DNA of 64,000 nucleotides from assembly GCF_003574965.1 (NCBI RefSeq), contig NZ_CP032317.1, positions 1 through 64,000 on the forward strand. Direction: 5' to 3'. Shown in pieces: positions 1 to 64,000 of this stretch. Position numbers and translations under genes: made by a program. The notes under the pieces are model-generated. The model saw only the letters and a list, made by a program, of their open reading frames with translations. It searched no databases and was not told where the DNA came from. This DNA comes from Hymenobacter oligotrophus. GTDB lineage: Bacteria; Bacteroidota; Bacteroidia; Cytophagales; Hymenobacteraceae. Positions within the stretch are counted from its first letter, which is position 1; every line of letters begins with the position of its first letter.

Positions 1-1575
1 ATGCAGAAGGATTGCCGTACCGTTTGGGCCAATTGCCTGCGCGTCATCCGGAGCAGTGTCGGAGAGCAGAGCTTCCGTACATGGTTTGAACCCATTGTAC
101 CGGTAGGCCTGCAGAAGAACCTGCTCATTATTCAGGTTCCTAGCCAATTCTTTTACGAATGGTTGGAGGAGCACTATGTTGACGTGCTCAAGAAGGCCAT
201 TGTGCAGGAACTCGGCGCCGAAGGCCAACTGGAGTACTCCATCGTGGTCGACCAAGGCAACGAGCAGGCCCGCCCGCGTACGGTAAACTTGCCCGCTACC
301 CGCGGCGGAGCGCCTCACCGGCCGCCCACGCACACGCCCATGGCAGCGCAGGTGCGCCCCATGGCGCCGCAGCAACCCAGTGGTGCGCAGGCCGGGCAGC
401 AAAACTTTGCCGGTGCCAACAGTGCCGCGTACCCCAAGCGCCAAACGCCGCCGGCCGCCGCTGCTGCCGTAGCCGCGGCTGCCGTGGCACCGCCGCCACC
501 GTTGCGCAACCCCTTTGAGGTGCGCGCCGTGTCGGACCGCAGCTACCTCGACTCCCAGCTGAACCAGAACTACACGTTCACGAACTACATCGAGGGCTCG
601 TGCAACCGGTTGGCGCGCTCGGCGGGCTGGGCCGTGGCCAACAAGCCGGGCACCACCTCCTTCAACCCGCTGATGATTTACGGCGGCGTGGGCCTAGGTA
701 AAACGCACTTGGTGCAGGCCATCGGCAACCACATCAAGGAGCATTCGGGCAACAAGTTCGTGCTGTACGTGTCGGCCGAGAAGTTTACCAACCAGTTTAT
801 TGAAAGCCTGAAAACCAACTCGGTGCAGGATTTCGGTAACTTTTACCTGCTGGTGGACATCCTGATTCTGGACGACGTGCAGTTCCTGGCCGGTAAAGAC
901 CGCACCCAGGAAATGTTCTTCCACATCTTCAACCACCTGCACCAGGCCGGCAAACAGGTTATCATGACCTCCGATGTGCCGCCGCGCGAGCTGAAGGGGT
1001 TTGAGGAGCGTTTGTTGTCGCGGTTTAAGTGGGGCCTTACCGCCGATCTGCAAAGCCCTGACTTTGAGACGCGCGTGGCCATCATCATGAACAAGATGCA
1101 GGCCGACGGCATCGACATTCCGCCGCAGGTAGTGGAGTACCTCGCGTACTCCGTGGAAACCAACGTGCGCGAGCTGGAAGGCGTGCTGATTTCGCTGATT
1201 GCGCAGTCCTCGCTGACGCGCCGCGAAATTGACCTGGAAATGGCCAAGCAGGCCCTGCGCCACATCATCGAGGATGTGGAGGCGGAGGTAAACCTCGACT
1301 TCATCCAGAAGACCGTGGCCGAACACTTCGGCATTGCGGTGGACTTGCTAAAGGCCAAAACCCGCAAAAAGGAAGTAGTTACCGCCCGCCAGGTGGCGAT
1401 GTACTTCGCCAAGGAGCACACCAACCACTCGCTCAAGAGCATTGGTTACCACTTCGGCGGCCGCGACCATAGCACTGTAATTCACTCGGTGCAAACCGTG
1501 TCGGACCTGATTGACTCGGACAAAACCTTCCGGACAACCATTCAGGAGCTGCGCAAGAAATTTACAAGCAAGTAG
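1..1575 (+). CDS. dnaA: Chromosomal replication initiator protein DnaA
   Basis: DnaA is the AAA+ initiator that binds DnaA boxes at oriC and opens the duplex. The 524-residue protein has the usual order: an N-terminal helicase-interaction domain (about 1-90, with the family stretch FYEWLEEHYV), a long Ala/Pro-rich linker (about 95-170, with runs of A and P), the AAA+ ATPase with Walker A GGVGLGKT at 228-235 and Walker B Asp-Asp at 291-292, and the C-terminal DNA-binding domain with the signature GGRDHST at 486-492. The ATG is the first base of the window and fits the usual N-terminus of Bacteroidota DnaA, so the gene looks complete. The upstream promoter and any upstream origin lie outside the window. 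Certain by motif content. Confidence 0.98.
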   Translation: MQKDCRTVWANCLRVIRSSVGEQSFRTWFEPIVPVGLQKNLLIIQVPSQFFYEWLEEHYVDVLKKAIVQELGAEGQLEYSIVVDQGNEQARPRTVNLPATRGGAPHRPPTHTPMAAQVRPMAPQQPSGAQAGQQNFAGANSAAYPKRQTPPAAAAAVAAAAVAPPPPLRNPFEVRAVSDRSYLDSQLNQNYTFTNYIEGSCNRLARSAGWAVANKPGTTSFNPLMIYGGVGLGKTHLVQAIGNHIKEHSGNKFVLYVSAEKFTNQFIESLKTNSVQDFGNFYLLVDILILDDVQFLAGKDRTQEMFFHIFNHLHQAGKQVIMTSDVPPRELKGFEERLLSRFKWGLTADLQSPDFETRVAIIMNKMQADGIDIPPQVVEYLAYSVETNVRELEGVLISLIAQSSLTRREIDLEMAKQALRHIIEDVEAEVNLDFIQKTVAEHFGIAVDLLKAKTRKKEVVTARQVAMYFAKEHTNHSLKSIGYHFGGRDHSTVIHSVQTVSDLIDSDKTFRTTIQELRKKFTSK

Positions 1576-1577
1576 CC

Positions 1578-1700
1578 TGTAGCGCGGGCTTGGCCACGCC
1601 TTCCTGCGGTTCAGCCCGCGTTTGCCAGAACATATTCGTCTGGGCAGCTCCGCGCGGTACCAATCGTTCTGCTAAACGCGGGCTAAAGCCCACGCTACAT
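1578..1700. repeat. REP/BIME-like inverted repeat downstream of dnaA
   Basis: The segment opens with TGTAGCGCGGGCTT and closes with AAGCCCACGCTACA in inverted orientation. Each inner flank carries CCCGCGTTTGCCAGAAC or a close variant, so the whole unit is one large imperfect palindrome. The same ends recur at 18567-18760, 55458-55595 and 62467-62561. The GTAG head followed by a GC-rich stem matches the REP signature known from RAYT-linked repeats. An ORF that runs through it (1590-1811) is judged spurious. Confidence 0.75.
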
Positions 1701-1702
1701 AA

Positions 1703-1727
1703 AAAAGCCCGCAGCAATGCGGGCTTT
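1703..1727. terminator. Bidirectional terminator between dnaA and the 1750-2247 gene
   Basis: The stem GCCCGC/GCGGGC has a 6-nt loop and is flanked by A5-6 on the left and T4 on the right. It can therefore end transcription from both convergent genes. Confidence 0.8.
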
Positions 1728-1749
1728 TGCATTTCAGAGCACCTAGGGC

Positions 1750-2247
1750 TTACAGCTCGGAAGCCGAACGCTCGCGCAGCTCAAGGCCGTTGCGCTGGGC
1801 AAAGTTGCTGAGCATGCCGCGCAGGTTTTGCCGCCGCTGGCGGCCGCGCACTTGGCGCAAATTGAGGGCGTAGCTGGTACCATCGTGCAGGCGGAGCAGC
1901 AGCTGGTTGGGCTCTAGGTCGAGGGCCCGCATTTCTTTGGCGGCAAAAGGCTGCTTGGGGGCAAACAGGCCAGACTTATGCACCAGGTAATCGGGCGTGA
2001 TTTCGAGGTAGGTTTGGGTGCCGAACAGCGGCAGGTTCTGCACCGAGATATAGAGCAGGAACACCACCGCCAGACCTAGGAACATCCAGTCGAGGTAGCG
2101 CAGCACGCCGGGCGTGCGGTTTGGGTCGCCGAGGATGGAAAGCAAAGGGTAGGCTACCGCTACCAAACCGAACACAAACTGCCCGAAAAACGGGACGCGG
2201 GAGGTGTTGGCCGGCTGCAGACCAATGCGGGTATAGGATGACGGCAT
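1750..2247 (-). CDS. Hypothetical membrane protein with two N-terminal TM helices
   Basis: This is a 165-residue protein of unknown function. Residues about 20-40 and 52-70 are hydrophobic and should form two membrane helices. The rest is a soluble, beta-rich stretch (YLEITPDYLVHKSGLF, then RLHDGTSYALNLRQV) that resembles the PH-like domain of small bacterial membrane proteins, and ends in a basic, Arg-rich tail. The PH-like reading is inference. A -7 box TAGTTTTG lies 24 nt upstream of the ATG at 2278-2271. It converges on dnaA. Confidence 0.7.
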   Translation of the reverse strand: MPSSYTRIGLQPANTSRVPFFGQFVFGLVAVAYPLLSILGDPNRTPGVLRYLDWMFLGLAVVFLLYISVQNLPLFGTQTYLEITPDYLVHKSGLFAPKQPFAAKEMRALDLEPNQLLLRLHDGTSYALNLRQVRGRQRRQNLRGMLSNFAQRNGLELRERSASEL

Positions 2248-2270
2248 AGGCAGGGGAGAGATTCAGCCGG

Positions 2271-2278
2271 CAAAACTA
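2271..2278 (-). promoter_or_regulatory. -7 promoter box (TAGTTTTG) of the 1750-2247 gene
   Basis: The minus strand reads TAGTTTTG, matching the Bacteroidota sigma-A -7 consensus TAnnTTTG, 24 nt upstream of the ATG. No clear -33 TTG is seen. Confidence 0.5.
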
Positions 2279-2350
2279 ATACAAAACCGTTGGGTGCGGA
2301 TTTAAGCACCCGGAGCCGCAACGCCGCGGCGTGCGGCCCCGGGTGGCTGT

Positions 2351-2776
2351 TCACTTCAGCTTAGCCTCCAAAGTCATTTCGGGTACGGCCGAGAGCAGCT
2401 GCGAAATGGGGCAGTTTTGCTTGGCGTCTTCGGCGTATCGCTGGAAATCCTCGGCGCTGAGGTTCGGTACCTGGCCAGAAGTAGTGACGGCAATCTTTAC
2501 CACTTTGGGCGACATGTTGCCCGGGTCGAGCGTCACCTTCGACTCGGTGCGCACCTGTGTGGGCGAGTAACCTTCGCGGGTAAGCAAGCTCACCAGGTAC
2601 ATGGTGTAGCAGGAGGCGTGGGCGGCTCCAATCAGCTCCTCGGGGTTGGTGCCCTTCTGGCCCTCAAACCGGGCGCCTACCGAATAGGGGACCTGAACCG
2701 TGCCGCTTTGCGTCGTGATTTCGCCGCTGCCTTTGATGTCGCCGTTCCAGACGGCCGTACCGCGTTGGTTGATCAT
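2351..2776 (-). CDS. OsmC/Ohr-family peroxiredoxin
   Basis: OsmC-family enzymes are cytoplasmic thiol peroxidases that reduce organic hydroperoxides. The 141-residue protein has the family length and both reactive cysteines in the expected context: Cys56 in AHASCYTM and Cys122 in KQNCPIS. The stretch GTNPEELIGAAHASC is the OsmC (rather than Ohr) form found in many Bacteroidota. The gene is monocistronic. A GC-rich hairpin without a T-tract lies just after the stop at about 2315-2341. The family is secure; the in vivo substrate is not known. Confidence 0.92.
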   Translation of the reverse strand: MINQRGTAVWNGDIKGSGEITTQSGTVQVPYSVGARFEGQKGTNPEELIGAAHASCYTMYLVSLLTREGYSPTQVRTESKVTLDPGNMSPKVVKIAVTTSGQVPNLSAEDFQRYAEDAKQNCPISQLLSAVPEMTLEAKLK

Positions 2777-2896
2777 GGTATTTGGGATAGGGGTGTGGGA
2801 GAATGAGCTGATGCGGTTTTAATACCAACAGAACAATGCGGAAGTTTAGGAAAGCAATGTAGTCATCGTATTCGCGCCGTATTATTCGTCAACATT

Positions 2897-3004
2897 ATGG
2901 ATGCAACGAGAAAAACAATTGGCTTTATCAATCTGACAGTTGACTTACGTAAGGCATTTATCTGTTTGGGATGGTTGGGTTTGGCTTTGTTTCTAATCGA
3001 CTAA
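2897..3004 (+). other. Upstream 35-codon ORF in the same frame as the 3005-3433 ORF, ended by TAA
   Basis: An ATG at 2897 opens 35 codons, with a hydrophobic segment FICLGWLGLALFLI, and ends at TAA 3002-3004. The reading frame continues directly into the 3005-3433 ORF. The two would make one 178-codon membrane protein if the TAA were absent, so this looks like the 5' part of a broken gene. It could also be a tiny membrane ORF in its own right or a sequencing error. Confidence 0.5.
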
Positions 3005-3433
3005 TTGTTCGATTACGTGCCTCTTGAAACCACGCATGATGGCTTACTCAAAGTGTTCAATAAACTTAAAAACCTGTTATTCTTTATTGTTTGGCCTGGC
3101 GCTGTGCTCCTGCATATCAAGCCAGTACTAAGTGAGCGGCAATGGTCTGTCGTGCGAATAATAAGCGTAATAATCAGCATGCCGTGGCTGTTAGTAGCCC
3201 TAGCGTTATCAGCCTTTGATAATGAAGAAAGGTGGAGAGACCGGCAGGTTGTATATCGGCATGCTACCAATCCAGAAGCGCGAATTGCCGCGCAGTATTT
3301 GGAAGATTGGCCCACGATCAACCAAGAAGAACGGGTTGTAAAGCTCACTCCTGTGCTGGCGTTGTGGCAGCGCGTCGAACCCGTAGATACGGCCACTTTC
3401 GACACAACGGGCTGGCAGCGCGTACCGCAATAG
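3005..3433 (+). CDS. Hypothetical membrane protein, probably the 3' part of an interrupted gene
   Basis: No family was recognised. The 142-residue reading begins at a TTG that directly follows an in-frame TAA. It shows two hydrophobic segments (about 22-42, LKNLLFFIVWPGAVLLHI, and 52-70, IISVIISMPWLLVALAL), then a soluble C-terminal domain rich in E, R, W and Q. Joined to the upstream 35 codons it would have three membrane helices. G+C here is about 42-45%, clearly below the neighbours, and codon use differs (TTA, ATA, AAT), which suggests recent acquisition or relaxed selection. Start and functionality are uncertain. Confidence 0.5.
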   Translation: MFDYVPLETTHDGLLKVFNKLKNLLFFIVWPGAVLLHIKPVLSERQWSVVRIISVIISMPWLLVALALSAFDNEERWRDRQVVYRHATNPEARIAAQYLEDWPTINQEERVVKLTPVLALWQRVEPVDTATFDTTGWQRVPQ

Positions 3434-3475
3434 CCGCTACATTTACCGCCCCGCCTTTTCCTCAAGTTCTTCCGC

Positions 3476-4972
3476 ATGGGCCTGAAGTCCTTCCTGAGCC
3501 GCCCGCTCGCCGCCTACACCGTTAGCCAGTACCAGAAATGGGCGCACCAGCCCGAGGTGGCCCAGCAGCGCATTCTGCAGAACCTGCTGCAGCAAGGCAC
3601 CGCCACGGCTTTCGGCCACGACCACGGCCTAGCCGATGTGCGCTCGGTGCAGGACTTTCAGGCGCACGTGCCAGTGCGCGACTACGAGGCCCTAGGTGCG
3701 TACTTCAACCGGGTGAAGGAAGGGGAGCGGGACGTGCTCTGGCCGGGCAAGCCGCTGTACCTGGCTAAAACATCGGGCACTACCTCCGGCACTAAGTACA
3801 TCCCCATCAGCCAAGACAGCATCGGCAACCACATCAACGGGGCCAAGGATGCTCTGCTACACTACGTGCACCGCACGGGCAAGCCGCAGTTTCTGGATGG
3901 CAAGCTCATCTTCCTCTCAGGCTCGCCCGAGCTAGAAGAGGTAGGCGGCATCCCGACGGGGCGTTTGTCGGGCATCAGCAACCACCACGTGCCGGCTTAC
4001 CTGCGCCGCAACCAGCTGCCGAGCTACGCCACCAACTGCATTGAGGATTGGGAGCATAAGCTCGACCGCATTGTGGACGAAACCCTAGGTCAGCCGATGA
4101 CGCTGATTTCGGGCATCCCGCCGTGGGTGCAGATGTATTTCGATCGGCTTACCGCACGCACGGGCAAGCTGGTAGGCGAGGTATTCCCCGAGTTCCAGCT
4201 GTTCGTGTACGGCGGCGTCAACTTCGAGCCCTACCGCCGCAAGCTGCTCGAAAGCATCGGCCGCTCGGTAGATACGCTGGAGCTGTTTCCGGCCTCCGAA
4301 GGCTTCTTTGCTTTTCAGGACGAGCCCGGTAACCCCGGCATGCTGCTGCTGGCCAACGCGGGTATCTACTTCGAATTTATTCCGGCCGAGCGGTTCTTCG
4401 AGCCCAACCCGCCGCGCCTGACGCTGGCCGACGTAGAGCTGGACAAGAACTACGCCTTGGTGGTAAGCTCCAACGCCGGCCTGTGGGGCTACTCCGTGGG
4501 CGACACGGTACGCTTTACCAGCTTGCGCCCGCACCGCGTGGTGGTATCGGGCCGCATCAAGCACTTCTTGTCGGCCTTCGGCGAGCACGTGATTGGCGAG
4601 GAGGTGGAGCAAACCTTGCGCGAGGCGCTGCAGCAGTTCGCGGAGGTGGAGGTGACGGAGTTTACCGTGGCCCCGCGCGTGAGCGAAAACAAAGCCGAAC
4701 CCTCGCGCCACGAGTGGCTGGTTGAGTTTGCCCGCCCGCCCCACGACCTAGGCGCCTTTGCCGCCGCATTGGATGCGGGTCTGCGCCGCCGCAACGTGTA
4801 CTACGACGACCTGCTCGCGGGCAATATTCTGGCGCCGTTGCTGCTCACGCCGCTGCCGGCTGGCGCTTTCCAGCGCTACATGAAAAGCCAGGGCAAACTA
4901 GGCGGACAGAACAAAGTACCTAGGTTGAGCAACGACCGGAAGCTGGCCGAAGGGTTACAAGCAGTTGGGTAG
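3476..4972 (+). CDS. GH3-family (auxin-responsive promoter-like) acyl-adenylating enzyme
   Basis: GH3 proteins belong to the ANL adenylating superfamily; plant members conjugate amino acids to hormone acyl groups, while the role of bacterial members is largely unknown. The 498-residue protein carries the nucleotide-binding motif TSGTTSGTKYIPIS starting at residue 99, YGGVNFEPYR and the acidic LFPASEGFFAFQ segment, and keeps full family length. The C-terminal part (KVPRLSNDRK) also fits GH3 proteins of Bacteroidota. The ATG at 3476 gives the typical start (MGLKSFLSRPLA). It stands alone, convergent with the HTH gene. The acyl substrate cannot be read from sequence. Confidence 0.9.
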   Translation: MGLKSFLSRPLAAYTVSQYQKWAHQPEVAQQRILQNLLQQGTATAFGHDHGLADVRSVQDFQAHVPVRDYEALGAYFNRVKEGERDVLWPGKPLYLAKTSGTTSGTKYIPISQDSIGNHINGAKDALLHYVHRTGKPQFLDGKLIFLSGSPELEEVGGIPTGRLSGISNHHVPAYLRRNQLPSYATNCIEDWEHKLDRIVDETLGQPMTLISGIPPWVQMYFDRLTARTGKLVGEVFPEFQLFVYGGVNFEPYRRKLLESIGRSVDTLELFPASEGFFAFQDEPGNPGMLLLANAGIYFEFIPAERFFEPNPPRLTLADVELDKNYALVVSSNAGLWGYSVGDTVRFTSLRPHRVVVSGRIKHFLSAFGEHVIGEEVEQTLREALQQFAEVEVTEFTVAPRVSENKAEPSRHEWLVEFARPPHDLGAFAAALDAGLRRRNVYYDDLLAGNILAPLLLTPLPAGAFQRYMKSQGKLGGQNKVPRLSNDRKLAEGLQAVG

Positions 4973-5016
4973 CCGAGTTCAGCCTGACTCATCTTTGCGC
5001 GTACGACTTAGTGTTG

Positions 5017-6039
5017 CTACGGTGCTCGATGACCTTGCCGAAGCTTGCGGCGCTGCTCCTCTATGCGGGCGTAAATTTTGTTGAAAAAGCGGTTGCGCTC
5101 TTTCTCCGACACCTGACTGATGAGCGTTGATTTCTCCGTTTGAACGCGCATCCACTGTTTTACCTCGGTGCAGAAAGAGGCATCGGTGGTGTGCAGGTAA
5201 TCCATGCCGTTGTAGCTCACCAGCACGCGGTCGTGGCCCTCGGCGGCGGTCAGGATGGTGTTGTCGAGCAGCAGGATTTCGTTGAAGTAGAGTTGGTAAG
5301 GCGCTACCTCTAGATTGTGGCGCAGCGTGCGGCCCGCAATGGCTTGCCGCTGAATGTGCTGGACTAGCGCCTCTAGGGTATCGAGCAAGCGCGGCACGTC
5401 GGCGGGTTGCTCGTAGAGGCCGGCGTCGTGGTAGTACTCGATTTGGCGCAGGGTGCTGTTTACCGTTTCGTCGTTCCAAATTTCGACCGTGGGCATGCGC
5501 AAGTATTGCTCGGCGGCGGCGGCTCCCGCGGCTATTACCTCGTTGGGGATGTGCTGGGCGGCGTAGCGCAAGTTGCTGAAGGCCTCAACGGTTTTGATGG
5601 TTTTCAGCCAGAAAAACACCTTAAACCGGGCCAGCTCCGGAAAAAGAAAGTGGTAAATGGCCGGAATATCCTTGGCGGCGTAGCTGATGTGCGCATTGGC
5701 CGCGGCCGCTTGGCCGAAGTAGCTTGCCGTGTAGCGCAGGTAATCACTGATGCCGCCGGGCTGGGCGTTGATGCTCATGCGCTGAAACGTGACCGACTCG
5801 CTCGGACTGGTCAGCAAATCGGTAAGCGGCAGCTGGAAGTGCTGGGCCAGGCGCGTGGCCTCGTCGAGTGATAAGGCGGTTTCGCCGCGCAGGCGGCGGT
5901 AGGTGCTATCGGTGCTGAGCTGCAGCACATCGGCTACTTCATCAACCAGCGACAAATGCGCGGGCAAGTGCCCCCGCAGTCGGGCAAAAAAAGCGGTTTG
6001 GGCCGGCAGCGCAGGAACAGACTTAATGGATAACCCCAT
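5017..6039 (-). CDS. HTH transcriptional regulator (BetR/XRE-like N-terminus)
   Basis: The 340-residue protein starts with a helix-turn-helix at about 25-75 (VDEVADVLQLSTDSTYRRLRG, then LSLDEATRLAQHFQLPLTDL), resembling the BetR-type regulators common in Bacteroidota. The rest is a long, mostly helical domain of unknown ligand. It is divergent from a small beta-barrel gene across a 222-bp gap holding an inverted pair of ACTTGCA-type sequences (6067-6080 and 6147-6167). Control of itself and of that neighbour is therefore likely, but is inference. Its 3' end nearly meets the GH3 gene. Confidence 0.8.
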   Translation of the reverse strand: MGLSIKSVPALPAQTAFFARLRGHLPAHLSLVDEVADVLQLSTDSTYRRLRGETALSLDEATRLAQHFQLPLTDLLTSPSESVTFQRMSINAQPGGISDYLRYTASYFGQAAAANAHISYAAKDIPAIYHFLFPELARFKVFFWLKTIKTVEAFSNLRYAAQHIPNEVIAAGAAAAEQYLRMPTVEIWNDETVNSTLRQIEYYHDAGLYEQPADVPRLLDTLEALVQHIQRQAIAGRTLRHNLEVAPYQLYFNEILLLDNTILTAAEGHDRVLVSYNGMDYLHTTDASFCTEVKQWMRVQTEKSTLISQVSEKERNRFFNKIYARIEEQRRKLRQGHRAP

Positions 6040-6066
6040 AAAACGCGAACGGCTGCCCTAGGTAAT

Positions 6067-6167
6067 ACTTGCAAAATCTGAGTTGGCAGGCCGCCGAAGT
6101 TGCAATAAATACCGCTTGCGGCAAACTCTGCGGGCGTTGAGGCGGGCAGTTGCAATTTCTGCAAGTG
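6067..6167. promoter_or_regulatory. Candidate operator pair between the HTH regulator and the beta-barrel gene
   Basis: ACTTGCAAAATCTG (6067-6080) recurs as its inverted near-copy at 6147-6167, and that second site is itself a small palindrome TTGCA-n5-TGCAA. The pair sits between divergent genes, one of which encodes a DNA-binding protein. Confidence 0.35.
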
Positions 6168-6194
6168 GCGGAGCCGCAGAGCTCGGCAAGGCCG

Positions 6195-6226
6195 TTGGGC
6201 GGCAGGTGGCCAGTGCTCTAGCTTTG
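6195..6226 (+). promoter_or_regulatory. Promoter of the DUF3575 gene (TTG / TAGCTTTG)
   Basis: TAGCTTTG at 6219-6226 matches TAnnTTTG, with TTG at 6195-6197 about 21 nt upstream. The ATG is 35 nt downstream. Confidence 0.5.
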
Positions 6227-6261
6227 GGCAGTGCTGCGTTTCACCTAGCCCAAACCATGTT

Positions 6262-6855
6262 ATGAAGAAATTGCTACTCTGCCTCGCCGCGCTGTTGAGC
6301 GCCCACCTAGGGCACGCGCAGAAGACAGTTGCGAAGCTCAACACCGTAAGCCTGCTGTACCGCACGGCTTCGGTGCTGGCCGAGCGGCAAGTGCATCCAG
6401 CAGTCAGCGTGCAGCTGGGCGTGTTTTACACCCACAGCACCGGCCAGATGTTCAGCGACCGGGAGCTGTCGGGTTTTGGCATTACGCCCGAAGTGCGGTT
6501 CTATCCCTCCGGCACCGCTTTGCAAGGTTTTTACCTAGGGCTGTATGCGCGTTACCAGCACTTCCGGGCGCACGAGGACATCAAGCAATCAATGTTTCCA
6601 ACTCGCCCCGAAGACCAAACCCTGCCCGGTCGGCCCATCGACGGCACCATCAACGCCTTTGGACTGGGCTTAACCACTGGCTATCAAGTGCGCATAACCA
6701 AACACCTCCGGCTCGATCCGTTTGTGGGCCTGGGTTTCAACACGGCCTTCAGCAACGTAACCACGCCGGGCTTTACCAACCACGAGTTTTACACCGCCCA
6801 AACCCACGACGGCGCCGAGCCACGCCTGGGCCTGGCCGTGGGCTACGCGTTTTAG
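6262..6855 (+). CDS. DUF3575-like outer-membrane beta-barrel protein
   Basis: This 197-residue protein has a Sec signal peptide (about 1-19, KKLLLCLAALLSAHLGHAQ). Its body consists of alternating hydrophobic/polar strands (GFYLGLYARYQHF, LRLDPFVGLGFNTAF) ending in an aromatic residue (LAVGYAF), as expected for a small outer-membrane beta-barrel. The layout resembles DUF3575 proteins of Bacteroidota. Function is unknown. Its stop overlaps the 3' end of the convergent PhyH gene by 4 bp. It is probably controlled with or by the divergent HTH regulator. Confidence 0.75.
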   Translation: MKKLLLCLAALLSAHLGHAQKTVAKLNTVSLLYRTASVLAERQVHPAVSVQLGVFYTHSTGQMFSDRELSGFGITPEVRFYPSGTALQGFYLGLYARYQHFRAHEDIKQSMFPTRPEDQTLPGRPIDGTINAFGLGLTTGYQVRITKHLRLDPFVGLGFNTAFSNVTTPGFTNHEFYTAQTHDGAEPRLGLAVGYAF

Positions 6856-7820
6856 GGCTGCTCGCGCAAGGCCGGCCGCTGCGTGATTTCGTGGTAGCAA
6901 ATCACGTCGTCGGCGAAGTAGTGCAGCACCATGCTTTGGCGCGTGCGATGGGCAGCTTGGATGGGCATGCCGCCGTGCAGCAGGTTGGCGTGCCACAACA
7001 GCACGTCGCCGGCTTGGGCATGAAACTCCTCGGGGCGTAGCTGGTTTTGCTGCACCACGGCCTCGATGGCGTTTTCGTAGGCTTTGTAGGCCGATTCGCC
7101 GATGGTGAAATGCGTGTTGCCGTGCGGGTAGTCGTTGTTGAGCACGTAGGGCAGGCGGTGACTGCCGGGGTAGTAAAACACCGGCCCGTTGCTGGCGTCG
7201 ATGTTCTCCAGGGCAATCCAGGCAGCCACCATGTAACCCAGGGGGTAGGTGGTCATGTGGATGGTATCGGAGTGGGCGCGCTGCTGGCTGCCCTGGATGA
7301 AGTTGATGCTCTGGAACGGATGCGTCACGGGCTTGCCCAGCAGAAAGCCGAGTACCGCGTGCAGCTCGGGCTTGGCCACGATGCGCCGAATTGCCTCCGA
7401 TTGGTGAATGGCGAACATGATTTTGACGTGGCTGTAGCGCCAGTTGGCTTCGCCTTGCCCAATCAGCCGCTCAATTTCGCCGTTGATGGTGGCCACTTCA
7501 TCGGGGCTGAAAAATCCACGCAGCACCATGTAGCCGCGCTCCGACCACAACCGAATACCCTCCTGAGTAGCTGGCGAAAACTGCTTAAACTCCGGGTAGT
7601 TGCTGGCTGCGAGGCGGCTGTCGTGCACATCGAAGCGCGGCGGCTCGCCGGCACCTAGGGCTTTGAAGTCGTCGGAAGACACCGATTGGTACACGCGCTT
7701 GCGCAAGCCGTAGCGGCGGTACAACTGCTCGTTGTGGCGCAGTTTGCGCTGGTGCAGAAAGTTGTAGACCGTGTACGTTAGCTTCAGGGAACGAAGCTTG
7801 TGGCGTAAGAAATCGAGCAT
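6852..7820 (-). CDS. PhyH-family Fe(II)/2-oxoglutarate-dependent dioxygenase
   Basis: The 322-residue protein has the iron-binding facial triad of phytanoyl-CoA dioxygenase relatives: His183 and Asp185 in AHSDT, and the distal His282 in LLHGG. An Arg shortly after (HRTRQSMVLHY) is placed to bind 2-oxoglutarate. The segment GPVFYYPGSHRLPY is typical of the family. It should hydroxylate a small molecule or lipid in the cytoplasm; the substrate is unknown. It has no obvious operon partner; the GreA/B-like gene is divergent. The N-terminal 60 residues are basic and family-variable. Confidence 0.88.
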   Translation of the reverse strand: MLDFLRHKLRSLKLTYTVYNFLHQRKLRHNEQLYRRYGLRKRVYQSVSSDDFKALGAGEPPRFDVHDSRLAASNYPEFKQFSPATQEGIRLWSERGYMVLRGFFSPDEVATINGEIERLIGQGEANWRYSHVKIMFAIHQSEAIRRIVAKPELHAVLGFLLGKPVTHPFQSINFIQGSQQRAHSDTIHMTTYPLGYMVAAWIALENIDASNGPVFYYPGSHRLPYVLNNDYPHGNTHFTIGESAYKAYENAIEAVVQQNQLRPEEFHAQAGDVLLWHANLLHGGMPIQAAHRTRQSMVLHYFADDVICYHEITQRPALREQP

Positions 7821-7970
7821 GGAGAAGCCGCAATTGCCAGTTTCGAAGGTACCGAAAACCCCAGAGTACGCCGCAACCTAGGGCAAGCAACAAACCGTAA
7901 AGCGGGTTTCCTGCCGGGATTGTGTTCTTTTGCGCAGAAGGCTTTCAGTACCGGGTCTTTCGCTTTTGCC

Positions 7971-8426
7971 GTGGCTACATTCAATAAACGCTCCTTATAC
8001 ACCGCCTGCCAAACCTACGTGCAGCAGCGCATCGATACTTGCCAAGCGGCCATTCAGGCCGCGCAGGAGTCGGCCAACAGCGAAACCAAGAGCAGCGCCG
8101 GCGACAAGTACGAAACCGGCCGGGCCATGGCCCAGAACGAGCGCGACCGTAACGCCGTGCAACTGCACGAAGCCAAGAAGCTACTGGCCGAGTTGGAACG
8201 CATCGATCCGGAGAAGCCATGTGATGCAGTGTGGCCGGGTGCCTTGGTGCGCACTAACATAGGGCAGTTTTACGTCGGCATCAGCGCCGGCAAGCTCGCC
8301 ATTGATGGGGCTGAATATTTCGCGGTATCGGCCGCGGCGCCCATTGCGGCAGCTTTAAGCGGCAAGCGCGCGGGCGAGCAGGCTACTTTCAACGGAAAGC
8401 AGATCCGAATCGAGGCTGTGGTGTAA
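7971..8426 (+). CDS. GreA/GreB C-terminal-domain-like protein with N-terminal coiled coil
   Basis: The first about 85 residues form a charged coiled coil (QQRIDTCQAAIQAAQESAN, SSAGDKYETGRAMAQNERD). The C-terminal about 70 residues resemble the FKBP-like domain of GreA/GreB (VRTNIGQFYVGISAGKL, then SAAAPIAAALSGKRAGEQ). Related Bacteroidota proteins are often mislabelled as 3-oxoacyl-ACP synthases, but no thiolase motif is present. It may act on RNA polymerase through the secondary channel, which is inference. The start was set at GTG 7971, where family-like sequence begins; a TTG at 7920 would add 17 unlikely residues. Confidence 0.7.
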   Translation: MATFNKRSLYTACQTYVQQRIDTCQAAIQAAQESANSETKSSAGDKYETGRAMAQNERDRNAVQLHEAKKLLAELERIDPEKPCDAVWPGALVRTNIGQFYVGISAGKLAIDGAEYFAVSAAAPIAAALSGKRAGEQATFNGKQIRIEAVV

Positions 8427-8433
8427 AGACAAG

Positions 8434-8441
8434 TACCTTTG
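8434..8441 (+). promoter_or_regulatory. -7 box TACCTTTG upstream of dxr
   Basis: An exact match to TAnnTTTG lies 40 nt before the dxr ATG at 8482, which argues against the alternative GTG start at 8449. No convincing -33 element is seen. Confidence 0.5.
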
Positions 8442-8481
8442 CTTACCAGTGCCGCCCGCAGTTGCAGGCATTCTCGCTAGC

Positions 8482-9648
8482 ATGTCTTCGTATCAGCCCC
8501 GTTCTCTTGCCCTCCTAGGTTCTACCGGTTCCATCGGCACCCAAACGCTCGATGTCGTGCGGGCCCACCCGGGGCGCTTCTTGGTAGTAGCTCTCACCGC
8601 CCAGCGCAATGCCGACTTGCTGGTGGCGCAAGCGCGCGAATTTCGGCCCGCGGTAGTGGTAATTGGCGACGAAGCCCAGTACGCCACGGTGCGCGAGGCC
8701 TTGACTGATCAGCCCGAAACCCAGGTAATGACCGGGCTCGATGCCTTGGCCGAAGCCGCCGCCCGTCCCGATGTGGATGTGGTGCTTACGGCGCTTGTGG
8801 GCTACGCTGGCTTGCTGCCCACCATAGCGGCCCTTAAAGCCGGCAAAACCATCGCCCTGGCCAACAAGGAAACCCTGGTGGTGGCCGGGCAGCTGGTTAC
8901 GCGCCTGGCCCGGCAGTCCGGCTCGGCCATTTACCCCGTCGACTCGGAGCACTCGGCCATTTTTCAATGCCTGGTAGGGGAGGAGCCTAATTCGGTTGAG
9001 AAAATCATCCTCACGGCTTCGGGTGGGCCTTTCCGGGGCCGCTCGGCGCAGGAACTGGCTACCGTAACCAAGGCCCAGGCCCTGAAGCACCCCAACTGGG
9101 ACATGGGCGCCAAAATCACCATCGACTCGGCTTCCCTGATGAACAAAGGCTTGGAGGTGATAGAAGCCAAATGGCTTTTTGGGCTGACCGACGAGCAGAT
9201 TGAAGTGGTAGTACACCCGCAAAGCATCATTCACTCGCTGGTGCAGTTCACGGATGGCTCGCTGAAGGCGCAGCTCGGGCTACCCGATATGAAGCTGCCC
9301 ATTCAGTACGCCCTGGGTTACCCCGAGCGCCTGCCCAACAATTTTCCTCGGTTCAGCTTCCTGGATTACCCACAGCTCACCTTCGAGCGGCCCGATGGCG
9401 ACACCTTCCGCAACCTGCCGCTGGCGTTTGAGGCCATGCGCCGGGGCGGCAACGCGCCGTGCGTACTCAACGCCGCCAACGAGGTAGCCGTAGCCGCGTT
9501 CCTGCGCGACCAGATCGGCTTTCTGCAATTGCCCGATGTGGTAGAAAACTGCCTCGCCCGCGTTTCGTACCTTGCCGAACCTTCGCTCGACGACTACGTG
9601 CACACCGACGCCGAAACTCGGCGGGTGGCTTCGGAGTTGGTGAAGTGA
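8482..9648 (+). CDS. dxr: 1-deoxy-D-xylulose 5-phosphate reductoisomerase
   Basis: Dxr converts DXP to 2-C-methyl-D-erythritol 4-phosphate with NADPH, the committed step of the MEP isoprenoid pathway. The 388-residue protein shows the N-terminal NADPH motif GSTGSIGTQT, the metal-binding Asp154 and Glu156 in YPVDSEHS, the substrate loop segment LTASGGPFRG, and the catalytic segment MNKGLEVIEAKWLF. ATG 8482 was chosen because the family starts shortly before the NADPH motif; GTG 8449 would add 11 residues. In many Bacteroidota dxr is followed directly by rseP; here a four-helix-bundle element lies between them. Confidence 0.97.
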   Translation: MSSYQPRSLALLGSTGSIGTQTLDVVRAHPGRFLVVALTAQRNADLLVAQAREFRPAVVVIGDEAQYATVREALTDQPETQVMTGLDALAEAAARPDVDVVLTALVGYAGLLPTIAALKAGKTIALANKETLVVAGQLVTRLARQSGSAIYPVDSEHSAIFQCLVGEEPNSVEKIILTASGGPFRGRSAQELATVTKAQALKHPNWDMGAKITIDSASLMNKGLEVIEAKWLFGLTDEQIEVVVHPQSIIHSLVQFTDGSLKAQLGLPDMKLPIQYALGYPERLPNNFPRFSFLDYPQLTFERPDGDTFRNLPLAFEAMRRGGNAPCVLNAANEVAVAAFLRDQIGFLQLPDVVENCLARVSYLAEPSLDDYVHTDAETRRVASELVK

Positions 9649-9653
9649 ATTAG

Positions 9654-10109
9654 TTGTCAGTTGTTGGTTGTTAGTTGTCAGTAAGCAATGTCATGCTAGA
9701 GCGTCCGTATACCGAACTGCAGGTATGGCAACGGTGCCGGGCGTTGGTGGGGCAGATTTACGACCTGACGCGCGGTTTTCCCCGTGAAGAGATGTTGGGG
9801 CTGACAAACCAGATGCGGCGTGCGGCGGTATCCATTCCCTCGAACATTGCGGAAGGCTGCGGACGCCAGCACCAGCGCGACACAATCCAATTCTTGTTTG
9901 TGGCTCGCGGTTCGTTGTTCGAACTCGAAACACAATGTTATTTGGCAGCTGATCAGCAATACCTCTCAGCCGAGCAACTGCAGGCGGTGCTTGCCAACCT
10001 CAACGACTGCCGAAAACTGCTACAAGGCTTCATTCGCTACTACCGAAACCTCTCACCTTCGTCGGGAACAACCCTGCCTGACAACGGACAACTAAAAACT
10101 GACAACTAA
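9654..10109. mobile_element. Small inverted-repeat-bounded unit carrying a four-helix-bundle gene
   Basis: The left end (9654-9684) has repeated GTTGTCAGTT/TTAGTTGTCAGT motifs. The right end (10081-10109) has the inverted copy, with the shared 13-mer AACTGACAACTAA. The right repeat encodes the last residues and the TAA of the enclosed gene. No transposase is present. The unit separates dxr from rseP and looks like an inserted cassette; mobility is inference. Confidence 0.55.
9693..10109 (+). CDS. Four-helix-bundle protein (23S rRNA intervening-sequence / S23 family)
   Basis: The 138-residue protein has the family hallmarks: LQVWQRCRALVGQIYDLTRG at the N-terminus, then LTNQMRRAAVSIPSNIAEGC and a Phe/Leu-rich second half. 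The family includes proteins encoded in 23S rRNA intervening sequences and is related to the Avd protein of diversity-generating retroelements. Stand-alone copies are common in Bacteroidota and their role is unknown. ATG 9693 was chosen over TTG 9675, which lies within the left repeat. The tail NGQLKTDN is encoded by the right inverted repeat. Confidence 0.88.
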   Translation: MLERPYTELQVWQRCRALVGQIYDLTRGFPREEMLGLTNQMRRAAVSIPSNIAEGCGRQHQRDTIQFLFVARGSLFELETQCYLAADQQYLSAEQLQAVLANLNDCRKLLQGFIRYYRNLSPSSGTTLPDNGQLKTDN

Positions 10110-10117
10110 AGCAACGA

Positions 10118-11434
10118 ATGGATATTCTGGTAATGGCTGGCCAGCTGCTGCTGGGGCTCACCATTTTGGTGGGCGTGCACGAAGCAGGGCACATGCTGAC
10201 GGCCAAATGGTTTGGAATGCGCGTGGAGAAATTCTCCATCGGCTTTCCGCCCAAAATCTTTGGCAAAACCATTGGCGAAACCGAGTACATGATTGGTGCG
10301 GTGCCCCTAGGTGGCTTCGTGAAAATCACCGGCATGGTGGACGAGTCGCTCGATACCGAGAGCCTTAGCCAAGAGCCCAAGCCCTACGAGTTCCGGGCCA
10401 AGCCGGCTTGGCAGCGCCTCATTGTGATGCTCGGCGGCATTATTGTAAACGTGCTGACGGGTATTCTCATCTTCACGCTGCTCACCTACAAGTACGGCGA
10501 AAGCTACCTGCCCGCTACGGAGGCGCAGCGCTTTGGCGTGGTGCCCAACGAGCTGGGCAAGCAAATTGGCTTCCGGCCCGGCGACCGTATCGTGAAAATC
10601 AACGGCCGCCCGTTCGAGCAGTTCAACGACGTGTACGATGTGGACGTGGTGCTCGGCAACGGCAGCTACTACACCGTGGAGCGCGCAGGCCAGCTCATCG
10701 ACATTCCGGTGCCCCAGGACTTTATGGACAAGATGGCCGACCAGGACCAGGCCTTGTTCGTGCAGCCGCTCGACCCCTTTGTGGTGGACGAGGTAGTGCC
10801 CGGCGGCCCGGCCTCCAAAGGCGGCCTGCAACCCAACGACCGCATCGTGCGCGTGGGCAGCGCCAACATCGAGTTTTTCCCGGAGCTGCAAGCGGCGCTG
10901 AAAGTTAACGCCGGCAAAGCCACGCCGGTAGTGGTAGCGCGCGGCGACCAAACCCTTACGCTGACGCTGAACGTGGACGAAGAAGGCAAGGTAGGTTTCC
11001 GGCCTAAATCGTTGCTGAAGTACAGCACCCGCGATTATAGCTTAGCCGAGGCCGTTCCGGCCGGTACCAAGCAAGCTTTCGGTATTGTAGCAGCGCAGGT
11101 CAAGGCTTTTGGCAAAATCTTCCGCGGCGAGGCTTCGGTAAGCAAATCCCTAGGTGGTCCCATCGAAATTGCGCAGCAGTACGGCGGCCGTTTCGATTGG
11201 CTGAAGTTCTGGACCCTGACGGGCATGCTCTCGATGGTGCTGGCGTTCATGAACCTGCTGCCCATCCCGGCGCTCGACGGCGGCCACGTGATGTTCCTGA
11301 CCTACGAAATGCTATCGGGCCGCAAGCCTTCCGACAAGTTTTTGGAAAACGCCCAGAAGGTAGGCATGGTGCTGCTGCTCTCGCTGATGGCCTTCGTGCT
11401 CATCATCAACCCGTTCATCAAGTACGTGCTGTAG
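10118..11434 (+). CDS. rseP: RIP/site-2-type membrane zinc metalloprotease RseP
   Basis: RseP-type proteases cut transmembrane anti-sigma factors and signal-peptide remnants inside the inner membrane. The 438-residue protein has the zinc motif HEAGH (His21, Glu22, His25) in the first membrane helix, two PDZ-like regions (about 150-210 and 225-290, with PGGPASKGGLQPNDRIVRVG), and the second active-site motif NLLPIPALDGGH in a C-terminal helix. Four membrane segments are visible. It sits 8 nt after the four-helix-bundle gene. A strong hairpin terminator follows. Confidence 0.95.
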   Translation: MDILVMAGQLLLGLTILVGVHEAGHMLTAKWFGMRVEKFSIGFPPKIFGKTIGETEYMIGAVPLGGFVKITGMVDESLDTESLSQEPKPYEFRAKPAWQRLIVMLGGIIVNVLTGILIFTLLTYKYGESYLPATEAQRFGVVPNELGKQIGFRPGDRIVKINGRPFEQFNDVYDVDVVLGNGSYYTVERAGQLIDIPVPQDFMDKMADQDQALFVQPLDPFVVDEVVPGGPASKGGLQPNDRIVRVGSANIEFFPELQAALKVNAGKATPVVVARGDQTLTLTLNVDEEGKVGFRPKSLLKYSTRDYSLAEAVPAGTKQAFGIVAAQVKAFGKIFRGEASVSKSLGGPIEIAQQYGGRFDWLKFWTLTGMLSMVLAFMNLLPIPALDGGHVMFLTYEMLSGRKPSDKFLENAQKVGMVLLLSLMAFVLIINPFIKYVL

Positions 11435-11461
11435 CCCCTAGGTAAACTACTCGCAACTGCC

Positions 11462-11499
11462 GTAATGCCATCTTCTCCGCAAGATGGCATTACTTTTTC
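11462..11499 (+). terminator. Rho-independent terminator of rseP
   Basis: A 13-bp perfect stem (11462-11474 with 11481-11493) has the 6-nt loop CTCCGC and is followed by TTTTTCT. Confidence 0.9.
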
Positions 11500-11542
11500 T
11501 TGGCGGTTGTTGAGTCCATAATTCATCTAGTCTTCCTTACTC

Positions 11543-12037
11543 ATGCGTCGTTTCGTTGCTTTCCTGGGTGCATTGCTGGTAGCCCTTGCGGCGTGGGCCC
11601 ACCCGTACCACGCCAGCATCATGGAGGCCAAGCTGAATCCCAAAACGCAGCAGCTCGAAGTAGCCCTTAAGGTATTTACCGACGATATGGAAACGGCCCT
11701 GTCGCAAGGTGCGGCCCGCCCCGTGCGCCTGCTTGAAACCCCCGCTGCCCAGCTCACGCCCTTAATCAGCAACTACCTACGGCGCAGCATTGCCGTGGGT
11801 ACCAAGCCCGGCGAAGCACTGCCCCTGAACTACCTAGGCATGGAGCGCGAAAAAGACGCCCACTGGATATACTTCAGCGTGAAGCTGAACAAACGCACGC
11901 AAGGCATCAACCTGAGCCACCGCCTGCTGATGGAGCAGTTCTCCGACCAAATGAACATTGTGAACCTGGAGGCCAACGGCAAAAAGCTAAGTGCCCTGTT
12001 CCGCAGCGGCAACGACACGCAGCGCATAAGCTGGTAG
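11543..12037 (+). CDS. DUF6702-like exported protein
   Basis: This 164-residue protein starts with a signal peptide (about 1-19, ending AAWAHP). The mature part begins HPYHASIMEAKLN, then KVFTDDMETALS and YLGMEREKDAHWIYFSV. This pattern, small and beta-rich with a His just after the cleavage site, matches the DUF6702 family of Bacteroidota. Function is unknown; it is probably periplasmic. The gene ends 11 nt before the left arm of the GIY-YIG repeat unit, and its own terminator may have been displaced by that unit. Confidence 0.78.
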   Translation: MRRFVAFLGALLVALAAWAHPYHASIMEAKLNPKTQQLEVALKVFTDDMETALSQGAARPVRLLETPAAQLTPLISNYLRRSIAVGTKPGEALPLNYLGMEREKDAHWIYFSVKLNKRTQGINLSHRLLMEQFSDQMNIVNLEANGKKLSALFRSGNDTQRISW

Positions 12038-12048
12038 CCGTTCCCTTG

Positions 12049-12492
12049 GCTGTCATTGCGAGGACGAAGGACGAAGCAATCGGTCCTGAGCTGGGCGCTA
12101 CCGCTCCTTCAGCAGCAACCGTAAACCGGATATGCGCCACCATCGCTACTTTGTTTACATCCTCACAAACCAGAACCACATGGTGCTCTACGTCGGCGTT
12201 ACCAACGACCTAGGGCGCCGTGTGACTGAGCATCGCTCCGGTGTGCACCAAGGCTTCACGAAGCGCTACAACGTAACCAAGCTCATCTACTTCGAAGAGT
12301 ACACAGACATCAACGCAGCTATTGCGCGCGAAAAGCAGTTCAAAAGCGGCTCGCGGCAGAAGAAGCTGGACGCTGTGGCCAGCCTGAACCCGAACTGGGA
12401 TGAGTTACTGCCCTAGGTGGGTTTTCGCTTAGTGCTGGCTGAAGGGTTGTGCCCTGCCCAGGACCGATTGCTTCGTCCTCGCAATGACAGCT
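12049..12492. mobile_element. 444-bp inverted-repeat unit carrying a GIY-YIG nuclease ORF
   Basis: The left arm (about 12049-12116) and right arm (about 12423-12492, inverted) share CTGTCATTGCGAGGACGA, then GAAGCAATCGGTCCTG, and a weaker outer part of about 30 bp. The arms enclose a single ORF (12132-12416). The same arms occur as a second inverted pair at 18496-18839, around non-coding DNA. No transposase is present; the nuclease or a trans-acting enzyme could mobilise the unit. Mobility is inferred from the paired repeats. Confidence 0.6.
12132..12416 (+). CDS. Small GIY-YIG-family endonuclease
   Basis: The 94-residue protein is one minimal GIY-YIG domain of the kind found in many copies in Bacteroidota. 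FVYILTN and YVGVTNDLGRRVTEHR hold the paired tyrosines, glycine and the catalytic Arg, and the Glu in AIAREKQFK is placed as the metal-binding residue. These domains nick or cut DNA with one divalent metal. It stands alone between inverted repeats and has no added DNA-binding domain. Its TAG stop lies inside a CCTAGG palindrome. Family assignment is secure; the target is unknown. Confidence 0.9.
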   Translation: MRHHRYFVYILTNQNHMVLYVGVTNDLGRRVTEHRSGVHQGFTKRYNVTKLIYFEEYTDINAAIAREKQFKSGSRQKKLDAVASLNPNWDELLP

Positions 12493-12500
12493 GGTTATTG

Positions 12501-12550
12501 AAAAAAGTCGCGGGCCCGGAGCTGATACAGCTCCGGGCCCGCGACTTTTT
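12501..12550. terminator. Bidirectional terminator with an 18-bp perfect stem
   Basis: The arms 12507-12524 and 12528-12545 pair perfectly around a 3-nt loop, flanked by A6 and T5. The hairpin serves the porE-like gene on the minus strand and any readthrough from the plus side. Confidence 0.9.
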
Positions 12551-12570
12551 CTGGCCGACCTAGGGGGTGG

Positions 12571-14571
12571 CTAGTTCCAGCCGCCGGCATCCTTGTCGGC
12601 GGGTTTCTGCTCCGATTCGGGCTTGATCAGGCGGAACTCCACGCGGCGGTTGATGCGCATGTCCTCCTCAGTTACTTCTTCCTTAAGCGGCTCGGTGCTG
12701 CCGTAACCGCGGCTCTCAATGCGGTTGGGTTTGAGCTTGCCTTTGGTTTCGATGTAGCGGCGAATGGCGTCGGCGCGGTCTTGCGAGAGTTTCTCGTTCA
12801 CGTCGGGGTCGCCTTTGGCATCGGTGTGGCCCGAAATGCGCAAGCGGTGGTTCGGGTGGTCGACCATAAACACCACGATGCGGTCGAGGGTGACGTGCAT
12901 CGAAGGGAGGATGTTGGATTTGCCTTGGTCGAACTCGATGTTGCGGAAAATCAGCGGGATGTTGTAGTCGATGCTGGTGGTCATCAACTTCATTACGGTA
13001 TCCTGCTTCAGGCTAAACTGCTTCTCCACAGTAAAGTACTCGGGGCTCTGGATGAGCATCACGTACTTCGAGCCGTCGATGAGGTCGAAATCAAACGAGC
13101 CATCGGGGCGGATGTACTTCGAGGCCACTTCAATGCCGTTGTCGACATCGATGATGCTCACAATGCCGCTGAGGGGCTTCTGCGTTACCGAATCGACGAG
13201 CGTACCCTCGAAGCGCGTGGTGGCCAGCGGCTGGGCTTCCATGGGCAGCGGGAAGGAGTACAGGTCGAGGTTCTTCATCTTCTTCTCCTCCGAGCGGGCG
13301 TAGTACAGGTTCTTCGATTCGCCGTCGATGGTGAAGTAGTACTCCGAACCCTTGCCATTCACGAGCGGGCCGATGTTGATGGGCTCCTGCCAGCGGCCTT
13401 TGGTGCGGTAGGCTTTGTAGATGTCGAAATCGCCGAAGTTCAGCAGCTGCCCGCGCGACGAAAAGTACAGTACGTTGTAGAGCGGGTGGTAAAAGGGGCT
13501 TACCTCGCTTTCGCGCGTGTTGATGATGGGGCCCATGTTCTGGGCCTTGGCCCACTGCCCGTTCTTCAGCTTGTGGGTAAACCAAATGTCGGACATGCCG
13601 AAACCACCTAGGCGGTCGGAGGCGAAGTACAAGGTGTCCTCGGTGCGCGACAGGGTAGGCTGCGAGTCCCAGGCGTTGGAGTTCACCTGCATACCTAGGC
13701 TTTGCGGCACCGTCCACTGGCCGTTTTTAAACTGGCTCACGAACAAGTCGCAGTTGCCGTGGCAGGTGGGGCACTCGCAGCGCGAGAAATACATGGTGGT
13801 GCCGTCCTTGGTAAGGCAGGCCGAACCCTCGTTGTAGGGCGAGCTGATGGGCTTGGGCAGGGCCTCGGCATCCGACCACGACTCGCCCTGGCGCTTGGCC
13901 ATGTACAACTCCTCGTCCACGATGTTGTGCAGGCCGCGCGTTTTGCGCTTCGAAGAGAAGATGAGCTGCTCCGAGTCGTCGTGGTAGCTAGGGCCGTAGT
14001 CCTCCACCTGCGAGTTAATGCCCTGGCCCATGTTGGTGTACACGCCTTTGGGCGGCCGGAAGGTGGCAATGTTCTTCCGGTACTCCACAATTTCGTAGTA
14101 CGTTTTTAGGGGCACGTACAGGTCGGCGTCCTTCTGCTCCAGCGAGTCGTAGTACAGCTGAATTTTGCTGACGTCCTGCCGGTGGTGCTTCAGGGCCAAG
14201 CGGTAATAGGCCTTGGCTTTTTCCTCGTTGCCGGCGCGCTCAAACAATTGCCCCAGGCGCCAGAGCATCATGTTGTCCTTGCTGAAGTTCTGGATACCGA
14301 AGTTGGCCACGTACTGCTCCAGCAGGTTGCGCGCCGGGGTCCAGCTTTTGCGCTTTTCGGCGCGGGCTATTTCGCGCAGCGCTTTTTTGTCCTGGAAATA
14401 AGCAACACGATTGATGTTGATAAAGTCTGGGGTGGCATCGGGACGCACCCGAAGCTGGCGAACCTTGCCCGAAAGGGCGCGCTGGCGGTACGGCTTATTT
14501 TGCGCGGCAAGCACACCCGCAAAACACAACCCCACCAGCAGCAAAAAAAGTGGGCGAATCAGACGAAACAT
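12571..14571 (-). CDS. PorE-like protein: TPR, PD40 propeller, CRD and OmpA domains
   Basis: The 666-residue exported protein has a signal peptide (about 1-24, cleavage near VLAAQ), a TPR-like region (about 90-140, LGQLFERAGNEEKAKAYYRLALK), a PD40/WD40-like propeller (about 190-460, repeats such as DSQPTLSRTEDTLYFASDR and VSPFYHPLYNVLYFSSRG), a carboxypeptidase-regulatory-like domain (FEGTLVDSVTQKPLSG) and a C-terminal OmpA peptidoglycan-binding domain (RISGHTDAKGDPDVNEKLS). That order matches PorE of the type IX secretion system, although no classical lipobox is seen here. The start was set at the ATG giving a proper signal peptide. porQ lies 2.9 kb away, supporting a T9SS role. Confidence 0.85.
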   Translation of the reverse strand: MFRLIRPLFLLLVGLCFAGVLAAQNKPYRQRALSGKVRQLRVRPDATPDFININRVAYFQDKKALREIARAEKRKSWTPARNLLEQYVANFGIQNFSKDNMMLWRLGQLFERAGNEEKAKAYYRLALKHHRQDVSKIQLYYDSLEQKDADLYVPLKTYYEIVEYRKNIATFRPPKGVYTNMGQGINSQVEDYGPSYHDDSEQLIFSSKRKTRGLHNIVDEELYMAKRQGESWSDAEALPKPISSPYNEGSACLTKDGTTMYFSRCECPTCHGNCDLFVSQFKNGQWTVPQSLGMQVNSNAWDSQPTLSRTEDTLYFASDRLGGFGMSDIWFTHKLKNGQWAKAQNMGPIINTRESEVSPFYHPLYNVLYFSSRGQLLNFGDFDIYKAYRTKGRWQEPINIGPLVNGKGSEYYFTIDGESKNLYYARSEEKKMKNLDLYSFPLPMEAQPLATTRFEGTLVDSVTQKPLSGIVSIIDVDNGIEVASKYIRPDGSFDFDLIDGSKYVMLIQSPEYFTVEKQFSLKQDTVMKLMTTSIDYNIPLIFRNIEFDQGKSNILPSMHVTLDRIVVFMVDHPNHRLRISGHTDAKGDPDVNEKLSQDRADAIRRYIETKGKLKPNRIESRGYGSTEPLKEEVTEEDMRINRRVEFRLIKPESEQKPADKDAGGWN

Positions 14572-14621
14572 AGGAAGGTAGTCGGCACGAAAGCCCAACG
14601 TGAAGCGGGAGCTACGGCCTT

Positions 14622-14629
14622 CAAAAATA
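14622..14629 (-). promoter_or_regulatory. -7 box TATTTTTG of the porE-like gene
   Basis: The minus strand reads TATTTTTG, matching TAnnTTTG, about 50 nt upstream of the chosen ATG at 14571. This supports that start over the upstream one at 14598 only weakly. Confidence 0.4.
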
Positions 14630-14812
14630 TAGCTTTTAGCTGATGACGCAGTGCCCGGCTGACGCCTTGTCGGCGGTAAAGTGCAGGCATGGCGCTTGGC
14701 AGTGCCCTAGGCGCACGTGGCACGGCACTTGACAAAGCGGTATCTTCGTTTAGTGGACGGCAGCGTGGGTGCTTTTTTCTGCCAATCTGGCGCTGCTGTC
14801 GTTTCCTTCTCT

Positions 14813-17320
14813 ATGTCGAAAAATTCGAATCCGCGCTTTCCAGCTTCCTTCCTGCTCATGACCGAAGACCCTGATGGAATGGTGTCGGTAGTATCGTCCG
14901 ACTCGGAGCAGGAACCCGCGGCGCAAGGCGAAGCGCCGGAAAAACTGCCCATTTTGCCCGTGCGCAACACGGTGCTGTTTCCGGGGGTGGTGCTGCCCGT
15001 TACGGTTACGCGCAAAAAGAGCATTCGGCTGGTGCGCAAGGCCTACAAAGGCGACAAGCTGATTGGCGTTATCGCCCAGAAAAACTCCAATGCCGAAGAC
15101 CCCGTGCTGACCGACCTCTACCAGGTAGGCACCATGGCGCGCATCCTGAAGCTGCTGGAGCTGCCCGATGGCAACACCACCATCATCATTCAGGGCCAGC
15201 AGCGTTTTCGGTTGGCCGAGATGGTGCAAACCACGCCCTACTTTACGGCGCAGGTAGACTACTTGCCTGAGCTGCTACCCACTCGCCAGACCAAGGAAGT
15301 AAAAGCCTTGATGGCCTCGCTGAAAGAAGCGGCCACCAAGATGCTGAAGCTGAACCCCGAAATTCCGCAGGAAGCCCAGGTTGCCCTCGACAACATTGAG
15401 TCGCCGGGCTTTCTGATTCATTTTCTGTCTTCGAACCTTAACGTTGAGGTAGGCCAGAAGCAGCGCCTGCTCGAGATAAACGAGGCTGTAGAGCGCGGCA
15501 CGCAGCTGCTCGAGCTGTTGCTTAAGGAAATCCAGCTGCTCGAGATTAAGCACGAAATCCAGAGCAAGGTCCACACCGACATCGACCAGCAGCAGCGCGA
15601 CTATTTCCTGCGCCAGCAGCTGAAGGTGTTGCAAGACGAACTCGGCCACGAGGGCCCCGACCAGGAGCTGGATAAGCTGCGTCAGCGCTCAAAGGACAAA
15701 AAGTGGCCCGAAACGGTAGCCAAACACTTCCAGAAAGAGCTTGATAAGCTAAGCCGCATGAACCCGGCCGCCGCCGAGTACCCGGTGAGCCTGAACTATG
15801 TGGAGTTCTTGCTCGATTTACCGTGGGGCGAGTACACCAAGGACAACTTTAACCTGAAGCGCACCCGCAAAATCCTCGACCAGGACCACTACGGCCTGGA
15901 AAAGGTGAAGGAGCGCATTCTGGAGTACTTGGCCGTGCTGAAGCTGAAACAGGATTTGCGCGCGCCCATTTTGTGCTTGTACGGCCCTCCTGGCGTGGGC
16001 AAAACGTCCCTAGGTCGCTCTATTGCTACGGCCCTAGGTCGGAAATACGTGCGCCTGTCGTTGGGCGGCGTGCGCGACGAAGCCGAAATCCGCGGGCACC
16101 GCAAAACCTACGTGGGCGCCATGCCGGGCCGCATCGTGTCGCAGATTAAGAAAGCTGGCGCCTCCAACCCGGTGATGATTCTGGACGAGGTGGATAAGCT
16201 GTCGTCGGATTTCCGCGGCGACCCCCAAGCGGCGCTGCTTGAGGTGCTCGATCCGGAACAGAACTCGACGTTCACCGACAATTACCTGGAGGTAGAGTAC
16301 GACCTCTCGCGTGTGCTGTTCGTGGCTACTGCCAACTCGCTCGACACCATTCACCCGGCCCTGCGCGACCGGATGGAGATTATCGACCTGACGGGCTACA
16401 CGCTGGAGGAGAAAACCCAGATTGCCAAAAAGCACCTTTGGCCCAAGCAAGTAACCGAGCACGGCCTCACCCAAAAGGATGTAACCATCAGCACCGCCGC
16501 CGTGCAGCGCGTGATTGACGATTACACCCGCGAATCGGGCGTGCGCAGCCTGGAGCGCAAGCTGGGCGCGTTGGCGCGCAACATTGCCAAGCACAAGGCC
16601 ATGAACGAGCCCTTTCCGGGCAAGCTCGAGCCCGATGATGTAAGTAAAATCCTAGGTGCTGCTATCTTCGACCGCGACCTGTACCAGGACAACGAAACCG
16701 CCGGCGTGGTAACGGGCTTGGCCTGGACTTCGGTAGGCGGCGACATTTTGTTCGTGGAGAGCCTGCTGAGCCGTGGCCGTGGCAAGCTCACGCTTTCGGG
16801 CCAGCTGGGCGACGTGATGAAGGAATCGGCCGTGACGGCGCTGAGCTACTTGCGCAGCCGCGCCGAGGAGCTGGGCATCGACTACCGCGTTTTCGACCAG
16901 TACGACCTGCACATTCACTTCCCCGAAGGCGCCGTGCCCAAAGACGGCCCGTCGGCCGGTATTGCCATCTTCACCAGCATTGCCTCGGTATACACGCAGC
17001 GCAAAATTCGCTCGCACTTGGCCATGACGGGCGAAATTACCCTGCGCGGCAAGGTGCTGCCGGTGGGCGGCATCAAGGAGAAGTTGCTGGCCGCCAAGCG
17101 CGCCGGCATCCGCGACGTAATTCTGTGCGAGAAAAACCGCAAAGACCTGCAGGACATTCCGGCCGAGTACCTCAAGGGCATTACCATTCACCACGTCGAC
17201 CGCGTGGACGACGTGGTGCGCGTGGCTTTGCTCGACGAATTAGTGACAAACCCCATGAAGCTGACCGTGCGCGACGAAACCGCCGCCCCCGCTCCGCTGC
17301 ATGCAGTGGAGGTGCAATAG
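14813..17320 (+). CDS. lon: ATP-dependent Lon protease
   Basis: Lon degrades misfolded and regulatory proteins in the cytoplasm. The 835-residue protein has the N-terminal substrate domain ([16 protein letters not shown]), AAA+ Walker [10 protein letters not shown] from residue 391, Walker [10 protein letters not shown], and the Ser-Lys catalytic dyad: Ser714 in KDGPSAG and Lys755 in [12 protein letters not shown] 14813 gives a family-like length; an upstream ATG (14717) would add 32 implausible residues that overlap a -7-like TATCTTCG at 14741-14748. A CCTAGG sits directly after the Walker A codons. A hairpin terminator follows the stop. Confidence 0.97.
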
Positions 17321-17340
17321 CCAAGCGTTGGCTTACATCA

Positions 17341-17377
17341 AACGGCGCCGCACTACGTTAGTGCGGTGCCGTTTTGC
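17341..17377 (+). terminator. Terminator of lon
   Basis: AACGGCGCCGCACTA pairs with TAGTGCGGTGCCGTT, with one mismatch and a tiny loop, followed by TTGCTT. Confidence 0.8.
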
Positions 17378-17424
17378 TTAATGGCGTGTGCTACATCCGC
17401 CGCCAGCCGGCTATCTTAGCTACG

Positions 17425-18483
17425 ATGATTCGACCCGTACGCCGTTTCCTAGGTGCTCTGTTGGTGTTGCCCGCTTTGCTGCTGGGCAGCGAGGCGTACG
17501 CGCAAATAGGCGGGCAGCGGGCGTTTGCTTCCCTAGGTCTGCCACCTACGGCTTACCTAGCCGGGGTAGGCGGGGTGAGCGTATCGGGCCGCAACAACGA
17601 CCCCGGCATGCTCTACGGTAACCCGGCCCTGCTCAACAGCGACATGGACGGCCGCCTAGCCCTGAGCCACGGCGACTACCTGGCCGACATTAGGCAGAGC
17701 ACTGCCGCCTACGTGCGCAACACCGAGCGGCTTGGGCGCTGGGGCTTCGGGCTGTCGTACCTGAGCTACGGCGACTTTGAGATGTACGACCCGGCCGGCA
17801 CGCCCCTAGGCCAGTTTTCCGTCAACGATTACCACCTCAGCCTCACCAACGCCCACACCTTCGGCAACTTTACCATGGGTGCTACGGCGCGCTTGGCGGT
17901 AGCCGGCATTGCGGGCAACCATTCGGTGGCGGTGCTCACCGATGTGGGCAGCGTGTTTAAGCATCCCGAGCAGGACTTTACCGTTGGCTTAGCCGTGAAG
18001 AACCTAGGGTACCAGCTGAAACCTTTCGAGGGCAGCAGCCGCGAGCCAATGCCGTTTGATGTGCAGCTAGGCGCCAGCATCAAGCCCGAGCACATGCCCG
18101 TGCGCTTTACCATCACGGCGCACCACCTGTATCAGCTCGATATCGTTTACCTCGACACCTTGCAGCAACGCCGCCAGAGCCTCGATGGGCAGCAAGAAAC
18201 ACCCAAAAAGAGCCTAGGCGACAAAATTGCCCGGCACTTTGTGGTGGGTGGCGAGCTGATTTTGGGCAAAAGCCTGAACGTGCGCGTGGGCTACAACCAC
18301 TTGCGCCGCCGCGAGCTGCGCCTTGATAATGTCTCGGGCGGGGCAGGTTTCTCGTTTGGCGCGCTGCTGAAGCTTGGGGCCTACCAGTTCGAATACACGC
18401 GGGCTATTTACCACGTATCGGGCGGCACTAATTACCTCACGTTGTCGCGCAACGTGCACGAGTTGTTCGGCAAAAAGGAGTAG
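17425..18483 (+). CDS. porQ: Type IX secretion system protein PorQ
   Basis: PorQ is an outer-membrane beta-barrel of the type IX secretion attachment complex (with PorU, PorV, PorZ), which anchors secreted cargo. The 352-residue protein has a signal peptide (about 1-27, ending EAYAQ) followed by the hallmark start IGGQRAFASLGLPPTAYLAG, GNPALLNSDMDGRLALSHGDY, and beta-strands in a PorV/FadL-like arrangement. ATG 17425 was chosen because it starts the signal peptide; a -7-like TATCTTAG lies at 17412-17419. With the PorE-like gene it gives two T9SS components on either side of lon. Confidence 0.92.
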   Translation: MIRPVRRFLGALLVLPALLLGSEAYAQIGGQRAFASLGLPPTAYLAGVGGVSVSGRNNDPGMLYGNPALLNSDMDGRLALSHGDYLADIRQSTAAYVRNTERLGRWGFGLSYLSYGDFEMYDPAGTPLGQFSVNDYHLSLTNAHTFGNFTMGATARLAVAGIAGNHSVAVLTDVGSVFKHPEQDFTVGLAVKNLGYQLKPFEGSSREPMPFDVQLGASIKPEHMPVRFTITAHHLYQLDIVYLDTLQQRRQSLDGQQETPKKSLGDKIARHFVVGGELILGKSLNVRVGYNHLRRRELRLDNVSGGAGFSFGALLKLGAYQFEYTRAIYHVSGGTNYLTLSRNVHELFGKKE

Positions 18484-18495
18484 GACCGTTGCGCC

Positions 18496-18839
18496 AGCTG
18501 TCAATGCGAGCAAAGCGAAGCAATCGGTCCTGAGCTGAGCACAACCGCTCACCTAGCACTAAGCGAAATGTAGCGCGGACTTTGGCTACGCCGACCTTCG
18601 GTTGTAGTTCACGTCCCCGGATAGTAATTGCTGTTTCCGGACGTAGGGATGCCGCGCGTGTAGCGCGGACTTCAGTCCGCGTTTGCCAGAGCGAAGTGGG
18701 TGGAGCAAAACTCACGGTATCACCCGTTCACACCAACGCGGGCTAAAGCCCGCGCTACGTGGTTTTCGCTTGCTGCTGGCCGAACGGCCGTGCCACGCCC
18801 AGGACCGGTTGCTTCTTCCTTCGTCCTAGCAATGACAGC
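18496..18839. repeat. Inverted pair of CTGTCATTGCGAGG repeats enclosing REP-like sequences
   Basis: The 480-bp gap between porQ and hslU is almost entirely repeat. A left arm (18496-18566) and an inverted right arm (about 18762-18839) match the arms of the GIY-YIG unit at 12049-12492, including AATCGGTCCTG and the outer AGCACTAAGCGAAA. Between them lie REP-like segments from 18567 to 18760. There is no credible ORF inside, so it may be a deleted or nuclease-free version of that unit. Confidence 0.7.
18567..18760. repeat. REP/BIME-like cluster (two GTAGCGCGGACT heads and an inverted tail)
   Basis: TGTAGCGCGGACTT occurs at about 18569 and again at 18658. The second copy pairs with AAGCCCGCGCTAC ending near 18759. 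This is the same family as at 1578, 55458 and 62467, here nested inside the inverted CTGTCATTGCGAGG pair. Confidence 0.7.
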
Positions 18840-18963
18840 GGGGGACTTGCTCTGCCAGAACGGCACGCCTAGGTTTTCGCCACAGTTTTTGCAGCCTGGG
18901 CAACCCTTACCCCATTGCTCAGTATCTAATCAGCTGGCGCGCCCTAAGCGTGGCCCCTTGCTC

Positions 18964-20385
18964 ATGCTCGACTCTGCAACGTTTCTCACCCCGGCTCAAA
19001 TCGTAGCCGAACTCGATAAATACATTGTTGGCCAGCACGATGCCAAGCGCAACGTAGCCATTGCGCTGCGCAACCGCTGGCGCCGCCTGCACGCGCCGCA
19101 GGAGATGCAGCGCGAAATCGTGCCCAACAACATCCTAATGATTGGCTCGACGGGCGTCGGCAAAACCGAAATTGCCCGCCGCCTGGCTGCCATTGCCGAT
19201 GCGCCCTTTACTAAGGTAGAGGCCTCCAAATTCACGGAAGTAGGCTACGTAGGCCGCGACGTGGAAAGTATGGTGCGCGACTTAGCCGAACAGGCCGTGC
19301 ACCTGGTAAAGCAGCGTCGCAAGGAGGCCGTTAAAGCCCAAGCCGCCCAAGCCGTTGAGGATACCATCCTCGACGCGCTGATTCCGCCCATCCAAGGCAC
19401 CGGTGCCTCGGTGGTTAACAAGCCGGGCCTAGGTTTTGGCGGCATGGCCGCTTCCGACGATATGCCGCAAACCGATATGGAGCTGAACGAACGCACCCGC
19501 GAGCGGTTCCGCGAAAAGCTGCGCCGCGGCGAGCTGGAAGACCGCCGCATTGAGGTAAAAGTGCAGCAGGGGAGTGGCCCTGGCATTAGCACGCTGGGCG
19601 GGCAAGCCGGCCTCGACGAAGCCTCGCTGCAGGGCCTACAGGATATGCTCGGTTCGATGATGCCCAAGAAAACCCGCAAGCGCAAGGTTACCATTGCCGA
19701 GGCGCGCAAAATTTTGCTCGACGAAGAAGCGGCCAAGCTCATCGACATGGACGAGGTGAAAGACGAAGCCATTCGCATCACCGAAAACGCGGGCATCATT
19801 TTCATCGACGAAATTGACAAAGTAGCCAGCAGCAGTGGCAGTCAAAAAGGCGGCCCCGATGTAAGCCGCGAAGGTGTGCAGCGCGATTTACTGCCTATTG
19901 TGGAGGGCTCGGCCGTGAGCACCAAGTACGGCGTCGTCAACACCGACCACATTCTGTTCATCGCCGCCGGAGCGTTCCACGTCAGCAAGCCCTCCGACCT
20001 CATTCCGGAGCTGCAGGGCCGTTTTCCTATTCGCGTAGAACTTCAAAGCCTCACCAAGGACGACTTTTACCGCATCCTGAAAGACCCCAAAAATGCCCTC
20101 ACCAAGCAGTACGAAGCCCTGCTGAAAGCCGAGGAAGTGGAACTGACCTTTGAGGACGCCGCGCTGGAGCGGCTTGCCGAAATAGCCTTTGAGGTTAATA
20201 GCGAGGTAGAAAACATCGGTGCCCGCCGCCTGCATACCGTGATGAGTCGTTTGCTCAACGACATTCTGTTCGATGTGCCCGACCGCATCGGGGCCAATGC
20301 CCACATCCTCATCGACCGGGCTTTGGTAGACGAGCGCCTGCAGAACATGGTGAAGAACCGCGACCTGAGCCAGTACATTCTGTAA
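18964..20385 (+). CDS. hslU: ATP-dependent protease ATPase subunit HslU
   Basis: HslU (ClpY) is the AAA+ unfoldase that feeds substrates to the HslV peptidase. The 473-residue protein opens with LTPAQIVAELDKYIVGQHDA and has Walker A GSTGVGKT at 61-68, the pore motif GYVGRDVESMVRDL, an inserted I-domain (about 130-260) and Walker B FIDEID at 280-285; it ends LSQYIL, the conserved HslV-contacting tail. ATG 18964 was chosen; an open frame upstream to 18700 runs through repeat DNA and is not HslU-like. No hslV is in the window. Confidence 0.96.
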   Translation: MLDSATFLTPAQIVAELDKYIVGQHDAKRNVAIALRNRWRRLHAPQEMQREIVPNNILMIGSTGVGKTEIARRLAAIADAPFTKVEASKFTEVGYVGRDVESMVRDLAEQAVHLVKQRRKEAVKAQAAQAVEDTILDALIPPIQGTGASVVNKPGLGFGGMAASDDMPQTDMELNERTRERFREKLRRGELEDRRIEVKVQQGSGPGISTLGGQAGLDEASLQGLQDMLGSMMPKKTRKRKVTIAEARKILLDEEAAKLIDMDEVKDEAIRITENAGIIFIDEIDKVASSSGSQKGGPDVSREGVQRDLLPIVEGSAVSTKYGVVNTDHILFIAAGAFHVSKPSDLIPELQGRFPIRVELQSLTKDDFYRILKDPKNALTKQYEALLKAEEVELTFEDAALERLAEIAFEVNSEVENIGARRLHTVMSRLLNDILFDVPDRIGANAHILIDRALVDERLQNMVKNRDLSQYIL

Positions 20386-20408
20386 GGCGCCCTAGGTGCC
20401 GCAACCGT

Positions 20409-20440
20409 AAAAAGGGCAGCCGAAGGGTTGCCCTTTTTGC
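20409..20440 (+). terminator. Terminator of hslU
   Basis: AAAGGGCA (20411-20418) pairs with TGCCCTTT (20429-20436), flanked by A and T runs. Confidence 0.8.
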
Positions 20441-20478
20441 TTTCTTACGTAGTGATTGGCAAACCCTCCGTTCCATCT

Positions 20479-21210
20479 ATGCACTACTACATCATCACCG
20501 GTGCTAGCCGCGGCCTAGGTAAGGCTTTGGCTGAGCAGGCACTGGCCCGCCCCGATACCACCGTGCTAGGAGTGTCGCGGCACGCTACCATCGAACACCC
20601 GCGCTACCACCATCAACCACTTGACTTTTCGGATGTGGTAGCCGTGGAAAACAACCTCCACAAAGTATTCATGACGCGGCCCGATGCCAGCAGCATCACC
20701 CTCATCAACAACGCGGCCGTGGTGGGCGAAATCGGCTACCTGGGCGAGCACCAAAACGAGCACTTCGCGTTTGTGTTCGACGTGAACGTGATTGTGCCGG
20801 CCATGCTTATGAACACCTTCCTGAGTGCCTACGGCAACCTAGGGTGCCCGCGCACGGTGCTCAACATTAGCAGCGGTGCCGCCCAGCGTCCGGTCGATGG
20901 CTGGGGAGCGTACTGCGCTTCCAAGGCGGCCCTGGATATGCTTAGCCAGGTGGCCCAGCACGAGCAGGAGCTACGCGGCTCGGGTGTGCGCATCCGCAGC
21001 CTGGCGCCGGGCATTGTGGATACTGAAATGCAGGAGCAAATCCGCAGCTCCGATGAGCGGCAGTTCAGCCAGGTAGCGCGCTTCGAGGCCTACCACCGCG
21101 AGGGCCACTTAGCCCAACCGCAAGAGGTAGCCCAACGCATCATGCGCTGGATTACGCAACCTACCCCCGCGCAAGAGCCCGTAGTGCTGCGCATCGACAC
21201 CTTGCCCTAG
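20479..21210 (+). CDS. Short-chain dehydrogenase/reductase (SDR)
   Basis: The 243-residue protein is a classical SDR: TGASRGLG at 7-14 binds the dinucleotide, NNAA follows, and the active site is Ser131/132, Tyr145 and Lys149 (YCASK). The LAPGIVDTEMQ stretch is also standard. It resembles sepiapterin-reductase-like SDRs, but the substrate cannot be deduced. ATG 20479 was chosen; the frame upstream overlaps the hslU terminator. It is monocistronic, and its TAG stop lies inside a CCTAGG. Confidence 0.88.
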   Translation: MHYYIITGASRGLGKALAEQALARPDTTVLGVSRHATIEHPRYHHQPLDFSDVVAVENNLHKVFMTRPDASSITLINNAAVVGEIGYLGEHQNEHFAFVFDVNVIVPAMLMNTFLSAYGNLGCPRTVLNISSGAAQRPVDGWGAYCASKAALDMLSQVAQHEQELRGSGVRIRSLAPGIVDTEMQEQIRSSDERQFSQVARFEAYHREGHLAQPQEVAQRIMRWITQPTPAQEPVVLRIDTLP

Positions 21211-21333
21211 GTTGGGACGAAGTATTTAGTATTGGGCAGTCGGGATCAAGCTAATCAGTACCAGCGAAGCATCTTCCAGCCAACGGCGCGGCCGCATTAC
21301 TTACCCAATATTCATTCAAGAACTCACGACAAA

Positions 21334-21368
21334 CAAAAAGCCCCGACCAAATGGCCGGGGCTTTTTGT
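21334..21368. terminator. Bidirectional terminator between the SDR and the first susD
   Basis: ACAAAAAGCCCCG pairs with CGGGGCTTTTTGT around a short loop with a further partial stem; A and T runs lie on both sides. Confidence 0.88.
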
Positions 21369-21384
21369 GTAAAAGAGGCTGAGC

Positions 21385-22779
21385 TTAGTAGCCAGGGTTC
21401 TGCTCTACTACGCCAGGCGAGGTTTGCAGTTCGCGCTGAGGAATGGGCCACAGGTGGCGGAAGGTTTGCGTAACGTCGGCACGAGCAGCCTGTACCGTGT
21501 TGGTACGACGCAGGTCGAACCAACGGTGACCTTCCTGAGCCAGCTCGATACGGCGCTCCTGCAGGATAGCAGCAATCAGCTGATCCTTCGTGAGGGTGGT
21601 AGCGCGCGGGGTGAGGCCAGCGCGGCTACGTACCGTGTTCAGGATGCCCAGAGCGGGTACTAGGTCGCCGTTCTGCGCCAAAGCCTCGGCGCGGGTCAGC
21701 AGCACCTCGGCATGACGAACCAGGATAGCGTTGTCGTCGCCGGCCGCTACGCGGAAGTACTTACGGGTAGTGCCCGTGGGGTACACCGGAGTAGCATTGG
21801 CAGCCGTAACCGCGTTCACGGGCAGGCGGGTGTCGCCTGATTCGTGCGCAGCGGGTAAAGCCGTAGCGGGGTCAACCTCGTTGCGGCCGCCGTTGGCCGA
21901 CGGGAACCAGAAGAAAGCCAGCGAGTTCGAGTCAACGTTGTCGAAGGGCAGCTCCCAAATTGACTCAGCCGAGTTTTTCTGGGTGAAGATGTTGGCGTAT
22001 ACCGGCTCTAGGCTGAAACCCGTAATCTGCGCCGTGTAGTTAATTACGGCATCGTAGTTACGGTTGCGCAGCTCAAAGCGCGAACGCAGCGCCAGCGCAC
22101 CGGCCTTGGTGATGCGTGCCTTGTTCGAGCCGCCTAGGTTCGCGATGGCGAAATCCAGGTCGGAACGGATAAGCGCGTTCACCTCAGCCTCCGAAGCGCG
22201 AGCAATTGGCGCAATCTCCGAGCCAGTGATGTTGGTGGTTGGCACCACGCGCAGCGGCACACCCAGGCCACCAGCGTAGCCGTAGCCTTGCGGCGAACCG
22301 CCCCAGTAACCGATCAGGTTCATGTAGTGAAACGCGCGCAGGGCACGGGCTTCAGCAATAGCCTGGTTTTTGTTAAAGGCCGGGTCGTTCAGCTTTTCGG
22401 CTTGCTGAATGATAAAGTTAGCGCGGTTGATGCCACCGTAGATCGAGTTCCACATGCTGGTTACCTCGACGTTGTCCGGCAGAATCTGGTTCTGGGCAAT
22501 CTGGGCAAACGATGGGAAGGTACCCGTGTGGCGGGCGTTGTCGGCGCCTAGGTCGGCAAACAACTGGTAGCGCAGGCCCCAGTAGTTGACGCTCTGCAAT
22601 ACGTCGTATGCACCCAGCAAACCGGCCTCAATGTCCTGGCGGGTTTCCAGGCCAGCTTCGGCGTCAAGGCTGGCCCGCGGCTCAACCTGCAGCGCGTCCT
22701 CGCAAGACGAAGTGCCAAAGCCTAGCGTCAGCAGGAAAGCTGCTGCCGTAGTGAATCGGCGAATGGAAGAGAAATTCAT
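21385..22779 (-). CDS. SusD/RagB-family nutrient-binding lipoprotein (pair 1)
   Basis: SusD proteins are surface lipoproteins that lid a SusC channel and capture glycans or peptides. The 464-residue protein has a lipoprotein signal peptide (FLLTLGFGTSSC, Cys26), the helical TPR-like core (IAEARALRAFHYMNLIGYWGG), and the C-terminal ILQERRIELAQEGHRWFDLRR segment seen in nearly all SusD proteins; it ends EQNPGY. It follows its susC by 21 nt on the minus strand. The ligand is unknown. It is more like pairs 2 and 3 than pair 4. Confidence 0.94.
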   Translation of the reverse strand: MNFSSIRRFTTAAAFLLTLGFGTSSCEDALQVEPRASLDAEAGLETRQDIEAGLLGAYDVLQSVNYWGLRYQLFADLGADNARHTGTFPSFAQIAQNQILPDNVEVTSMWNSIYGGINRANFIIQQAEKLNDPAFNKNQAIAEARALRAFHYMNLIGYWGGSPQGYGYAGGLGVPLRVVPTTNITGSEIAPIARASEAEVNALIRSDLDFAIANLGGSNKARITKAGALALRSRFELRNRNYDAVINYTAQITGFSLEPVYANIFTQKNSAESIWELPFDNVDSNSLAFFWFPSANGGRNEVDPATALPAAHESGDTRLPVNAVTAANATPVYPTGTTRKYFRVAAGDDNAILVRHAEVLLTRAEALAQNGDLVPALGILNTVRSRAGLTPRATTLTKDQLIAAILQERRIELAQEGHRWFDLRRTNTVQAARADVTQTFRHLWPIPQRELQTSPGVVEQNPGY

Positions 22780-22800
22780 TTCTACAGTCGAGTTAATTTA

Positions 22801-25800
22801 TTAGAAACCGAGGGAGATGCCGCCCGTGATGGTGCGGGCTTGCGGGTACACCAGGAAGTCGGTACCCAGCGACGTGTTCGAGCCGCTGAAGGTGTTTACT
22901 TCCGGGTCGAGGCCCGAGTAGTTCGTCAGCGTAATGAGGTTCTGAGCCTGCACGTACACACGGGCAGTGTTCAGTTTCACGCGGCCGATCAACGACTTGG
23001 GCAGGGTGTAACCCAGGGTTACTTGCTTCAGACGAGCGTACGAACCATCCTCGATAAAGCGGTCAGACACGCGGCGGTTGTTGTTGGGGTCGCCGTATAC
23101 TGCGCGCGGAATATCGGTGTTCGTGTTGGTCGGAGTCCAGCGGTTCAGCACTGCTTTGTCCTGGCCGAACACGCCGTTCATGCCCTGTGCAAACGAAATG
23201 TTGTTATTGTAAATTTCGTTCCCTACGCTGTACTGAACAAAGGCCGTGAAATCAAAGCCCTTGAAGCGGATTGTGTTGGTCAAGCCGCCGTAGAAGTCCG
23301 GCTGAGCGTTACCAATAATCTCCTGGTCGTCGCCAGTGATGCGGCCGTCGCCGTTGATGTCGCGGAACTTGATGTCGCCGGGGCGGGTAAGCGTCGACTG
23401 GTAAGTTGCAGTCGTGCCAAACTTGGCCTTAGCAGCAGCATCCAGCTCGTTGATTTCCTCCTGGTTTTGGAAGATTTTCTCGACGCGGTAGCCACGGAAA
23501 GCGCCTAGGGGCTGGCCTTCAGCTACCCAGCTAGCAAAGCCAGCCGCGAAGGGCGTGCCGTCTACCAGCTTGGTTACCTTGTTACGGTTGAAGGCAATGT
23601 TGAAGTTGGTCGTCCATTCAAACGAGCCTTCCGATTCGCCACGCAGGTTTACGGTGGTCAGAGCCAGTTCAAGACCTTTGTTCTCGATGCTGCCCACGTT
23701 GGCCAGGTACGAGAGGAAGCCCGTGTTGCCGGGCAGCAAGCGGCTCAGCAGCAGGTCGCGGGTATCGCGCTGGTAAGCATCAGCTGCCAATACAACGCGG
23801 TTGTTGAACAAGCCCAGGTCCAAGCCAATGTTGGTTTGGTTGGTGCGTTCCCACTTCAAATCGGGGTTGGCAAGCTGCGACAGCGCCAAGCCACCAATTT
23901 GCTGGAAGTTGGCACCCGTGCCGATCAGGCCGCGCGAAGCGAAGTTAGCAATTTCCTGGTTACCCGTTTGGCCGTAGCTAGCACGGAGTTTCAGGTCGCT
24001 CACAGCAGTTACGCCTTTCAGGAAGCCTTCTTCCGAGATACGCCAGCCCACCGAAGCAGCCGGGAAGTAACCAAAGCGGTTGTTGGCACCGAAGCGCGAC
24101 GAACCGTCGCGACGAACGCTGGCCGATACCAGGTACTTGTCGCGGAACGAGTAGTTAGCGCGGCCTAGCAGACCGAAAATACGCCACTCGGTTTCGCTCG
24201 ACGAAGCAGCCGTTTTCTGGGCACCTGCCGACAGCTGCTTTACATCGTTGCCAGGGAAGCCCGTGGCCGAAGCAAATACCTCGTTAAATACGCTTTGCTG
24301 GTATTCGGCTACCAACTGCGCACCTAACGAGTGCGACTCGCCGATAGTTTTGTTGTAGCTCAGGGCGCTGGTGTGGTTCCAGTTCAAATCCTGGCGGTAC
24401 GACGACGTAGCCGAGCCGTTCGAGCCAGCACCGGTGTTGGTGGTGGTGGGGAAGAACGTGTCGTCTTTGAACGTGAGGTAGTCCAGGCCAAACGTAGCGC
24501 GGTACTTCAGGCCCTTCAGGATGTCGAACTCGGTGTACTGCGAACCGATGATACGGGCGCTAACACCTTTGATGGTGGGCTCGAGAGCTGCAGCCAGCGG
24601 GTTTTCGGTAGAAGCACCGGGGTCTTTGGCATAGGTGCCATTGGCGCGGTACTTCGGAATGTCGCTTGCTACCAGAACGGCGGTGCTAAGCACACCGTTG
24701 ATGTTGTTGTCGTTCTGGATACGGTTGTTTACCGAGCGGTTCAAACCAACGTTCAAACCCATCCGAACACGGTCGCTGATGCTGTTTTCGAGGCTTACGC
24801 GGGCGCTAGCACGCTTAAAGCCCGAGCCCAGAATCGTACCTACGTTGTCGAAGTAGCCAGCACCTACACGGAAGCGCGTACGGTCGTTACCACCCGAGAA
24901 CGTAAGCTCGTAGTTGGTGATGGGAGCAGTGCGCGAAATCTCCTTGCCCCAGTTGGTGTTAGGAGCAGAATCGGGGTTCTGGAACTGCGCCAGGTCGCGA
25001 ATACCGTCGCCGTTGTCAACGGTGATAAGCTGACCAGCTGCTACGCCTGCACCAGCGTCGCTGAACAGGTATGCGGCGAGGTCGGCGTACGAACGCCAAG
25101 GAGTAGCGCTGAGGTTAGAGGCAACAATTTGCCCGGCAGCGTTACGTGGGTAACGGTTTTCTACTTGCTCCAGGAACAAGCGCACCTGATCGGGGCCGCT
25201 GATGTTCTCGGGCATCTTCCACATGGTTTGGGCACCACGGTAGTAGTCCAGCGTAATGTTGGTTTTGCCAGCCTTACCACGCTTGGTAGTGATAAGCACT
25301 ACGCCGTTCGAAGCACGCGAACCGTAGATAGCAGCCGACGAAGCATCTTTCAGTACCTCAATCGACTCGATGTCGTTGGGGTTGATGTCCGACAGCGAGT
25401 TGGTGAGCTGACCACCTGCACCGATGTTGGTGTAGCTACCCGTGTTGATGGGCAAGCCGTCTACTACGTACAGCGGTTCGTTGCTGGCGTTCAGCGAGGC
25501 AGCACCACGTACGCGCACCGAAATGCCCGAACCCGGAGTACCCGAGCTTTGAGTTACCTGCACACCGGCCGCACGGCCCTGCAGCGCTTGGTCAACACCA
25601 GCAATGGGTTGGTTTTTGAACTCCGACGCCTTTACAGCGGCAATAGAGCCAGTTACTTCGCGGCGTTCCTGCGCGTTACCGAAACCGGTAACAATAACTT
25701 CGGTCAGCTGCTTCGAATCGGTAGCCAGGCCAATGTTGATCTGGGTATCGGTACCAATTGCGCGCTCTACTTTGATGTAGCCAAGTGAGCTAATCTCGAG

Positions 25801-26010
25801 AGTGCCGCCGTCGCCCGGAACACCTAGGGTAAAGGTGCCGTCCGAGTTCGTTGATACACCTGTGGTAGTGCCTTTCAGCAACACCGTTGCACCGGGAAGA
25901 CCTTCGCCGGTAGCACGGTCGGTTACCCGACCAGAGATCTGGCGGGTTTGAGCATCCACATGGTGAGCCAGGGCTACCAATGGTACTAAACCCAGTAAAA
26001 ATTTGTTCAT
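22801..26010 (-). CDS. SusC/RagA-family TonB-linked outer-membrane protein (pair 1)
   Basis: SusC proteins are TonB-dependent outer-membrane importers. The 1069-residue protein has a signal peptide (about 1-20), a CarboxypepD_reg-like domain (about 24-105, SGRVTDRATGEGLPGATVLL), the plug domain (about 115-230, VDGLPI, INPNDIESIEVLKDASSAA, IYGSRASNGVVLITTKRG), and a 22-strand barrel ending in Phe (GISLGF). No STN domain is present, so it is not expected to signal to an anti-sigma factor. A TTCACTCAC motif lies 10 nt before the ATG. Confidence 0.96.
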   Translation of the reverse strand: MNKFLLGLVPLVALAHHVDAQTRQISGRVTDRATGEGLPGATVLLKGTTTGVSTNSDGTFTLGVPGDGGTLEISSLGYIKVERAIGTDTQINIGLATDSKQLTEVIVTGFGNAQERREVTGSIAAVKASEFKNQPIAGVDQALQGRAAGVQVTQSSGTPGSGISVRVRGAASLNASNEPLYVVDGLPINTGSYTNIGAGGQLTNSLSDINPNDIESIEVLKDASSAAIYGSRASNGVVLITTKRGKAGKTNITLDYYRGAQTMWKMPENISGPDQVRLFLEQVENRYPRNAAGQIVASNLSATPWRSYADLAAYLFSDAGAGVAAGQLITVDNGDGIRDLAQFQNPDSAPNTNWGKEISRTAPITNYELTFSGGNDRTRFRVGAGYFDNVGTILGSGFKRASARVSLENSISDRVRMGLNVGLNRSVNNRIQNDNNINGVLSTAVLVASDIPKYRANGTYAKDPGASTENPLAAALEPTIKGVSARIIGSQYTEFDILKGLKYRATFGLDYLTFKDDTFFPTTTNTGAGSNGSATSSYRQDLNWNHTSALSYNKTIGESHSLGAQLVAEYQQSVFNEVFASATGFPGNDVKQLSAGAQKTAASSSETEWRIFGLLGRANYSFRDKYLVSASVRRDGSSRFGANNRFGYFPAASVGWRISEEGFLKGVTAVSDLKLRASYGQTGNQEIANFASRGLIGTGANFQQIGGLALSQLANPDLKWERTNQTNIGLDLGLFNNRVVLAADAYQRDTRDLLLSRLLPGNTGFLSYLANVGSIENKGLELALTTVNLRGESEGSFEWTTNFNIAFNRNKVTKLVDGTPFAAGFASWVAEGQPLGAFRGYRVEKIFQNQEEINELDAAAKAKFGTTATYQSTLTRPGDIKFRDINGDGRITGDDQEIIGNAQPDFYGGLTNTIRFKGFDFTAFVQYSVGNEIYNNNISFAQGMNGVFGQDKAVLNRWTPTNTNTDIPRAVYGDPNNNRRVSDRFIEDGSYARLKQVTLGYTLPKSLIGRVKLNTARVYVQAQNLITLTNYSGLDPEVNTFSGSNTSLGTDFLVYPQARTITGGISLGF

Positions 26011-26372
26011 GCGGTTAGAAGTGAGTGAAGTGACAACCGATTTCCAATTTATGCAGGTAAAAGGATTTTACCTAGCAACTGACAATGCTAAAAAAACTTG
26101 ATTCGGAAAATTTGGCAAGGGTGCGCCCATTTTTTACCAATCTGGCAATTGGGGTCTCGTCCGCCTAGCCATTACCAACACAATGCTCTCTGCCTAGGTT
26201 ACCTTCCGAAACTTGCCCATAAGAATAGCAGTTATTCAGCCGACAAGCAACCAAACTTTTTCTTTTTTTAAGATCAGAGGCAAATTATTGTACGTACATG
26301 TAACAATACCAAGTTGTAGCTTGTACAAAATTTAAATATTGCACTATTTTGATTGCAGCTTGTTCAGTACGT
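26011..26372. other. AT-rich intergenic region upstream of susC pair 1
   Basis: This 362-bp gap between two minus-strand susCD pairs is distinctly AT-rich compared with the genes and holds the susC-1 leader (TTCACTCAC at 26029-26021, minus strand) and presumably its promoter. I see no ORF and no clear operator. Confidence 0.6.
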
Positions 26373-26444
26373 CATAGCCATCTGCTTAAAACGAAAGCCC
26401 CGCCTGAACTCAGGCGGGGCTTTCGTTTTAAGCAGATGGCTATG
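26373..26444. terminator. Near-perfect 72-bp palindrome (35-bp stem) after susD pair 2
   Basis: The arms 26373-26407 and 26410-26444 are perfect reverse complements around a 2-nt centre. The inner part has GAAAGCCCCGCCTGA/TCAGGCGGGGCTTTC flanked by AAAAC/GTTTT, a normal terminator; the outer 16 bp per arm extend it beyond any other terminator here. The right arm ends 2 nt after the stop of the minus-strand susD. Confidence 0.85.
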
Positions 26445-26446
26445 TA

Positions 26447-28093
26447 TTAGTAACCGGGGTTCTGCTGAGCAGCCAGTACAGGGTTGTTAGCCACTTCGAT
26501 GGCCGGAATCGGCCACAGGAAGCGGTAGTCGCTGTAGGGAATTGCGTTAACCGAGCCAGTGATGGCAGGCGGCGTACCGCAGTTGTAGTTGGCTGCAATC
26601 GACTGCGAGTTGCCAACCTTGGCCGGAATGCCGCCCGCAGGGCGCGGGCTAAACGGCGTAGGCGACAAACGGTGAATGTCGTCCCAGCGGAAACCCTCGG
26701 CCACAAACTCAATGCGGCGCTCGTTCAGAATAGCTTGTACCAGTGCATCGCCGGTCAGCGTAACGGGGTACAAGTCGGTTGCCTGCACGGCGCGGCCGCG
26801 CACGGCGTTCAACAGAGCTACGGCGCGCAAGCTGTTGCCTAGGCGGGCCTCCGCTTCGGCTTGGTTCAGCAGCACTTCGGCGTAACGGCTGATGGGCGCG
26901 AAGTCGGTGTTGGTAGCGGCGTCCTTATACTTAAAGCTGTGGTAACGAGCCGGGGTGGCGGCGTTGCCTTGCAGCAGCTGCGTGCGGCGCAAGTCGTTGC
27001 AGGGCCAGAAGCTAGCGTTGTACAGGATCGGGCTGATGGCAATCAGGCCGCGGGCTTGAATGCCAACGGGCGCGGCTGCCGGCGAACCGTAGAAGTTCGG
27101 CAGAGCGCCGTTTACCCCCGGGTTGTCATCGGAGCTGTTCTCGATCGAGAAGATGTTCTCGGCCGTAACGCTGGTACCACCCGGGAAAGCTGCCTGCGGC
27201 GTGGCTTGTAGCTGGTAGCCACCTAGGGGGCTGCTGAAACCGCCAGGAGCAGAAGTGCTTACCGCAACCAGTTTGTCGCCTTCAGCTTTAGCTGCCGTCC
27301 AGTTTTGCTGGTGCTGGCGCAAACGCTGCTTCAGCGCAATAGCGGCGCCTTTAGTAGCGCGCGAAACGCGCAAGTTGCCAGTGCGAGTAGCGGGCAGGCT
27401 TTGCTCAGCAAAGTCGAGGTCGGCTAGCATACCCGTGTATACTTCAGCTACCGAGTTGCGACCAACGGTTTTGGCGCGTTCCAGTGTGGCAGCCGTGTTC
27501 ACGGCGAAGTCGCGGTACGGTACGCCGGGGTTGTTGCCGTTGTTGTCGGAGAACGGACGCGCGAAGTTCAGCAGCAACTCGTGGTAAGCCAACGCACGCA
27601 GGTAGCGGCACTCGCCCTCGTAGGCGGCGGCCGTAGCCTGATCGATGGTGCCGCGCTGCTGCGCTGCTCGTACGCCTTCGATTACCACGTTGCACTGGTT
27701 GATGAGCGCATACAGGTTCGACCACATGCCCACTACGTTGGGGCTCGAGGAGGTTTGCGTGTTGGAGTACACGATGCCGAAGAAGCCGGCCATGTCTACC
27801 ACGTCTTCGCCGCGCATATCACCGAACTCGGTAGCAGCCGAGCCAAACGGATAACCGCGGGTTTGCAGAGCGCCGCCGTTCAGCGGGTCATAAAAGCCCG
27901 ATTGCGCAGCGTTGTACACGCCGGTTACGGCCAGGGCAATGCGCTCCGGAGTTTGGAAAGCGGCCGATTCGGTAATGGCGTCCTTCGGCTCTAGGTCGGT
28001 AACGTCGCAAGAGCTCATGCCCAGCGACAAGAAAGCTGCCAAGGCCATGGCCCGCAGGCTTAACGGCGCGAAGCGAAACAGTACGTTATTCAT
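26447..28093 (-). CDS. SusD/RagB-family nutrient-binding lipoprotein (pair 2)
   Basis: The 548-residue lipoprotein has the signal LAAFLSLGMSSC (Cys29), the N-terminal ITESAAFQTPERIALAVTGVYNA segment, the YLRALAYHELLLNFARPF helix, and the ILNERRIEFVAEGFRWDDIHRL motif; it ends QQNPGY. It lies 20 nt after its susC. The protein is longer than the pair 1 and pair 3 SusD by about 75-85 residues, mostly in the loops that shape the ligand site, which suggests a different substrate. Confidence 0.94.
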   Translation of the reverse strand: MNNVLFRFAPLSLRAMALAAFLSLGMSSCDVTDLEPKDAITESAAFQTPERIALAVTGVYNAAQSGFYDPLNGGALQTRGYPFGSAATEFGDMRGEDVVDMAGFFGIVYSNTQTSSSPNVVGMWSNLYALINQCNVVIEGVRAAQQRGTIDQATAAAYEGECRYLRALAYHELLLNFARPFSDNNGNNPGVPYRDFAVNTAATLERAKTVGRNSVAEVYTGMLADLDFAEQSLPATRTGNLRVSRATKGAAIALKQRLRQHQQNWTAAKAEGDKLVAVSTSAPGGFSSPLGGYQLQATPQAAFPGGTSVTAENIFSIENSSDDNPGVNGALPNFYGSPAAAPVGIQARGLIAISPILYNASFWPCNDLRRTQLLQGNAATPARYHSFKYKDAATNTDFAPISRYAEVLLNQAEAEARLGNSLRAVALLNAVRGRAVQATDLYPVTLTGDALVQAILNERRIEFVAEGFRWDDIHRLSPTPFSPRPAGGIPAKVGNSQSIAANYNCGTPPAITGSVNAIPYSDYRFLWPIPAIEVANNPVLAAQQNPGY

Positions 28094-28113
28094 GAATTCG
28101 GAGTCAGACGGGA

Positions 28114-31100
28114 TTAGAAGCTTACGTTGAGGCCCGTGGTGAACACGCGCTGCTGCGGGTTGCTGTTGTAGTCAATACCGAACTGCGTGTTCTGCTGCAG
28201 GTTGCTGTTGCCCGACGAGTTTACTTCGGGGTCAACGCCTTTGTACTTCGTGAACGTGAAGGCGTTCTGTACTTGGCCGTACACGCGAATGCGGCTCAGG
28301 CCCGTGAAGCCCAACAGGTTTTGCGGCAGGGTGTAGCCCAGCGAGATGTTCTGGATGCGCACAAAATCCCCGTCCTCAACAAAGCGCGATACCGCCGAGT
28401 TGTTGAAGTTGATGAAGTCGGAGTTGTTGTAGCGCTGCTTCGGCACGTCGGTTTGCTGGCCGGGAGTCGTCCAGCGGTCCAGAATTTCGGTGCCGTTATT
28501 CAGGAACTCCTGGCGCAGCAACTGCTGGCGCGTTACGTTCATGATTTTGTTGCCACCCGAGAAACGGATGAACACCGAGGCATCGAACCCTTTAAACGTA
28601 AACGAGTTGGTGATACCGCCAAACCAGGTGGGGTTGGGGTTGCCCAGCACCTTGCGGTCGGCGTTGGCCTGCAGCGGCGTAACCGTCGAACCTAGGGCTG
28701 CGCCAGGGTTGGCGGGGTCGTAGGCGTAGTACGAGTTGTTGTCGACGTTGGCTTGCACCAGCGAACCGTCACCTTTGCGGTAGATCGGGTAGCCGTTGGC
28801 CGGGTTTACACCCTGGAAGTCGTAGCCGTAAATGGCGCCGATTACTTCGCCTACCCGCGTGATGTTGTAGGTAGCCAGGATGTCGCCGTTGCCACCGAGC
28901 GACTTAACCACCGCCTTGTTGGTGGCAAAGTTTAGGTTCGTCGTCCAGGTGAAGGCTTCGTTCTGGATGTTCTGCGAGTTGAACGTGAACTCGAAGCCTT
29001 TGCTTTCGAGGTTGCCCACGTTGGCGCGGTACGAGTTGTTCGGGATGCCCAACGAAGCAGCTACCGGCACGCTCAGGATAAGGTCGCTGTTGTCGTTGAT
29101 GTAGTAATCGGCACCAACGGTGATGCGGTTATCCAGGAACCCTAGGTCCACACCGATGTCTTTCTTCTTCGACTGCTCCCACTTCAGCTCGTCGTTGCCG
29201 AACTGCGCGTCGCGGTTGTAGCCAATACCGTTCTGGGCACCGTACTTGCCCGGGCCAAACAAGCTGGCGTAGGCAAACGCACCGAAATCAACGTTACCCA
29301 CCACAGCGTAGCTGGCGCGGGCTTTGAAATCGGAGATGAAGCCGAGGTTCAGGTTCTTGAAGAAAGGCTCTTCCGAAATACGCCAGCCCACCGAGCCGCC
29401 CGGGAACAAGCCGTAGCGGTTGGCCTCGGGTAGGTCCGAAATACCGTCGTAGCGCAACGAGGCGCTGAACAGGTAACGATCCTTGAAGGCATAGTTCAAG
29501 CGGCCGAACAACGAGCTAAAGCCGCGCTCTACGTAGCCACCGCCCACGGTCGGGGTGGCAAACGTGTTCGAAATAAGGCTGTTCGGGCCGAAGAAGCGGT
29601 CCGAAAGGCCAGTGGCCTGCGACCAGAAGAACTGCGCTTTGGTTTTCTGCAACTCCGAGCCTACTACCACACCCACCTTGTGCTGGTCGGCAATCAGTTT
29701 GTCGAAGTTGATGGTGTTCTGCCAGTTCCAGCGCGTGGTAGGCGAGGACTGCTGGTAGATGATGCCGTTCGGGCCACGACCGTCGCCGTGACGCGGGTCG
29801 TTGTACTGGAAGTCGTCGTTCAGGAACACGTCGGTGCCCAACTGGCTGCGCAGGCGCAAGCCTTTCAGCGGCTCGGCTTCCAGGTAGGTGTTGCCCAGAA
29901 CGCGGTAGTTGGTAGCCCGGTATACGTTATTCTCCAACGGGAAAATAATGTTGGGGTAGTTGAAGGCAATGCCGAGGGTGTTGTTGCCCTGCCCAATCAC
30001 CGCCGGGTTGGAGGTGCTGATGTAGGGTGTGCCGTCGGGGTTGCGGGCCGGGACGTTCGGGAACAGCGACAGGGCGTTGGTAACGTTGCCCGAGAGGCCG
30101 TTTACGCTCGTGTTCAGGCCGTCGGTGTTGGTACGCGTCAGGCCTAGGTTCATGCCCACGCGCAGCCATTTCAGCACCTCTTGGTCGAGGTTGGTGCGGA
30201 AGGTGATGCGTTGCAGCGAGTTGGCTTTGATAACGGCGTTCTGATCGGTGTAGCCGGCCGAGAAGAAGTAGTTGGTTTTCTCGGTGGCGCCGCTTACCGA
30301 TAGGGCGTGGTTTTGCTGGAAGCCCGTGCGGAAGATTTCGTCCTGCCAGTCAGTGCTTACGCGCTGCCCGTTCTGCTCGAAGGGGAAAGCTTGTGCGGGC
30401 TGGCCGGCGTTGCTCAGGCGCTCGTTGTTAATTTCGATGAACTGATCGGCATTCAGTACCTCGTAGCGCTTCACGGTTTGCGCCCAACCAAACCAGTTGT
30501 CGTAGCTAACCTTGGCTTTGCCCAGGCGGCCGCGCTTCGTGGTAATAAGGATAACGCCGTTGGCACCGCGCGAACCGTAGATAGCCGTTGCCGAACCGTC
30601 TTTCAGCACCTCGTACGACTCGATGTCGGAGGGGTTGATGTCGGCCAGCGGGTTGTTCTGCACTACGCCAGATTGGTTGCCCGTAATAATCGGTACACCG
30701 TCGACTACCACCAGGGGCTGCGCTTGCGAAGTGATGGTGTTGGTACCGCGAATACGGATACGCGGCGTAGAGCCTAACAAGCCCGACGGTACGGTGGCCT
30801 GCACGCCAGCGGCCCGGCCTGCCAGTTGCTGGTCGAAGCTTGGGGTGGGAAGGTTGGCAATGTCTTCGCCTTTCACCGAAGCAATCGAGCCGGTTACGTC
30901 GCGGCGCTCCTGCGTGCCGTAGCCCGTTACCACCACTTCGCTCAGCTGCTTGTTGTCGGCTGCCAAACCAATGTTTACTTGGTTTTCGGCACCTAGGGCG
31001 CGCTCAATCGACACGAAACCCACGGAGCTGATTACCAGCGTACCGCCCGACGCCGGAGCACTCAGGGTAAACGTACCGTCGGAGTTCGTCGATACACCCG

Positions 31101-31248
31101 TGGTGGTGCCTTTCAGCAGCACCGTGGCTCCGGGAATACCTTCACCGGTGGCCCGGTCAGTTACGCGGCCTGAAACGGACCTGTCTTGGGCTACCGTCTG
31201 GTGGGCCAAAGCCACCAGGGGTACTAGTCCCAGTAAAAGTTTGTTCAT
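28114..31248 (-). CDS. SusC/RagA-family TonB-linked outer-membrane protein (pair 2)
   Basis: The 1044-residue protein has a signal peptide nearly identical to that of pair 1 (MNKLLLGLVPLVALAHQTVA), the CarboxypepD_reg domain (SGRVTDRATGEGIPGATVLL), the plug with VTGYGTQERRDVTGS and VVVDGVPI, and a barrel ending GLNVSF. An ATG 51 nt upstream (31299) gives a non-signal N-terminus and was rejected. The near-identical first about 60 codons of pairs 1 and 2 and the shared TAACCGC before the ATG point to duplication. The substrate is unknown. Confidence 0.96.
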   Translation of the reverse strand: MNKLLLGLVPLVALAHQTVAQDRSVSGRVTDRATGEGIPGATVLLKGTTTGVSTNSDGTFTLSAPASGGTLVISSVGFVSIERALGAENQVNIGLAADNKQLSEVVVTGYGTQERRDVTGSIASVKGEDIANLPTPSFDQQLAGRAAGVQATVPSGLLGSTPRIRIRGTNTITSQAQPLVVVDGVPIITGNQSGVVQNNPLADINPSDIESYEVLKDGSATAIYGSRGANGVILITTKRGRLGKAKVSYDNWFGWAQTVKRYEVLNADQFIEINNERLSNAGQPAQAFPFEQNGQRVSTDWQDEIFRTGFQQNHALSVSGATEKTNYFFSAGYTDQNAVIKANSLQRITFRTNLDQEVLKWLRVGMNLGLTRTNTDGLNTSVNGLSGNVTNALSLFPNVPARNPDGTPYISTSNPAVIGQGNNTLGIAFNYPNIIFPLENNVYRATNYRVLGNTYLEAEPLKGLRLRSQLGTDVFLNDDFQYNDPRHGDGRGPNGIIYQQSSPTTRWNWQNTINFDKLIADQHKVGVVVGSELQKTKAQFFWSQATGLSDRFFGPNSLISNTFATPTVGGGYVERGFSSLFGRLNYAFKDRYLFSASLRYDGISDLPEANRYGLFPGGSVGWRISEEPFFKNLNLGFISDFKARASYAVVGNVDFGAFAYASLFGPGKYGAQNGIGYNRDAQFGNDELKWEQSKKKDIGVDLGFLDNRITVGADYYINDNSDLILSVPVAASLGIPNNSYRANVGNLESKGFEFTFNSQNIQNEAFTWTTNLNFATNKAVVKSLGGNGDILATYNITRVGEVIGAIYGYDFQGVNPANGYPIYRKGDGSLVQANVDNNSYYAYDPANPGAALGSTVTPLQANADRKVLGNPNPTWFGGITNSFTFKGFDASVFIRFSGGNKIMNVTRQQLLRQEFLNNGTEILDRWTTPGQQTDVPKQRYNNSDFINFNNSAVSRFVEDGDFVRIQNISLGYTLPQNLLGFTGLSRIRVYGQVQNAFTFTKYKGVDPEVNSSGNSNLQQNTQFGIDYNSNPQQRVFTTGLNVSF

Positions 31249-31621
31249 GCGGTTATTAAATAGTGATTGAGATGGTGTTGAGCCGATGAGGCTCATCAAA
31301 TGGTGCCAAAAGATAGCGAAGGAAAATCTTGGGCAAGTGCTTTAATCATTTTTTAAGCTATTCAAGGACGTTTTGGATTAAGTTAAAAAACAAGACATAT
31401 ATAACTTTTAAGTGGTCCTCAGAAGTTTGTACAGATCAAAACTGCCCGTAAAATCCCATAAATCTTGTATCAGTGCTACATAATGATGGATTAAATGGTA
31501 AATATTGTTTTTCATATGTAATTGAACTTTATTAGAATAATTTAACAGCATGTTGTTTAAGTAAATGAATTAGTGATACCTTATCCTGTTCACTCACCAA
31601 ATCATCCTAAGAAGAGTGCGT
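31249..31621. other. AT-rich divergent promoter region between susC pairs 2 and 3
   Basis: This 373-bp gap is strongly AT-rich, with long runs such as TTTTTTAAG and poly-A/T tracts. It must carry the two divergent susC promoters. TTCACTCACCA at 31589-31599 precedes susC-3. No ORF or obvious regulatory palindrome is seen. Confidence 0.6.
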
Positions 31622-34600
31622 ATGAAAACACTGTTAGCTGTTACACCGCTAGCAATGGTTGCCCTTGTGGAACCGGCGCTGGCACAAAACCGGGAGATTA
31701 GCGGCAGGGTTACCGATGCGGCCACCGGGCAAGGATTGCCCGGCGTTACGGTTCTGGTAAAAGGAACCACAACGGGGGCCTCAACGAATGCTGACGGCGC
31801 TTTTTCCGTTAGTGCCCCGGCATCGGCCACAACCCTTACGTTTAGCTTCGTGGGGTACAAGTCGGTGGAGCGTCCTATTGGCACTTCCAGCGCTATTGAT
31901 GTGGCACTGGAAGCCCAAACTCGTCAGATCGACGAGGTAGTGGTAACGGGCTTGGCCACCAGCGTAAAACGCTCGAACCTGGCCAACGCCATTACTACCA
32001 TCAGCGCCAAGGAGCTGGTAGGCAGCACGCGGCCGGTTACGGTTGATGCGGCCCTGAGCGGCAAGGTAGTGGGCGCCAACATTGCCCAAACCAGTGGTGC
32101 CCCCGGCGGGGGCCTGTCGGTGCAGCTGCGCGGCATATCTACCATCAACGGTTCGTCGCAACCCCTGTATATTATTGACGGGGTGTACGCGGTAAGCCAG
32201 GAGGTAGGCAACGGGGCTGGTTCGGCGGCGTTTTCGTCGGCTTCGGCCGGGGTAGGGCGCACCACCCAGGACAACGGCATCAACCGCTTGGCCGACCTGA
32301 ATCCGAACGACATCGAGTCGATCGAGATTCTGAAGGGCCCGAGCGCGGCGGCCATTTACGGTACGCGCGCCAACGCGGGCGTGGTCATCATCAAAACCAA
32401 GCGCGGGGCGGCGGGCCAAACCCGCGTAAGCTTCACGCAGGACCTAGGGTTTGCCCGGGCTTGGCGTTTGCTGGGCCAAGAAGACTGGACGCCTGAAAAA
32501 ATCGACCTGTTTTACACCGGCGCCCGCGCCACCGAAGAAAAGCGCCTGCTAGCCGAAGCGCAACAGAACGGCCGCATCGTGAACTACGAGAAGGAGGTGT
32601 TCGGCAACACGGCCTTTCTGCGCAACACGGGCCTGAGCGTATCGGGCGGCAACGAGCGCACCAAGTTCTTTGTGTCGGGCTTTACCACCAACGAGGAAGG
32701 CATTGTAAAGCGTACCGGCTTTCAGCGTCACTCCATCCGGGCCAACATCGACCAAAAGATTGGCAACCGCATCGACCTAGGGGTTAGCTCCAACTACATC
32801 AACTCCTTAAACAAGCGCGGCTTCACCGGCAACGATAACCGTGGCATTAGCTTGGGCTACACGCTGGCCGGGGTGCCGACTTATGCGCAGTTGTTCCCGA
32901 ACGCGGTCGGCGAATTCCCCGACTCGCCCTACACCGGCGACAACCCGCTGGCCGTAGTGGAGCGCGCCATTAACGAGGAAGAAACCAACCGTTTCGTGCA
33001 AACGGCCACGGGCACGCTGCGCATTATCGACAACACCCGTACCTCGCTGCGCTTGGCGGTGCAAGGCGGCGTCGACTACGCCAACAGCACGGCCCAACTG
33101 GCTATTCCGCCCGACATGCAGTCGCAGCGCGGCGTGGCGCTGCCGGGCGCGGCGCGCGTGGCCAAAAACGAGTTCTTTAACTCCAACATTCAGGGCTTCC
33201 TGATTTATGACTGGCGCCTAGGTGAAAACCTGAACCTGACCTCGCAGGTGGGTACGGTGCGCCTCTCGCAACGCACCAACCTTACCTTCAACCAAGGCCA
33301 GAACCTGTCGCCCGGTCCGCCCTACACGCCCAACCGCGGCACCGTAACCACCCAAGAAACGCTCATCACCGAAGAAGCCGACCTTGGGTTTGTGGCCCAA
33401 CAAGAGGCTAACTTCCGCGACATGGTAATTGCCACGGCTGGCATCCGCTTCGATAAATCGAACCGCAACGGCGACCCCGACAAGTACTATGCCTTCCCGA
33501 AGGCCTCGTTGGCCGTGAACGTGGCCAAGTTCGGCTTCTGGGCGTTTGAGCCGGTAACGATGGTGAAGCTGCGCGCGGCCTACGGCGAAACCGGTGGGCC
33601 GGCGTTCTTCAATGCGCTGTACTCGCCGCTCACGGCCATTTCGACGGGCGGCCGTCCTGGCTTGCTGCCTTCCACGCTACTAGGCAACCCCGACATCCGG
33701 CCCGAAACTGCCTCGGAGTTTGAGACCGGTATCGACCTAGGGTTTCTCGACAACCGCGTAACGTTGGAGGCCTCTTATTATAATAAAGAGGTATTCGACC
33801 TAGTAAACACCTACGTGCTGGCGCCGAGCGTAGGCGTAACCTCGCTGCGCGCCTACAACGTGGGCGACTTGCGCAACCGCGGCCTGGAGCTGTCCCTAAC
33901 CGCCAACCCTGTGCGGAAAGACAAATTCAGCTGGACTTCGACTACGCAGTTTTGGCTGAACCGCACGGAAGTAACCCGCCTCGCCGAAGACCCGCTGGTG
34001 GTACCGCCCTTCAACACGGGTTTAGGCTTTGGCAACACGTTCGGCCGCAACCTGTTCATCGTGGGCGAGTCGCCTTCGCGGTGGTACGGTACGCCCGTTA
34101 ACTTTGCCACGAACAACAACTTCAGCGGCCTGACGCGCTACGAGGAGGCACAGCCTACGTTCCAGATGTCATTCCTGAACTCCATCAGCCTGCTGCGCAG
34201 CTTTGAGCTGTCGTTTTTGCTGCACTGGAAGAAGGACGGCTACAACAGCAACCTGAGCCGTCTGTTGCAAGACGAAAACGGCACCACCGAGGATTGGAGC
34301 GAACCGAGCGGGCAAGTAGCCGCCGATGGCACGCCCCTCACAAAGGGCCAGTTCCGGCAAACCCAACCGGCGCGCGAGTACATCCAAAACGCGGGCTATG
34401 TGCGCCTGCGCGAGGCCTCGTTGTACTACACCGTGCCGGCCGGCGTGCGCACCAGCTTGTTCAACGATTTCGTGAAAAACATCCGGGTGGGTGTTTCGGG
34501 CTACAACCTGATTACCTGGACCGACTACGTGGGTTACGACCCGGAGGTATCGAACTTTGGCGCCACCGGCAACTTTGCGCAGGTAGATGTGGCCTCATAT

Positions 34601-34645
34601 CCCAATACCCGCCGCGTGTTTTTCCACCTCAACCTGGATTTTTAG
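31622..34645 (+). CDS. SusC/RagA-family TonB-linked outer-membrane protein (pair 3)
   Basis: The 1007-residue protein has a signal peptide ending EPALAQ, the CarboxypepD_reg domain (SGRVTDAATGQGLPGVTVL), the plug (VVVTGLATSVKRSNLANAI, YIIDGVYAV, LNPNDIESIEILKGPSAA, AIYGTRANAGVVIIKTKRG) and a barrel ending HLNLDF. ATG 31622 was chosen over GTG 31616. Its plug is less like those of pairs 1 and 2. susD-3 follows after 24 nt. Confidence 0.96.
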   Translation: MKTLLAVTPLAMVALVEPALAQNREISGRVTDAATGQGLPGVTVLVKGTTTGASTNADGAFSVSAPASATTLTFSFVGYKSVERPIGTSSAIDVALEAQTRQIDEVVVTGLATSVKRSNLANAITTISAKELVGSTRPVTVDAALSGKVVGANIAQTSGAPGGGLSVQLRGISTINGSSQPLYIIDGVYAVSQEVGNGAGSAAFSSASAGVGRTTQDNGINRLADLNPNDIESIEILKGPSAAAIYGTRANAGVVIIKTKRGAAGQTRVSFTQDLGFARAWRLLGQEDWTPEKIDLFYTGARATEEKRLLAEAQQNGRIVNYEKEVFGNTAFLRNTGLSVSGGNERTKFFVSGFTTNEEGIVKRTGFQRHSIRANIDQKIGNRIDLGVSSNYINSLNKRGFTGNDNRGISLGYTLAGVPTYAQLFPNAVGEFPDSPYTGDNPLAVVERAINEEETNRFVQTATGTLRIIDNTRTSLRLAVQGGVDYANSTAQLAIPPDMQSQRGVALPGAARVAKNEFFNSNIQGFLIYDWRLGENLNLTSQVGTVRLSQRTNLTFNQGQNLSPGPPYTPNRGTVTTQETLITEEADLGFVAQQEANFRDMVIATAGIRFDKSNRNGDPDKYYAFPKASLAVNVAKFGFWAFEPVTMVKLRAAYGETGGPAFFNALYSPLTAISTGGRPGLLPSTLLGNPDIRPETASEFETGIDLGFLDNRVTLEASYYNKEVFDLVNTYVLAPSVGVTSLRAYNVGDLRNRGLELSLTANPVRKDKFSWTSTTQFWLNRTEVTRLAEDPLVVPPFNTGLGFGNTFGRNLFIVGESPSRWYGTPVNFATNNNFSGLTRYEEAQPTFQMSFLNSISLLRSFELSFLLHWKKDGYNSNLSRLLQDENGTTEDWSEPSGQVAADGTPLTKGQFRQTQPAREYIQNAGYVRLREASLYYTVPAGVRTSLFNDFVKNIRVGVSGYNLITWTDYVGYDPEVSNFGATGNFAQVDVASYPNTRRVFFHLNLDF

Positions 34646-34669
34646 GTCCGACCTCTTCCGCCAACTTCT

Positions 34670-36097
34670 ATGCTAGCCATACGACATAAACTTTGGGCCG
34701 CCACGGCCCTGCTGCTCACGCTGGGCTCGTGCGGGTTCTTCGACACCGACCCCGTGCCCGATCCCAACAACCCGAGCCTCGACACGGTACTGAACAACGC
34801 CTCGCGCGCCCAGCTCGATGCCTTGGCCGTGGGCGTGGAGGCCTCGTACCGCAACCAACACACCACCAACGCGCCCTACAACCAAGTAATTGGCACCTTC
34901 GGGCGCGAGGTGGTGGTGCTGGCCGGTACCGAGTCGCGCTGGTACGGCGAGCTGCAAGGCACGCGCGGCCGCCTCGACGACGCTGCCTACTACAACGCCT
35001 ACTACGTGCCGCTGGCCCAGATGCGCCGCGCCGCGCAGGTGTTTCGCGAATCGGCCAACAACAGCCAGGCATACAACGAGCAACAGAAGCAGGGCGTAGC
35101 CGGCTTTACCTACACCTACGAGGCCTTGGCGCAGTTGCTGTTGCTGAATATGCAAGGCGAAAACGGCATTCGTACCGACGTCAGCAACGTGCTGCGCCCC
35201 GGGCCCTTCGTAACGCAAGCCCAAGCGCTGACCAACATCCGCCAGTTGCTCGACCAAGGTGCTGCTGCCCTCGACCAGGCAGGTACCAGCTTTGGCTTTA
35301 CTCTGAGCTCGGGTTTCGCCGGCTTTAACACGCCAGCTACGTTCCGGCGCTTCAATCGTGGCTTGGCTGCGCGTGTGGCCCTCTACCAGCGCGACTACGC
35401 CGGTACTCTCACGGCCATCGGGCAATCCTTTTACGACCCCACGGCCAGCCTGTCCCTAGGTCCGAAAATGACCTTTAACCCGGCCACCGCTGGCGACCAA
35501 GGCAACCCGTACTTCCAAGTGCCCAACACACCCGGCATTACGGTGGTGGCCGTGCCCGATAACTTTGTGACGGAGGCCGAAACCGGCGACGCTCGCCTGT
35601 CCAAGGTCGGCACCCGCACTACGCCCCGCGTTACGGGCGGTATCACGGGTACTTACGAGCCGCGCTTGTTTGCGTCCAACGTATCGTCGCTCGACATCAT
35701 GCGCAACGAAGAGCTGATCTTGATTGCGGCCGAAGCCAAAGCCAACTCCAACCGCTTGGCCGATGCCCTAGCCGACGTCAACGTCATCCGGACAGTTTCT
35801 GGCCGTTTGGCTGCGTTGCCGGCCGGCTCGTTCATTAACGTAACCGTGGCTACCGATGAGATTATTCGCCAGCGCCGCTACTCGCTGTTCTACGAGGGGC
35901 ACTACTTTGTTGATTTGCGCCGCCTGGGCCGCCTGCCCACCGCTGCTCAAACGCAAAACGTGGTTGTAGCCCCGCTGGGCACGCCGCCCTATCCCTTTAC
36001 GCCGCAAACGCTGGCGTTCAGCAGCGGACAATACCGCCTGTTCGACCGCATCGAGCGGCCGGCCGCCGAAAAAGCCTGGGACGCCATCAACCCCTAG
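34670..36097 (+). CDS. SusD/RagB-family nutrient-binding lipoprotein (pair 3)
   Basis: The 475-residue lipoprotein has the signal ALLLTLGSC (Cys21), FTYTYEALAQLLLLNMQGENGI in the TPR-like core, RNEELILIAAEAKANSN, and RQRRYSLFYEGHYFVDLRRLG as its C-terminal motif. The usual WPIP C-terminal sequence is lacking. The TAG stop lies inside a CCTAGG. A long palindromic terminator follows. Confidence 0.92.
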   Translation: MLAIRHKLWAATALLLTLGSCGFFDTDPVPDPNNPSLDTVLNNASRAQLDALAVGVEASYRNQHTTNAPYNQVIGTFGREVVVLAGTESRWYGELQGTRGRLDDAAYYNAYYVPLAQMRRAAQVFRESANNSQAYNEQQKQGVAGFTYTYEALAQLLLLNMQGENGIRTDVSNVLRPGPFVTQAQALTNIRQLLDQGAAALDQAGTSFGFTLSSGFAGFNTPATFRRFNRGLAARVALYQRDYAGTLTAIGQSFYDPTASLSLGPKMTFNPATAGDQGNPYFQVPNTPGITVVAVPDNFVTEAETGDARLSKVGTRTTPRVTGGITGTYEPRLFASNVSSLDIMRNEELILIAAEAKANSNRLADALADVNVIRTVSGRLAALPAGSFINVTVATDEIIRQRRYSLFYEGHYFVDLRRLGRLPTAAQTQNVVVAPLGTPPYPFTPQTLAFSSGQYRLFDRIERPAAEKAWDAINP

Positions 36098-36116
36098 GTA
36101 GGTAAGTTGACTTGGT

Positions 36117-36158
36117 ACAAAAAGGCCCCGCACCAAATTTGGTGCGGGGCCTTTTTGT
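36117..36158 (+). terminator. Terminator of susCD pair 3 (42-bp perfect palindrome)
   Basis: The arms 36117-36137 and 36138-36158 pair perfectly with no unpaired loop; the T5 tract is in the right arm. Confidence 0.9.
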
Positions 36159-36540
36159 TGGCAGTTCCTCCGCTGTGTGTATAGGTCTAGCGCAAAAGCC
36201 CTATTCGGAGGCAGCCCTACTCAGTTGCACATTCACGCAGACCTAGGGCCTCAGCCGGTCAACATTTGCCAAACGCCTAGGTGAACGAGTGGTATGAGCG
36301 ACGAAAGGACCCGCAAAACCGAGATTAAAGCAGAAAGTTTTAGCAACGAACATATTTTGTATAACACTTATAGCATTTAACAAGAAATTAATACACAGTT
36401 AATTACAAACTCAACTAAGGAATAAACAACGCAACATTGCCGCTACGGCGCGCTACACCCCTGTTTTTACATGGTGCATTCAGGTTAAAACCAATTAACT
36501 TGCTTTTTCACTCACCATATTTTCCAATACCAAATCATTT
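36159..36540. other. Intergenic region upstream of susC pair 4
   Basis: This 382-bp gap contains two CCTAGG sites (36242, 36276), then an AT-rich stretch and TTCACTCACCA at 36507-36517, 24 nt before the susC-4 ATG. No ORF is seen. The susC-4 promoter is presumably here. Confidence 0.55.
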
Positions 36541-39500
36541 ATGAGAAAACTGTTAGCTGTACCCCTTCTGGGGGCGGTAGGTATCGTTCAGCCTGCCGTA
36601 GCGCAGACGAGGGAAGTAAGTGGCCGGGTAACGGACGCTGCTTCGGGGCAGGGTTTGCCCGGTGTAACGGTGATAGTTAAAGGAACTACTACCGGTGCAT
36701 CGACCAACGCCAACGGCGAATTCACTTTGGCTGCGCCAGCTGGTGCCACTACGCTCACGTTCAGCTCAATCGGTTACCTGCCGGTAGAGCGCACCATCGG
36801 TACTTCTTCGACCATCGACGTGGCGCTGAGCACCGACACCAAGCAGCTGAGCGAAGTGGTGGTTACGGCCCTTGGGGTTGAAAGAACCCGCAACTCGCTG
36901 CCGTACGCAGCCACGCAGATTGAGAACGAGACCATCACGAAGGCCCGCGCCACCAACGTGGTAAACGGCCTGTCGGGCAAGGTTGCCGGCGTGCAAATTC
37001 GTCAGAGCAACTCGCTCGGCGGTTCGTCGAACATCCTCATCCGCGGTACCAAATCAGTATCGGGCAACAACCAACCGCTGTTTGTGGTTGACGGTGTGCC
37101 GATCAGCAACTCGAACACCAACACCGCCGACCAGCGTACCGGCCGCGGTGGCTATGACTACGGTAACGCTGCCGCTGACATTGCCCCCGACGACGTGGCC
37201 TCGGTAACGGTGCTGAAGGGTGCTGCTGCAACCGCGCTGTACGGCGACCGTGCCGCCAACGGCGTTATCATGATTACGACCAAGAAAGGCCGCAAAGGCC
37301 TGGGCGTAACTATCAACACCGGCCTCACGGCTGGTAAGGTTGACAAGAGCACCTTTATTAAGTACCAAGACCGCTACGGTGCTGGCTACGGCAACTACTA
37401 CGAAGACCCCTCGGGCAAATTCCTGTACCGCGACATCGACGGCGACGGCAAGGATGACCTCGTGGCTCCGCTATCGGAAGACGCTTCGTACGGTGCAGCC
37501 TTCGACCCGAACCTGAACGTGTTCCAGTGGGATGCCTTCGATCCGGCTTCGCCGAACTTCGGCAAGGCGCGTCCGTGGGTAAACGCTAAAAACGGCCCGA
37601 TTTCGTTTTTTGAAACGGCTGTTTCCACCAACAACAGCGTAAGCATCGACGGCGGCAACGACCTCGGTACCTTTAAGCTGGGCTACAACGATATCCGCGA
37701 CAAGGGTATCATGCCGAACAGCCAGGTTAACAAGAACATTGTCAACTTTGCTGGCTCGCTGAACGTTACGCCCCGCCTAACTACCAGCGCCTCGGTAAAC
37801 TTTACGCGCATTAAGGGCCTGGGCCGTTACGGCACGGGTTACTCGTCGCGCAACCTGATGACGAACTTCCGCCAGTGGTGGCAGACCAACGTCGACATCA
37901 AGGAGCAGAAAGCCGCTTACGACCGCAACAACCAGAACGTAACCTGGAACTGGCACGATCCGGACGATCTGACCGCTATCTACTGGGACAACCCGTACTT
38001 CACGCGCTACCAGAACTTCCAGAACGACCAGCGTAACCGTGTATTCGGTAACGTAGTAGCTACCTACAAGTTTGCCGATTGGTTTAACCTGATGGGCCGC
38101 GTAACCCTCGACTCGTACGACGAGATGCAGGAGGAGCGTCAGGCTATTGGGGCAACCACCAACGACCAGCCCGCTTTCTACTCGCGCTACGACCGCACGT
38201 TCCGCGAAGCCAACTACGACCTGATTGGTAACTTCAACAAGAACATCACCGAGAACTTCTCGTTCCGGGGCTTGATTGGTGCCAACATGCGTCGGGAGCG
38301 TACGCAATCGATTCGTTCGTCTACCAACGGTGGCCTGGTTGTGCCCGGCTTGTACTCGCTTTCGAACACGGCCCAGCCGCTTACGCCTCCCGGCGAAGTG
38401 GACTACCGCCGCGCCGTTGACGGTGTATTCGCCAGCACCACCTTCGGTTTCCGCGAGATGGTGTTCCTCGACCTGACGCTGCGCCGCGACGTATCGTCGA
38501 CGCTGCCGAAAAAGAACAACAGCTTCTACTACCCGTCGGCCGCCGTGGGCTTCGTGTTCTCGGAACTGCTGAAGGACGCAACGTGGCTGTCGTATGCTAA
38601 AGCACGCGCCAACTACGCCGAAGTAGGTTCGGGTGCCGAAGCGTACAACGTTGTCGACGTGTACGACAAGCCGACTGCATTTGGCAACGTGCCTTTGTTC
38701 TCGGTTCCGGGTACCAAAAATAACCCCGACCTGCGTTCGGAGCGTACCAAAGCTGCTGAAGCCGGCGTAGAAATGGCCTTCTTCCAAAGCCGTTTGGGCT
38801 TCGACGCTACCGTATACCAGTCGAACTCGGTTGACCAGATCATTCCGGTTGCTATTTCGTCGGCTACGGGCTACAACTTCCGTTACGTAAACTCGGGTAA
38901 CGTACGCAACCGTGGTATTGAGTTGACGGCCTACGTAACGCCGTTCCGTTCGGACGACCTGAACTGGACCGTGAACGTGAACTGGACGCGCAACCGCAAC
39001 CAGGTAATGTCGCTGTACGAAGGTGTTGACAACGTGCAAATCGCCAGCTACCAGGGTGGCGTAAGCTCGAATGCCACCGTAGGCCAGCCCTACGGCGTGC
39101 TCCGTGGCTCGAACTACGTGTACGACAGCAACGGCAACCGCCAGGTAACGGTAACCAAAAATGCTGCTGGCATCCCGACGGCTGCTTACTTCAAGCAGAG
39201 CGCTACGGCCAACGAAGTAATTGGCGACCCGAACCCGGATTGGACGGGCGGTATCGGCAACACCTTGTCGTACAAAGGCATTTCGCTGTACGCTTTGGTT
39301 GACTTCCGCAAGGGTGGCGACGTGTTCTCGCTCGACCGCTACTACGGCTTGGCTACGGGCCTCACCCCGGAAACCGCTGGCAACAACGAACTCGGGAACC
39401 CCTCGCGTAACCCCATCGTTCGCAATGCCGACGGCTCGTACGCTCCCAACTCGGGTGGTGTAATTCTGGAGGGCACTTACGCCCCCGGCACCACCATCAA

Positions 39501-39852
39501 CGGTGTTGATGTATCGGGTCAGCCCAACGCTGTTCGCACCAGCAACACCAACTACGGCCTCTACGGCTACGTTCGTAACCCTGCCGCTGGCTTCGTGTAC
39601 GATGCTAGCTTCGTGAAGCTGCGTGAGGTATCGTTGAGCTACTCGCTGCCGAAAACGCTGCTGGCCAAGTTTGGTCCGGTACGTGGCATCGATTTGTCGC
39701 TTGTAGGTCGTAACCTCTGGATTATCCACAAGAACCTGCCGGATGCTGACCCGGAGGACGCTCTGAGCTCGGGCAACGCCGGCCAGGGTTACCAAGTAGG
39801 TGCTTACCCCAACACCCGTACGATTGGTGGTAACATCCGCTTCAGCTTCTAA
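36541..39852 (+). CDS. SusC/RagA-family TonB-linked outer-membrane protein (pair 4)
   Basis: The 1103-residue protein has a signal peptide ending QPAVAQ, the CarboxypepD_reg domain (SGRVTDAASGQGLPGVTVIV), the plug (VVVTALGVERTRNSLPYA, LFVVDGVPISNSNTN, VLKGAAATALYGDRAANG) and a barrel ending IRFSF. Codon use is strongly biased (GGT, GCT, CGT, GTA, AAC), CTA and TTA are practically absent, and no CCTAGG occurs from 36277 to 40437. This suggests high expression. The plug and length set it apart from pairs 1-3. Confidence 0.96.
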   Translation: MRKLLAVPLLGAVGIVQPAVAQTREVSGRVTDAASGQGLPGVTVIVKGTTTGASTNANGEFTLAAPAGATTLTFSSIGYLPVERTIGTSSTIDVALSTDTKQLSEVVVTALGVERTRNSLPYAATQIENETITKARATNVVNGLSGKVAGVQIRQSNSLGGSSNILIRGTKSVSGNNQPLFVVDGVPISNSNTNTADQRTGRGGYDYGNAAADIAPDDVASVTVLKGAAATALYGDRAANGVIMITTKKGRKGLGVTINTGLTAGKVDKSTFIKYQDRYGAGYGNYYEDPSGKFLYRDIDGDGKDDLVAPLSEDASYGAAFDPNLNVFQWDAFDPASPNFGKARPWVNAKNGPISFFETAVSTNNSVSIDGGNDLGTFKLGYNDIRDKGIMPNSQVNKNIVNFAGSLNVTPRLTTSASVNFTRIKGLGRYGTGYSSRNLMTNFRQWWQTNVDIKEQKAAYDRNNQNVTWNWHDPDDLTAIYWDNPYFTRYQNFQNDQRNRVFGNVVATYKFADWFNLMGRVTLDSYDEMQEERQAIGATTNDQPAFYSRYDRTFREANYDLIGNFNKNITENFSFRGLIGANMRRERTQSIRSSTNGGLVVPGLYSLSNTAQPLTPPGEVDYRRAVDGVFASTTFGFREMVFLDLTLRRDVSSTLPKKNNSFYYPSAAVGFVFSELLKDATWLSYAKARANYAEVGSGAEAYNVVDVYDKPTAFGNVPLFSVPGTKNNPDLRSERTKAAEAGVEMAFFQSRLGFDATVYQSNSVDQIIPVAISSATGYNFRYVNSGNVRNRGIELTAYVTPFRSDDLNWTVNVNWTRNRNQVMSLYEGVDNVQIASYQGGVSSNATVGQPYGVLRGSNYVYDSNGNRQVTVTKNAAGIPTAAYFKQSATANEVIGDPNPDWTGGIGNTLSYKGISLYALVDFRKGGDVFSLDRYYGLATGLTPETAGNNELGNPSRNPIVRNADGSYAPNSGGVILEGTYAPGTTINGVDVSGQPNAVRTSNTNYGLYGYVRNPAAGFVYDASFVKLREVSLSYSLPKTLLAKFGPVRGIDLSLVGRNLWIIHKNLPDADPEDALSSGNAGQGYQVGAYPNTRTIGGNIRFSF

Positions 39853-39871
39853 TTGAATTCGATTCTCAGAA

Positions 39872-41305
39872 ATGAAAAAGCTTCTGTTATTCTGCATCCC
39901 GGCGCTGTTGTTCACGACGTCGTGCGTGGATTCGCTGGAGGATGACTACAACGTCAATCCCAAGGCGGCCACCCGCGTACCGGGCGAAACGCTGGTATCG
40001 AACGCCCAGCGCAACCTGGCGCGTACCATGGTGAGCGGTAGCGTAAACCTGAACGTATTCCGTTTGTACGTGCAGCAGTGGGCGCAAACCACGTACTTCG
40101 ACGAAAGCACGTACGACATCAACACGCGTAACATCAACGGTGCATTCTGGAATGCGATGTACCGGGACGTGCTGCGCGACTTGGTGGAAGCCAAGCGCCT
40201 CATCCAGGCCGACAACACCCTCAACCCGAAAGTAAAGGCCAACCAGTTGGCTTCGATTGAGGTGCTGGAAGTGTACGCTTGGTCGACGCTGGTGAACACC
40301 TTCGGCGACGTGCCTTACAGCGAAGCCCTGGACTTTGCTAAATCGCAGCCGAAGTACGACGACGATAAGGCCATCTACAACGACCTGATCACCCGTCTGA
40401 ACACGGCCATCGGTCAGTTCGACGCTTCGGCCGCTGGCCTAGGCGACGGCGACTTGCTGTACCACGGCGATGTGAACGGTTGGATGAAGTTTGCCAACTC
40501 GTTGAAGCTGCGCATGGCCATGACCATCGCCGACGATGATGCTGCCAAAGCAGCTACCATGGTTCGCGAGGCTGCGCCCAAAGTGTTTGCTTCGAACGAC
40601 GACAACGCACAAGTGACTTTCCTGAGCACGCCTCCGAGCACCAACCCGCTGTGGGAAGACCTCGTGCAGAGCGGCCGTAAGGACTTTGTGGGTACCAGCC
40701 TGTTCGTAGGCACCCTCAACGACCTGAAAGACCCGCGTCTGGATGAGTACTTCAAGCCCATTGCCAACGGTACTTACAAAGGCGGTGTGTACGGCTCGAA
40801 CAACAGCTCTACCACCTCGTCGAACCCCGGCCCGGCGCTGGAAGATCCGGCCCTGCCCGGCGCGCTGATGTCGTACTCGCAAGTACAGTTCCTGCTGGCT
40901 GACGCTGCCTCGCGCGGCTTCAACGTAGGCACGGGCACTGCGGAGTCGTTCTACAACGCTGGCATCACGGCCTCTATCCTGCAGTGGGGCAACACCGCGG
41001 CCGAGGCTGCTGCTTACCTGCTCCAGCCAGAAGTGGCTTACACCACCGCCATGGGTACTGCCAAGGAGAAAATTGGCCGCCAGGAGTGGATTGCGCTGTA
41101 CGGCCAACCGGTTGACGCCTGGACGGAATACCGCCGCCTGGACTCGCCGAAACTGACGGCTCCTGCAAGCGCGCTGTCGGCTCTGCCGCTGCGTTTCATC
41201 TACCCGATTGCCGAGCAGAACGTGAACGGCAGCAACTACGCAGCTGCGGCCTCGGCCATCGGCGGCGACGTTGTGACGACTAAGATCTTCTGGGACAAAA
41301 ACTAG
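39872..41305 (+). CDS. SusD-like lipoprotein, SusD-like_2 type (pair 4)
   Basis: The 477-residue lipoprotein has the signal ALLFTTSC (Cys18) followed by DSLEDDYNVNPKAATRVPG. The core LASIEVLEVYAWSTLVNTFGDVPYSEAL and the C-terminal RQEWIALYGQPVDAWTEYRRL fit the SusD-like_2 branch rather than the RagB branch of pairs 1-3. It lies 19 nt after its susC and shares its biased codon use. The substrate is unknown; this branch is often annotated as nutrient-binding without a defined ligand. Confidence 0.93.
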   Translation: MKKLLLFCIPALLFTTSCVDSLEDDYNVNPKAATRVPGETLVSNAQRNLARTMVSGSVNLNVFRLYVQQWAQTTYFDESTYDINTRNINGAFWNAMYRDVLRDLVEAKRLIQADNTLNPKVKANQLASIEVLEVYAWSTLVNTFGDVPYSEALDFAKSQPKYDDDKAIYNDLITRLNTAIGQFDASAAGLGDGDLLYHGDVNGWMKFANSLKLRMAMTIADDDAAKAATMVREAAPKVFASNDDNAQVTFLSTPPSTNPLWEDLVQSGRKDFVGTSLFVGTLNDLKDPRLDEYFKPIANGTYKGGVYGSNNSSTTSSNPGPALEDPALPGALMSYSQVQFLLADAASRGFNVGTGTAESFYNAGITASILQWGNTAAEAAAYLLQPEVAYTTAMGTAKEKIGRQEWIALYGQPVDAWTEYRRLDSPKLTAPASALSALPLRFIYPIAEQNVNGSNYAAAASAIGGDVVTTKIFWDKN

Positions 41306-41322
41306 TCACCGAAGAATCTATC

Positions 41323-41362
41323 AAACAAGAAAGGCTGCCCAATTGGGCAGCCTTTCTTGTTT
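41323..41362 (+). terminator. Terminator of susCD pair 4 (40-bp perfect palindrome)
   Basis: The arms 41323-41342 and 41343-41362 are perfect reverse complements; the right arm ends in TTTCTTGTTT. Confidence 0.9.
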
Positions 41363-41390
41363 AAGCCAGCGCACCTGCCGGTTTTAATTG

Positions 41391-41426
41391 AAAAGAGGCG
41401 GCTCCCTAGGTGGGGCCGCCTCTTTT
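41391..41426 (-). terminator. Terminator of prfB
   Basis: A 12-bp stem (AAAAGAGGCGGC with its complement) encloses a 12-nt loop containing CCTAGG. The minus-strand transcript ends in U4. Confidence 0.85.
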
Positions 41427-41453
41427 GCCGTATGGCACCTAGGGCATTGGCAG

Positions 41454-42531
41454 TTAGCTCTCCATCAGGAAGGCTTTGATGTACTCGTCTAGGTCGCCAT
41501 CGAGCACGTTTTGCACGTCGGAGCGCTCCACGCCGGTGCGCAGGTCTTTCACGAGCTTGTAGGGGTGCAGCACGTAGTTGCGGATTTGCGAACCGAAATC
41601 GATGCGCTTTTTACCGGCTTCTACCTCGGCTTTGGCGGCGTTGCGCTTCTCCATTTCTATCTGGTACAGGCGCGACTTCAGCATGCGCAGCGCGTGCTCC
41701 TTGTTCATGAGTTGGCTGCGCTCAATTTGCACGGCAATAACAATACCCGACGGAGCGTGCGTTAGGCGTACGGCCGTTTCTACTTTGTTTACGTTCTGGC
41801 CACCGGCGCCGCCGGCCCGGAACGTATCCCAGGTGATGTCGGAGGGGTTGATGGCGATGTTGATCGTGTCGTCGACCACCGGGTAGGCAAATACCGACGC
41901 AAAGGACGTGTGCCGCCGGCCGCTGCTGTCGAAAGGCGAAATACGCACGAGGCGGTGTACCCCAATTTCGCTTTTGAGGTAGCCGTAAGCAAACTGCCCT
42001 TCTATTTCGAGAGTGGCCGATTTGATACCGGCGCCTTCGCCGGGCTGGTAGTTTACCTCGCGCACCGTAAAGCCGTGCTTTTCGCCCCACATGATGTACA
42101 TGCGCATGAGCATCTCGGCCCAATCCTGGCTTTCGGTACCGCCGGCGCCCGGGTTGATTTCGATGATGGCCGACAACTGATCTTCCTCGCCCGATAGCAT
42201 ACGCTTAAACTCGAGCTGCTCCACAGCTTGCACGGCCCGCTCGAACTCGGCGCGCATTTCGGGCTCGGTGGCTTCGCCTTCCTTGTAGAAGTCGAAGAGC
42301 ACGTCCGCGTCGTCGACGGCTTTTTGGGCCGTTTCGAAATCGTCGGTCCACACCTTTATGCCTTTCAGCTCTTTCAGGGTGGCCTCGGCCTTCTTGGAGT
42401 CGTCCCAGAAGCCCGCCGATTGGCTTAGCTCTTCGAGCCGGTTTACTTCGGCTTTGCGGTTATCGTAGTCAAAGATACCTCCTTAAGGCCTCCACGCGGC
42501 CCTTCAGGTCTTTCACTTGTTCAGTGGTCAT
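41454..42531 (-). CDS. prfB: Peptide chain release factor 2, with +1 programmed frameshift
   Basis: RF2 reads UGA and UAA and releases the peptide. The protein is made from two frames. ATG 42531 opens 20 codons ending CTT, then an in-frame TGA at 42471-42469; skipping one base continues at 42470 into the long frame to 41454, giving 358 residues. The long frame holds the catalytic GGQ ([18 protein letters not shown]) and the stop-recognition tripeptide SPF (RISPFDS). The site carries an SD-like AGGAGG three bases before CTTTGAC, as in E. coli. Reading only the long frame would start at an internal ATG (42353) and lose the N-terminus. Confidence 0.95.
42468..42483 (-). promoter_or_regulatory. 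prfB autoregulatory frameshift site
   Basis: The minus strand reads AGGAGGTATCTTTGAC: an SD-like AGGAGG (42483-42478), the slippery CTT-T and the in-frame TGA. Low RF2 lets the ribosome slip +1 and make more RF2. Confidence 0.95.
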
Positions 42532-42679
42532 CTGAGCGAAAGGGTAGGGGGTTAATGTATCGAATGCGGGTTGCCTGACGGGGCAACTGGTTGGCAAAGG
42601 TAGTCTGCCGAAAACGAAGCCGCCTGCTACGACCTAGGGCCACAGCAGGCGGCAGTACTAATGCGGTTGCAACGGCGGG

Positions 42680-43744
42680 CTAAACGCGCACCATCCAGCC
42701 GTGGGGATCGGGCGCCTCGCCGCTCCGGATGGCATCCAAGGCTTCGCCTACGCGCAGAGAAAAAGCATTGGCCGTGGTTTGTGGCAGTTCGTAGTCGGTG
42801 CCCTCGTAACCAATGGTAGCAATGGGCGCAATGGTGGCGGCAGTGCCTACCCCAAACGCCTCGTTTAGCTTGCCTTGCTTAAGGGCTTCGATGATTTCGA
42901 GCACCGAAACCTTGCGTTCTTCCACCGTCAGGCCCCAGTCGCGAGCAAGCTGCAGTACGCTGCGGCGCGTAATACCATCGAGAATGGATGAGCTAAGCGC
43001 AGGCGTTACCACGCGGCCGTCAATCACAAAAATGGCGTTCATGGTGCCCGACTCCTCTACGTAGCGGTGCTCGGAGGCGTCGGTCCAGATGAGCTGGTTG
43101 TAGCCTTGCTGCTGCGCCAGCTTAGTGGGGTACATGGCTGCGCCGTAGTTACCAGCGTTTTTGGCGTAACCGGCGCCGCCTTCGGCCGAGCGCACGTATT
43201 TGTTTTCGAAGCGTACGCGCAGGGGCTTGTTGTAGTACTTGCCCACGGGGCAAGTGAAGATCATAAAGCGGTAGGCATCGGAGGGGCGCACGCCGATAAA
43301 GCCATCGGTGGCGAACATAAACGGCCGGATGTACAGCGAGCTACCGGCGGTGCTGGGTACCCAGCCCGCATCGAGGCGGATTAGCTGCGACAACCCCTGC
43401 ATGAACAGCTCCTCCGGAATTTCGGGCATGCACATGCGCGCGGCCGATTCGTTGAGGCGGCGCCAGTTATCGAGCGGGCGGAACAACGCGATTTCGCCGT
43501 TGGGGGCTTTGTAGGCCTTCATGCCCTCGAAAATAGCCTGGCCGTAGTGCAAAGCCGAGTTAGCGGGGCTCACGGCCATGTCGCCGTAGGGCACAATTTG
43601 CGCCGCTTGCCACTCGCCATCCGCATAATCGACGGCGAACATGTGGTCGGCGAAGATTTTGCCAAACTCAATGTTGGCGGGGTCCAGCTCACCCAAGCGC
43701 GAGGCGGTGGTGGGCTGAATGGAAATCGTCAGCGTATCAAGCAT
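42680..43744 (-). CDS. ilvE: Branched-chain amino-acid aminotransferase
   Basis: IlvE is a PLP enzyme that transfers the amino group in the last step of Leu, Ile and Val synthesis. The 354-residue protein has the PLP lysine at about 195 (GYAKNAGNYGAAMYPT), the N-terminal LHYGQAIFEGMKAYK, the substrate segment YRFMIFTCPVGKYY and GTAATIAPIATIGYEG for phosphate binding. Length fits the longer BCAT2-like branch. It lies after the adenosyltransferase gene on the same strand with a 66-nt gap. Confidence 0.96.
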   Translation of the reverse strand: MLDTLTISIQPTTASRLGELDPANIEFGKIFADHMFAVDYADGEWQAAQIVPYGDMAVSPANSALHYGQAIFEGMKAYKAPNGEIALFRPLDNWRRLNESAARMCMPEIPEELFMQGLSQLIRLDAGWVPSTAGSSLYIRPFMFATDGFIGVRPSDAYRFMIFTCPVGKYYNKPLRVRFENKYVRSAEGGAGYAKNAGNYGAAMYPTKLAQQQGYNQLIWTDASEHRYVEESGTMNAIFVIDGRVVTPALSSSILDGITRRSVLQLARDWGLTVEERKVSVLEIIEALKQGKLNEAFGVGTAATIAPIATIGYEGTDYELPQTTANAFSLRVGEALDAIRSGEAPDPHGWMVRV

Positions 43745-43810
43745 GACTAACAGGAAAATCGGTGGGGGAATGCGAAGAAGATGGGGGTGCTTGGTTCTGA
43801 AACGGGGCGG

Positions 43811-44359
43811 CTACTGACGCGGTTGCCAAATAATTTCTTCGGCGCCTAGGTCGCGGGCCATGCTGCGCGCCAGCACAAACAGGTAATCGGATAATCGATT
43901 TAAGTACTTGACAACCAGATCGGGTACGAACGATTCTTCGCGCAGCGCTATGGCAAGGCGCTCGGCCCGGCGGCATACACAGCGCGTTACGTGGGCCTGC
44001 GAAACGGCGGGGTGACCACCAGGCAGGATGAAGTGCCGCAGCTCGGGTAGTTCTTCGTTCAGGCGGTCCATCTCCTGCTCCAATTCGTCCACGTCGGCAT
44101 CGAGCAAATCGGGCAACTGCATGCGCGAGCGTTCGGGGTCGGAGGCCAGGGTAGCGCCAATGGTAAATAGTCGGTCTTGTATGTGCTTGAGCAGGGTGCG
44201 GTGAGGCAGGTTTACCTCCTGGTCGCGCACCAGGCCCACCCACGAGTTGAGCTCATCGACGGTGCCGTAGGCCTCGATGCGCAAGCTGGATTTGGGTACG
44301 CGCGTGCCTCCAATAAGCGAGGTCAGGCCTTGGTCGCCGGTGCGGGTATAAATCTTCAC
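43811..44359 (-). CDS. Cob(I)yrinic acid a,c-diamide adenosyltransferase (PduO/MMAB type)
   Basis: The enzyme moves the 5'-deoxyadenosyl group of ATP onto Co(I) corrinoid. The 182-residue protein has the ATP-binding N-terminus (KIYTRTGDQGLTSLIGGTRV) and the conserved RRAER and YLNRLSDYLFVLAR segments of the PduO family. It presumably serves B12-dependent enzymes; no other cobalamin gene is in the window. A hairpin terminator at 44419-44446 separates it from the upstream ABC gene. Confidence 0.94.
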   Translation of the reverse strand: MKIYTRTGDQGLTSLIGGTRVPKSSLRIEAYGTVDELNSWVGLVRDQEVNLPHRTLLKHIQDRLFTIGATLASDPERSRMQLPDLLDADVDELEQEMDRLNEELPELRHFILPGGHPAVSQAHVTRCVCRRAERLAIALREESFVPDLVVKYLNRLSDYLFVLARSMARDLGAEEIIWQPRQ

Positions 44360-44410
44360 AGAAAACGGGTGGAAAGGAGCTGGCTAAGGCGCAAGCGAAA
44401 TTAACAGGTA

Positions 44411-44446
44411 AAAAAGAAAGTGCCCCAACGGGCGGGTTGGGGCACT
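44411..44446 (-). terminator. Terminator of the ABC ATPase operon
   Basis: AGTGCCCCAAC (44419-44429) pairs with GTTGGGGCACT (44436-44446); on the minus strand it is followed by TTCTTTTTT. Confidence 0.88.
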
Positions 44447-44480
44447 GCTTCGAACGGCGCAACCTAGGGCATAACAGCAA

Positions 44481-45209
44481 TTAGCCTTGCGTGTTTAGCG
44501 CCAGTTGGTGCGTGGCTACATCGTGGTTGGGCAGGTCACTTTCAATGAGGCCATCGCGCAGGCGCACGATGCGGTGCGAGTAGCGGGCTATGTCCTCTTC
44601 GTGCGTTACCATGATGATGGTGTTGCCTTTCACGTACAGGGCCTCGAAGAGGTCCATGATTTCGTGGCTGGTTTTGGTGTCGAGGTTGCCCGTCGGTTCG
44701 TCGGCCAGAATAATGCTGGGGTTGTTGACGAGGGCCCGGGCAATGGCCACACGCTGGCGCTGCCCGCCCGAAAGCTCGTTGGGCCGGTGCTTGGCGCGGG
44801 TTTCGAGCCCCACGCTGCGCAACGACTCCATGGCCCGCGCCTCGCGCTCCGATTTGGAGTAGCCTGCGTAAATCAGCGGCAGGGCCACGTTGTCGAGCGC
44901 CGTGGCGCGCGGCAGCAGGTTGAACGTCTGGAACACGAAGCCGATTTCGCGGTTGCGCACATCGGCCAGTTGGTTGTCCGTCATGCGGCTTACGTCCTTG
45001 CCGTTGAGCACGTACTGGCCGGTGGTAGGGGTATCCAGGCAGCCCACAATGTTCATGAGGGTGGATTTGCCCGAACCCGAGGGGCCCATGAAGGCTACGT
45101 ACTCGCCGCGCTGAATGCGGATGGTAACCGAGCGCAACGCGTGGATTTCCTCGGTGCCCATACGGTACACCTTGGATATGTCGGAGGTTTCGATGACAGG
45201 CGGCAGCAT
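44481..45209 (-). CDS. MacB/LolD-type ABC transporter ATP-binding protein
   Basis: The 242-residue protein is a complete nucleotide-binding subunit: Walker [10 protein letters not shown] at 42-50, signature LSGGQ at 146-150, Walker B with Asp170/Glu171 (LADEP) and the H-loop VTHEED. The N-terminus ([16 protein letters not shown]) is typical of the MacB/LolD/FtsE group, which powers export or lipoprotein release rather than import. No MacB-type permease is beside it; the upstream gene is a large TPR membrane protein (12-nt gap). Last gene of the operon, before a strong terminator. Confidence 0.92.
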
Positions 45210-45221
45210 GAGGTCTTGGGG

Positions 45222-47933
45222 TTAGTTCCAGGGTGCTACGGCGGCCCGGTGGGCGGCACGCCGCTTGTCGTAAAGCTTACGAAAGGTAATATATTCTGAC
45301 GAGGGAAGCAACGTGGCAAGTTTAGCAAAAGACGCGGTGGCGTATTCTTCCAAACCCGCATCGGCGGCGGCCAGCACGTAGCCCCGCAGCATCGCCACCG
45401 ACTCGGGGTTGTACGACACCGCCCGGCGCATGATTTCGTAGGCCGTAACAGGGTCTTGGTGCCGCGCAAAGTACGCCGACGCCTGCAGCATGCCCGCTTC
45501 GTCGAACGGATCGGCTTGAGTGAGTTGCCGGTATCTCTTGGCTGCTGCCTTGGCATCTGGGGTGGCGGCGGCGGTAGCATAGGCTTTGGCCAAAGGCCGC
45601 GCAACCTTGGGTGCTGGCAGAATCTGGCCGGCCAAAAGGGTGCCTAGGCGGTTTTCGCTGCCTGGCACGGCGGCAGCGGCGCGGCGCGCAACTGCGCGGG
45701 CCGAGTCGGGCTGGCCGGCCCAAGCCAAGGCGTAGGCCCTAGGTTGCAAGGCCGCAGCGTTGCTGGCTTGTTCGGCCAGGGCCAAGCGGGCCGCCGCCGA
45801 GGGGTACAGGCCACGCTCGAGCAGATACATGCCCAGCACGTGGTGGTAATAACCGCTTGTAGCGCCCGTGGCCAAAGCTTCGAGCTGATCGAAGCCGGGC
45901 GCTGGGCGCGCGCTGCGCAGCTGCTGCAGCCCGCTCACAAACGTAAGCTGATCGGCAAACGGATCGTTGGCTTGCACTTGCAGCAGGTTTCGCACCAGCG
46001 GCAGCGTGGTCGTATCGTGGCCGGCTGCCTGGGCCAGTCCTAGGTGGTAGAGCTGCGCAAACTGCACCACACTCAGCACCGAATCGACGCCCAACTTGGT
46101 GGCGGCAACGGGTTGGTAACGGCCGCGCAGCAACTCGAGCACCAGGGTGTTGTTTTGCCAAGCGGGCCACTCGGGGTTGGGCGTTTCGCGGGCGGCATCT
46201 TGCGCGCCCTGCAGCTGATTATTTTTCAGCAGAAAAGCCAACCAGTTGGTGTGCGGTACGGGGTCGGCGTTGCTGGCGGCAGCGGCGCGGCTGTAATAGT
46301 GCAGCACCGAGTCGGGCAGCGAGGAGCGCGAGTAGAGCTGCGCCATTTCGGCGTTGAGTCGGCCGCTGGCCGGAAAAGCCTTCAGGCTTTGACGCAGCAC
46401 CTGTTGGCGTTCGAAAAAGTCGGTGGGCTGATCGAACCGCGCGGCCAGCCGCATCCACACCTTCTCGTTGGGCTCGCGGCGCAAGGTGCTGCGCAAAATG
46501 TTGATTTCGTTTTGCCGCTGGGCCTTGGCCTGGTACAGCGCCGCCCTACCTAGGGCTGCCCGCGCATTCAGCGGGTCAAGTTGGTCGGCCTCGGCGTAGT
46601 AGCGCTCCGCCAACAAGGCGAGGTACAGGTTATCGGGCTGCTGCTCGCTTTGCAGGCGCGTTAGGTCGCCGAATTGAATGTACTGGCCGGCGCGGGCACG
46701 GTCAAGCAAATCAAACTGGTTGCGCAGCAACACCGCGCCCACCAGGCCCACGCCCAGGATATACACCAAGTAATAGGGCATGCGACGCGGTTCGTAAGCC
46801 ACGCGGTGCACCTGCAGGCGCTGCTGAATCAGCGGGCCGAAATTGAGCAGTATGTACAGAAAAAAAGCTAGGCCAATGGCACCCAAGGCCAGGGCTACAA
46901 AGTCGCGCGTGGCGTGAAGCAGGGGCCCGTTGAGCGTGGCCGCAGCATAACCCAAGGTGCCCGTGGCCACTAACAGCAGTGCTATGTACAGCCAAGGAGC
47001 CAATTGCCGCGGCAGCCACGCGCGGTAAGTGGGCTGGCGCAAGGGCTGGGTAAACCAACCCACCGCGGCCGCAATCAGCAGCAGCGCCAACGGGTTGAGC
47101 TGAACCCCCGGCAGTACGGCCAGCTGGCCGCCGTTCCAGGTGTACATCAGCAAAATGCCGAGCAACAAAGCGCCCGACAGCACAAACGGAACCAAGCCGA
47201 ACCGGCCCTTGGGCGTAGCGCCTTGTGTGTTCAGCCAGAGCAAACCGAATATTAACTCGCCCCCAAGCCACAAGGCCAGCAACGCCACCACAGCCGCACC
47301 GGCTAACGTACCGTATGCCGCCAAGTGCAGCACCACGAAACTGGCTGGGTGCCGGGTTTTAACCAAAAGCAAAGCACCTAGGGCCGCTATCAGCAAGGCA
47401 AACAACGCCAACCGCCAGCTTAAGCTTACGCCCTCGAAAAAAGCATGCAGTGCGAAAGCCGCGCCCACAAGCACCGCAATGCTTAGGATCAGGAAGTACT
47501 GATCCTGCTCGCCAAAAACGCCCAGCAAATCCATGCTGAGCGACATCAGCAGGAAAATAACCGCCGCTGCCCCGGCCACGAAAGCCGGGCGCCGCAGTTG
47601 GCTAATGGCGGCCAGCCAAACAACTAGGCCCAGCCCAAGCAACGCAACCCAAGCCGCCGCCGCCGCCGGCCACAGATTGGGCCCGGCAACGTCGTAGGTT
47701 TGGGTAACGAGGTAAGCGTTGGCCGGCAGGTTCAGGGTATCGGTGCCGGCGGGCAGCTTGGCCACAGTGGCGGGCACGGGCGTGAGCTGCGCAATGGTGC
47801 CAATGGGCAGCGTGTGCTCGGGCCCCGCAACGTAGAAATAAAGCGCCAGCCCCAGTGCCGCCAAGAGCACTCCGAGCAGGCCCCGCAGCAAGCTGCGCGG
47901 GGTATTGTGCGTTACCGATGAAAGCTCGCGCAC
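45222..47933 (-). CDS. Large membrane protein with C-terminal TPR-like repeats
   Basis: No family was recognised. The 903-residue protein has about a dozen hydrophobic segments in the first 420 residues, with many Leu/Ala-rich helices (LLGVLLAALGLALYFYVAG, FLLMSLSMDLLGVFG). The second half is soluble and helical, with TPR-like blocks (AERYYAEADQLDPLNARAALGRAA, ASAYFARHQDPVTAYEIMRRAVSYNPES). It is co-transcribed with gatC (3-nt gap) and the ABC ATPase (12-nt gap), so the ATPase may be its partner, which is inference. Confidence 0.75.
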   Translation of the reverse strand: MRELSSVTHNTPRSLLRGLLGVLLAALGLALYFYVAGPEHTLPIGTIAQLTPVPATVAKLPAGTDTLNLPANAYLVTQTYDVAGPNLWPAAAAAWVALLGLGLVVWLAAISQLRRPAFVAGAAAVIFLLMSLSMDLLGVFGEQDQYFLILSIAVLVGAAFALHAFFEGVSLSWRLALFALLIAALGALLLVKTRHPASFVVLHLAAYGTLAGAAVVALLALWLGGELIFGLLWLNTQGATPKGRFGLVPFVLSGALLLGILLMYTWNGGQLAVLPGVQLNPLALLLIAAAVGWFTQPLRQPTYRAWLPRQLAPWLYIALLLVATGTLGYAAATLNGPLLHATRDFVALALGAIGLAFFLYILLNFGPLIQQRLQVHRVAYEPRRMPYYLVYILGVGLVGAVLLRNQFDLLDRARAGQYIQFGDLTRLQSEQQPDNLYLALLAERYYAEADQLDPLNARAALGRAALYQAKAQRQNEINILRSTLRREPNEKVWMRLAARFDQPTDFFERQQVLRQSLKAFPASGRLNAEMAQLYSRSSLPDSVLHYYSRAAAASNADPVPHTNWLAFLLKNNQLQGAQDAARETPNPEWPAWQNNTLVLELLRGRYQPVAATKLGVDSVLSVVQFAQLYHLGLAQAAGHDTTTLPLVRNLLQVQANDPFADQLTFVSGLQQLRSARPAPGFDQLEALATGATSGYYHHVLGMYLLERGLYPSAAARLALAEQASNAAALQPRAYALAWAGQPDSARAVARRAAAAVPGSENRLGTLLAGQILPAPKVARPLAKAYATAAATPDAKAAAKRYRQLTQADPFDEAGMLQASAYFARHQDPVTAYEIMRRAVSYNPESVAMLRGYVLAAADAGLEEYATASFAKLATLLPSSEYITFRKLYDKRRAAHRAAVAPWN

Positions 47934-47936
47934 GAC

Positions 47937-48224
47937 TTACTCCAGTACTTTGGGCACGCGGAAGTAGTCAGAATCTTTGCGCGGGGCGTTTTGCAGGCCT
48001 TCGGCGTGCGAAATAGAGTTCTGGGGTTCGTCGGGGCGCAGCACGTTGATTTCGTGCGAGAGGTGCACCAGCGGCTCCACCGTCGAGGTATCGAGGTTGC
48101 CTAGCTGCTCAACCCAAGCCAAAATCTTGTTGAGGTCGGTGAGCATTTGTTGCTCGTTGCTTTCGTCGAACTCGAGGCGGGCGAGGTGGGCCAATTGGCG
48201 CAGGGTATTCAGATCGGTGCTCAC
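47937..48224 (-). CDS. gatC: Aspartyl/glutamyl-tRNA amidotransferase subunit C
   Basis: GatC stabilises GatA in GatCAB, which turns Glu-tRNA(Gln) or Asp-tRNA(Asn) into the amidated form. The 95-residue protein has the family pattern: LRQLAHLARLEFDESN at the N-terminus, then ILAWVEQLGNLDTSTVEPLVH, and the C-terminal RPDEP and NAPRKDSDYFRVPKVLE. It starts with GTG (48224). gatA and gatB are not adjacent. It lies between a PlsC-type acyltransferase (36-nt gap) and the large membrane protein (3-nt gap). Confidence 0.95.
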   Translation of the reverse strand: MSTDLNTLRQLAHLARLEFDESNEQQMLTDLNKILAWVEQLGNLDTSTVEPLVHLSHEINVLRPDEPQNSISHAEGLQNAPRKDSDYFRVPKVLE

Positions 48225-48260
48225 GGGTGAGGCAAGTAAATTAAAGTCAGGAATGAAATA

Positions 48261-49088
48261 TCAGCGGGCCACCGGCGTGCCAACGGGCCTGGGTGGGGCG
48301 TTTTGCGGCCGCACCTTCACAAATGGGCTGGGCGCAGGTACGCCAGCCGCTTTGGGGTCGAACTCGCTGGCAATGATAGCACGTACGCGCTCTTTTAACG
48401 CGGGTAGGTCGTTTAGGGTGAGCCCGGCCGTCGGGATGGGCTCGTGCAGCACAACACGCAGCGGCGAGTAGCGCACCCGCAGCCCGCCCACATCGGGCAT
48501 AAAGCGGTGGTTGTAGGGCATCGTAACGGGCACTATGGGCACGCCAGCCGCAATGGCCAACTGAAAAGGGCCGTCTTTAAACGGCAGCAATTCCTGGCCG
48601 GGCTTTTCGGCAATGGCGCCCTCCGGAAAAATAACCACCGAGCGGCCGGCTTCCAGCGTTTGGCGGGCCTGCACCAGCGCACGGCCGCGGCTCACGCGGT
48701 TTTCCCGGTCGACGCTGATGTAAGCGCGTTCAAAAATGGGACCCCACAGCGGTACCTTAGCCAATGAGCTTTTGCCCATGATGTTCAGGTGGCCGGGTAT
48801 AGCCTTGAACAGCAACGGAATATCGATGTAGGAGCTGTGGTTGGGCACGTACACGCACGGCTGCCCTGCAGGCAGCTTTTGCTTGTGCACCACCGCAACC
48901 GGCACACCCCACATGCGCAGAAACAACATCGACCAAGCCCGGTTGAGCGCGTGCAGGTAACGATGCCACTGCGGCTGCCGCGAAAAAAGCCATTGCAGCG
49001 GGTACGTGACCACAAAGGGCATCACAAACCAAAAGGTTGCCCACGTGGTGTAGATGCGGTGCCCGATATATTGCAACAGCCTGCGCAT
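48261..49088 (-). CDS. 1-acyl-sn-glycerol-3-phosphate acyltransferase (PlsC-type)
   Basis: PlsC adds the second acyl chain in phosphatidic acid synthesis at the inner membrane. The 275-residue protein has the catalytic HX4D motif NHSSYID, the FPEG acyl-acceptor motif in VVIFPEGAIAEKPG, and an N-terminal hydrophobic anchor (YTTWATFWFVMPFVVTYPLQ). ATG 49088 was chosen; an upstream frame (to 49145) overlaps the -7 box TACCTTTG at 49101-49094, which gives a leader of only a few bases. First gene of the operon with gatC. Confidence 0.92.
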   Translation of the reverse strand: MRRLLQYIGHRIYTTWATFWFVMPFVVTYPLQWLFSRQPQWHRYLHALNRAWSMLFLRMWGVPVAVVHKQKLPAGQPCVYVPNHSSYIDIPLLFKAIPGHLNIMGKSSLAKVPLWGPIFERAYISVDRENRVSRGRALVQARQTLEAGRSVVIFPEGAIAEKPGQELLPFKDGPFQLAIAAGVPIVPVTMPYNHRFMPDVGGLRVRYSPLRVVLHEPIPTAGLTLNDLPALKERVRAIIASEFDPKAAGVPAPSPFVKVRPQNAPPRPVGTPVAR

Positions 49089-49093
49089 AGCTA

Positions 49094-49101
49094 CAAAGGT
49101 A
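49094..49101 (-). promoter_or_regulatory. -7 box TACCTTTG of the plsC-gatC operon
   Basis: An exact match to TAnnTTTG on the minus strand lies 5 nt upstream of the ATG at 49088, suggesting a leaderless or near-leaderless start. Confidence 0.5.
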
Positions 49102-49147
49102 AGGCAGCGGTGCCAAGATGCATGGCCACCTAGGGCATAAAGCACCT

Positions 49148-49720
49148 CTAGCTTAGGTTCCGTTCGCGCAGCACGCGCTCGGCTTTTAGCAGCCCGGCCA
49201 CGCTAATGGCGTCGGTAATTCGGTTGTCCATACACATCTGTACGGCCTCGGCCAAAGGTAGCTTCCAGAGGTGCAGCTCCTCGGTTTCTTCGGGAGCCAC
49301 TTCGCCGTGGGTTAGCTCCTCGGCCAGAAAAACAAAACCTTCTTCGTCGGTAACGGAGTTGGAGGTGTGCAGGCGGGCAATGTTGGTCCAGCGGCGGGCG
49401 GTAAGGCCGGTTTCCTCTTGCAACTCGCGCTGCGCCGATTCCAAAATGTCTAGCTCGACCGGGCCACCGCCCATAGGGATTTCCCAAGAGTACTCGTTGA
49501 GCGGGTAGCGGTATTGGCCCACCAACCAAGTGTTGCCCTCGGCATCGATGGGAATGATACCTAGGGCTTTATTTTTCATCGACACCACTCCGTAAATGCC
49601 GCGGCCGCCCGTGGGGTTAATTACTTGGTCTTCGCGCACGCTGATCCAAGGATTTTGGTATTTGGCCTCGGAACTCAGGATTTGCCAGGGGTTGCGGGTT
49701 TCGTCGGGGCGAGAGTGCAT
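49148..49720 (-). CDS. Nudix hydrolase (ADP-ribose pyrophosphatase-like)
   Basis: The 190-residue protein carries the Nudix box with its signature residues (GGPVELDILESAQRELQEET and the GL that follows), which binds Mg2+ and cleaves nucleoside diphosphates. The preceding YSWEIPMGGG and the N-terminal TWLVGQYRYPLNE fit the ADP-ribose pyrophosphatase (NudF) group. ATG 49720 was chosen because it lies 24 nt after the -7 box TAGTTTTG at 49752-49745; 49756 would start inside that box. The substrate is not certain. Confidence 0.9.
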   Translation of the reverse strand: MHSRPDETRNPWQILSSEAKYQNPWISVREDQVINPTGGRGIYGVVSMKNKALGIIPIDAEGNTWLVGQYRYPLNEYSWEIPMGGGPVELDILESAQRELQEETGLTARRWTNIARLHTSNSVTDEEGFVFLAEELTHGEVAPEETEELHLWKLPLAEAVQMCMDNRITDAISVAGLLKAERVLRERNLS

Positions 49721-49744
49721 ATCGATGAAAGAAAAGCCTAGGTG

Positions 49745-49752
49745 CAAAACTA
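49745..49752 (-). promoter_or_regulatory. -7 box TAGTTTTG of the Nudix gene
   Basis: The minus strand reads TAGTTTTG, matching TAnnTTTG, 24 nt upstream of the chosen ATG. This decides the start at 49720. Confidence 0.5.
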
Positions 49753-49910
49753 GCAAAGCCTCGCCAGGGGCTTACGCTGGGTACCAGCGCATGACTGGTG
49801 CGGGAAAAGCACGGCAACGGCGTTTGCTTAACATATACTTAACTCCATATTTGTTAAAGCCGTAACTTAAGTCAGCCGGCCGCCCACATTCCGGTCGGTA
49901 CACCGCACTT

Positions 49911-50159
49911 ATGGCTAACTCGCAGAAAAAAGGCGCCACCAACCAAGACACCAACAACATCGGCGACCCGCTATTCAACCTTAAGCATGCTCAAGTAGAA
50001 GCTGAACTGCAGCAACAAACCGGCGGCCTAGGTCCGCTTACCAACGAATACATCAGCACCGACGAAGACGGCGAGCTGGACGAAGGCCCGCGCGACAGCC
50101 AGGGCCGCCGCCGCGGCGAACCCGGTATAGATTTGGGCAGCACGGCGGGCAAGCACTAG
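49911..50159 (+). CDS. Small acidic hypothetical protein
   Basis: This 82-residue, highly polar protein has no recognised family. It is rich in Gln, Asn, Asp and Glu, with DEDGELDEGPRDSQGRRRGE near the C-terminus. There is no signal peptide or membrane helix; it is probably disordered. The upstream 150 bp are AT-rich (TTAACATATACTTAACTCC) and likely hold the promoter. A clean terminator follows at 50190-50222, which supports it as a real transcription unit. Confidence 0.65.
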   Translation: MANSQKKGATNQDTNNIGDPLFNLKHAQVEAELQQQTGGLGPLTNEYISTDEDGELDEGPRDSQGRRRGEPGIDLGSTAGKH

Positions 50160-50189
50160 CCTCGCCTGTTTGTTGCTCATGCAATGCAA

Positions 50190-50230
50190 ATCGTCCTTCT
50201 GGCAGCCGGCCAGAAGGACGATTCTTTTTG
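50190..50230 (+). terminator. Terminator of the small acidic protein gene
   Basis: ATCGTCCTTCTGGC (50190-50203) pairs with its complement at 50209-50222, followed by TCTTTTTG. Confidence 0.88.
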
Positions 50231-50258
50231 TGGCGCCGACCTAGGGGCCGTTCGTGCC

Positions 50259-50266
50259 TAGCTTTG
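50259..50266 (+). promoter_or_regulatory. -7 box TAGCTTTG of rnhB
   Basis: It matches TAnnTTTG, 8 nt before the ATG at 50275, and overlaps the alternative GTG start at 50254. It therefore supports the ATG. Confidence 0.5.
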
Positions 50267-50274
50267 CGGCCACT

Positions 50275-50850
50275 ATGCTGCTTGCATCTTACACCGGAAA
50301 GCCTTTGGAGGCAGGGCTCGACGAAGCAGGCCGCGGCTGCCTGGCCGGGCCAGTATTTGCCGCCGCCGTCATTTTGCCCCTCGATTTGACCATTCCGGGC
50401 CTCAACGACTCGAAACAATTGAGCGCCCGCCGGCGCGAGCAATTGCGCGAGCTGATTTGCCGGGAAGCCGTGGCTTGGGCCGTGGCCGAAGCCTCGCCCG
50501 ACGAAATTGCCAGCATCAATATTGCGCAGGCCAGCTACCTGGCCATGCACCGGGCCGTGCGCAACCTGGGGGTGGTGCCCGCGCACCTGGTGGTCGATGG
50601 CAACCGCTTTAAGCCATACCCGGGCATTGAGCACACCTGCATTGTGAAGGGCGATGCGAAATACCTAAACATTGCCGCCGCCTCGGTGCTGGCCAAAACC
50701 TTCCGCGATGAGCGCATGCACGAGCTGGATGCGGCCTTTCCGGAGTACGGCTGGCGCCAGAACGCCGGCTACCCCACGGTGCTGCACCGCAACGCCATTC
50801 GGGAGCACGGCCCCACGCCGCACCACCGCATGGGTTTTCGGCTACTTTAG
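50275..50850 (+). CDS. rnhB: Ribonuclease HII
   Basis: RNase HII cuts RNA in RNA/DNA hybrids and removes single ribonucleotides from DNA. The 191-residue protein has the first acidic pair in GLDEAGRG (Asp16, Glu17), the third Asp in HLVVDGN, and the conserved IVKGDAKYLNIAAASVLAKTFRD segment with the catalytic lysine and serine. The C-terminal HRNAIREHGPTPHHRMGF is also typical. ATG 50275 was chosen over GTG 50254 because the promoter box overlaps the upstream codons. Confidence 0.96.
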   Translation: MLLASYTGKPLEAGLDEAGRGCLAGPVFAAAVILPLDLTIPGLNDSKQLSARRREQLRELICREAVAWAVAEASPDEIASINIAQASYLAMHRAVRNLGVVPAHLVVDGNRFKPYPGIEHTCIVKGDAKYLNIAAASVLAKTFRDERMHELDAAFPEYGWRQNAGYPTVLHRNAIREHGPTPHHRMGFRLL

Positions 50851-50877
50851 CGGCCCTAGGTGCTAGTACAGCTGATA

Positions 50878-50920
50878 AGCGCGAAGGCCCGCCCGGCACT
50901 GCCGAGCGGGCCTTCGCGCT
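50878..50920. terminator. Hairpin between rnhB and the response regulator gene
   Basis: A 14-bp stem (50878-50891 with 50907-50920) has a 15-nt loop. No long T-tract lies on either side, so intrinsic termination may be weak. Confidence 0.6.
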
Positions 50921-50933
50921 GAATTGACGAGAG

Positions 50934-51389
50934 CTAATGCGGTTGCTCCTTTAGCTGCAGCAGATCCAGAAACAGGCTAAACCCGTCGACGGTGGCACCG
51001 CCTTCGCCGAACTTGTCGAAGCACAGCGGCTTGATGATGTAGCCGCTCACGGCCAGCTCGCGCGCTTTCAGGCGGTCCGATTCGAGGTCGGAGGTGGTCA
51101 TGATGAACACGTTTAGGCCTACGAACTCGGGGTCGGAGCGGAGGGCTTCGAGGAGCTCCAGGCCGTTCATGCGCGGCATGTTGATGTCGAGCATCACCAC
51201 ACTGGGCTTGGCAATGCGCTCCTTTCCGTTTTCGCCGCGCAGCAGCGAGAGGGCGTCGCGGCCGTTGCGGGCGATGTGCAGCGGCACCTCAATGTGGTGC
51301 TTGCGCAGCTCGCGCTGCACATTCATAATGTCCATCTGGTCGTCTTCAACGAGCAGAATGCTGGGGGAAGCGTGGGTATCGGCAGACAT
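50934..51389 (-). CDS. Single-domain response regulator
   Basis: The 151-residue protein is a receiver domain with no output domain. The acidic pocket (Glu15, Asp16, Asp17), phospho-acceptor Asp68 (VVMLDINMPRMNG), the Thr/Ser of IMTTSD and Lys120 (YIIKPL) are all in place. The spacing resembles the Rcp1-like regulators paired with phytochrome-type kinases. It is the third gene of a CZB-kinase-regulator operon, 66 nt after the kinase, so the kinase is its likely partner. Confidence 0.92.
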   Translation of the reverse strand: MSADTHASPSILLVEDDQMDIMNVQRELRKHHIEVPLHIARNGRDALSLLRGENGKERIAKPSVVMLDINMPRMNGLELLEALRSDPEFVGLNVFIMTTSDLESDRLKARELAVSGYIIKPLCFDKFGEGGATVDGFSLFLDLLQLKEQPH

Positions 51390-51455
51390 GGGTATCGATC
51401 GGGGTAGAAGCGAGCAACTCGGTGGAGTAGCACCCGTGCTATACGGCGTTTTGCC

Positions 51456-52988
51456 TTACGGGATAACCTTGGCTGAGCGCGGATTGGTTGCCAGGCGCGC
51501 CGCCGACGCTTTTGGCCAGGTAAACGTAAAGGTGGCGCCGGCCCCTTCGCTCGAGTCGAGACGAATGCTACCGCCGTGGCGCTCAATGATTTTCTTAACG
51601 ATGGCCAGGCCCACGCCGGTGCTCTCGAGGGTGTCGCGCTCGGTCAGCGTCTGGAAAATGACAAATACCCGCTCGTGGTACTCCGGGGCAATGCCGGGGC
51701 CGTTGTCGGCCACGGCAAAGGTGTATTCGTCGGGGCTTTCGCGCAGCGTAATGCGCACCAAGCCGTTAGCGGGGTCGTGGTGGTATTTGAGGGCGTTGCT
51801 GATGAGGTTGCTGAACACTTGGTGCAGCTCCACGCGCGAGGCCGTGAGGGTGGGTAAGTAGGGCGGCAGCACCGTGCGGAAACCCGCGGGCGGCGCCAAC
51901 GAGTCGATGATTTCGGTGAGCAGCTCGCGCAGGTTTACGCGCTCCTGCTGCTCCTTTACGCGCCCGATGCGGGCCAGCTCCAGAATACCGCTGATGAGGT
52001 TTTCCATGCGGTGCACGCGCGTGCGCATCAGCACCAAAAACTCCCGGATGTGGTCGGGCAAATTGTCGCCCATGTCTTCCTCAATCCAGTGCGAGGCGCT
52101 TTCGATGCCGCGCAGGGGCGCCTTCAGGTCGTGCGACACAACGTAGGCAAACTGGTCGAGCTCCTGGTTGCGGCGCTCCAGCTGCGAAATTGTCGACTCA
52201 ATGGTGCCCGCCATCGAGTTGAGCGAGGTGGCCAGCTCGCTGAGCTCGTCCTGCTCGTCATCGGCGAGGCGCACGTGGTACTCGCCGTTGGCAATGCGCG
52301 TGGCCAGCTGCACCATGGAGTTGATGCGCCCGGCCAGCAGCCGCGTAATAACCACGGCCGAAACCAGCCCCAGCAGCAGCGCCAGCAGGGTAATGACAAT
52401 GGACAAGATGCGTGTTTCGCGGATGCTGTCGGTCAGCTTGTCGCGCTGCTTCTCGCGCGAGGTCAGTTCTTCGCGGTCGAAGCCCCGAAACAGCACCCGA
52501 ATCTGGTCCATCAGCTGCTTGCCGGTTTTGTCTTCTACCAAGCTGCGGTGCTCCATGCCGTCGACGCCCTCTTGCCGCGGGTTGCGCAAGCGGGCCTGCC
52601 GCTTTTCGCTGATAAGCAAATGCGAGTACGCCGACCACCGCTCGTAGAGCTCCTGCGCCCGCAGCAAGCGGGCGTACTGCGGTTCGTCGGGCTCAAACTC
52701 GTCGCGCAGGCGGGAGAAGGAGCCCAGGAGCTGCCGCTCGCCCTCGTAATACGACTCAAGCAGGCCTTCATTGCCGATCAGCAAATACCCCCGAAAGCCC
52801 GATTCCATATCCACGATGTGGCGGAGCATGCGCGTGGATTGCGCCGTGCGGTTTTGCGACTGCGCAATGCGCTCGGAGTTGCGCAGCACCTTGCGCGACA
52901 ACTGGTAGTTGACGATAACAACCGTAACGAACAGCAGTGCAATGGCTAAAAAGCCAATAAACAAGCGGGTGGAGAGCTTTAGCTTCAT
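51456..52988 (-). CDS. Sensor histidine kinase with CHASE3-like sensor and HAMP
   Basis: The 510-residue membrane protein has an N-terminal helix (about 8-28), a helical extracytoplasmic domain resembling CHASE3 (about 40-190, MESGFRGYLLIGNEGLLESY), a second helix (about 195-220), a HAMP linker, a HisKA dimer with phospho-acceptor His286 (YVVSHDLKAPLRG), and the ATPase domain (NLISNALKYH, DNGPGI, GVGLAIVKKIIERHGG). The HisKA segment is the phytochrome-associated type. It lies 23 nt after a CZB-domain gene and 66 nt before a receiver gene. Confidence 0.92.
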   Translation of the reverse strand: MKLKLSTRLFIGFLAIALLFVTVVIVNYQLSRKVLRNSERIAQSQNRTAQSTRMLRHIVDMESGFRGYLLIGNEGLLESYYEGERQLLGSFSRLRDEFEPDEPQYARLLRAQELYERWSAYSHLLISEKRQARLRNPRQEGVDGMEHRSLVEDKTGKQLMDQIRVLFRGFDREELTSREKQRDKLTDSIRETRILSIVITLLALLLGLVSAVVITRLLAGRINSMVQLATRIANGEYHVRLADDEQDELSELATSLNSMAGTIESTISQLERRNQELDQFAYVVSHDLKAPLRGIESASHWIEEDMGDNLPDHIREFLVLMRTRVHRMENLISGILELARIGRVKEQQERVNLRELLTEIIDSLAPPAGFRTVLPPYLPTLTASRVELHQVFSNLISNALKYHHDPANGLVRITLRESPDEYTFAVADNGPGIAPEYHERVFVIFQTLTERDTLESTGVGLAIVKKIIERHGGSIRLDSSEGAGATFTFTWPKASAARLATNPRSAKVIP

Positions 52989-53011
52989 GCTACGAGGCGG
53001 CGCCCGGGGCG

Positions 53012-53380
53012 CTAGCGGCCCTCTTTACGCAACTTTCGCTCAAGGGTATTGATCAGCTCCAGCACCTCGTCGGTGAGGGGGTTGATGCCGCTGAGGCCGC
53101 GCTGGGCTTGCTCGGCGTGGCCGGCCTGGTGCAAATCCATCAGCTTGTTGGCGGCTTGGTGAAGTTGGCGGTGCACGCGGTCGAGTTTTTGGGCTTCGGG
53201 CATGTCGCCAAACTGCTGCAAGGCCACGTTGGCAATCCACTGACCTAGGGCGCACACGTCGGGGTCGCGCACGGGGGCTTCGTCGATGCCGCTGCCGTAC
53301 AAGTAGGAGCGTAGCTTGGCTTTGAACAAGATATGCTTGAGTCGGGCCGCGTCAATCTCCCGCTTGATGTCTTCACTCAT
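53012..53380 (-). CDS. Stand-alone CZB (chemoreceptor zinc-binding) domain protein
   Basis: The 122-residue protein is almost all one CZB domain, with the four zinc ligands in place: His16, Cys43 (CALGQW), His70 and His74 (VHRQLHQAANKLM). CZB domains bind zinc and, in known cases, sense zinc or hypochlorous acid through the cysteine. Here it is a separate small cytoplasmic protein encoded first in an operon with a histidine kinase and a receiver. ATG 53380 was chosen; an upstream start would precede the family sequence. Role in this operon is inference. Confidence 0.85.
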   Translation of the reverse strand: MSEDIKREIDAARLKHILFKAKLRSYLYGSGIDEAPVRDPDVCALGQWIANVALQQFGDMPEAQKLDRVHRQLHQAANKLMDLHQAGHAEQAQRGLSGINPLTDEVLELINTLERKLRKEGR

Positions 53381-53428
53381 GTGATAATTGGCAGAACGGC
53401 GCACGTAAGGTTGCTTGCCCTTCTACGG

Positions 53429-53436
53429 CAAAGTTA
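53429..53436 (-). promoter_or_regulatory. -7 box TAACTTTG of the CZB-kinase-regulator operon
   Basis: The minus strand reads TAACTTTG, matching TAnnTTTG, 48 nt upstream of the ATG at 53380. It is divergent from the gcvT promoter. Confidence 0.5.
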
Positions 53437-53441
53437 GTCGA

Positions 53442-53471
53442 TTGGGCGGCGGCGGTTTTCGGCTACTTTTG
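53442..53471 (+). promoter_or_regulatory. Promoter of gcvT (TTG-N19-TACTTTTG)
   Basis: TTG at 53442-53444 lies 19 nt before TACTTTTG (53464-53471), matching Bacteroidota -33/-7 spacing. The gcvT ATG is 69 nt downstream. Confidence 0.6.
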
Positions 53472-53540
53472 CGCCGGCTTGGCAGCTTGGGTTGCCGGGT
53501 TGCTTCTTCCCACCGATTCTCGCAAGCTTCTCTTCCCACC

Positions 53541-54644
53541 ATGAGCGAATTGAAAACCGTCGTGCTGAACGACGTGCACCAGCAACTCGGCGCCAAAATG
53601 GTGCCCTTCGCCGGCTACAACATGCCCGTGCGCTACTCCTCCGACCTCGACGAGCACCACACCGTGCGCCGGGCCGTGGGCATTTTCGACGTGTCGCACA
53701 TGGGCGAGTTTCGGGTGCGCGGCCCCCGTGCCCTCGATCTTATTCAGCGTGTAACCAGCAACGACGCCAGCAAGCTTACCCCGGGCAAAGCGCAGTACTC
53801 GTGCCTGCCCAACGAGCAGGGCGGCATCGTGGATGACCTGCTGGTGTACAAGCTGGCCGACGAGGATTACATGCTGGTGGTAAATGCCTCCAACATCGAG
53901 AAAGACTGGAACTGGATCAGCCGCTTTAACGAGGAGTTCGGCGCCGATATGGAAAACGTGTCGGACCAGATTAGCCTGTTTGCGGTGCAAGGCCCCAAAA
54001 CCGCCGACGCCCTGCAAAGCCTCACCGACGTTGACCTGAAGTCGATTCCGTACTACTCGTTCGTGCAAGGCACTTTTGCCGGGCACCCCAACGTGATTAT
54101 TTCGGCTACGGGCTACACCGGCGCCGGCGGGTTCGAGCTGTACATCCCGAACGAAGCTGCCGCTGATATCTGGAACAAGATTCTGGAGGCCGGCAAGCCC
54201 TTCGGTTTGAAACCCATCGGCCTAGGTGCCCGCGACACGCTGCGTCTTGAAATGGGCTTCTGCCTCTACGGCAACGACATCGACGACAATACCTCGCCGC
54301 TCGAAGGTGGCCTGGGTTGGATTACTAAGTTCACCAAAGAGTTTACCAACAGCGCAGCCCTGAAGCAGCAGAAGGAGCAAGGCGTGCAGCGCAAGCTGGT
54401 GGGCTTTGTGATGGACGGCCCCGGCATACCACGCGCGCACTACGAGCTGGTAAACGAAGCCGGCGAGAAGATCGGCGAGGTTACCTCGGGCACGCAGTCG
54501 CCGAGCATGAGCAAAGGCATTGGCCTAGGCTACGTGGCTACCGAGCTCAGTGCGCCCGGCAGCAAAATCTTCGTGCAGGTGCGCGGCAAAAACCTGCCTG
54601 CTACCGTTACCAAGCTGCCCTTCGTGAAAGGCACGGAGGAATAG
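53541..54644 (+). CDS. gcvT: Glycine cleavage system T protein (aminomethyltransferase)
   Basis: GcvT transfers the aminomethyl carbon from the H protein to tetrahydrofolate and releases ammonia. The 367-residue protein has the family segments [36 protein letters not shown] and [16 protein letters not shown], and the C-terminal barrel with [21 protein letters not shown] 53541 was chosen; the frame upstream (to 53415) overlaps the divergent promoters. The gcvH and gcvP genes are not in the window. The stop is directly followed by a repeat hairpin. Confidence 0.96.
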
Positions 54645-54737
54645 TCAATTAACAATCAATAATGAGCAATGAACAATGAGCAAGGCCGCGGCTTCGGCTG
54701 CCGAAATTGCTCATTGTTCATTGCTAATTGATCATTG
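54645..54737. repeat. AT-rich inverted-repeat hairpin between gcvT and comB
   Basis: GCAATGAACAATGAGCAA (54666-54683) is perfectly inverted at 54707-54724, with imperfect AT-rich extensions on both sides (ATTAACAATCAATAAT against TAATTGATCATTGA) and a GC-rich hairpin centre. It begins right after the gcvT stop and ends on the TTG used as the comB start. It resembles the repeat ends around four-helix-bundle genes but contains no ORF. Confidence 0.7.
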
Positions 54738-55475
54738 AAACTCGATATCTGTTTTTCGCCGGAGCTGTTGCCGCTCTATGACTTGCGCGGCCGCGTGGCC
54801 GTGGTAGTCGATATTTTGCGGGCAACCTCCAGCATTGTTACGGCCCTGGCCAGTGGCGTTACGCACGTGTTTCCGGTGGCCGAGCTAGCCGAGTGCCAGG
54901 CCCTAGGTGCGCAGCACGGCTGCCTCACGGCGGCCGAGCGCGACGGCCGCGCTGCCGAAGGTTTCGACCTAGGCAACTCGCCCTTTGGCTACCTCGATGG
55001 CGTACTGCCCGTACGGGGCCGCGCCGTGGCCATCAGCACCACGAACGGCACCCAGGCCTTGCGCCGTTCGCTCGCGGCCGATGCCGTGGTGGTGGGCGCC
55101 TTCCTGAACCTAGGGGCCGTGGTGGAGTTTGCCCGCGCGCAGCAGAAAGACGTGGTGGTGGTGTGTGCCGGCTGGAAAGGCAAGTTTTGCCTTGAAGACA
55201 CAGTATTTGGCGGTGCATTGGCCGAGCGCCTGGCCGACTCATTCGACGTGAGCAGTTCCGATGCCACGCTGGCGGCTTTGCACCTCTGGCAGCAGGCCAA
55301 AGGCGATTTGCACGGCTACTTGTTGCAATCGGCCCACGTGCGGCGCCTCAATTCGCTGGAGGCCAACAAGGACTTTGCGTTCTGCTTGCGCGTGGACGAG
55401 TACCCGGCGGTGCTGCCTATCTGGAGGGAAGATCGGCTGGTGGCACTGCAGCACGAAGTAGCGCGGACTTTGTAG
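54735..55475 (+). CDS. comB: 2-phosphosulfolactate phosphatase family protein (ComB)
   Basis: ComB-type enzymes remove phosphate from 2-phosphosulfolactate in coenzyme M-like sulfonate synthesis; bacterial copies are widespread and their substrate is not always clear. The 246-residue protein has the family stretches VAVVVDILRATSSIVTALA, GNSPFGY, AISTTNGTQALR and GWKGKFCLEDTVFGG. It starts with TTG at 54735, which lies in the right arm of a repeat hairpin, and its last codons (EVARTL, TAG) fall in a REP-like element, so both ends appear reshaped by insertions. The core of the protein looks intact. Confidence 0.88.
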   Translation: MKLDICFSPELLPLYDLRGRVAVVVDILRATSSIVTALASGVTHVFPVAELAECQALGAQHGCLTAAERDGRAAEGFDLGNSPFGYLDGVLPVRGRAVAISTTNGTQALRRSLAADAVVVGAFLNLGAVVEFARAQQKDVVVVCAGWKGKFCLEDTVFGGALAERLADSFDVSSSDATLAALHLWQQAKGDLHGYLLQSAHVRRLNSLEANKDFAFCLRVDEYPAVLPIWREDRLVALQHEVARTL

Positions 55476-55595
55476 TCCGCGTCCGCAGATAGTAAAATCA
55501 AACGGCTCAGAGCATAAGCACTGGGCCGTTATTGTATAAAGCTAGTCTTGCTTTACCGGTCGTTCTGGCAAACGCGGACTGAAGTCTGCGCTACA
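55458..55595. repeat. REP/BIME-like pair overlapping the comB 3' end
   Basis: GTAGCGCGGACTTTGTAGTC at the left is matched by GACTGAAGTCTGCGCTACA at the right in inverted form, with TTCTGGCAAACGCGGACT inside. The middle has a further hairpin (AACGGCTCAG with CTGGGCCGTT). The comB stop codon lies in the left repeat. Confidence 0.75.
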
Positions 55596-55609
55596 GCGGC
55601 TACATCGTG

Positions 55610-55936
55610 CTACTGCAGCTTCTCGTTTTGCTTGTGGCGGTCGGCGTCGCGCTTGGTTTTCTTCTCCAGGTTGCGTTGCAGAGCCTCAGTCAGGTTTACG
55701 CCGGTTTGGTTGGCCAGGCAGATGACCACGAATAGCACGTCGGCCAACTCATCAGCCAGCACTTTGTCGCGGTCGGAGGGTTTAAACGACTGCTCGCCGT
55801 ATTGGCGCGCTATGATGCGGGCTACTTCGCCAACTTCCTCGGTGAGCATGGCCATGTTGGTTAGCTCGTTGAAATAGCGCACGCCGGTGGTTTGTATCCA
55901 CTGGTCCACGGTCTGCTGGGCTTCTTCAATGGTCAT
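55610..55936 (-). CDS. MazG-like nucleotide pyrophosphohydrolase
   Basis: The 108-residue protein has the all-alpha NTP-PPase pattern ExxE...ExxD: Glu34 and Glu37 in TEEVGEVAR, Glu63 and Asp66 in DELADVLFVV. These residues bind Mg2+ and cleave (d)NTPs to NMP and pyrophosphate, as in house-cleaning MazG and dCTPase enzymes. It is a single short domain, unlike the two-domain MazG. It follows dtd by 12 nt on the same strand. The substrate is unknown. Confidence 0.9.
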   Translation of the reverse strand: MTIEEAQQTVDQWIQTTGVRYFNELTNMAMLTEEVGEVARIIARQYGEQSFKPSDRDKVLADELADVLFVVICLANQTGVNLTEALQRNLEKKTKRDADRHKQNEKLQ

Positions 55937-55948
55937 GGCACCTAGGGG

Positions 55949-56407
55949 TTATGCGTTGTTGGAGGTGGGCGTGTCGAGCACAATGGTAACGGGGCCGTCG
56001 TTGAGCAGGCGCACCTTCATGTCGGCCCCGAAGCGGCCAGTGGCTACGGGGCGGCCCATCAGCTGCTCGAGTTGCTGCACAAATTGCTCGTAAAGCGGTA
56101 TGGCAATGGGCGGCGGGGCGGCGGCAATGTAGCTGGGGCGCGTGCCCTTGCGCGCATCGGCCAGCAGCGTAAACTGGCTTACTACCAGCAAGTCGCCGCC
56201 TACATCTTGCACCGAGCGGTTCATCTTGCCTTCGTCGTCGTTGAAGATGCGAAGCTGCACCAGCTTGCGGGCCATCCAATCGAGCTCGGCGGCACCGTCG
56301 GAGTGGGTAAAGCCGGCCAGTACCAGTAAGCCGGAGCCAATCTGGCCCGTGATTTCGCCATCAACGGTAACCGAAGCTTCCGCGACGCGCTGCACAACTA
56401 CGCGCAT
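55949..56407 (-). CDS. dtd: D-aminoacyl-tRNA deacylase
   Basis: DTD removes D-amino acids and misacylated glycine from tRNA. The 152-residue protein keeps the active-site SQFTLLAD at 77-84 and the Gly-cisPro motif NDGPVT near the C-terminus, and starts [13 protein letters not shown] as is standard. ATG 56407 was chosen; the frame upstream (to 56461) is not conserved. It is first in a two-gene unit with the MazG-like gene (12-nt gap), a coherent pair of cleanup functions. Divergent from the membrane glycosyltransferase-like gene. Confidence 0.95.
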
Positions 56408-56453
56408 ACAACAAGGGGTAAAGACGAACAGGAACCGCAAAGAAAGGCAGCAA

Positions 56454-57995
56454 ATGCCCATCTTCGCCCACGTGTCGACCTTCGTAGCTCCTCCACCTGC
56501 TGCCGTTGTTTACTGGCGTTGGCTGCTGCCGGCCTTGCTGGCCGTGGCGGTTTTGCGCTTGTGGGGCTTGCCAAGCGCAGCCCTGCCCGATTACGACTCG
56601 GTGCGCAATTGGCAAATCATTCAGGAAGTAGCGCAGCTCGATTGGCGGCACATCTTCCATCACGGCAGCCCGGGGTTTTACCTGTTTTTTGCGCCTGTTA
56701 CGTGGCTCAGCACCGACTACCGCGTGTACCTAGTGCTGAATGCCTTGGTGGGCGTGGCGGCCCTAGGTGTGTTTATGAGCTGGATAGCCCAGGCAGCCCG
56801 CCTACGCGGCCCCGAAACCGCATTGCTGGCACTGTTGGCTGGCTCGTCGGTGTTTCTCACCTTCTCGGGCCGCGATTTTACCATGAGCTCCTTAAGCCTG
56901 CTGGCATTGGCCGGGCTGATGCGGGCTCATTGGCGGCGTTTGCAAGTGCCCACGCGGCGCAATTTGCTGCGCTCGGCCGGGTGGCTGGCCTTGGGGCTCA
57001 CCATCAATTACAAGTTTTTGCTCACGGCGCCCATTTTGCTGGTGCTCGAGCTGTTGCAGGCCGATGGGCTGTTGTGGCGCCGGGGCAATTGGTGGCGGGT
57101 GCTGCTGGTAGTGGCGCTGCCCTTTGTGGTGTTGGGCGTGCTGGCCTGGGTGCTATCGGGTGTGCCGCTGTGGCGCTGGCCGGCGGTGTACTTCGTCATC
57201 ATGTTTCCGGCAGCGGCCAACGCGGCCGGGCGGCAAGGCACTGTGCAGGTCGATTTCAGCTACTACCTGCGCTACCTCACCGATTTTGAGTCGCCCTTTT
57301 TGCTGCCGGCCCTAGGTATGGCGCTGGTGTGGTTTGGGGCCGATTTGCGCCAACGCCCAACCACCATGGGGGCCTACTTGCTGGTGTGGGCTGCTTGCAC
57401 GCTGGCGGGCATGTCGTTGCTGATAAAAGCGCCGCGGGGGTTGTTGTTCGGCTACATCCCCATGTATGCCTTGCCCGTGTTGCTGCTGCAAAAGTGGCCA
57501 CGTAGTGTAGCTCTGGTGTTGCTGGTGCTAGCCCTAGGTTACAACGGCTGGCAAGTGCAACGGCAGGTGCTGGCCTACGCGCCCTCGAGCTACCCGCAAG
57601 TGGCGGCCTGGCTGAAGCAGCGGCAAATTGCTCGGGTAGCAACTTCCGTAGGCATAGGCTTAGCGCCGGCAGCCGCCCCTCAGCAAATAACCGTTGCGGG
57701 GGCCAACAACCTAAGGCAACTGGCTGCGCTGCGGCGGCAAGGCTTCCGCTACCTGTTGCTCGATGACTACTACCGCGTGGCCGGCGTGCAGCCGTTTGAT
57801 ACGCTGCGGCGCGCGCCCTACGTAGCGGCTTGGCCCGAGCCCTTGCTACGCTCGCCGCTGTTGTACCTCGAGCATTCTGAGTACACCGGCCTAGGTTACC
57901 AGGCCACTTTGCAGCGCCAGCAGCAAGCCGCCCGCGATACCCTGCAATTGCGGCTGATCGACCTAAGTAGATTGCCGCTTTCGGAGGCGCGTTAG
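56454..57995 (+). CDS. Polytopic membrane protein, GT39/ArnT-like glycosyltransferase
   Basis: The 513-residue protein has about ten hydrophobic segments ([31 protein letters not shown], and others) and an acidic motif near the first loop ([16 protein letters not shown]), where lipid-linked-sugar transferases of the GT39/ArnT type place their Asp. The C-terminal 150 residues are soluble. I assign it to that class by layout only; donor and acceptor are unknown. ATG 56454 was chosen; a long upstream frame (to 56142) overlaps dtd on the other strand. It overlaps the 3' end of mltG by 4 bp. Confidence 0.7.
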
Positions 57996-59059
57996 CGCTT
58001 GATCTTAAGGCTATCGAGCCAGCGCTGGTACTTGCGGGCATTCTGCTTGTGCTTGGCGTAGGAGGCGGCAAAATCGGAGTAGCCGCTGCCGCCGGGGCGG
58101 GCGCAGAAGAACAAGTAGTCGTGCTGAGCGGGCTTTAGCACAGCATCTAGGCTTTGGCGGTTGGCCGAGGTAATGGGGCCGGGCGGCAGGCCTTTGTGCT
58201 TGTAGGTATTGTAAGGCGAATCGACGAGCTTATCCTTGTTCAGCACGCGCTTCACGCCAAAGTTACCAATGGCCCACAGCAGCGTGGGGTCGGCTTGCAG
58301 GCGCATGCCGCGGCGCAGCCGGTTGAGGTACACGCCGGCAATTACGGGCTTGTCTTCGGGCTTGGTCGTTTCGCGCTGCACAATGCTGGCCAGCACGTGC
58401 ACTTGGGCAGGGGAGAGGCGCAACGAATCGGCCCGGCGCTGGCGCTGCTGCGTCCAAAACCGCCGGTGGTGCGCCGCCATGCTGTCCAGAAACTGCTGGG
58501 CCGAGGTATTCCATACCAAGCGGTAGCGGCCGGGGATAAACAGCGTCAGCACGGTGGTGGTATCGACGCCGTATTGTCGCTGCAGGCGGTATTGCTCGCC
58601 TAGCAAGCGGCGCAGGTGCGTAGAGTCGGCTTCGAGCTGGTGCTGCATCTGGCGGGCCAGTTGCGGTTTGTATTTGAAAGCATCGAGCACAAACTCCAGG
58701 GTATCTTGCCGGCCCTGCATCAGCATAGCTAGCAAAGCGTCGTTGCCTAGGTTGCTATCGAGGCGGTAACGGCCGGGGCGTATCTGGGCTGGGTAGCCCT
58801 TGCGCTCGGCCAACCACCGGAAAGTAGCAGGCTCCTGCAACAGCTCGTGGCGCTCGAGCGAGTCGAGCACATCTTGGTAGGTGCCGCCGGTACGGATGTA
58901 GAGATAAGCTGGGCCAAACGGCGAAGGCTCTACGTTGGGGCGCCACAAGATGCGCCAAGCCCCGTACAGCCCCGCACCCGTCGCAAGCAGTAGCACCACA
59001 AACAGTGCCCAGCCAACGCGGCGCCACAGCAAAGCAGATTTATTCTTTTGGTAAGTCAA
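57992..59059 (-). CDS. mltG: Endolytic murein transglycosylase MltG
   Basis: MltG cuts nascent glycan strands at the outer face of the inner membrane and sets their length. The 355-residue protein has one N-terminal membrane helix (about 13-35), the YceG fold, the catalytic Glu230 in SIVQRETTKPEDKPVIAGVY, then LQADPTLLWAIG and SPYNTYKHKGLPPGPI. The start is TTG 59059, directly before MTYQKNK; no ATG lies upstream in frame. The -7 box TAGTTTTG is only 6 nt upstream, so the transcript may be leaderless. Confidence 0.95.
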   Translation of the reverse strand: MTYQKNKSALLWRRVGWALFVVLLLATGAGLYGAWRILWRPNVEPSPFGPAYLYIRTGGTYQDVLDSLERHELLQEPATFRWLAERKGYPAQIRPGRYRLDSNLGNDALLAMLMQGRQDTLEFVLDAFKYKPQLARQMQHQLEADSTHLRRLLGEQYRLQRQYGVDTTTVLTLFIPGRYRLVWNTSAQQFLDSMAAHHRRFWTQQRQRRADSLRLSPAQVHVLASIVQRETTKPEDKPVIAGVYLNRLRRGMRLQADPTLLWAIGNFGVKRVLNKDKLVDSPYNTYKHKGLPPGPITSANRQSLDAVLKPAQHDYLFFCARPGGSGYSDFAASYAKHKQNARKYQRWLDSLKIKR

Positions 59060-59065
59060 TCACAA

Positions 59066-59094
59066 CAAAACTAACGCAGCTTGGGAAGAGGCAA
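59066..59094 (-). promoter_or_regulatory. Promoter of mltG (TTG / TAGTTTTG)
   Basis: On the minus strand, TTG at 59094-59092 lies 18 nt before TAGTTTTG (59073-59066), close to the TTG start codon at 59059. Confidence 0.5.
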
Positions 59095-59110
59095 CCGCGT
59101 GGGTTGCCTC
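59088..59110 (-). terminator. Hairpin after the ScfR-type regulator gene
   Basis: GAGGCAACC (59088-59096) pairs with GGTTGCCTC (59102-59110), followed by TTCCC on the minus strand. It is a weak terminator and overlaps the mltG -33 region. Confidence 0.45.
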
Positions 59111-59174
59111 GGCCGCGTGTACTACCATAATCAACCAGCTCCGGCCATTGCCCGAGCCGTAAGGCACCTAGGGC

Positions 59175-60653
59175 CTAAAGGCCTTGCACCAACGCCGCAA
59201 CGGCCGCCGCCAGTTCGTTTTTGCGTTGTTGCTCCGCAATCTTGACGGGCGGAGCGGCCCGCACCTCGCAGTCCGGAATGGAGCACCGCTCGCAGGTTTC
59301 GTTTACCCAGCGCATCGGAATTGCCTCGTCGCCCAAAAACGCCACCTTCTGCCGCAAATTGTCGTCGATGGGCAAACCAACGGTTACGCTGGTGGCGTGG
59401 CCCGAGCCATCGTAGCGGGCAATGGTAAGGCAAAGGTATTCGTCGGGGGTTTGCCAGTAGCGCGAGCGTTGGGCGGCCACGCGCAAGCCGGGGCTGCCGG
59501 CCTGGCGCGCCTGCTCCATCAGCCAAAGGCTTACCCACCGGCGGCAGTAGTGCTCTTGCAGCTCGTTGCCGTGGGGGTTGTGCAGGCGCGAAAGGTGCAA
59601 CTCTTTGGTCAGGCGGAAACCTTGGGCGTCGGGCTCTTGGTCGAAACGCAGGAAAAACAAACTGCCAATGCCAAAGTGCCGCGCCAGCAGGTTGGTTACG
59701 CGCTGCAGCAGCATTTCCGGCGACACCTCGTAGCGCGCAAGCAAGCCGAGCAGCAGGGCCGCATTCCAACGCGGCGCCGAGAAAAACGCCTGCAGATCGG
59801 CCACCAGCTGGCTTTCCTCCATCAGCAACGCCACGGCGAAGTAAGAAGCGCGAAAGTGGTTCAGCACCTGCTCGAACGAGCCAGGCGTGGCCGAGGGTAC
59901 ATTGGTGTAGGGCCGCTCTTTCAGCCCTAGGTAGTTGAACGCTACCTCGCGCCCTAGCACAAAGATTTCCTGCGCCCGCGAAAGCCCAGGCCGCAGCAGC
60001 AAGCGCCGCGCGGCAGGCTGGTACACCGAGCGCAGCTCCTGCAGGGCGGGGTATTCGGCCAGGCTGTGGCGGTCGATGAGGTAATGGTACTCCTGGCCGA
60101 GCAAGTCTTCGAGCTGATGCAAATCGAAGGGCGGTTCGGTGCGTAGCCGGAAGCGGGCTACGCAGCTGCGCACGGCGTCTTCGAGGTCGTCGAAGTAGTT
60201 GTCGTGCATTTCCTGGTAGGAGCGGAGCGCCGCCAGGTAAAAGTTTTCCTGCCGCATTTCGTAGTTGCGGGCCAGCTCCAGTATGGTGCTGATGAAGGCC
60301 ATTACCCGCGTGGGCGCATCCGATATCATCTCGATAAGCCGAGCCGGATCGAGCCCAAACATATCCAGCGGAAACTCGCGCAGCACATCCGACTGCAACA
60401 GCTCCGAAATGGGCGCCAAGCGCTTACCTAGGTGCAACGACACCAACTCGTCGTAGCTCACGCCCAGCACCCGCGCAAAGGCCATGATCTTGTCGGCCTT
60501 GGGGTACTTCTTGCCCTTTTCAATCTCGTTGAGATACGAAACCGAAACGTCGACCGCTTGCGCCAGGGCGGCTGGCGTGAGGCTGCGCTCCTGTCGGAGC
60601 TGACGCAGCTTTAAGCCGAAGATTAAGCGGACTACCTGAGCGTGGGTAAGCAT
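59175..60653 (-). CDS. ScfR/RamB-type HTH regulator, divergent from aceB-aceA
   Basis: The 492-residue protein has an N-terminal XRE-type HTH (about 10-66, LRQLRQERSLTPAALAQAV, VSVSYLNEIEKGKKYPK), a helical middle and an IrrE-like domain, and a C-terminal Cys-rich segment (CERCSIPDCEVRAAPP). This layout fits the short-chain fatty acyl regulator (ScfR) group, which includes RamB, a repressor of acetate and glyoxylate genes in Actinobacteria. Its place opposite malate synthase and isocitrate lyase supports control of that pathway; the ligand is inference. ATG 60653 was chosen; the frame upstream lies in the control region. Confidence 0.85.
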   Translation of the reverse strand: MLTHAQVVRLIFGLKLRQLRQERSLTPAALAQAVDVSVSYLNEIEKGKKYPKADKIMAFARVLGVSYDELVSLHLGKRLAPISELLQSDVLREFPLDMFGLDPARLIEMISDAPTRVMAFISTILELARNYEMRQENFYLAALRSYQEMHDNYFDDLEDAVRSCVARFRLRTEPPFDLHQLEDLLGQEYHYLIDRHSLAEYPALQELRSVYQPAARRLLLRPGLSRAQEIFVLGREVAFNYLGLKERPYTNVPSATPGSFEQVLNHFRASYFAVALLMEESQLVADLQAFFSAPRWNAALLLGLLARYEVSPEMLLQRVTNLLARHFGIGSLFFLRFDQEPDAQGFRLTKELHLSRLHNPHGNELQEHYCRRWVSLWLMEQARQAGSPGLRVAAQRSRYWQTPDEYLCLTIARYDGSGHATSVTVGLPIDDNLRQKVAFLGDEAIPMRWVNETCERCSIPDCEVRAAPPVKIAEQQRKNELAAAVAALVQGL

Positions 60654-60710
60654 GCAACGGTGGAGTGGTATGAAAGCAAAGAAACAAAACCCGCCCCAGA
60701 TGCAGTGAAA

Positions 60711-60753
60711 AGCTTGATTCAAGCTAAATTTTATCATTTAGCGAAAATTCGCT
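60711..60753. promoter_or_regulatory. Candidate operators of the ScfR-type regulator
   Basis: Two palindromes lie between the divergent genes: AGCTTGA-T-TCAAGCT at 60711-60725 and AGCGAA-AA-TTCGCT at 60740-60753. The second abuts the aceB -35 element, where a bound repressor would block RNA polymerase. Confidence 0.5.
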
Positions 60754-60783
60754 TGACAATAATAATTCGCTCGCGTATGTTTG
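60753..60783 (+). promoter_or_regulatory. Promoter of aceB (TTGACA-N17-TATGTTTG)
   Basis: TTGACA (60753-60758) lies 17 nt from TATGTTTG (60776-60783), which fits both the classical -35/-10 spacing and the Bacteroidota -7 box TAnnTTTG. The ATG is 40 nt downstream. It is the best-formed promoter in the window. Confidence 0.75.
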
Positions 60784-60823
60784 ATACAGATACTCGCAAC
60801 ACAGCCCCACCAACCAAAACACT

Positions 60824-62452
60824 ATGGAAACGCTTGACCAGCCAACTGTTGCCCTCAAAACTGATTATTTATGCCCCGAGCGCGTGAAAGTGCTTGGCCG
60901 CTGCACCGCCGCTTACGCCGAGGTACTTACCCCTTCGGCTCTAGCTTTTGTGGCAGCCTTGCACCGCCACTTTGAGGCACGGCGGCGCGAGCTGTTGCAG
61001 CGCCGGGTGCAACGCCGTGCCGAGTTTGCCGCTGGCCGGCTACCCGATTTTCTGGCCGAAACCAAGCAGCTGCGCGAAAGCGACTGGAAGGTAGCTGAGT
61101 TGCCCACCGATTTATTGGACCGCCGCGTGGAGATTACCGGCCCCACCGAGCGCAAAATGATCATCAACGCCCTAAACTCGGGTGCCAAGGTGTTCATGGC
61201 CGATTGCGAAGACTCGCTGGCGCCTACTTGGGATAACGTGGTGCAAGGCCAGATTAACCTGCGCGACGCCGTGCGCCGCACCATCTCGCTCGAAACCCCG
61301 GCCAAAACTTACAGGCTAAACGAGCGCACCGCTACCCTAATGGTGCGCCCCCGCGGCTGGCATCTGCCCGAAAAGCACGTGCTCGTGGATGGCGAAGAAG
61401 TGAGCGGCGCGCTCTTCGACTTTGGGCTGTATTTCTTCCACAACGCCCACGAGCTGGTTGCCCGCGGCACTGGCCCGTACTTCTACCTGCCCAAGCTCGA
61501 AAGCTACCTAGAGGCGCGCCTCTGGAACGAGGTGTTTGAGTTTGCGCAGTGGGAGCTGAAAATTCCGAAGGGCACCATCAAGGCCACGGTGCTCATCGAA
61601 ACGCTGCCGGCTGCCTTCGAAACCAACGAAATTTTGTGGGAGCTGCGCCAGCACTCGGCCGGCCTCAACTGCGGCCGTTGGGATTACATCTTCTCTTACA
61701 TCAAAACCCTAGGTGCCCGGCCCCAGTACCGCCTGCCCGACCGCTCGCAAGTAACCATGACGGTGCCCAACATGGCCGCCTACGTGCGCTTGGTAATCGA
61801 CACTTGCCACCGCCGCGGGGTACACGCCATGGGCGGCATGGCCGCGCAAATTCCGATTAAGGACAACCCCGCCGACAACGCCATTGCCCTCGACAAGGTG
61901 CACAACGACAAAGTACGCGAGGCTACCCTTGGGCACGATGGCACGTGGGTGGCGCATCCTGCGTTGGTACCCGTTGCGCTGGAGGTGTTCGATAAGCTGA
62001 TGCCGCAGCCTAACCAGATTGACAAGCCCCGCTCGGAGCAGCCGCTGCCCAGCGCCGCCGAGTTGCTGCAAGCCCCCGAAGGCACCATTACCGAAGACGG
62101 CATGCGCCAGAACATCGATGTAGCCCTTCGCTACCTAGGAGCCTGGATTGGTGGCAACGGCTGCGTGCCGCTCTACAACCTAATGGAAGATGCCGCCACC
62201 GCCGAAATTTCGCGCGTGCAACTGTGGCAGTGGCTACACACCCCCGAAACCGAGCTGGCCGATGGCCGAGCCATAACGCCGGAGCTGTACCGCGAGCTGC
62301 TGCAAGATGTGGTGGATAAGTTGCGGCGCGAAGTAGGGGAGGATACCTACCAGGAGTACTACCGCTCCGCCGTGCACCTGCTCGACCGCCTCGTGACGGC
62401 TGATCAGTGCGCCGATTTTCTTACGCTGCCAGCTTACGAAGTACTGGCTTAA
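60824..62452 (+). CDS. aceB: Malate synthase A
   Basis: Malate synthase condenses glyoxylate with acetyl-CoA, the second step of the glyoxylate bypass. The 542-residue protein is of the A (AceB) type by length and motifs: VFMADCEDSLAPTWDN, RPRGWHLPEKHVLVDGE, TVLIETLPAAFETNEILWEL and CGRWDYIFSYIK. It is the first gene of the aceB-aceA pair behind a strong promoter flanked by palindromes, so it is probably induced on acetate or fatty acids. A REP-like repeat lies between it and aceA. Confidence 0.96.
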   Translation: METLDQPTVALKTDYLCPERVKVLGRCTAAYAEVLTPSALAFVAALHRHFEARRRELLQRRVQRRAEFAAGRLPDFLAETKQLRESDWKVAELPTDLLDRRVEITGPTERKMIINALNSGAKVFMADCEDSLAPTWDNVVQGQINLRDAVRRTISLETPAKTYRLNERTATLMVRPRGWHLPEKHVLVDGEEVSGALFDFGLYFFHNAHELVARGTGPYFYLPKLESYLEARLWNEVFEFAQWELKIPKGTIKATVLIETLPAAFETNEILWELRQHSAGLNCGRWDYIFSYIKTLGARPQYRLPDRSQVTMTVPNMAAYVRLVIDTCHRRGVHAMGGMAAQIPIKDNPADNAIALDKVHNDKVREATLGHDGTWVAHPALVPVALEVFDKLMPQPNQIDKPRSEQPLPSAAELLQAPEGTITEDGMRQNIDVALRYLGAWIGGNGCVPLYNLMEDAATAEISRVQLWQWLHTPETELADGRAITPELYRELLQDVVDKLRREVGEDTYQEYYRSAVHLLDRLVTADQCADFLTLPAYEVLA

Positions 62453-62466
62453 GCAGCCCTAAATCA

Positions 62467-62561
62467 TGTAGCGCGAGCTTCGGTCCGCAGCCTAGGCGTG
62501 CAAGTGCCAATCCGCTGGATGATTGGTGTTACCGCCGAACTGGGCTGAAGTTCGTGCTACA
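62467..62561. repeat. REP-like inverted repeat between aceB and aceA
   Basis: TGTAGCGCGAGCTTCGGTCC at the left is matched by GGGCTGAAGTTCGTGCTACA at the right in inverted, diverged form; CCTAGG lies inside. It is the fourth locus of the repeat family found at 1578, 18567 and 55458. Confidence 0.65.
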
Positions 62562-62690
62562 TCGGGCTACTGCTTGCCTGCTGCGGGCACATCCATCTGC
62601 TTACCGCTTGCCTTAAGCCGCCTAAAAAAAGTGGCCTGGCTTCTCGTTGCCCTAACCGTCTCTGTTTTCTACTCCCAAAACACTACTCCT

Positions 62691-63989
62691 ATGAACCGCG
62701 CCGAACGCATTGCCGCCATCAACCAAGATTGGGCTACCAACCCCCGCTGGAAAGGCATTGAGCGACCCTACTCTGCCGAAGACGTTGTAAAGCTGCAAGG
62801 GTCTGTAAGAATTGAACACTCGTTGGCGCGGCACGGGGCCGAGCGGCTCTGGAAGCAGCTGCACACCGAGCCCTACGTGGCAGGCCTAGGAGCCCTTACC
62901 GGCAACCAGGCCGTGCAGGAGGTGCAGGCCGGCCTCAACGCCATCTACCTTTCGGGCTGGCAAGTAGCCGCCGACGCCAACCTGGCCGGCCACATGTACC
63001 CCGACCAAAGCCTATACCCCGTCGACTCGGTGCCCGCCGTGGTGCGCCGCATCAACAACGCCCTGCTCCGCGCCGATCAAATTCAGCACCTCGATGGCAA
63101 AGACGGCGACGAAAACCGCGTGAATTACCTCGTGCCTATTGTGGCCGATGCCGAAGCCGGTTTTGGCGGCAACCTGAACGCGTTTGAGCTGATGAAGATG
63201 ATGATCGAAGCCGGCGCCGCGGGCGTGCACTTCGAGGATCAGCTGTCGTCGGCGAAGAAGTGCGGGCACCTAGGCGGCAAGGTGCTGGTGCCTACCCAAG
63301 AGGCCGTGCAAAAGTTGGTTGCCGCCCGCCTTGCTGCCGATGTGCTGGGTGTGCCCACGCTCATTGTGGCCCGCACCGATGCCGACGCCGCCGACCTGCT
63401 CACCTCCGATGTAGACGAGCGCGACAAGCCCTTTGTGCTGCAAGAAGCCGAACGCACTTCCGAGGGCTTTTACCGGGTGCGCTGCGGTGTAGAGGCGTGC
63501 ATTGCGCGCGGCCTGGCCTATGCACCTTATGCCGATATGCTCTGGATGGAAACTTCGCACCCCGACCTGGAGCAGGCCCGGCAGTTTGCTGAAGGCATCC
63601 ACGCCAAATACCCGGGCAAAATTCTGGCCTATAACTGCTCGCCCTCGTTCAACTGGGCCGCCAAGCTGACGGTGGAGCAGATGGAAACCTTCCGCGAAGA
63701 GCTGGCTGCCATGGGCTTCAAGTTTCAGTTCATCACACTGGCCGGTTTCCACGCCCTCAACACCAGCATGTTCGAGCTAGCCCAAGCCTACCGCGACCGG
63801 GGCATGGCCGGCTACTCGGAGCTGCAACAACGTGAGTTTGCCCTCCAGCAACACGGCTTTAAGGCCGTGAAGCACCAGGCTTTCGTGGGCACAGGCTACT
63901 TCGATGCTGTGCAGAACGTGGTGTCGAGCGGGCAGGCTAGCACGGCCGCGCTGGTGGGCTCTACCGAAGAAGCGCAGTTTCAGCACTAA
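62691..63989 (+). CDS. aceA: Isocitrate lyase
   Basis: Isocitrate lyase splits isocitrate into succinate and glyoxylate, the first step of the glyoxylate bypass. The 432-residue protein has the catalytic KKCGH motif (Cys191) in [11 protein letters not shown], the substrate segment [10 protein letters not shown], and the C-terminal [12 protein letters not shown] and [12 protein letters not shown] stretches. Length matches the E. coli enzyme. ATG 62691 was chosen; an in-frame extension to 62523 begins inside the REP-like repeat and is not lyase-like. The gene ends 11 nt before the window edge; any later operon gene is not visible. Confidence 0.97.
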
Positions 63990-64000
63990 GCCACTAGCCA

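Follow-up and report, generated by a model that had tools for sequence, protein, structure and literature searches.

Why does a single palindromic hexamer recur so often in the chromosome of Hymenobacter oligotrophus, and at which level does it act? The window, i.e. the stretch of 64,000 nucleotides analysed here, contains exactly 93 copies of CCTAGG, as the hand count of the earlier note had suggested, while base composition predicts 20.4, and with this 4.6-fold excess the word has the highest observed/expected ratio of all 64 palindromic hexamers in the window. The whole genome (4,188,814 bases) holds 5678 copies, compared with 67 copies of the reversed word GGATCC. The flank CCCTAGGT or ACCTAGGG, also described as frequent, accompanies 53 of the 93 sites. 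Sites of particular interest are listed in Table 1.

Table 1. Positions of CCTAGG sites and site pairs in the window.
Feature	Position	Strand	Remarks
93 CCTAGG sites	1..64000	.	core of the iterated motif; density 1.45 per kb
Site in DnaA Walker A codons (G-L-G-K)	693..698	+	kept in G025 and G004; CTGGG in G030, G020 and G010
CCT-AGG (Pro-Arg) site	4919..4924	+	GH3-family gene
Site in DXP reductoisomerase gene	8514..8519	+	CTCCTAGGTT in 3/3 motif-rich genomes, CTGCTGGGCT in 5/5 outgroups
Second CCT-AGG site	18868..18873	+	AAA/HslU-like gene
Oppositely oriented pair, 34 bp apart	36242..36281	.	intergenic (ACCTAGGG ... CCTAGGT)
Inverted pair, exactly 33 bp apart	41405..41443	.	between convergent genes (CCCTAGGTG ... 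CACCTAGGG)
Third CCT-AGG site	45738..45743	-	903-aa gene without Pfam match

In coding DNA, the word had been reported to be framed almost always as xxC-CTA-GGN (Leu-Gly). Within genes this is correct for 64 of 67 sites, but 26 of the 93 sites lie partly or entirely outside the called genes, and the supposedly single CCT-AGG exception occurs three times (3/67); the remaining frame would give a TAG stop. When codons were shuffled synonymously within the genes of the window, 8.2 +/- 2.6 copies were obtained (200 shuffles, maximum 15), as compared with the 67 that are present, and in the genes of a 464-kb sample that runs from dnaA, 425 copies compare with 44.9, which is a 9.5-fold excess. The non-coding DNA of the same sample shows a similar, approximately 10-fold excess (201 versus 20.3), and the density there is 2.3 times the coding density, although the gene caller was crude and the "non-coding" class therefore contains some missed genes. 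CTA makes up 61% of the Leu codons in the C_GG context and 4.9% elsewhere. The idea of a HIP1-like iterated word far beyond a codon-aware expectation is thus borne out, codon bias, which the earlier note had considered as a possible full explanation, does not account for the excess, and the description as a codon-pair feature has to be given up. The signal operates at the level of DNA rather than of codons.

The core of six base pairs is indeed a palindrome, but the unit in the window's genome (G000) is for the most part an asymmetric 8-mer with weaker flanking positions, approximately GC(C/G)CCTAGGTGC when read in one direction, and occurs about 1.4 times per kb of chromosome. The octamer is asymmetric also in the related genomes G004 and G025, and palindromic in G058 and G079. 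Both directions of the motif are balanced in G000, with 289/284 in the 464 kb from dnaA and 44/30 and 60/67 in two further samples. This lack of skew speaks against a strand-oriented signal of the Chi/KOPS type, and of the earlier suggestion of a chromosome-organising signal only a symmetric site for a nucleoid protein remains as a rival. Spacing is close to random (CV 0.95 in the 464 kb), and density peaks between convergent genes, where it reaches 4.48 per kb versus 1.97 per kb between divergent genes. As the two emptiest 8-kb regions of the 464 kb are occupied by an rRNA operon and by a respiratory operon adjoining the gene for ribosomal L9, foreign islands are unsupported as an explanation of chromosomal motif gaps.

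Among relatives, the motif is patchy. More than 5000 copies of CCTAGG occur in 6 of 150 family genomes, and the other 144 hold 54–876; the three-genome clade of the window is motif-rich and its five congeners are motif-poor. Plasmids carry few copies, with 3 in 82.7 kb of plasmid-like contigs in G000, as compared with about 27 predicted from composition, and 8 in 100 kb of plasmids in G004, but such plasmids may simply be recent arrivals. Motif sites are conserved more than other words: G004 retains 46 of 63 sites as compared with 50.5% of hexamers, and G025 retains 41 of 61 as compared with 43%. At most sites, one to four of the six bases deviate from the outgroup consensus, and in the DXP reductoisomerase gene the difference between CTCCTAGGTT and CTGCTGGGCT amounts to three silent changes.

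The CCTAGG core is common to genomes of two genus codes, perhaps by repeated gain. Another iterated word is that of genus code g3, which we take, on account of its motif, to be Pontibacter. In 40 of 50 genomes of this presumed Pontibacter group, A(A/G)(G/C)TATA occurs at 3–12 times the control and at up to 5 per kb, with at least the three dialects AAGTATA, AGGTATA and AACTATA; some genomes of the group have lost the motif. Further Hymenobacter dialects with differing flanks of CCTAGG are found in G058, G079 and G137, and no clear new iterated word was seen in 8 further Hymenobacter stretches of 10 kb. On a DnaA tree, which leaves out G004, G025 and G015 (no DnaA by the rule used) as well as G010, dialect labels are clustered, with 9 changes versus 16.5 after shuffling and none of 200 shuffles as low. 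Dialects with a common core thus follow lineage in Pontibacter, whereas in Hymenobacter, with its few labels, this tree shows no clustering. In Pontibacter, sites also switch dialect in place at shared loci (2–10 of 18–35 sites versus 0.5–1.2 expected, 28 comparisons), and conservation of sites within a dialect is 60–81% versus 23–35% of all 7-mers. At 12 of 12 Pontibacter dnaA loci, which are orthologous to each other, more copies of the motif lie on the strand of dnaA than on the other one; over 300 kb of G018, the two strands are balanced (427/443).

What could such a word be for? That related bacteria have their own versions of the motif suggests a way of recognising own DNA, and the reading that we tentatively favour, and that may well prove wrong, is that CCTAGG forms the core of a self-DNA signal that is spread over the whole genome and specific to the lineage. 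A putative sequence-specific DNA-binding reader, most probably part of DNA uptake or of recombination, would co-evolve with the motif and take it to indicate self. If motif-bearing DNA were preferentially taken up or recombined, the motif would accumulate by transformational drive, in the manner of DNA uptake sequences. The excess inside and outside of genes, the patchiness, the dialects and their switching, the conservation, the scarcity on plasmids and the density between convergent genes are all in line with a self-DNA signal, as are the presence of a direction without strand skew and the lack of a methyltransferase family that tracks the motif. Against this reading speak the dnaA-strand excess in Pontibacter, the emptiest chromosomal stretches, which are not foreign, the possibly recent arrival of the plasmids, the palindromic form of two Hymenobacter dialects, the motif density of the densest Pontibacter genome, which exceeds the published maximum for DNA uptake sequences, and the occurrence of the CCTAGG core in two genus codes. 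Uptake would have to use machinery without a type IV pilus: none of 21 genomes has a match above the cut-off for PF00437, the ATPase of type IV pili and type II secretion, and 5 weak matches below it come from Pontibacter genomes, and as this ATPase is missing, pilus-based uptake is rejected and the word is no uptake sequence in the classical sense. We know of no transformation in these genera. Somewhat more doubtful is the wider proposal of a self-DNA recognition system of Bacteroidota, as yet undescribed, that would be common to Hymenobacter and Pontibacter. In it, one evolving reader of the ten-base frame (C)A-N-N-T-A-N-N-G-(C) would use lineage dialects of thousands of copies to direct DNA acquisition to kin, with no type IV pilus involved.

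What alternatives exist for a self-DNA signal? In Elhai's model for HIP1-type words, the motif is marked by a methyltransferase and arises and persists through biased mismatch repair. The density near one copy per kb and the palindromic core are as in HIP1, and a cyanobacterial study describes a candidate methyltransferase in each genome with a HIP-like word (PMC4390886). G000 encodes an HsdM-type enzyme and an MmeI-like type IIG enzyme, the specificity of which, judged by its family, is asymmetric and changeable. The latter seemed promising at first as a cause, but its presence does not track the motif, as motif-poor G015, G035 and G083 have it, whereas it was not found in motif-rich G025, G057, G082 and G084. 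Of the five Pfam families by which methyltransferases were searched, a search that unusual or divergent enzymes could escape, PF00145 occurs in 8, PF01555 in 13, PF02384 in 15 and PF02086 in 4 of 18 genomes, and PF07669 in 20 of 23 (17 over the cut-off). No single one is present in all six motif-rich genomes, and G000 and the equally motif-rich G025 have none in common. The methylation reading of the earlier note is thereby weakened rather than excluded, and with the near-random spacing also against it, we regard it as unlikely.

A nucleoid-associated or chromosome-structuring protein that binds the motif, and for which the motif marks the chromosome without strand-specific movement, is also improbable. 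The chromosome-wide occurrence, the near-random spacing, the missing skew, the highest density outside of genes and the absence of the motif from the sampled plasmids of G000 and G004 would all fit. However, the motif must be dispensable, as it is nearly absent in five congeners and was lost in some Pontibacter, and fast dialect change is unusual for structural proteins.

Even less probable is a drive by mutation or gene conversion, in which a nuclease or repair enzyme converts near-matches to the motif with no benefit to the cell. Multiple changed bases at many single sites and the patchy distribution among genomes agree with such a drive, but the conservation within dialects does not, and plasmids of the same cells remain unconverted. 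The repair enzyme Vsr acts on CTAG-like contexts, but its presence in 6 of 18 genomes (motif-rich G004 and G079, and G035, G005, G111 and G149) does not follow the motif; it is absent from G000, G025, G058 and G137, and it is rejected as the cause. A mere artefact of codon usage, i.e. common Leu-Gly pairs spelled with CTA, can practically be dismissed, since although 386 of the 425 in-gene sites of the 464 kb read CTA-GGN, the excess withstands synonymous shuffling, is equal outside of genes, and Pontibacter dialects use five or six of the six gene frames.

The occurrence of motif-rich and motif-poor close relatives, together with in-place dialect switching, constitutes a natural experiment on the origin, spread and change of such signals. 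For repair, structural and uptake models alike, a rich strain, Hymenobacter sp. YIM 151858-1, can be set against a poor one, Hymenobacter sp. CRA2. The signatures of Bacteroidota point to a putative DNA-binding reader in common environmental bacteria, and if the shared recognition system were true, uptake-type sequences would extend beyond the Neisseria and Haemophilus families.

Dialect-bearing genome-wide DNA signatures are known from two bacterial groups that possess type IV pili; cyanobacteria have them in a different form. The DNA uptake sequences (DUS), which have a counterpart in the USS of Pasteurellaceae, are enriched between convergent genes, and CCTAGG resembles them in this respect. 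Unlike DUS, two Hymenobacter dialects are palindromic, the type IV pilus ATPase was not found, the phylum is a different one, and an uptake preference is only proposed here. Chi and KOPS are likewise short over-represented chromosomal words, but CCTAGG has no strand bias in G000. The earlier note knew of no such description for this group, and our literature search in open-licence PMC papers found none either. HIP1 and the alternate HIPs of cyanobacteria (PMC4390886) share with CCTAGG the iterated short palindromic core at about one copy per kb and the patchy use of other words instead among relatives, whereas here no methyltransferase family of those searched tracks the word, and the octamer of the window's clade is asymmetric. 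According to PMC3630211, DUS of Neisseriaceae reach 5918 copies in 2.4 Mb, with a maximum of about 2.5 per kb as compared with about 5 per kb in the densest Pontibacter (word lengths differ); like the motif described here, they form thousands of short-word copies on both strands, with dialects that follow phylogeny around a conserved core, which is CTG in DUS and TA here.

CCTAGG occurs 93 times in the window (see the table), as compared to 20.4 copies predicted from base composition, which agrees with the counts of about 93 and 20 in the earlier note. The whole genome (G000; 4,188,814 bases) contains 5678 copies versus 67 of the reversed word GGATCC, and CTAG overall shows no excess in the window (162 vs about 230, by hand arithmetic from composition). 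TGCGCA is 3-fold over-represented in the window (62 vs 20.4) and is frequent, too, in the majority of dnaA loci from Hymenobacter, Pontibacter and Rufibacter.

Coordinates of CCTAGG sites and other features
Feature	Sequence	Coordinates	Strand
CCTAGG sites 1-24	window	693, 1742, 2075, 3691, 4084, 4747, 4919, 6057, 6306, 6534, 7654, 7877, 8514, 10306, 11149, 11437, 11833, 12209, 12412, 12559, 13607, 13694, 14706, 16009	
CCTAGG sites 25-48	window	16033, 16651, 17448, 17532, 17805, 18003, 18213, 18868, 19428, 20391, 20514, 20838, 21206, 22133, 22547, 23504, 25823, 26193, 26838, 27222, 28691, 29141, 30143, 30992	
CCTAGG sites 49-72	window	32443, 32776, 33217, 33736, 35455, 36093, 36242, 36276, 40438, 41405, 41438, 42633, 43845, 44463, 45643, 45738, 46039, 46549, 47377, 49129, 49560, 49737, 50027, 50240	
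CCTAGG sites 73-93	window	50855, 53244, 54221, 54524, 54902, 54968, 55109, 55941, 56762, 57311, 57533, 57890, 58746, 59167, 59926, 60427, 61708, 62134, 62491, 62885, 63269	
Inverted motif pair, 33 bp apart	window	41405-41443	
Open frame of 903 aa without Pfam match	window	45222-47933	-
MmeI-like type IIG restriction-modification enzyme	G000 C1	2003398-2006958	
Perfect tandem array of AAGTATA, 10.4 copies	L025 (Pontibacter chinhatensis)	18649-18721	

The earlier note had read the word inside genes as a Leu-Gly codon pair and had proposed a codon-aware null. In 464 kb of G000 (339 genes from our own simple gene caller), 386 of the 425 in-gene sites are indeed framed xxC-CTA-GGN, 39 CCT-AGG and none in the TAG-reading frame. 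A codon effect is nevertheless rejected, as the excess survives 50 synonymous shuffles within genes (425 vs 44.9 +/- 5.9) and is present also in non-coding DNA, here including some missed genes (201 vs 20.3 from a first-order Markov model; 2.53 per kb vs 1.11 in coding DNA). CTA makes up 61% of the Leu codons flanked as C_GG and 4.9% of the others, and the Leu-Gly reading arises because a DNA-level preference sits where the genetic code permits.

Among all 652 sites of these 464 kb, 357 have the form ACCTAGGG/CCCTAGGT and 185 the form ACCTAGGC/GCCTAGGT; ACCTAGGT and CCCTAGGG are found only 10 and 9 times, as compared to about 135 and 62 expected with independent flanks (hand calculation), and most sites are therefore directional. 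The logo of 172 oriented non-coding sites is G(0.52) C(0.73)/G(0.23) CCTAGG T G(0.51) C(0.47), in which the T is set by the site-orientation rule. Both directions are balanced (289 vs 284 in the 464 kb, 44/30 in the last 60 kb, 60/67 at 2.0-2.1 Mb), and strand-guided systems are thus not supported. Spacing is near random (mean 711 bp, CV 0.95), and intergenic density is 4.48 per kb between convergent, 2.70 between same-direction and 1.97 between divergent neighbours. Inverted pairs exactly 33 bp apart occur 11 times in 624 kb of G000 (about 0.3 expected, by hand), at the window position given in the table and at ten more places; their inner sequences are unrelated, and the predicted hairpins have energies between -18.6 and -36.6 kcal/mol and are followed by few T. 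Nine of these pairs fall in the first 464 kb, seven of them between called genes.

Counting in related genomes, as the earlier note had suggested, revealed a patchy excess: only 6 of 150 family genomes have more than 5000 copies (besides G000, these are G004 with 5325, G025 with 6212, G058 with 7530, G079 with 5949 and G137 with 8806), and the other 144 have 54-876, led by G149 (876), G052 (661), G123 (609) and G067 (574). Some genomes of genus code g5 have almost no GGATCC (0-10 copies) and others hundreds, which looks like restriction avoidance. The window's DnaA is a 91% match to that of Hymenobacter sp. CRA2, which places the DNA in a Hymenobacter relative (Hymenobacteraceae, Bacteroidota). 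Within the window's genus code (8 genomes), lon identity to G000 is 92% in the two other rich genomes and 82-84% in the five poor ones, and the simplest reading is that CCTAGG was gained on the stem of this rich clade. The outgroup consensus, readable at 53 of the 93 window sites, already has CCTAGG at 2; at the others it departs from the word by one base of six (22 sites), two (20), three (6) or four (3). At 8512-8521, 5/5 outgroups have CTGCTGGGCT and 3/3 rich genomes CTCCTAGGTT. Once present, the word is well kept: G004 keeps 46/63 aligned G000 sites intact, as compared to 50.5% of hexamers overall (rank 30/705), and G025 keeps 41/61 (43%; rank 13/706), the first rank among palindromes in both.

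Other lineages use their own versions. Flanks differ already among CCTAGG-rich genomes, with CCCTAGGG preferred in G058 (59/114), ACCTAGGT in G079 (65/118) and ACCTAGGG/C/A in G137 (101/163). Among the matches listed, 21-kb Pontibacter dnaA loci contain 36-65 copies of AAGTATA (seven loci), 42-63 of AGGTATA (four) or 74 of AACTATA (P. populi), and the Hymenobacter CA2-7 and BT559 loci have GGCTAGCCC-like words; the 21-kb loci of P. diazotrophicus and P. pamirensis have no comparable excess. In P. chinhatensis, a tandem array of about ten copies contributes to the 65 AAGTATA (see the table). Candidate own words of other Hymenobacter loci, mostly weaker, are GGCTAGCCC, GCTAGC, CCTACCCC and GGTAGCTA at the stretches L033, L044, L012, L009 and in G149 (L197-L201), again among the matches listed. 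In the 150 genomes, ARSTATA is strongly over-abundant only in genus code g3, taken as Pontibacter from the motif, and reaches about 1.5 times its control in g4. In g3 it exceeds the reversed control at least 3 times in 40/50 genomes, 2-3 times in 3 and less than 2 times in 7, with a top count of 20,730 (G018, about 5 per kb) and a top ratio of 11.9. Across the 50 g3 genomes, with rounded sizes and without correction for kinship, ARSTATA becomes scarcer as genome size rises (Spearman -0.61 with the ratio and -0.74 with the excess per Mb). Pontibacter genes have the motif on both strands and in five or six of the six frames, and AACTATA in 300 kb of G018 is balanced by direction (427 vs 443).

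Aligned on TA, the commonest letters are CA-CC-TA-GG-GC, CA-GG-TA-TA-GC, AA-AG-TA-TA-AA and CA-AC-TA-TA-GT, and the four may share an ancestral signal. Placed on a 49-row DnaA tree, the dialect labels need 9 changes vs 16.5 when shuffled, a number reached in 0/200 shuffles; Hymenobacter contributes few labels, and these are unclustered (GCTAGC 3 rows/3 changes, CCTAGG 2 rows/2 changes). Dialects also switch in place. In 28 comparisons between four AGGTATA loci and seven of the AAG dialect, 2-10 of 18-35 aligned AGGTATA sites had exactly the other-dialect word, as compared to 0.5-1.2 expected if they changed as control 7-mers do (best case 10/35 vs 1.2). AACTATA sites of P. populi, compared with four of the seven AAGTATA loci, read AAGTATA at 5/40, 8/45, 0/38 and 3/39 vs 0.3-0.4. 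Within dialects, the motif is conserved at 26/36, 35/43, 25/39 and 15/25 in four pairs vs 23-35% of all 7-mers; the loci in both comparisons are related and hence not independent.

CCTAGG is scarce in the sampled plasmid-like DNA of G000 and G004. In G000, similarity to Hymenobacter plasmids is seen for all three small contigs (judged on the first 8 kb of each), and these have 2 CCTAGG in 40.0 (of 42.2) kb, 0 in 31.6 kb and 1 in 11.2 kb, as compared to 13, 11 and 4 predicted from composition and to 1.3-1.4 per kb in chromosome samples. In G004, two plasmids, of whose 259 kb 100 kb were sampled, have 6 copies in 40 kb and 2 in 60 kb. Among further contigs, plasmid or not, the 12.5-kb one of G025 has 2, and its 259-kb contig and a 97-kb contig of G058 have 1 each in the first 20 kb. 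The 89-kb contig of G025 is at chromosomal level (25 in the first 20 kb), and the 101-kb and 13-kb contigs of G058 are motif-rich (first 20 kb). Recent arrival of the plasmids would explain the scarcity of the motif on them equally well. The emptiest chromosomal stretches are an rRNA operon and the alternative complex III/cytochrome oxidase operon adjoining ribosomal L9.

What could make and keep such a word? Methylation-linked repair would have a precedent in cyanobacteria, where according to excerpts of PMC4390886 the iterated HIP words are accompanied by their methyltransferase. For CCTAGG, the accompanying methylase that the earlier note had proposed to look for did not emerge: of five methyltransferase families searched, G000 has one HsdM (PF02384) and the MmeI-like enzyme, and G025 has a single PF01555 match, on its 12.5-kb contig, and lacks the other four families. 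The MmeI-like protein occurs in motif-poor G015, G035 and G083 and was looked for but not found in motif-rich G025, G057, G082 and G084. The cyanobacterial rule therefore does not hold for these families, and we regard this explanation as rather unlikely. Vsr is absent from G000. The MmeI-like enzyme is split or was found only as fragments in the relatives G030, G087, G020, G010 and G052. That the motif is a nucleoid protein site appears similarly doubtful, and a drive without use to the cell is improbable.

We tentatively favour a self-DNA signal that serves uptake or recombination, although this reading too falls short of an even chance. Searches of the open-licence PMC literature turned up no such word for Hymenobacter or Pontibacter, in line with the earlier note, and a table in PMC1939737 lists GCCTAGGC among under-represented palindromes, its effect being given as unknown. 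A sequence-specific reader of the signal would recognise the motif on either strand, would change its specificity over time and would mark the chromosome. A Neisseria-type receptor is unlikely in this role, since 0/21 genomes have a match over cut-off to PF00437, the family of the pilus ATPase. Natural transformation does occur in Riemerella of the same phylum, where R. columbina favoured its own DNA, but the k-mers that PMC7965970 lists are stretches rich in A or T whose function is unproven. The motif differs from the HIP words in that no methyltransferase of the families searched tracks it. The traits named above for its reader are found in DNA uptake sequences, which, as far as the excerpted text of PMC3630211 goes, are read on either strand, change in specificity and mark the chromosome.
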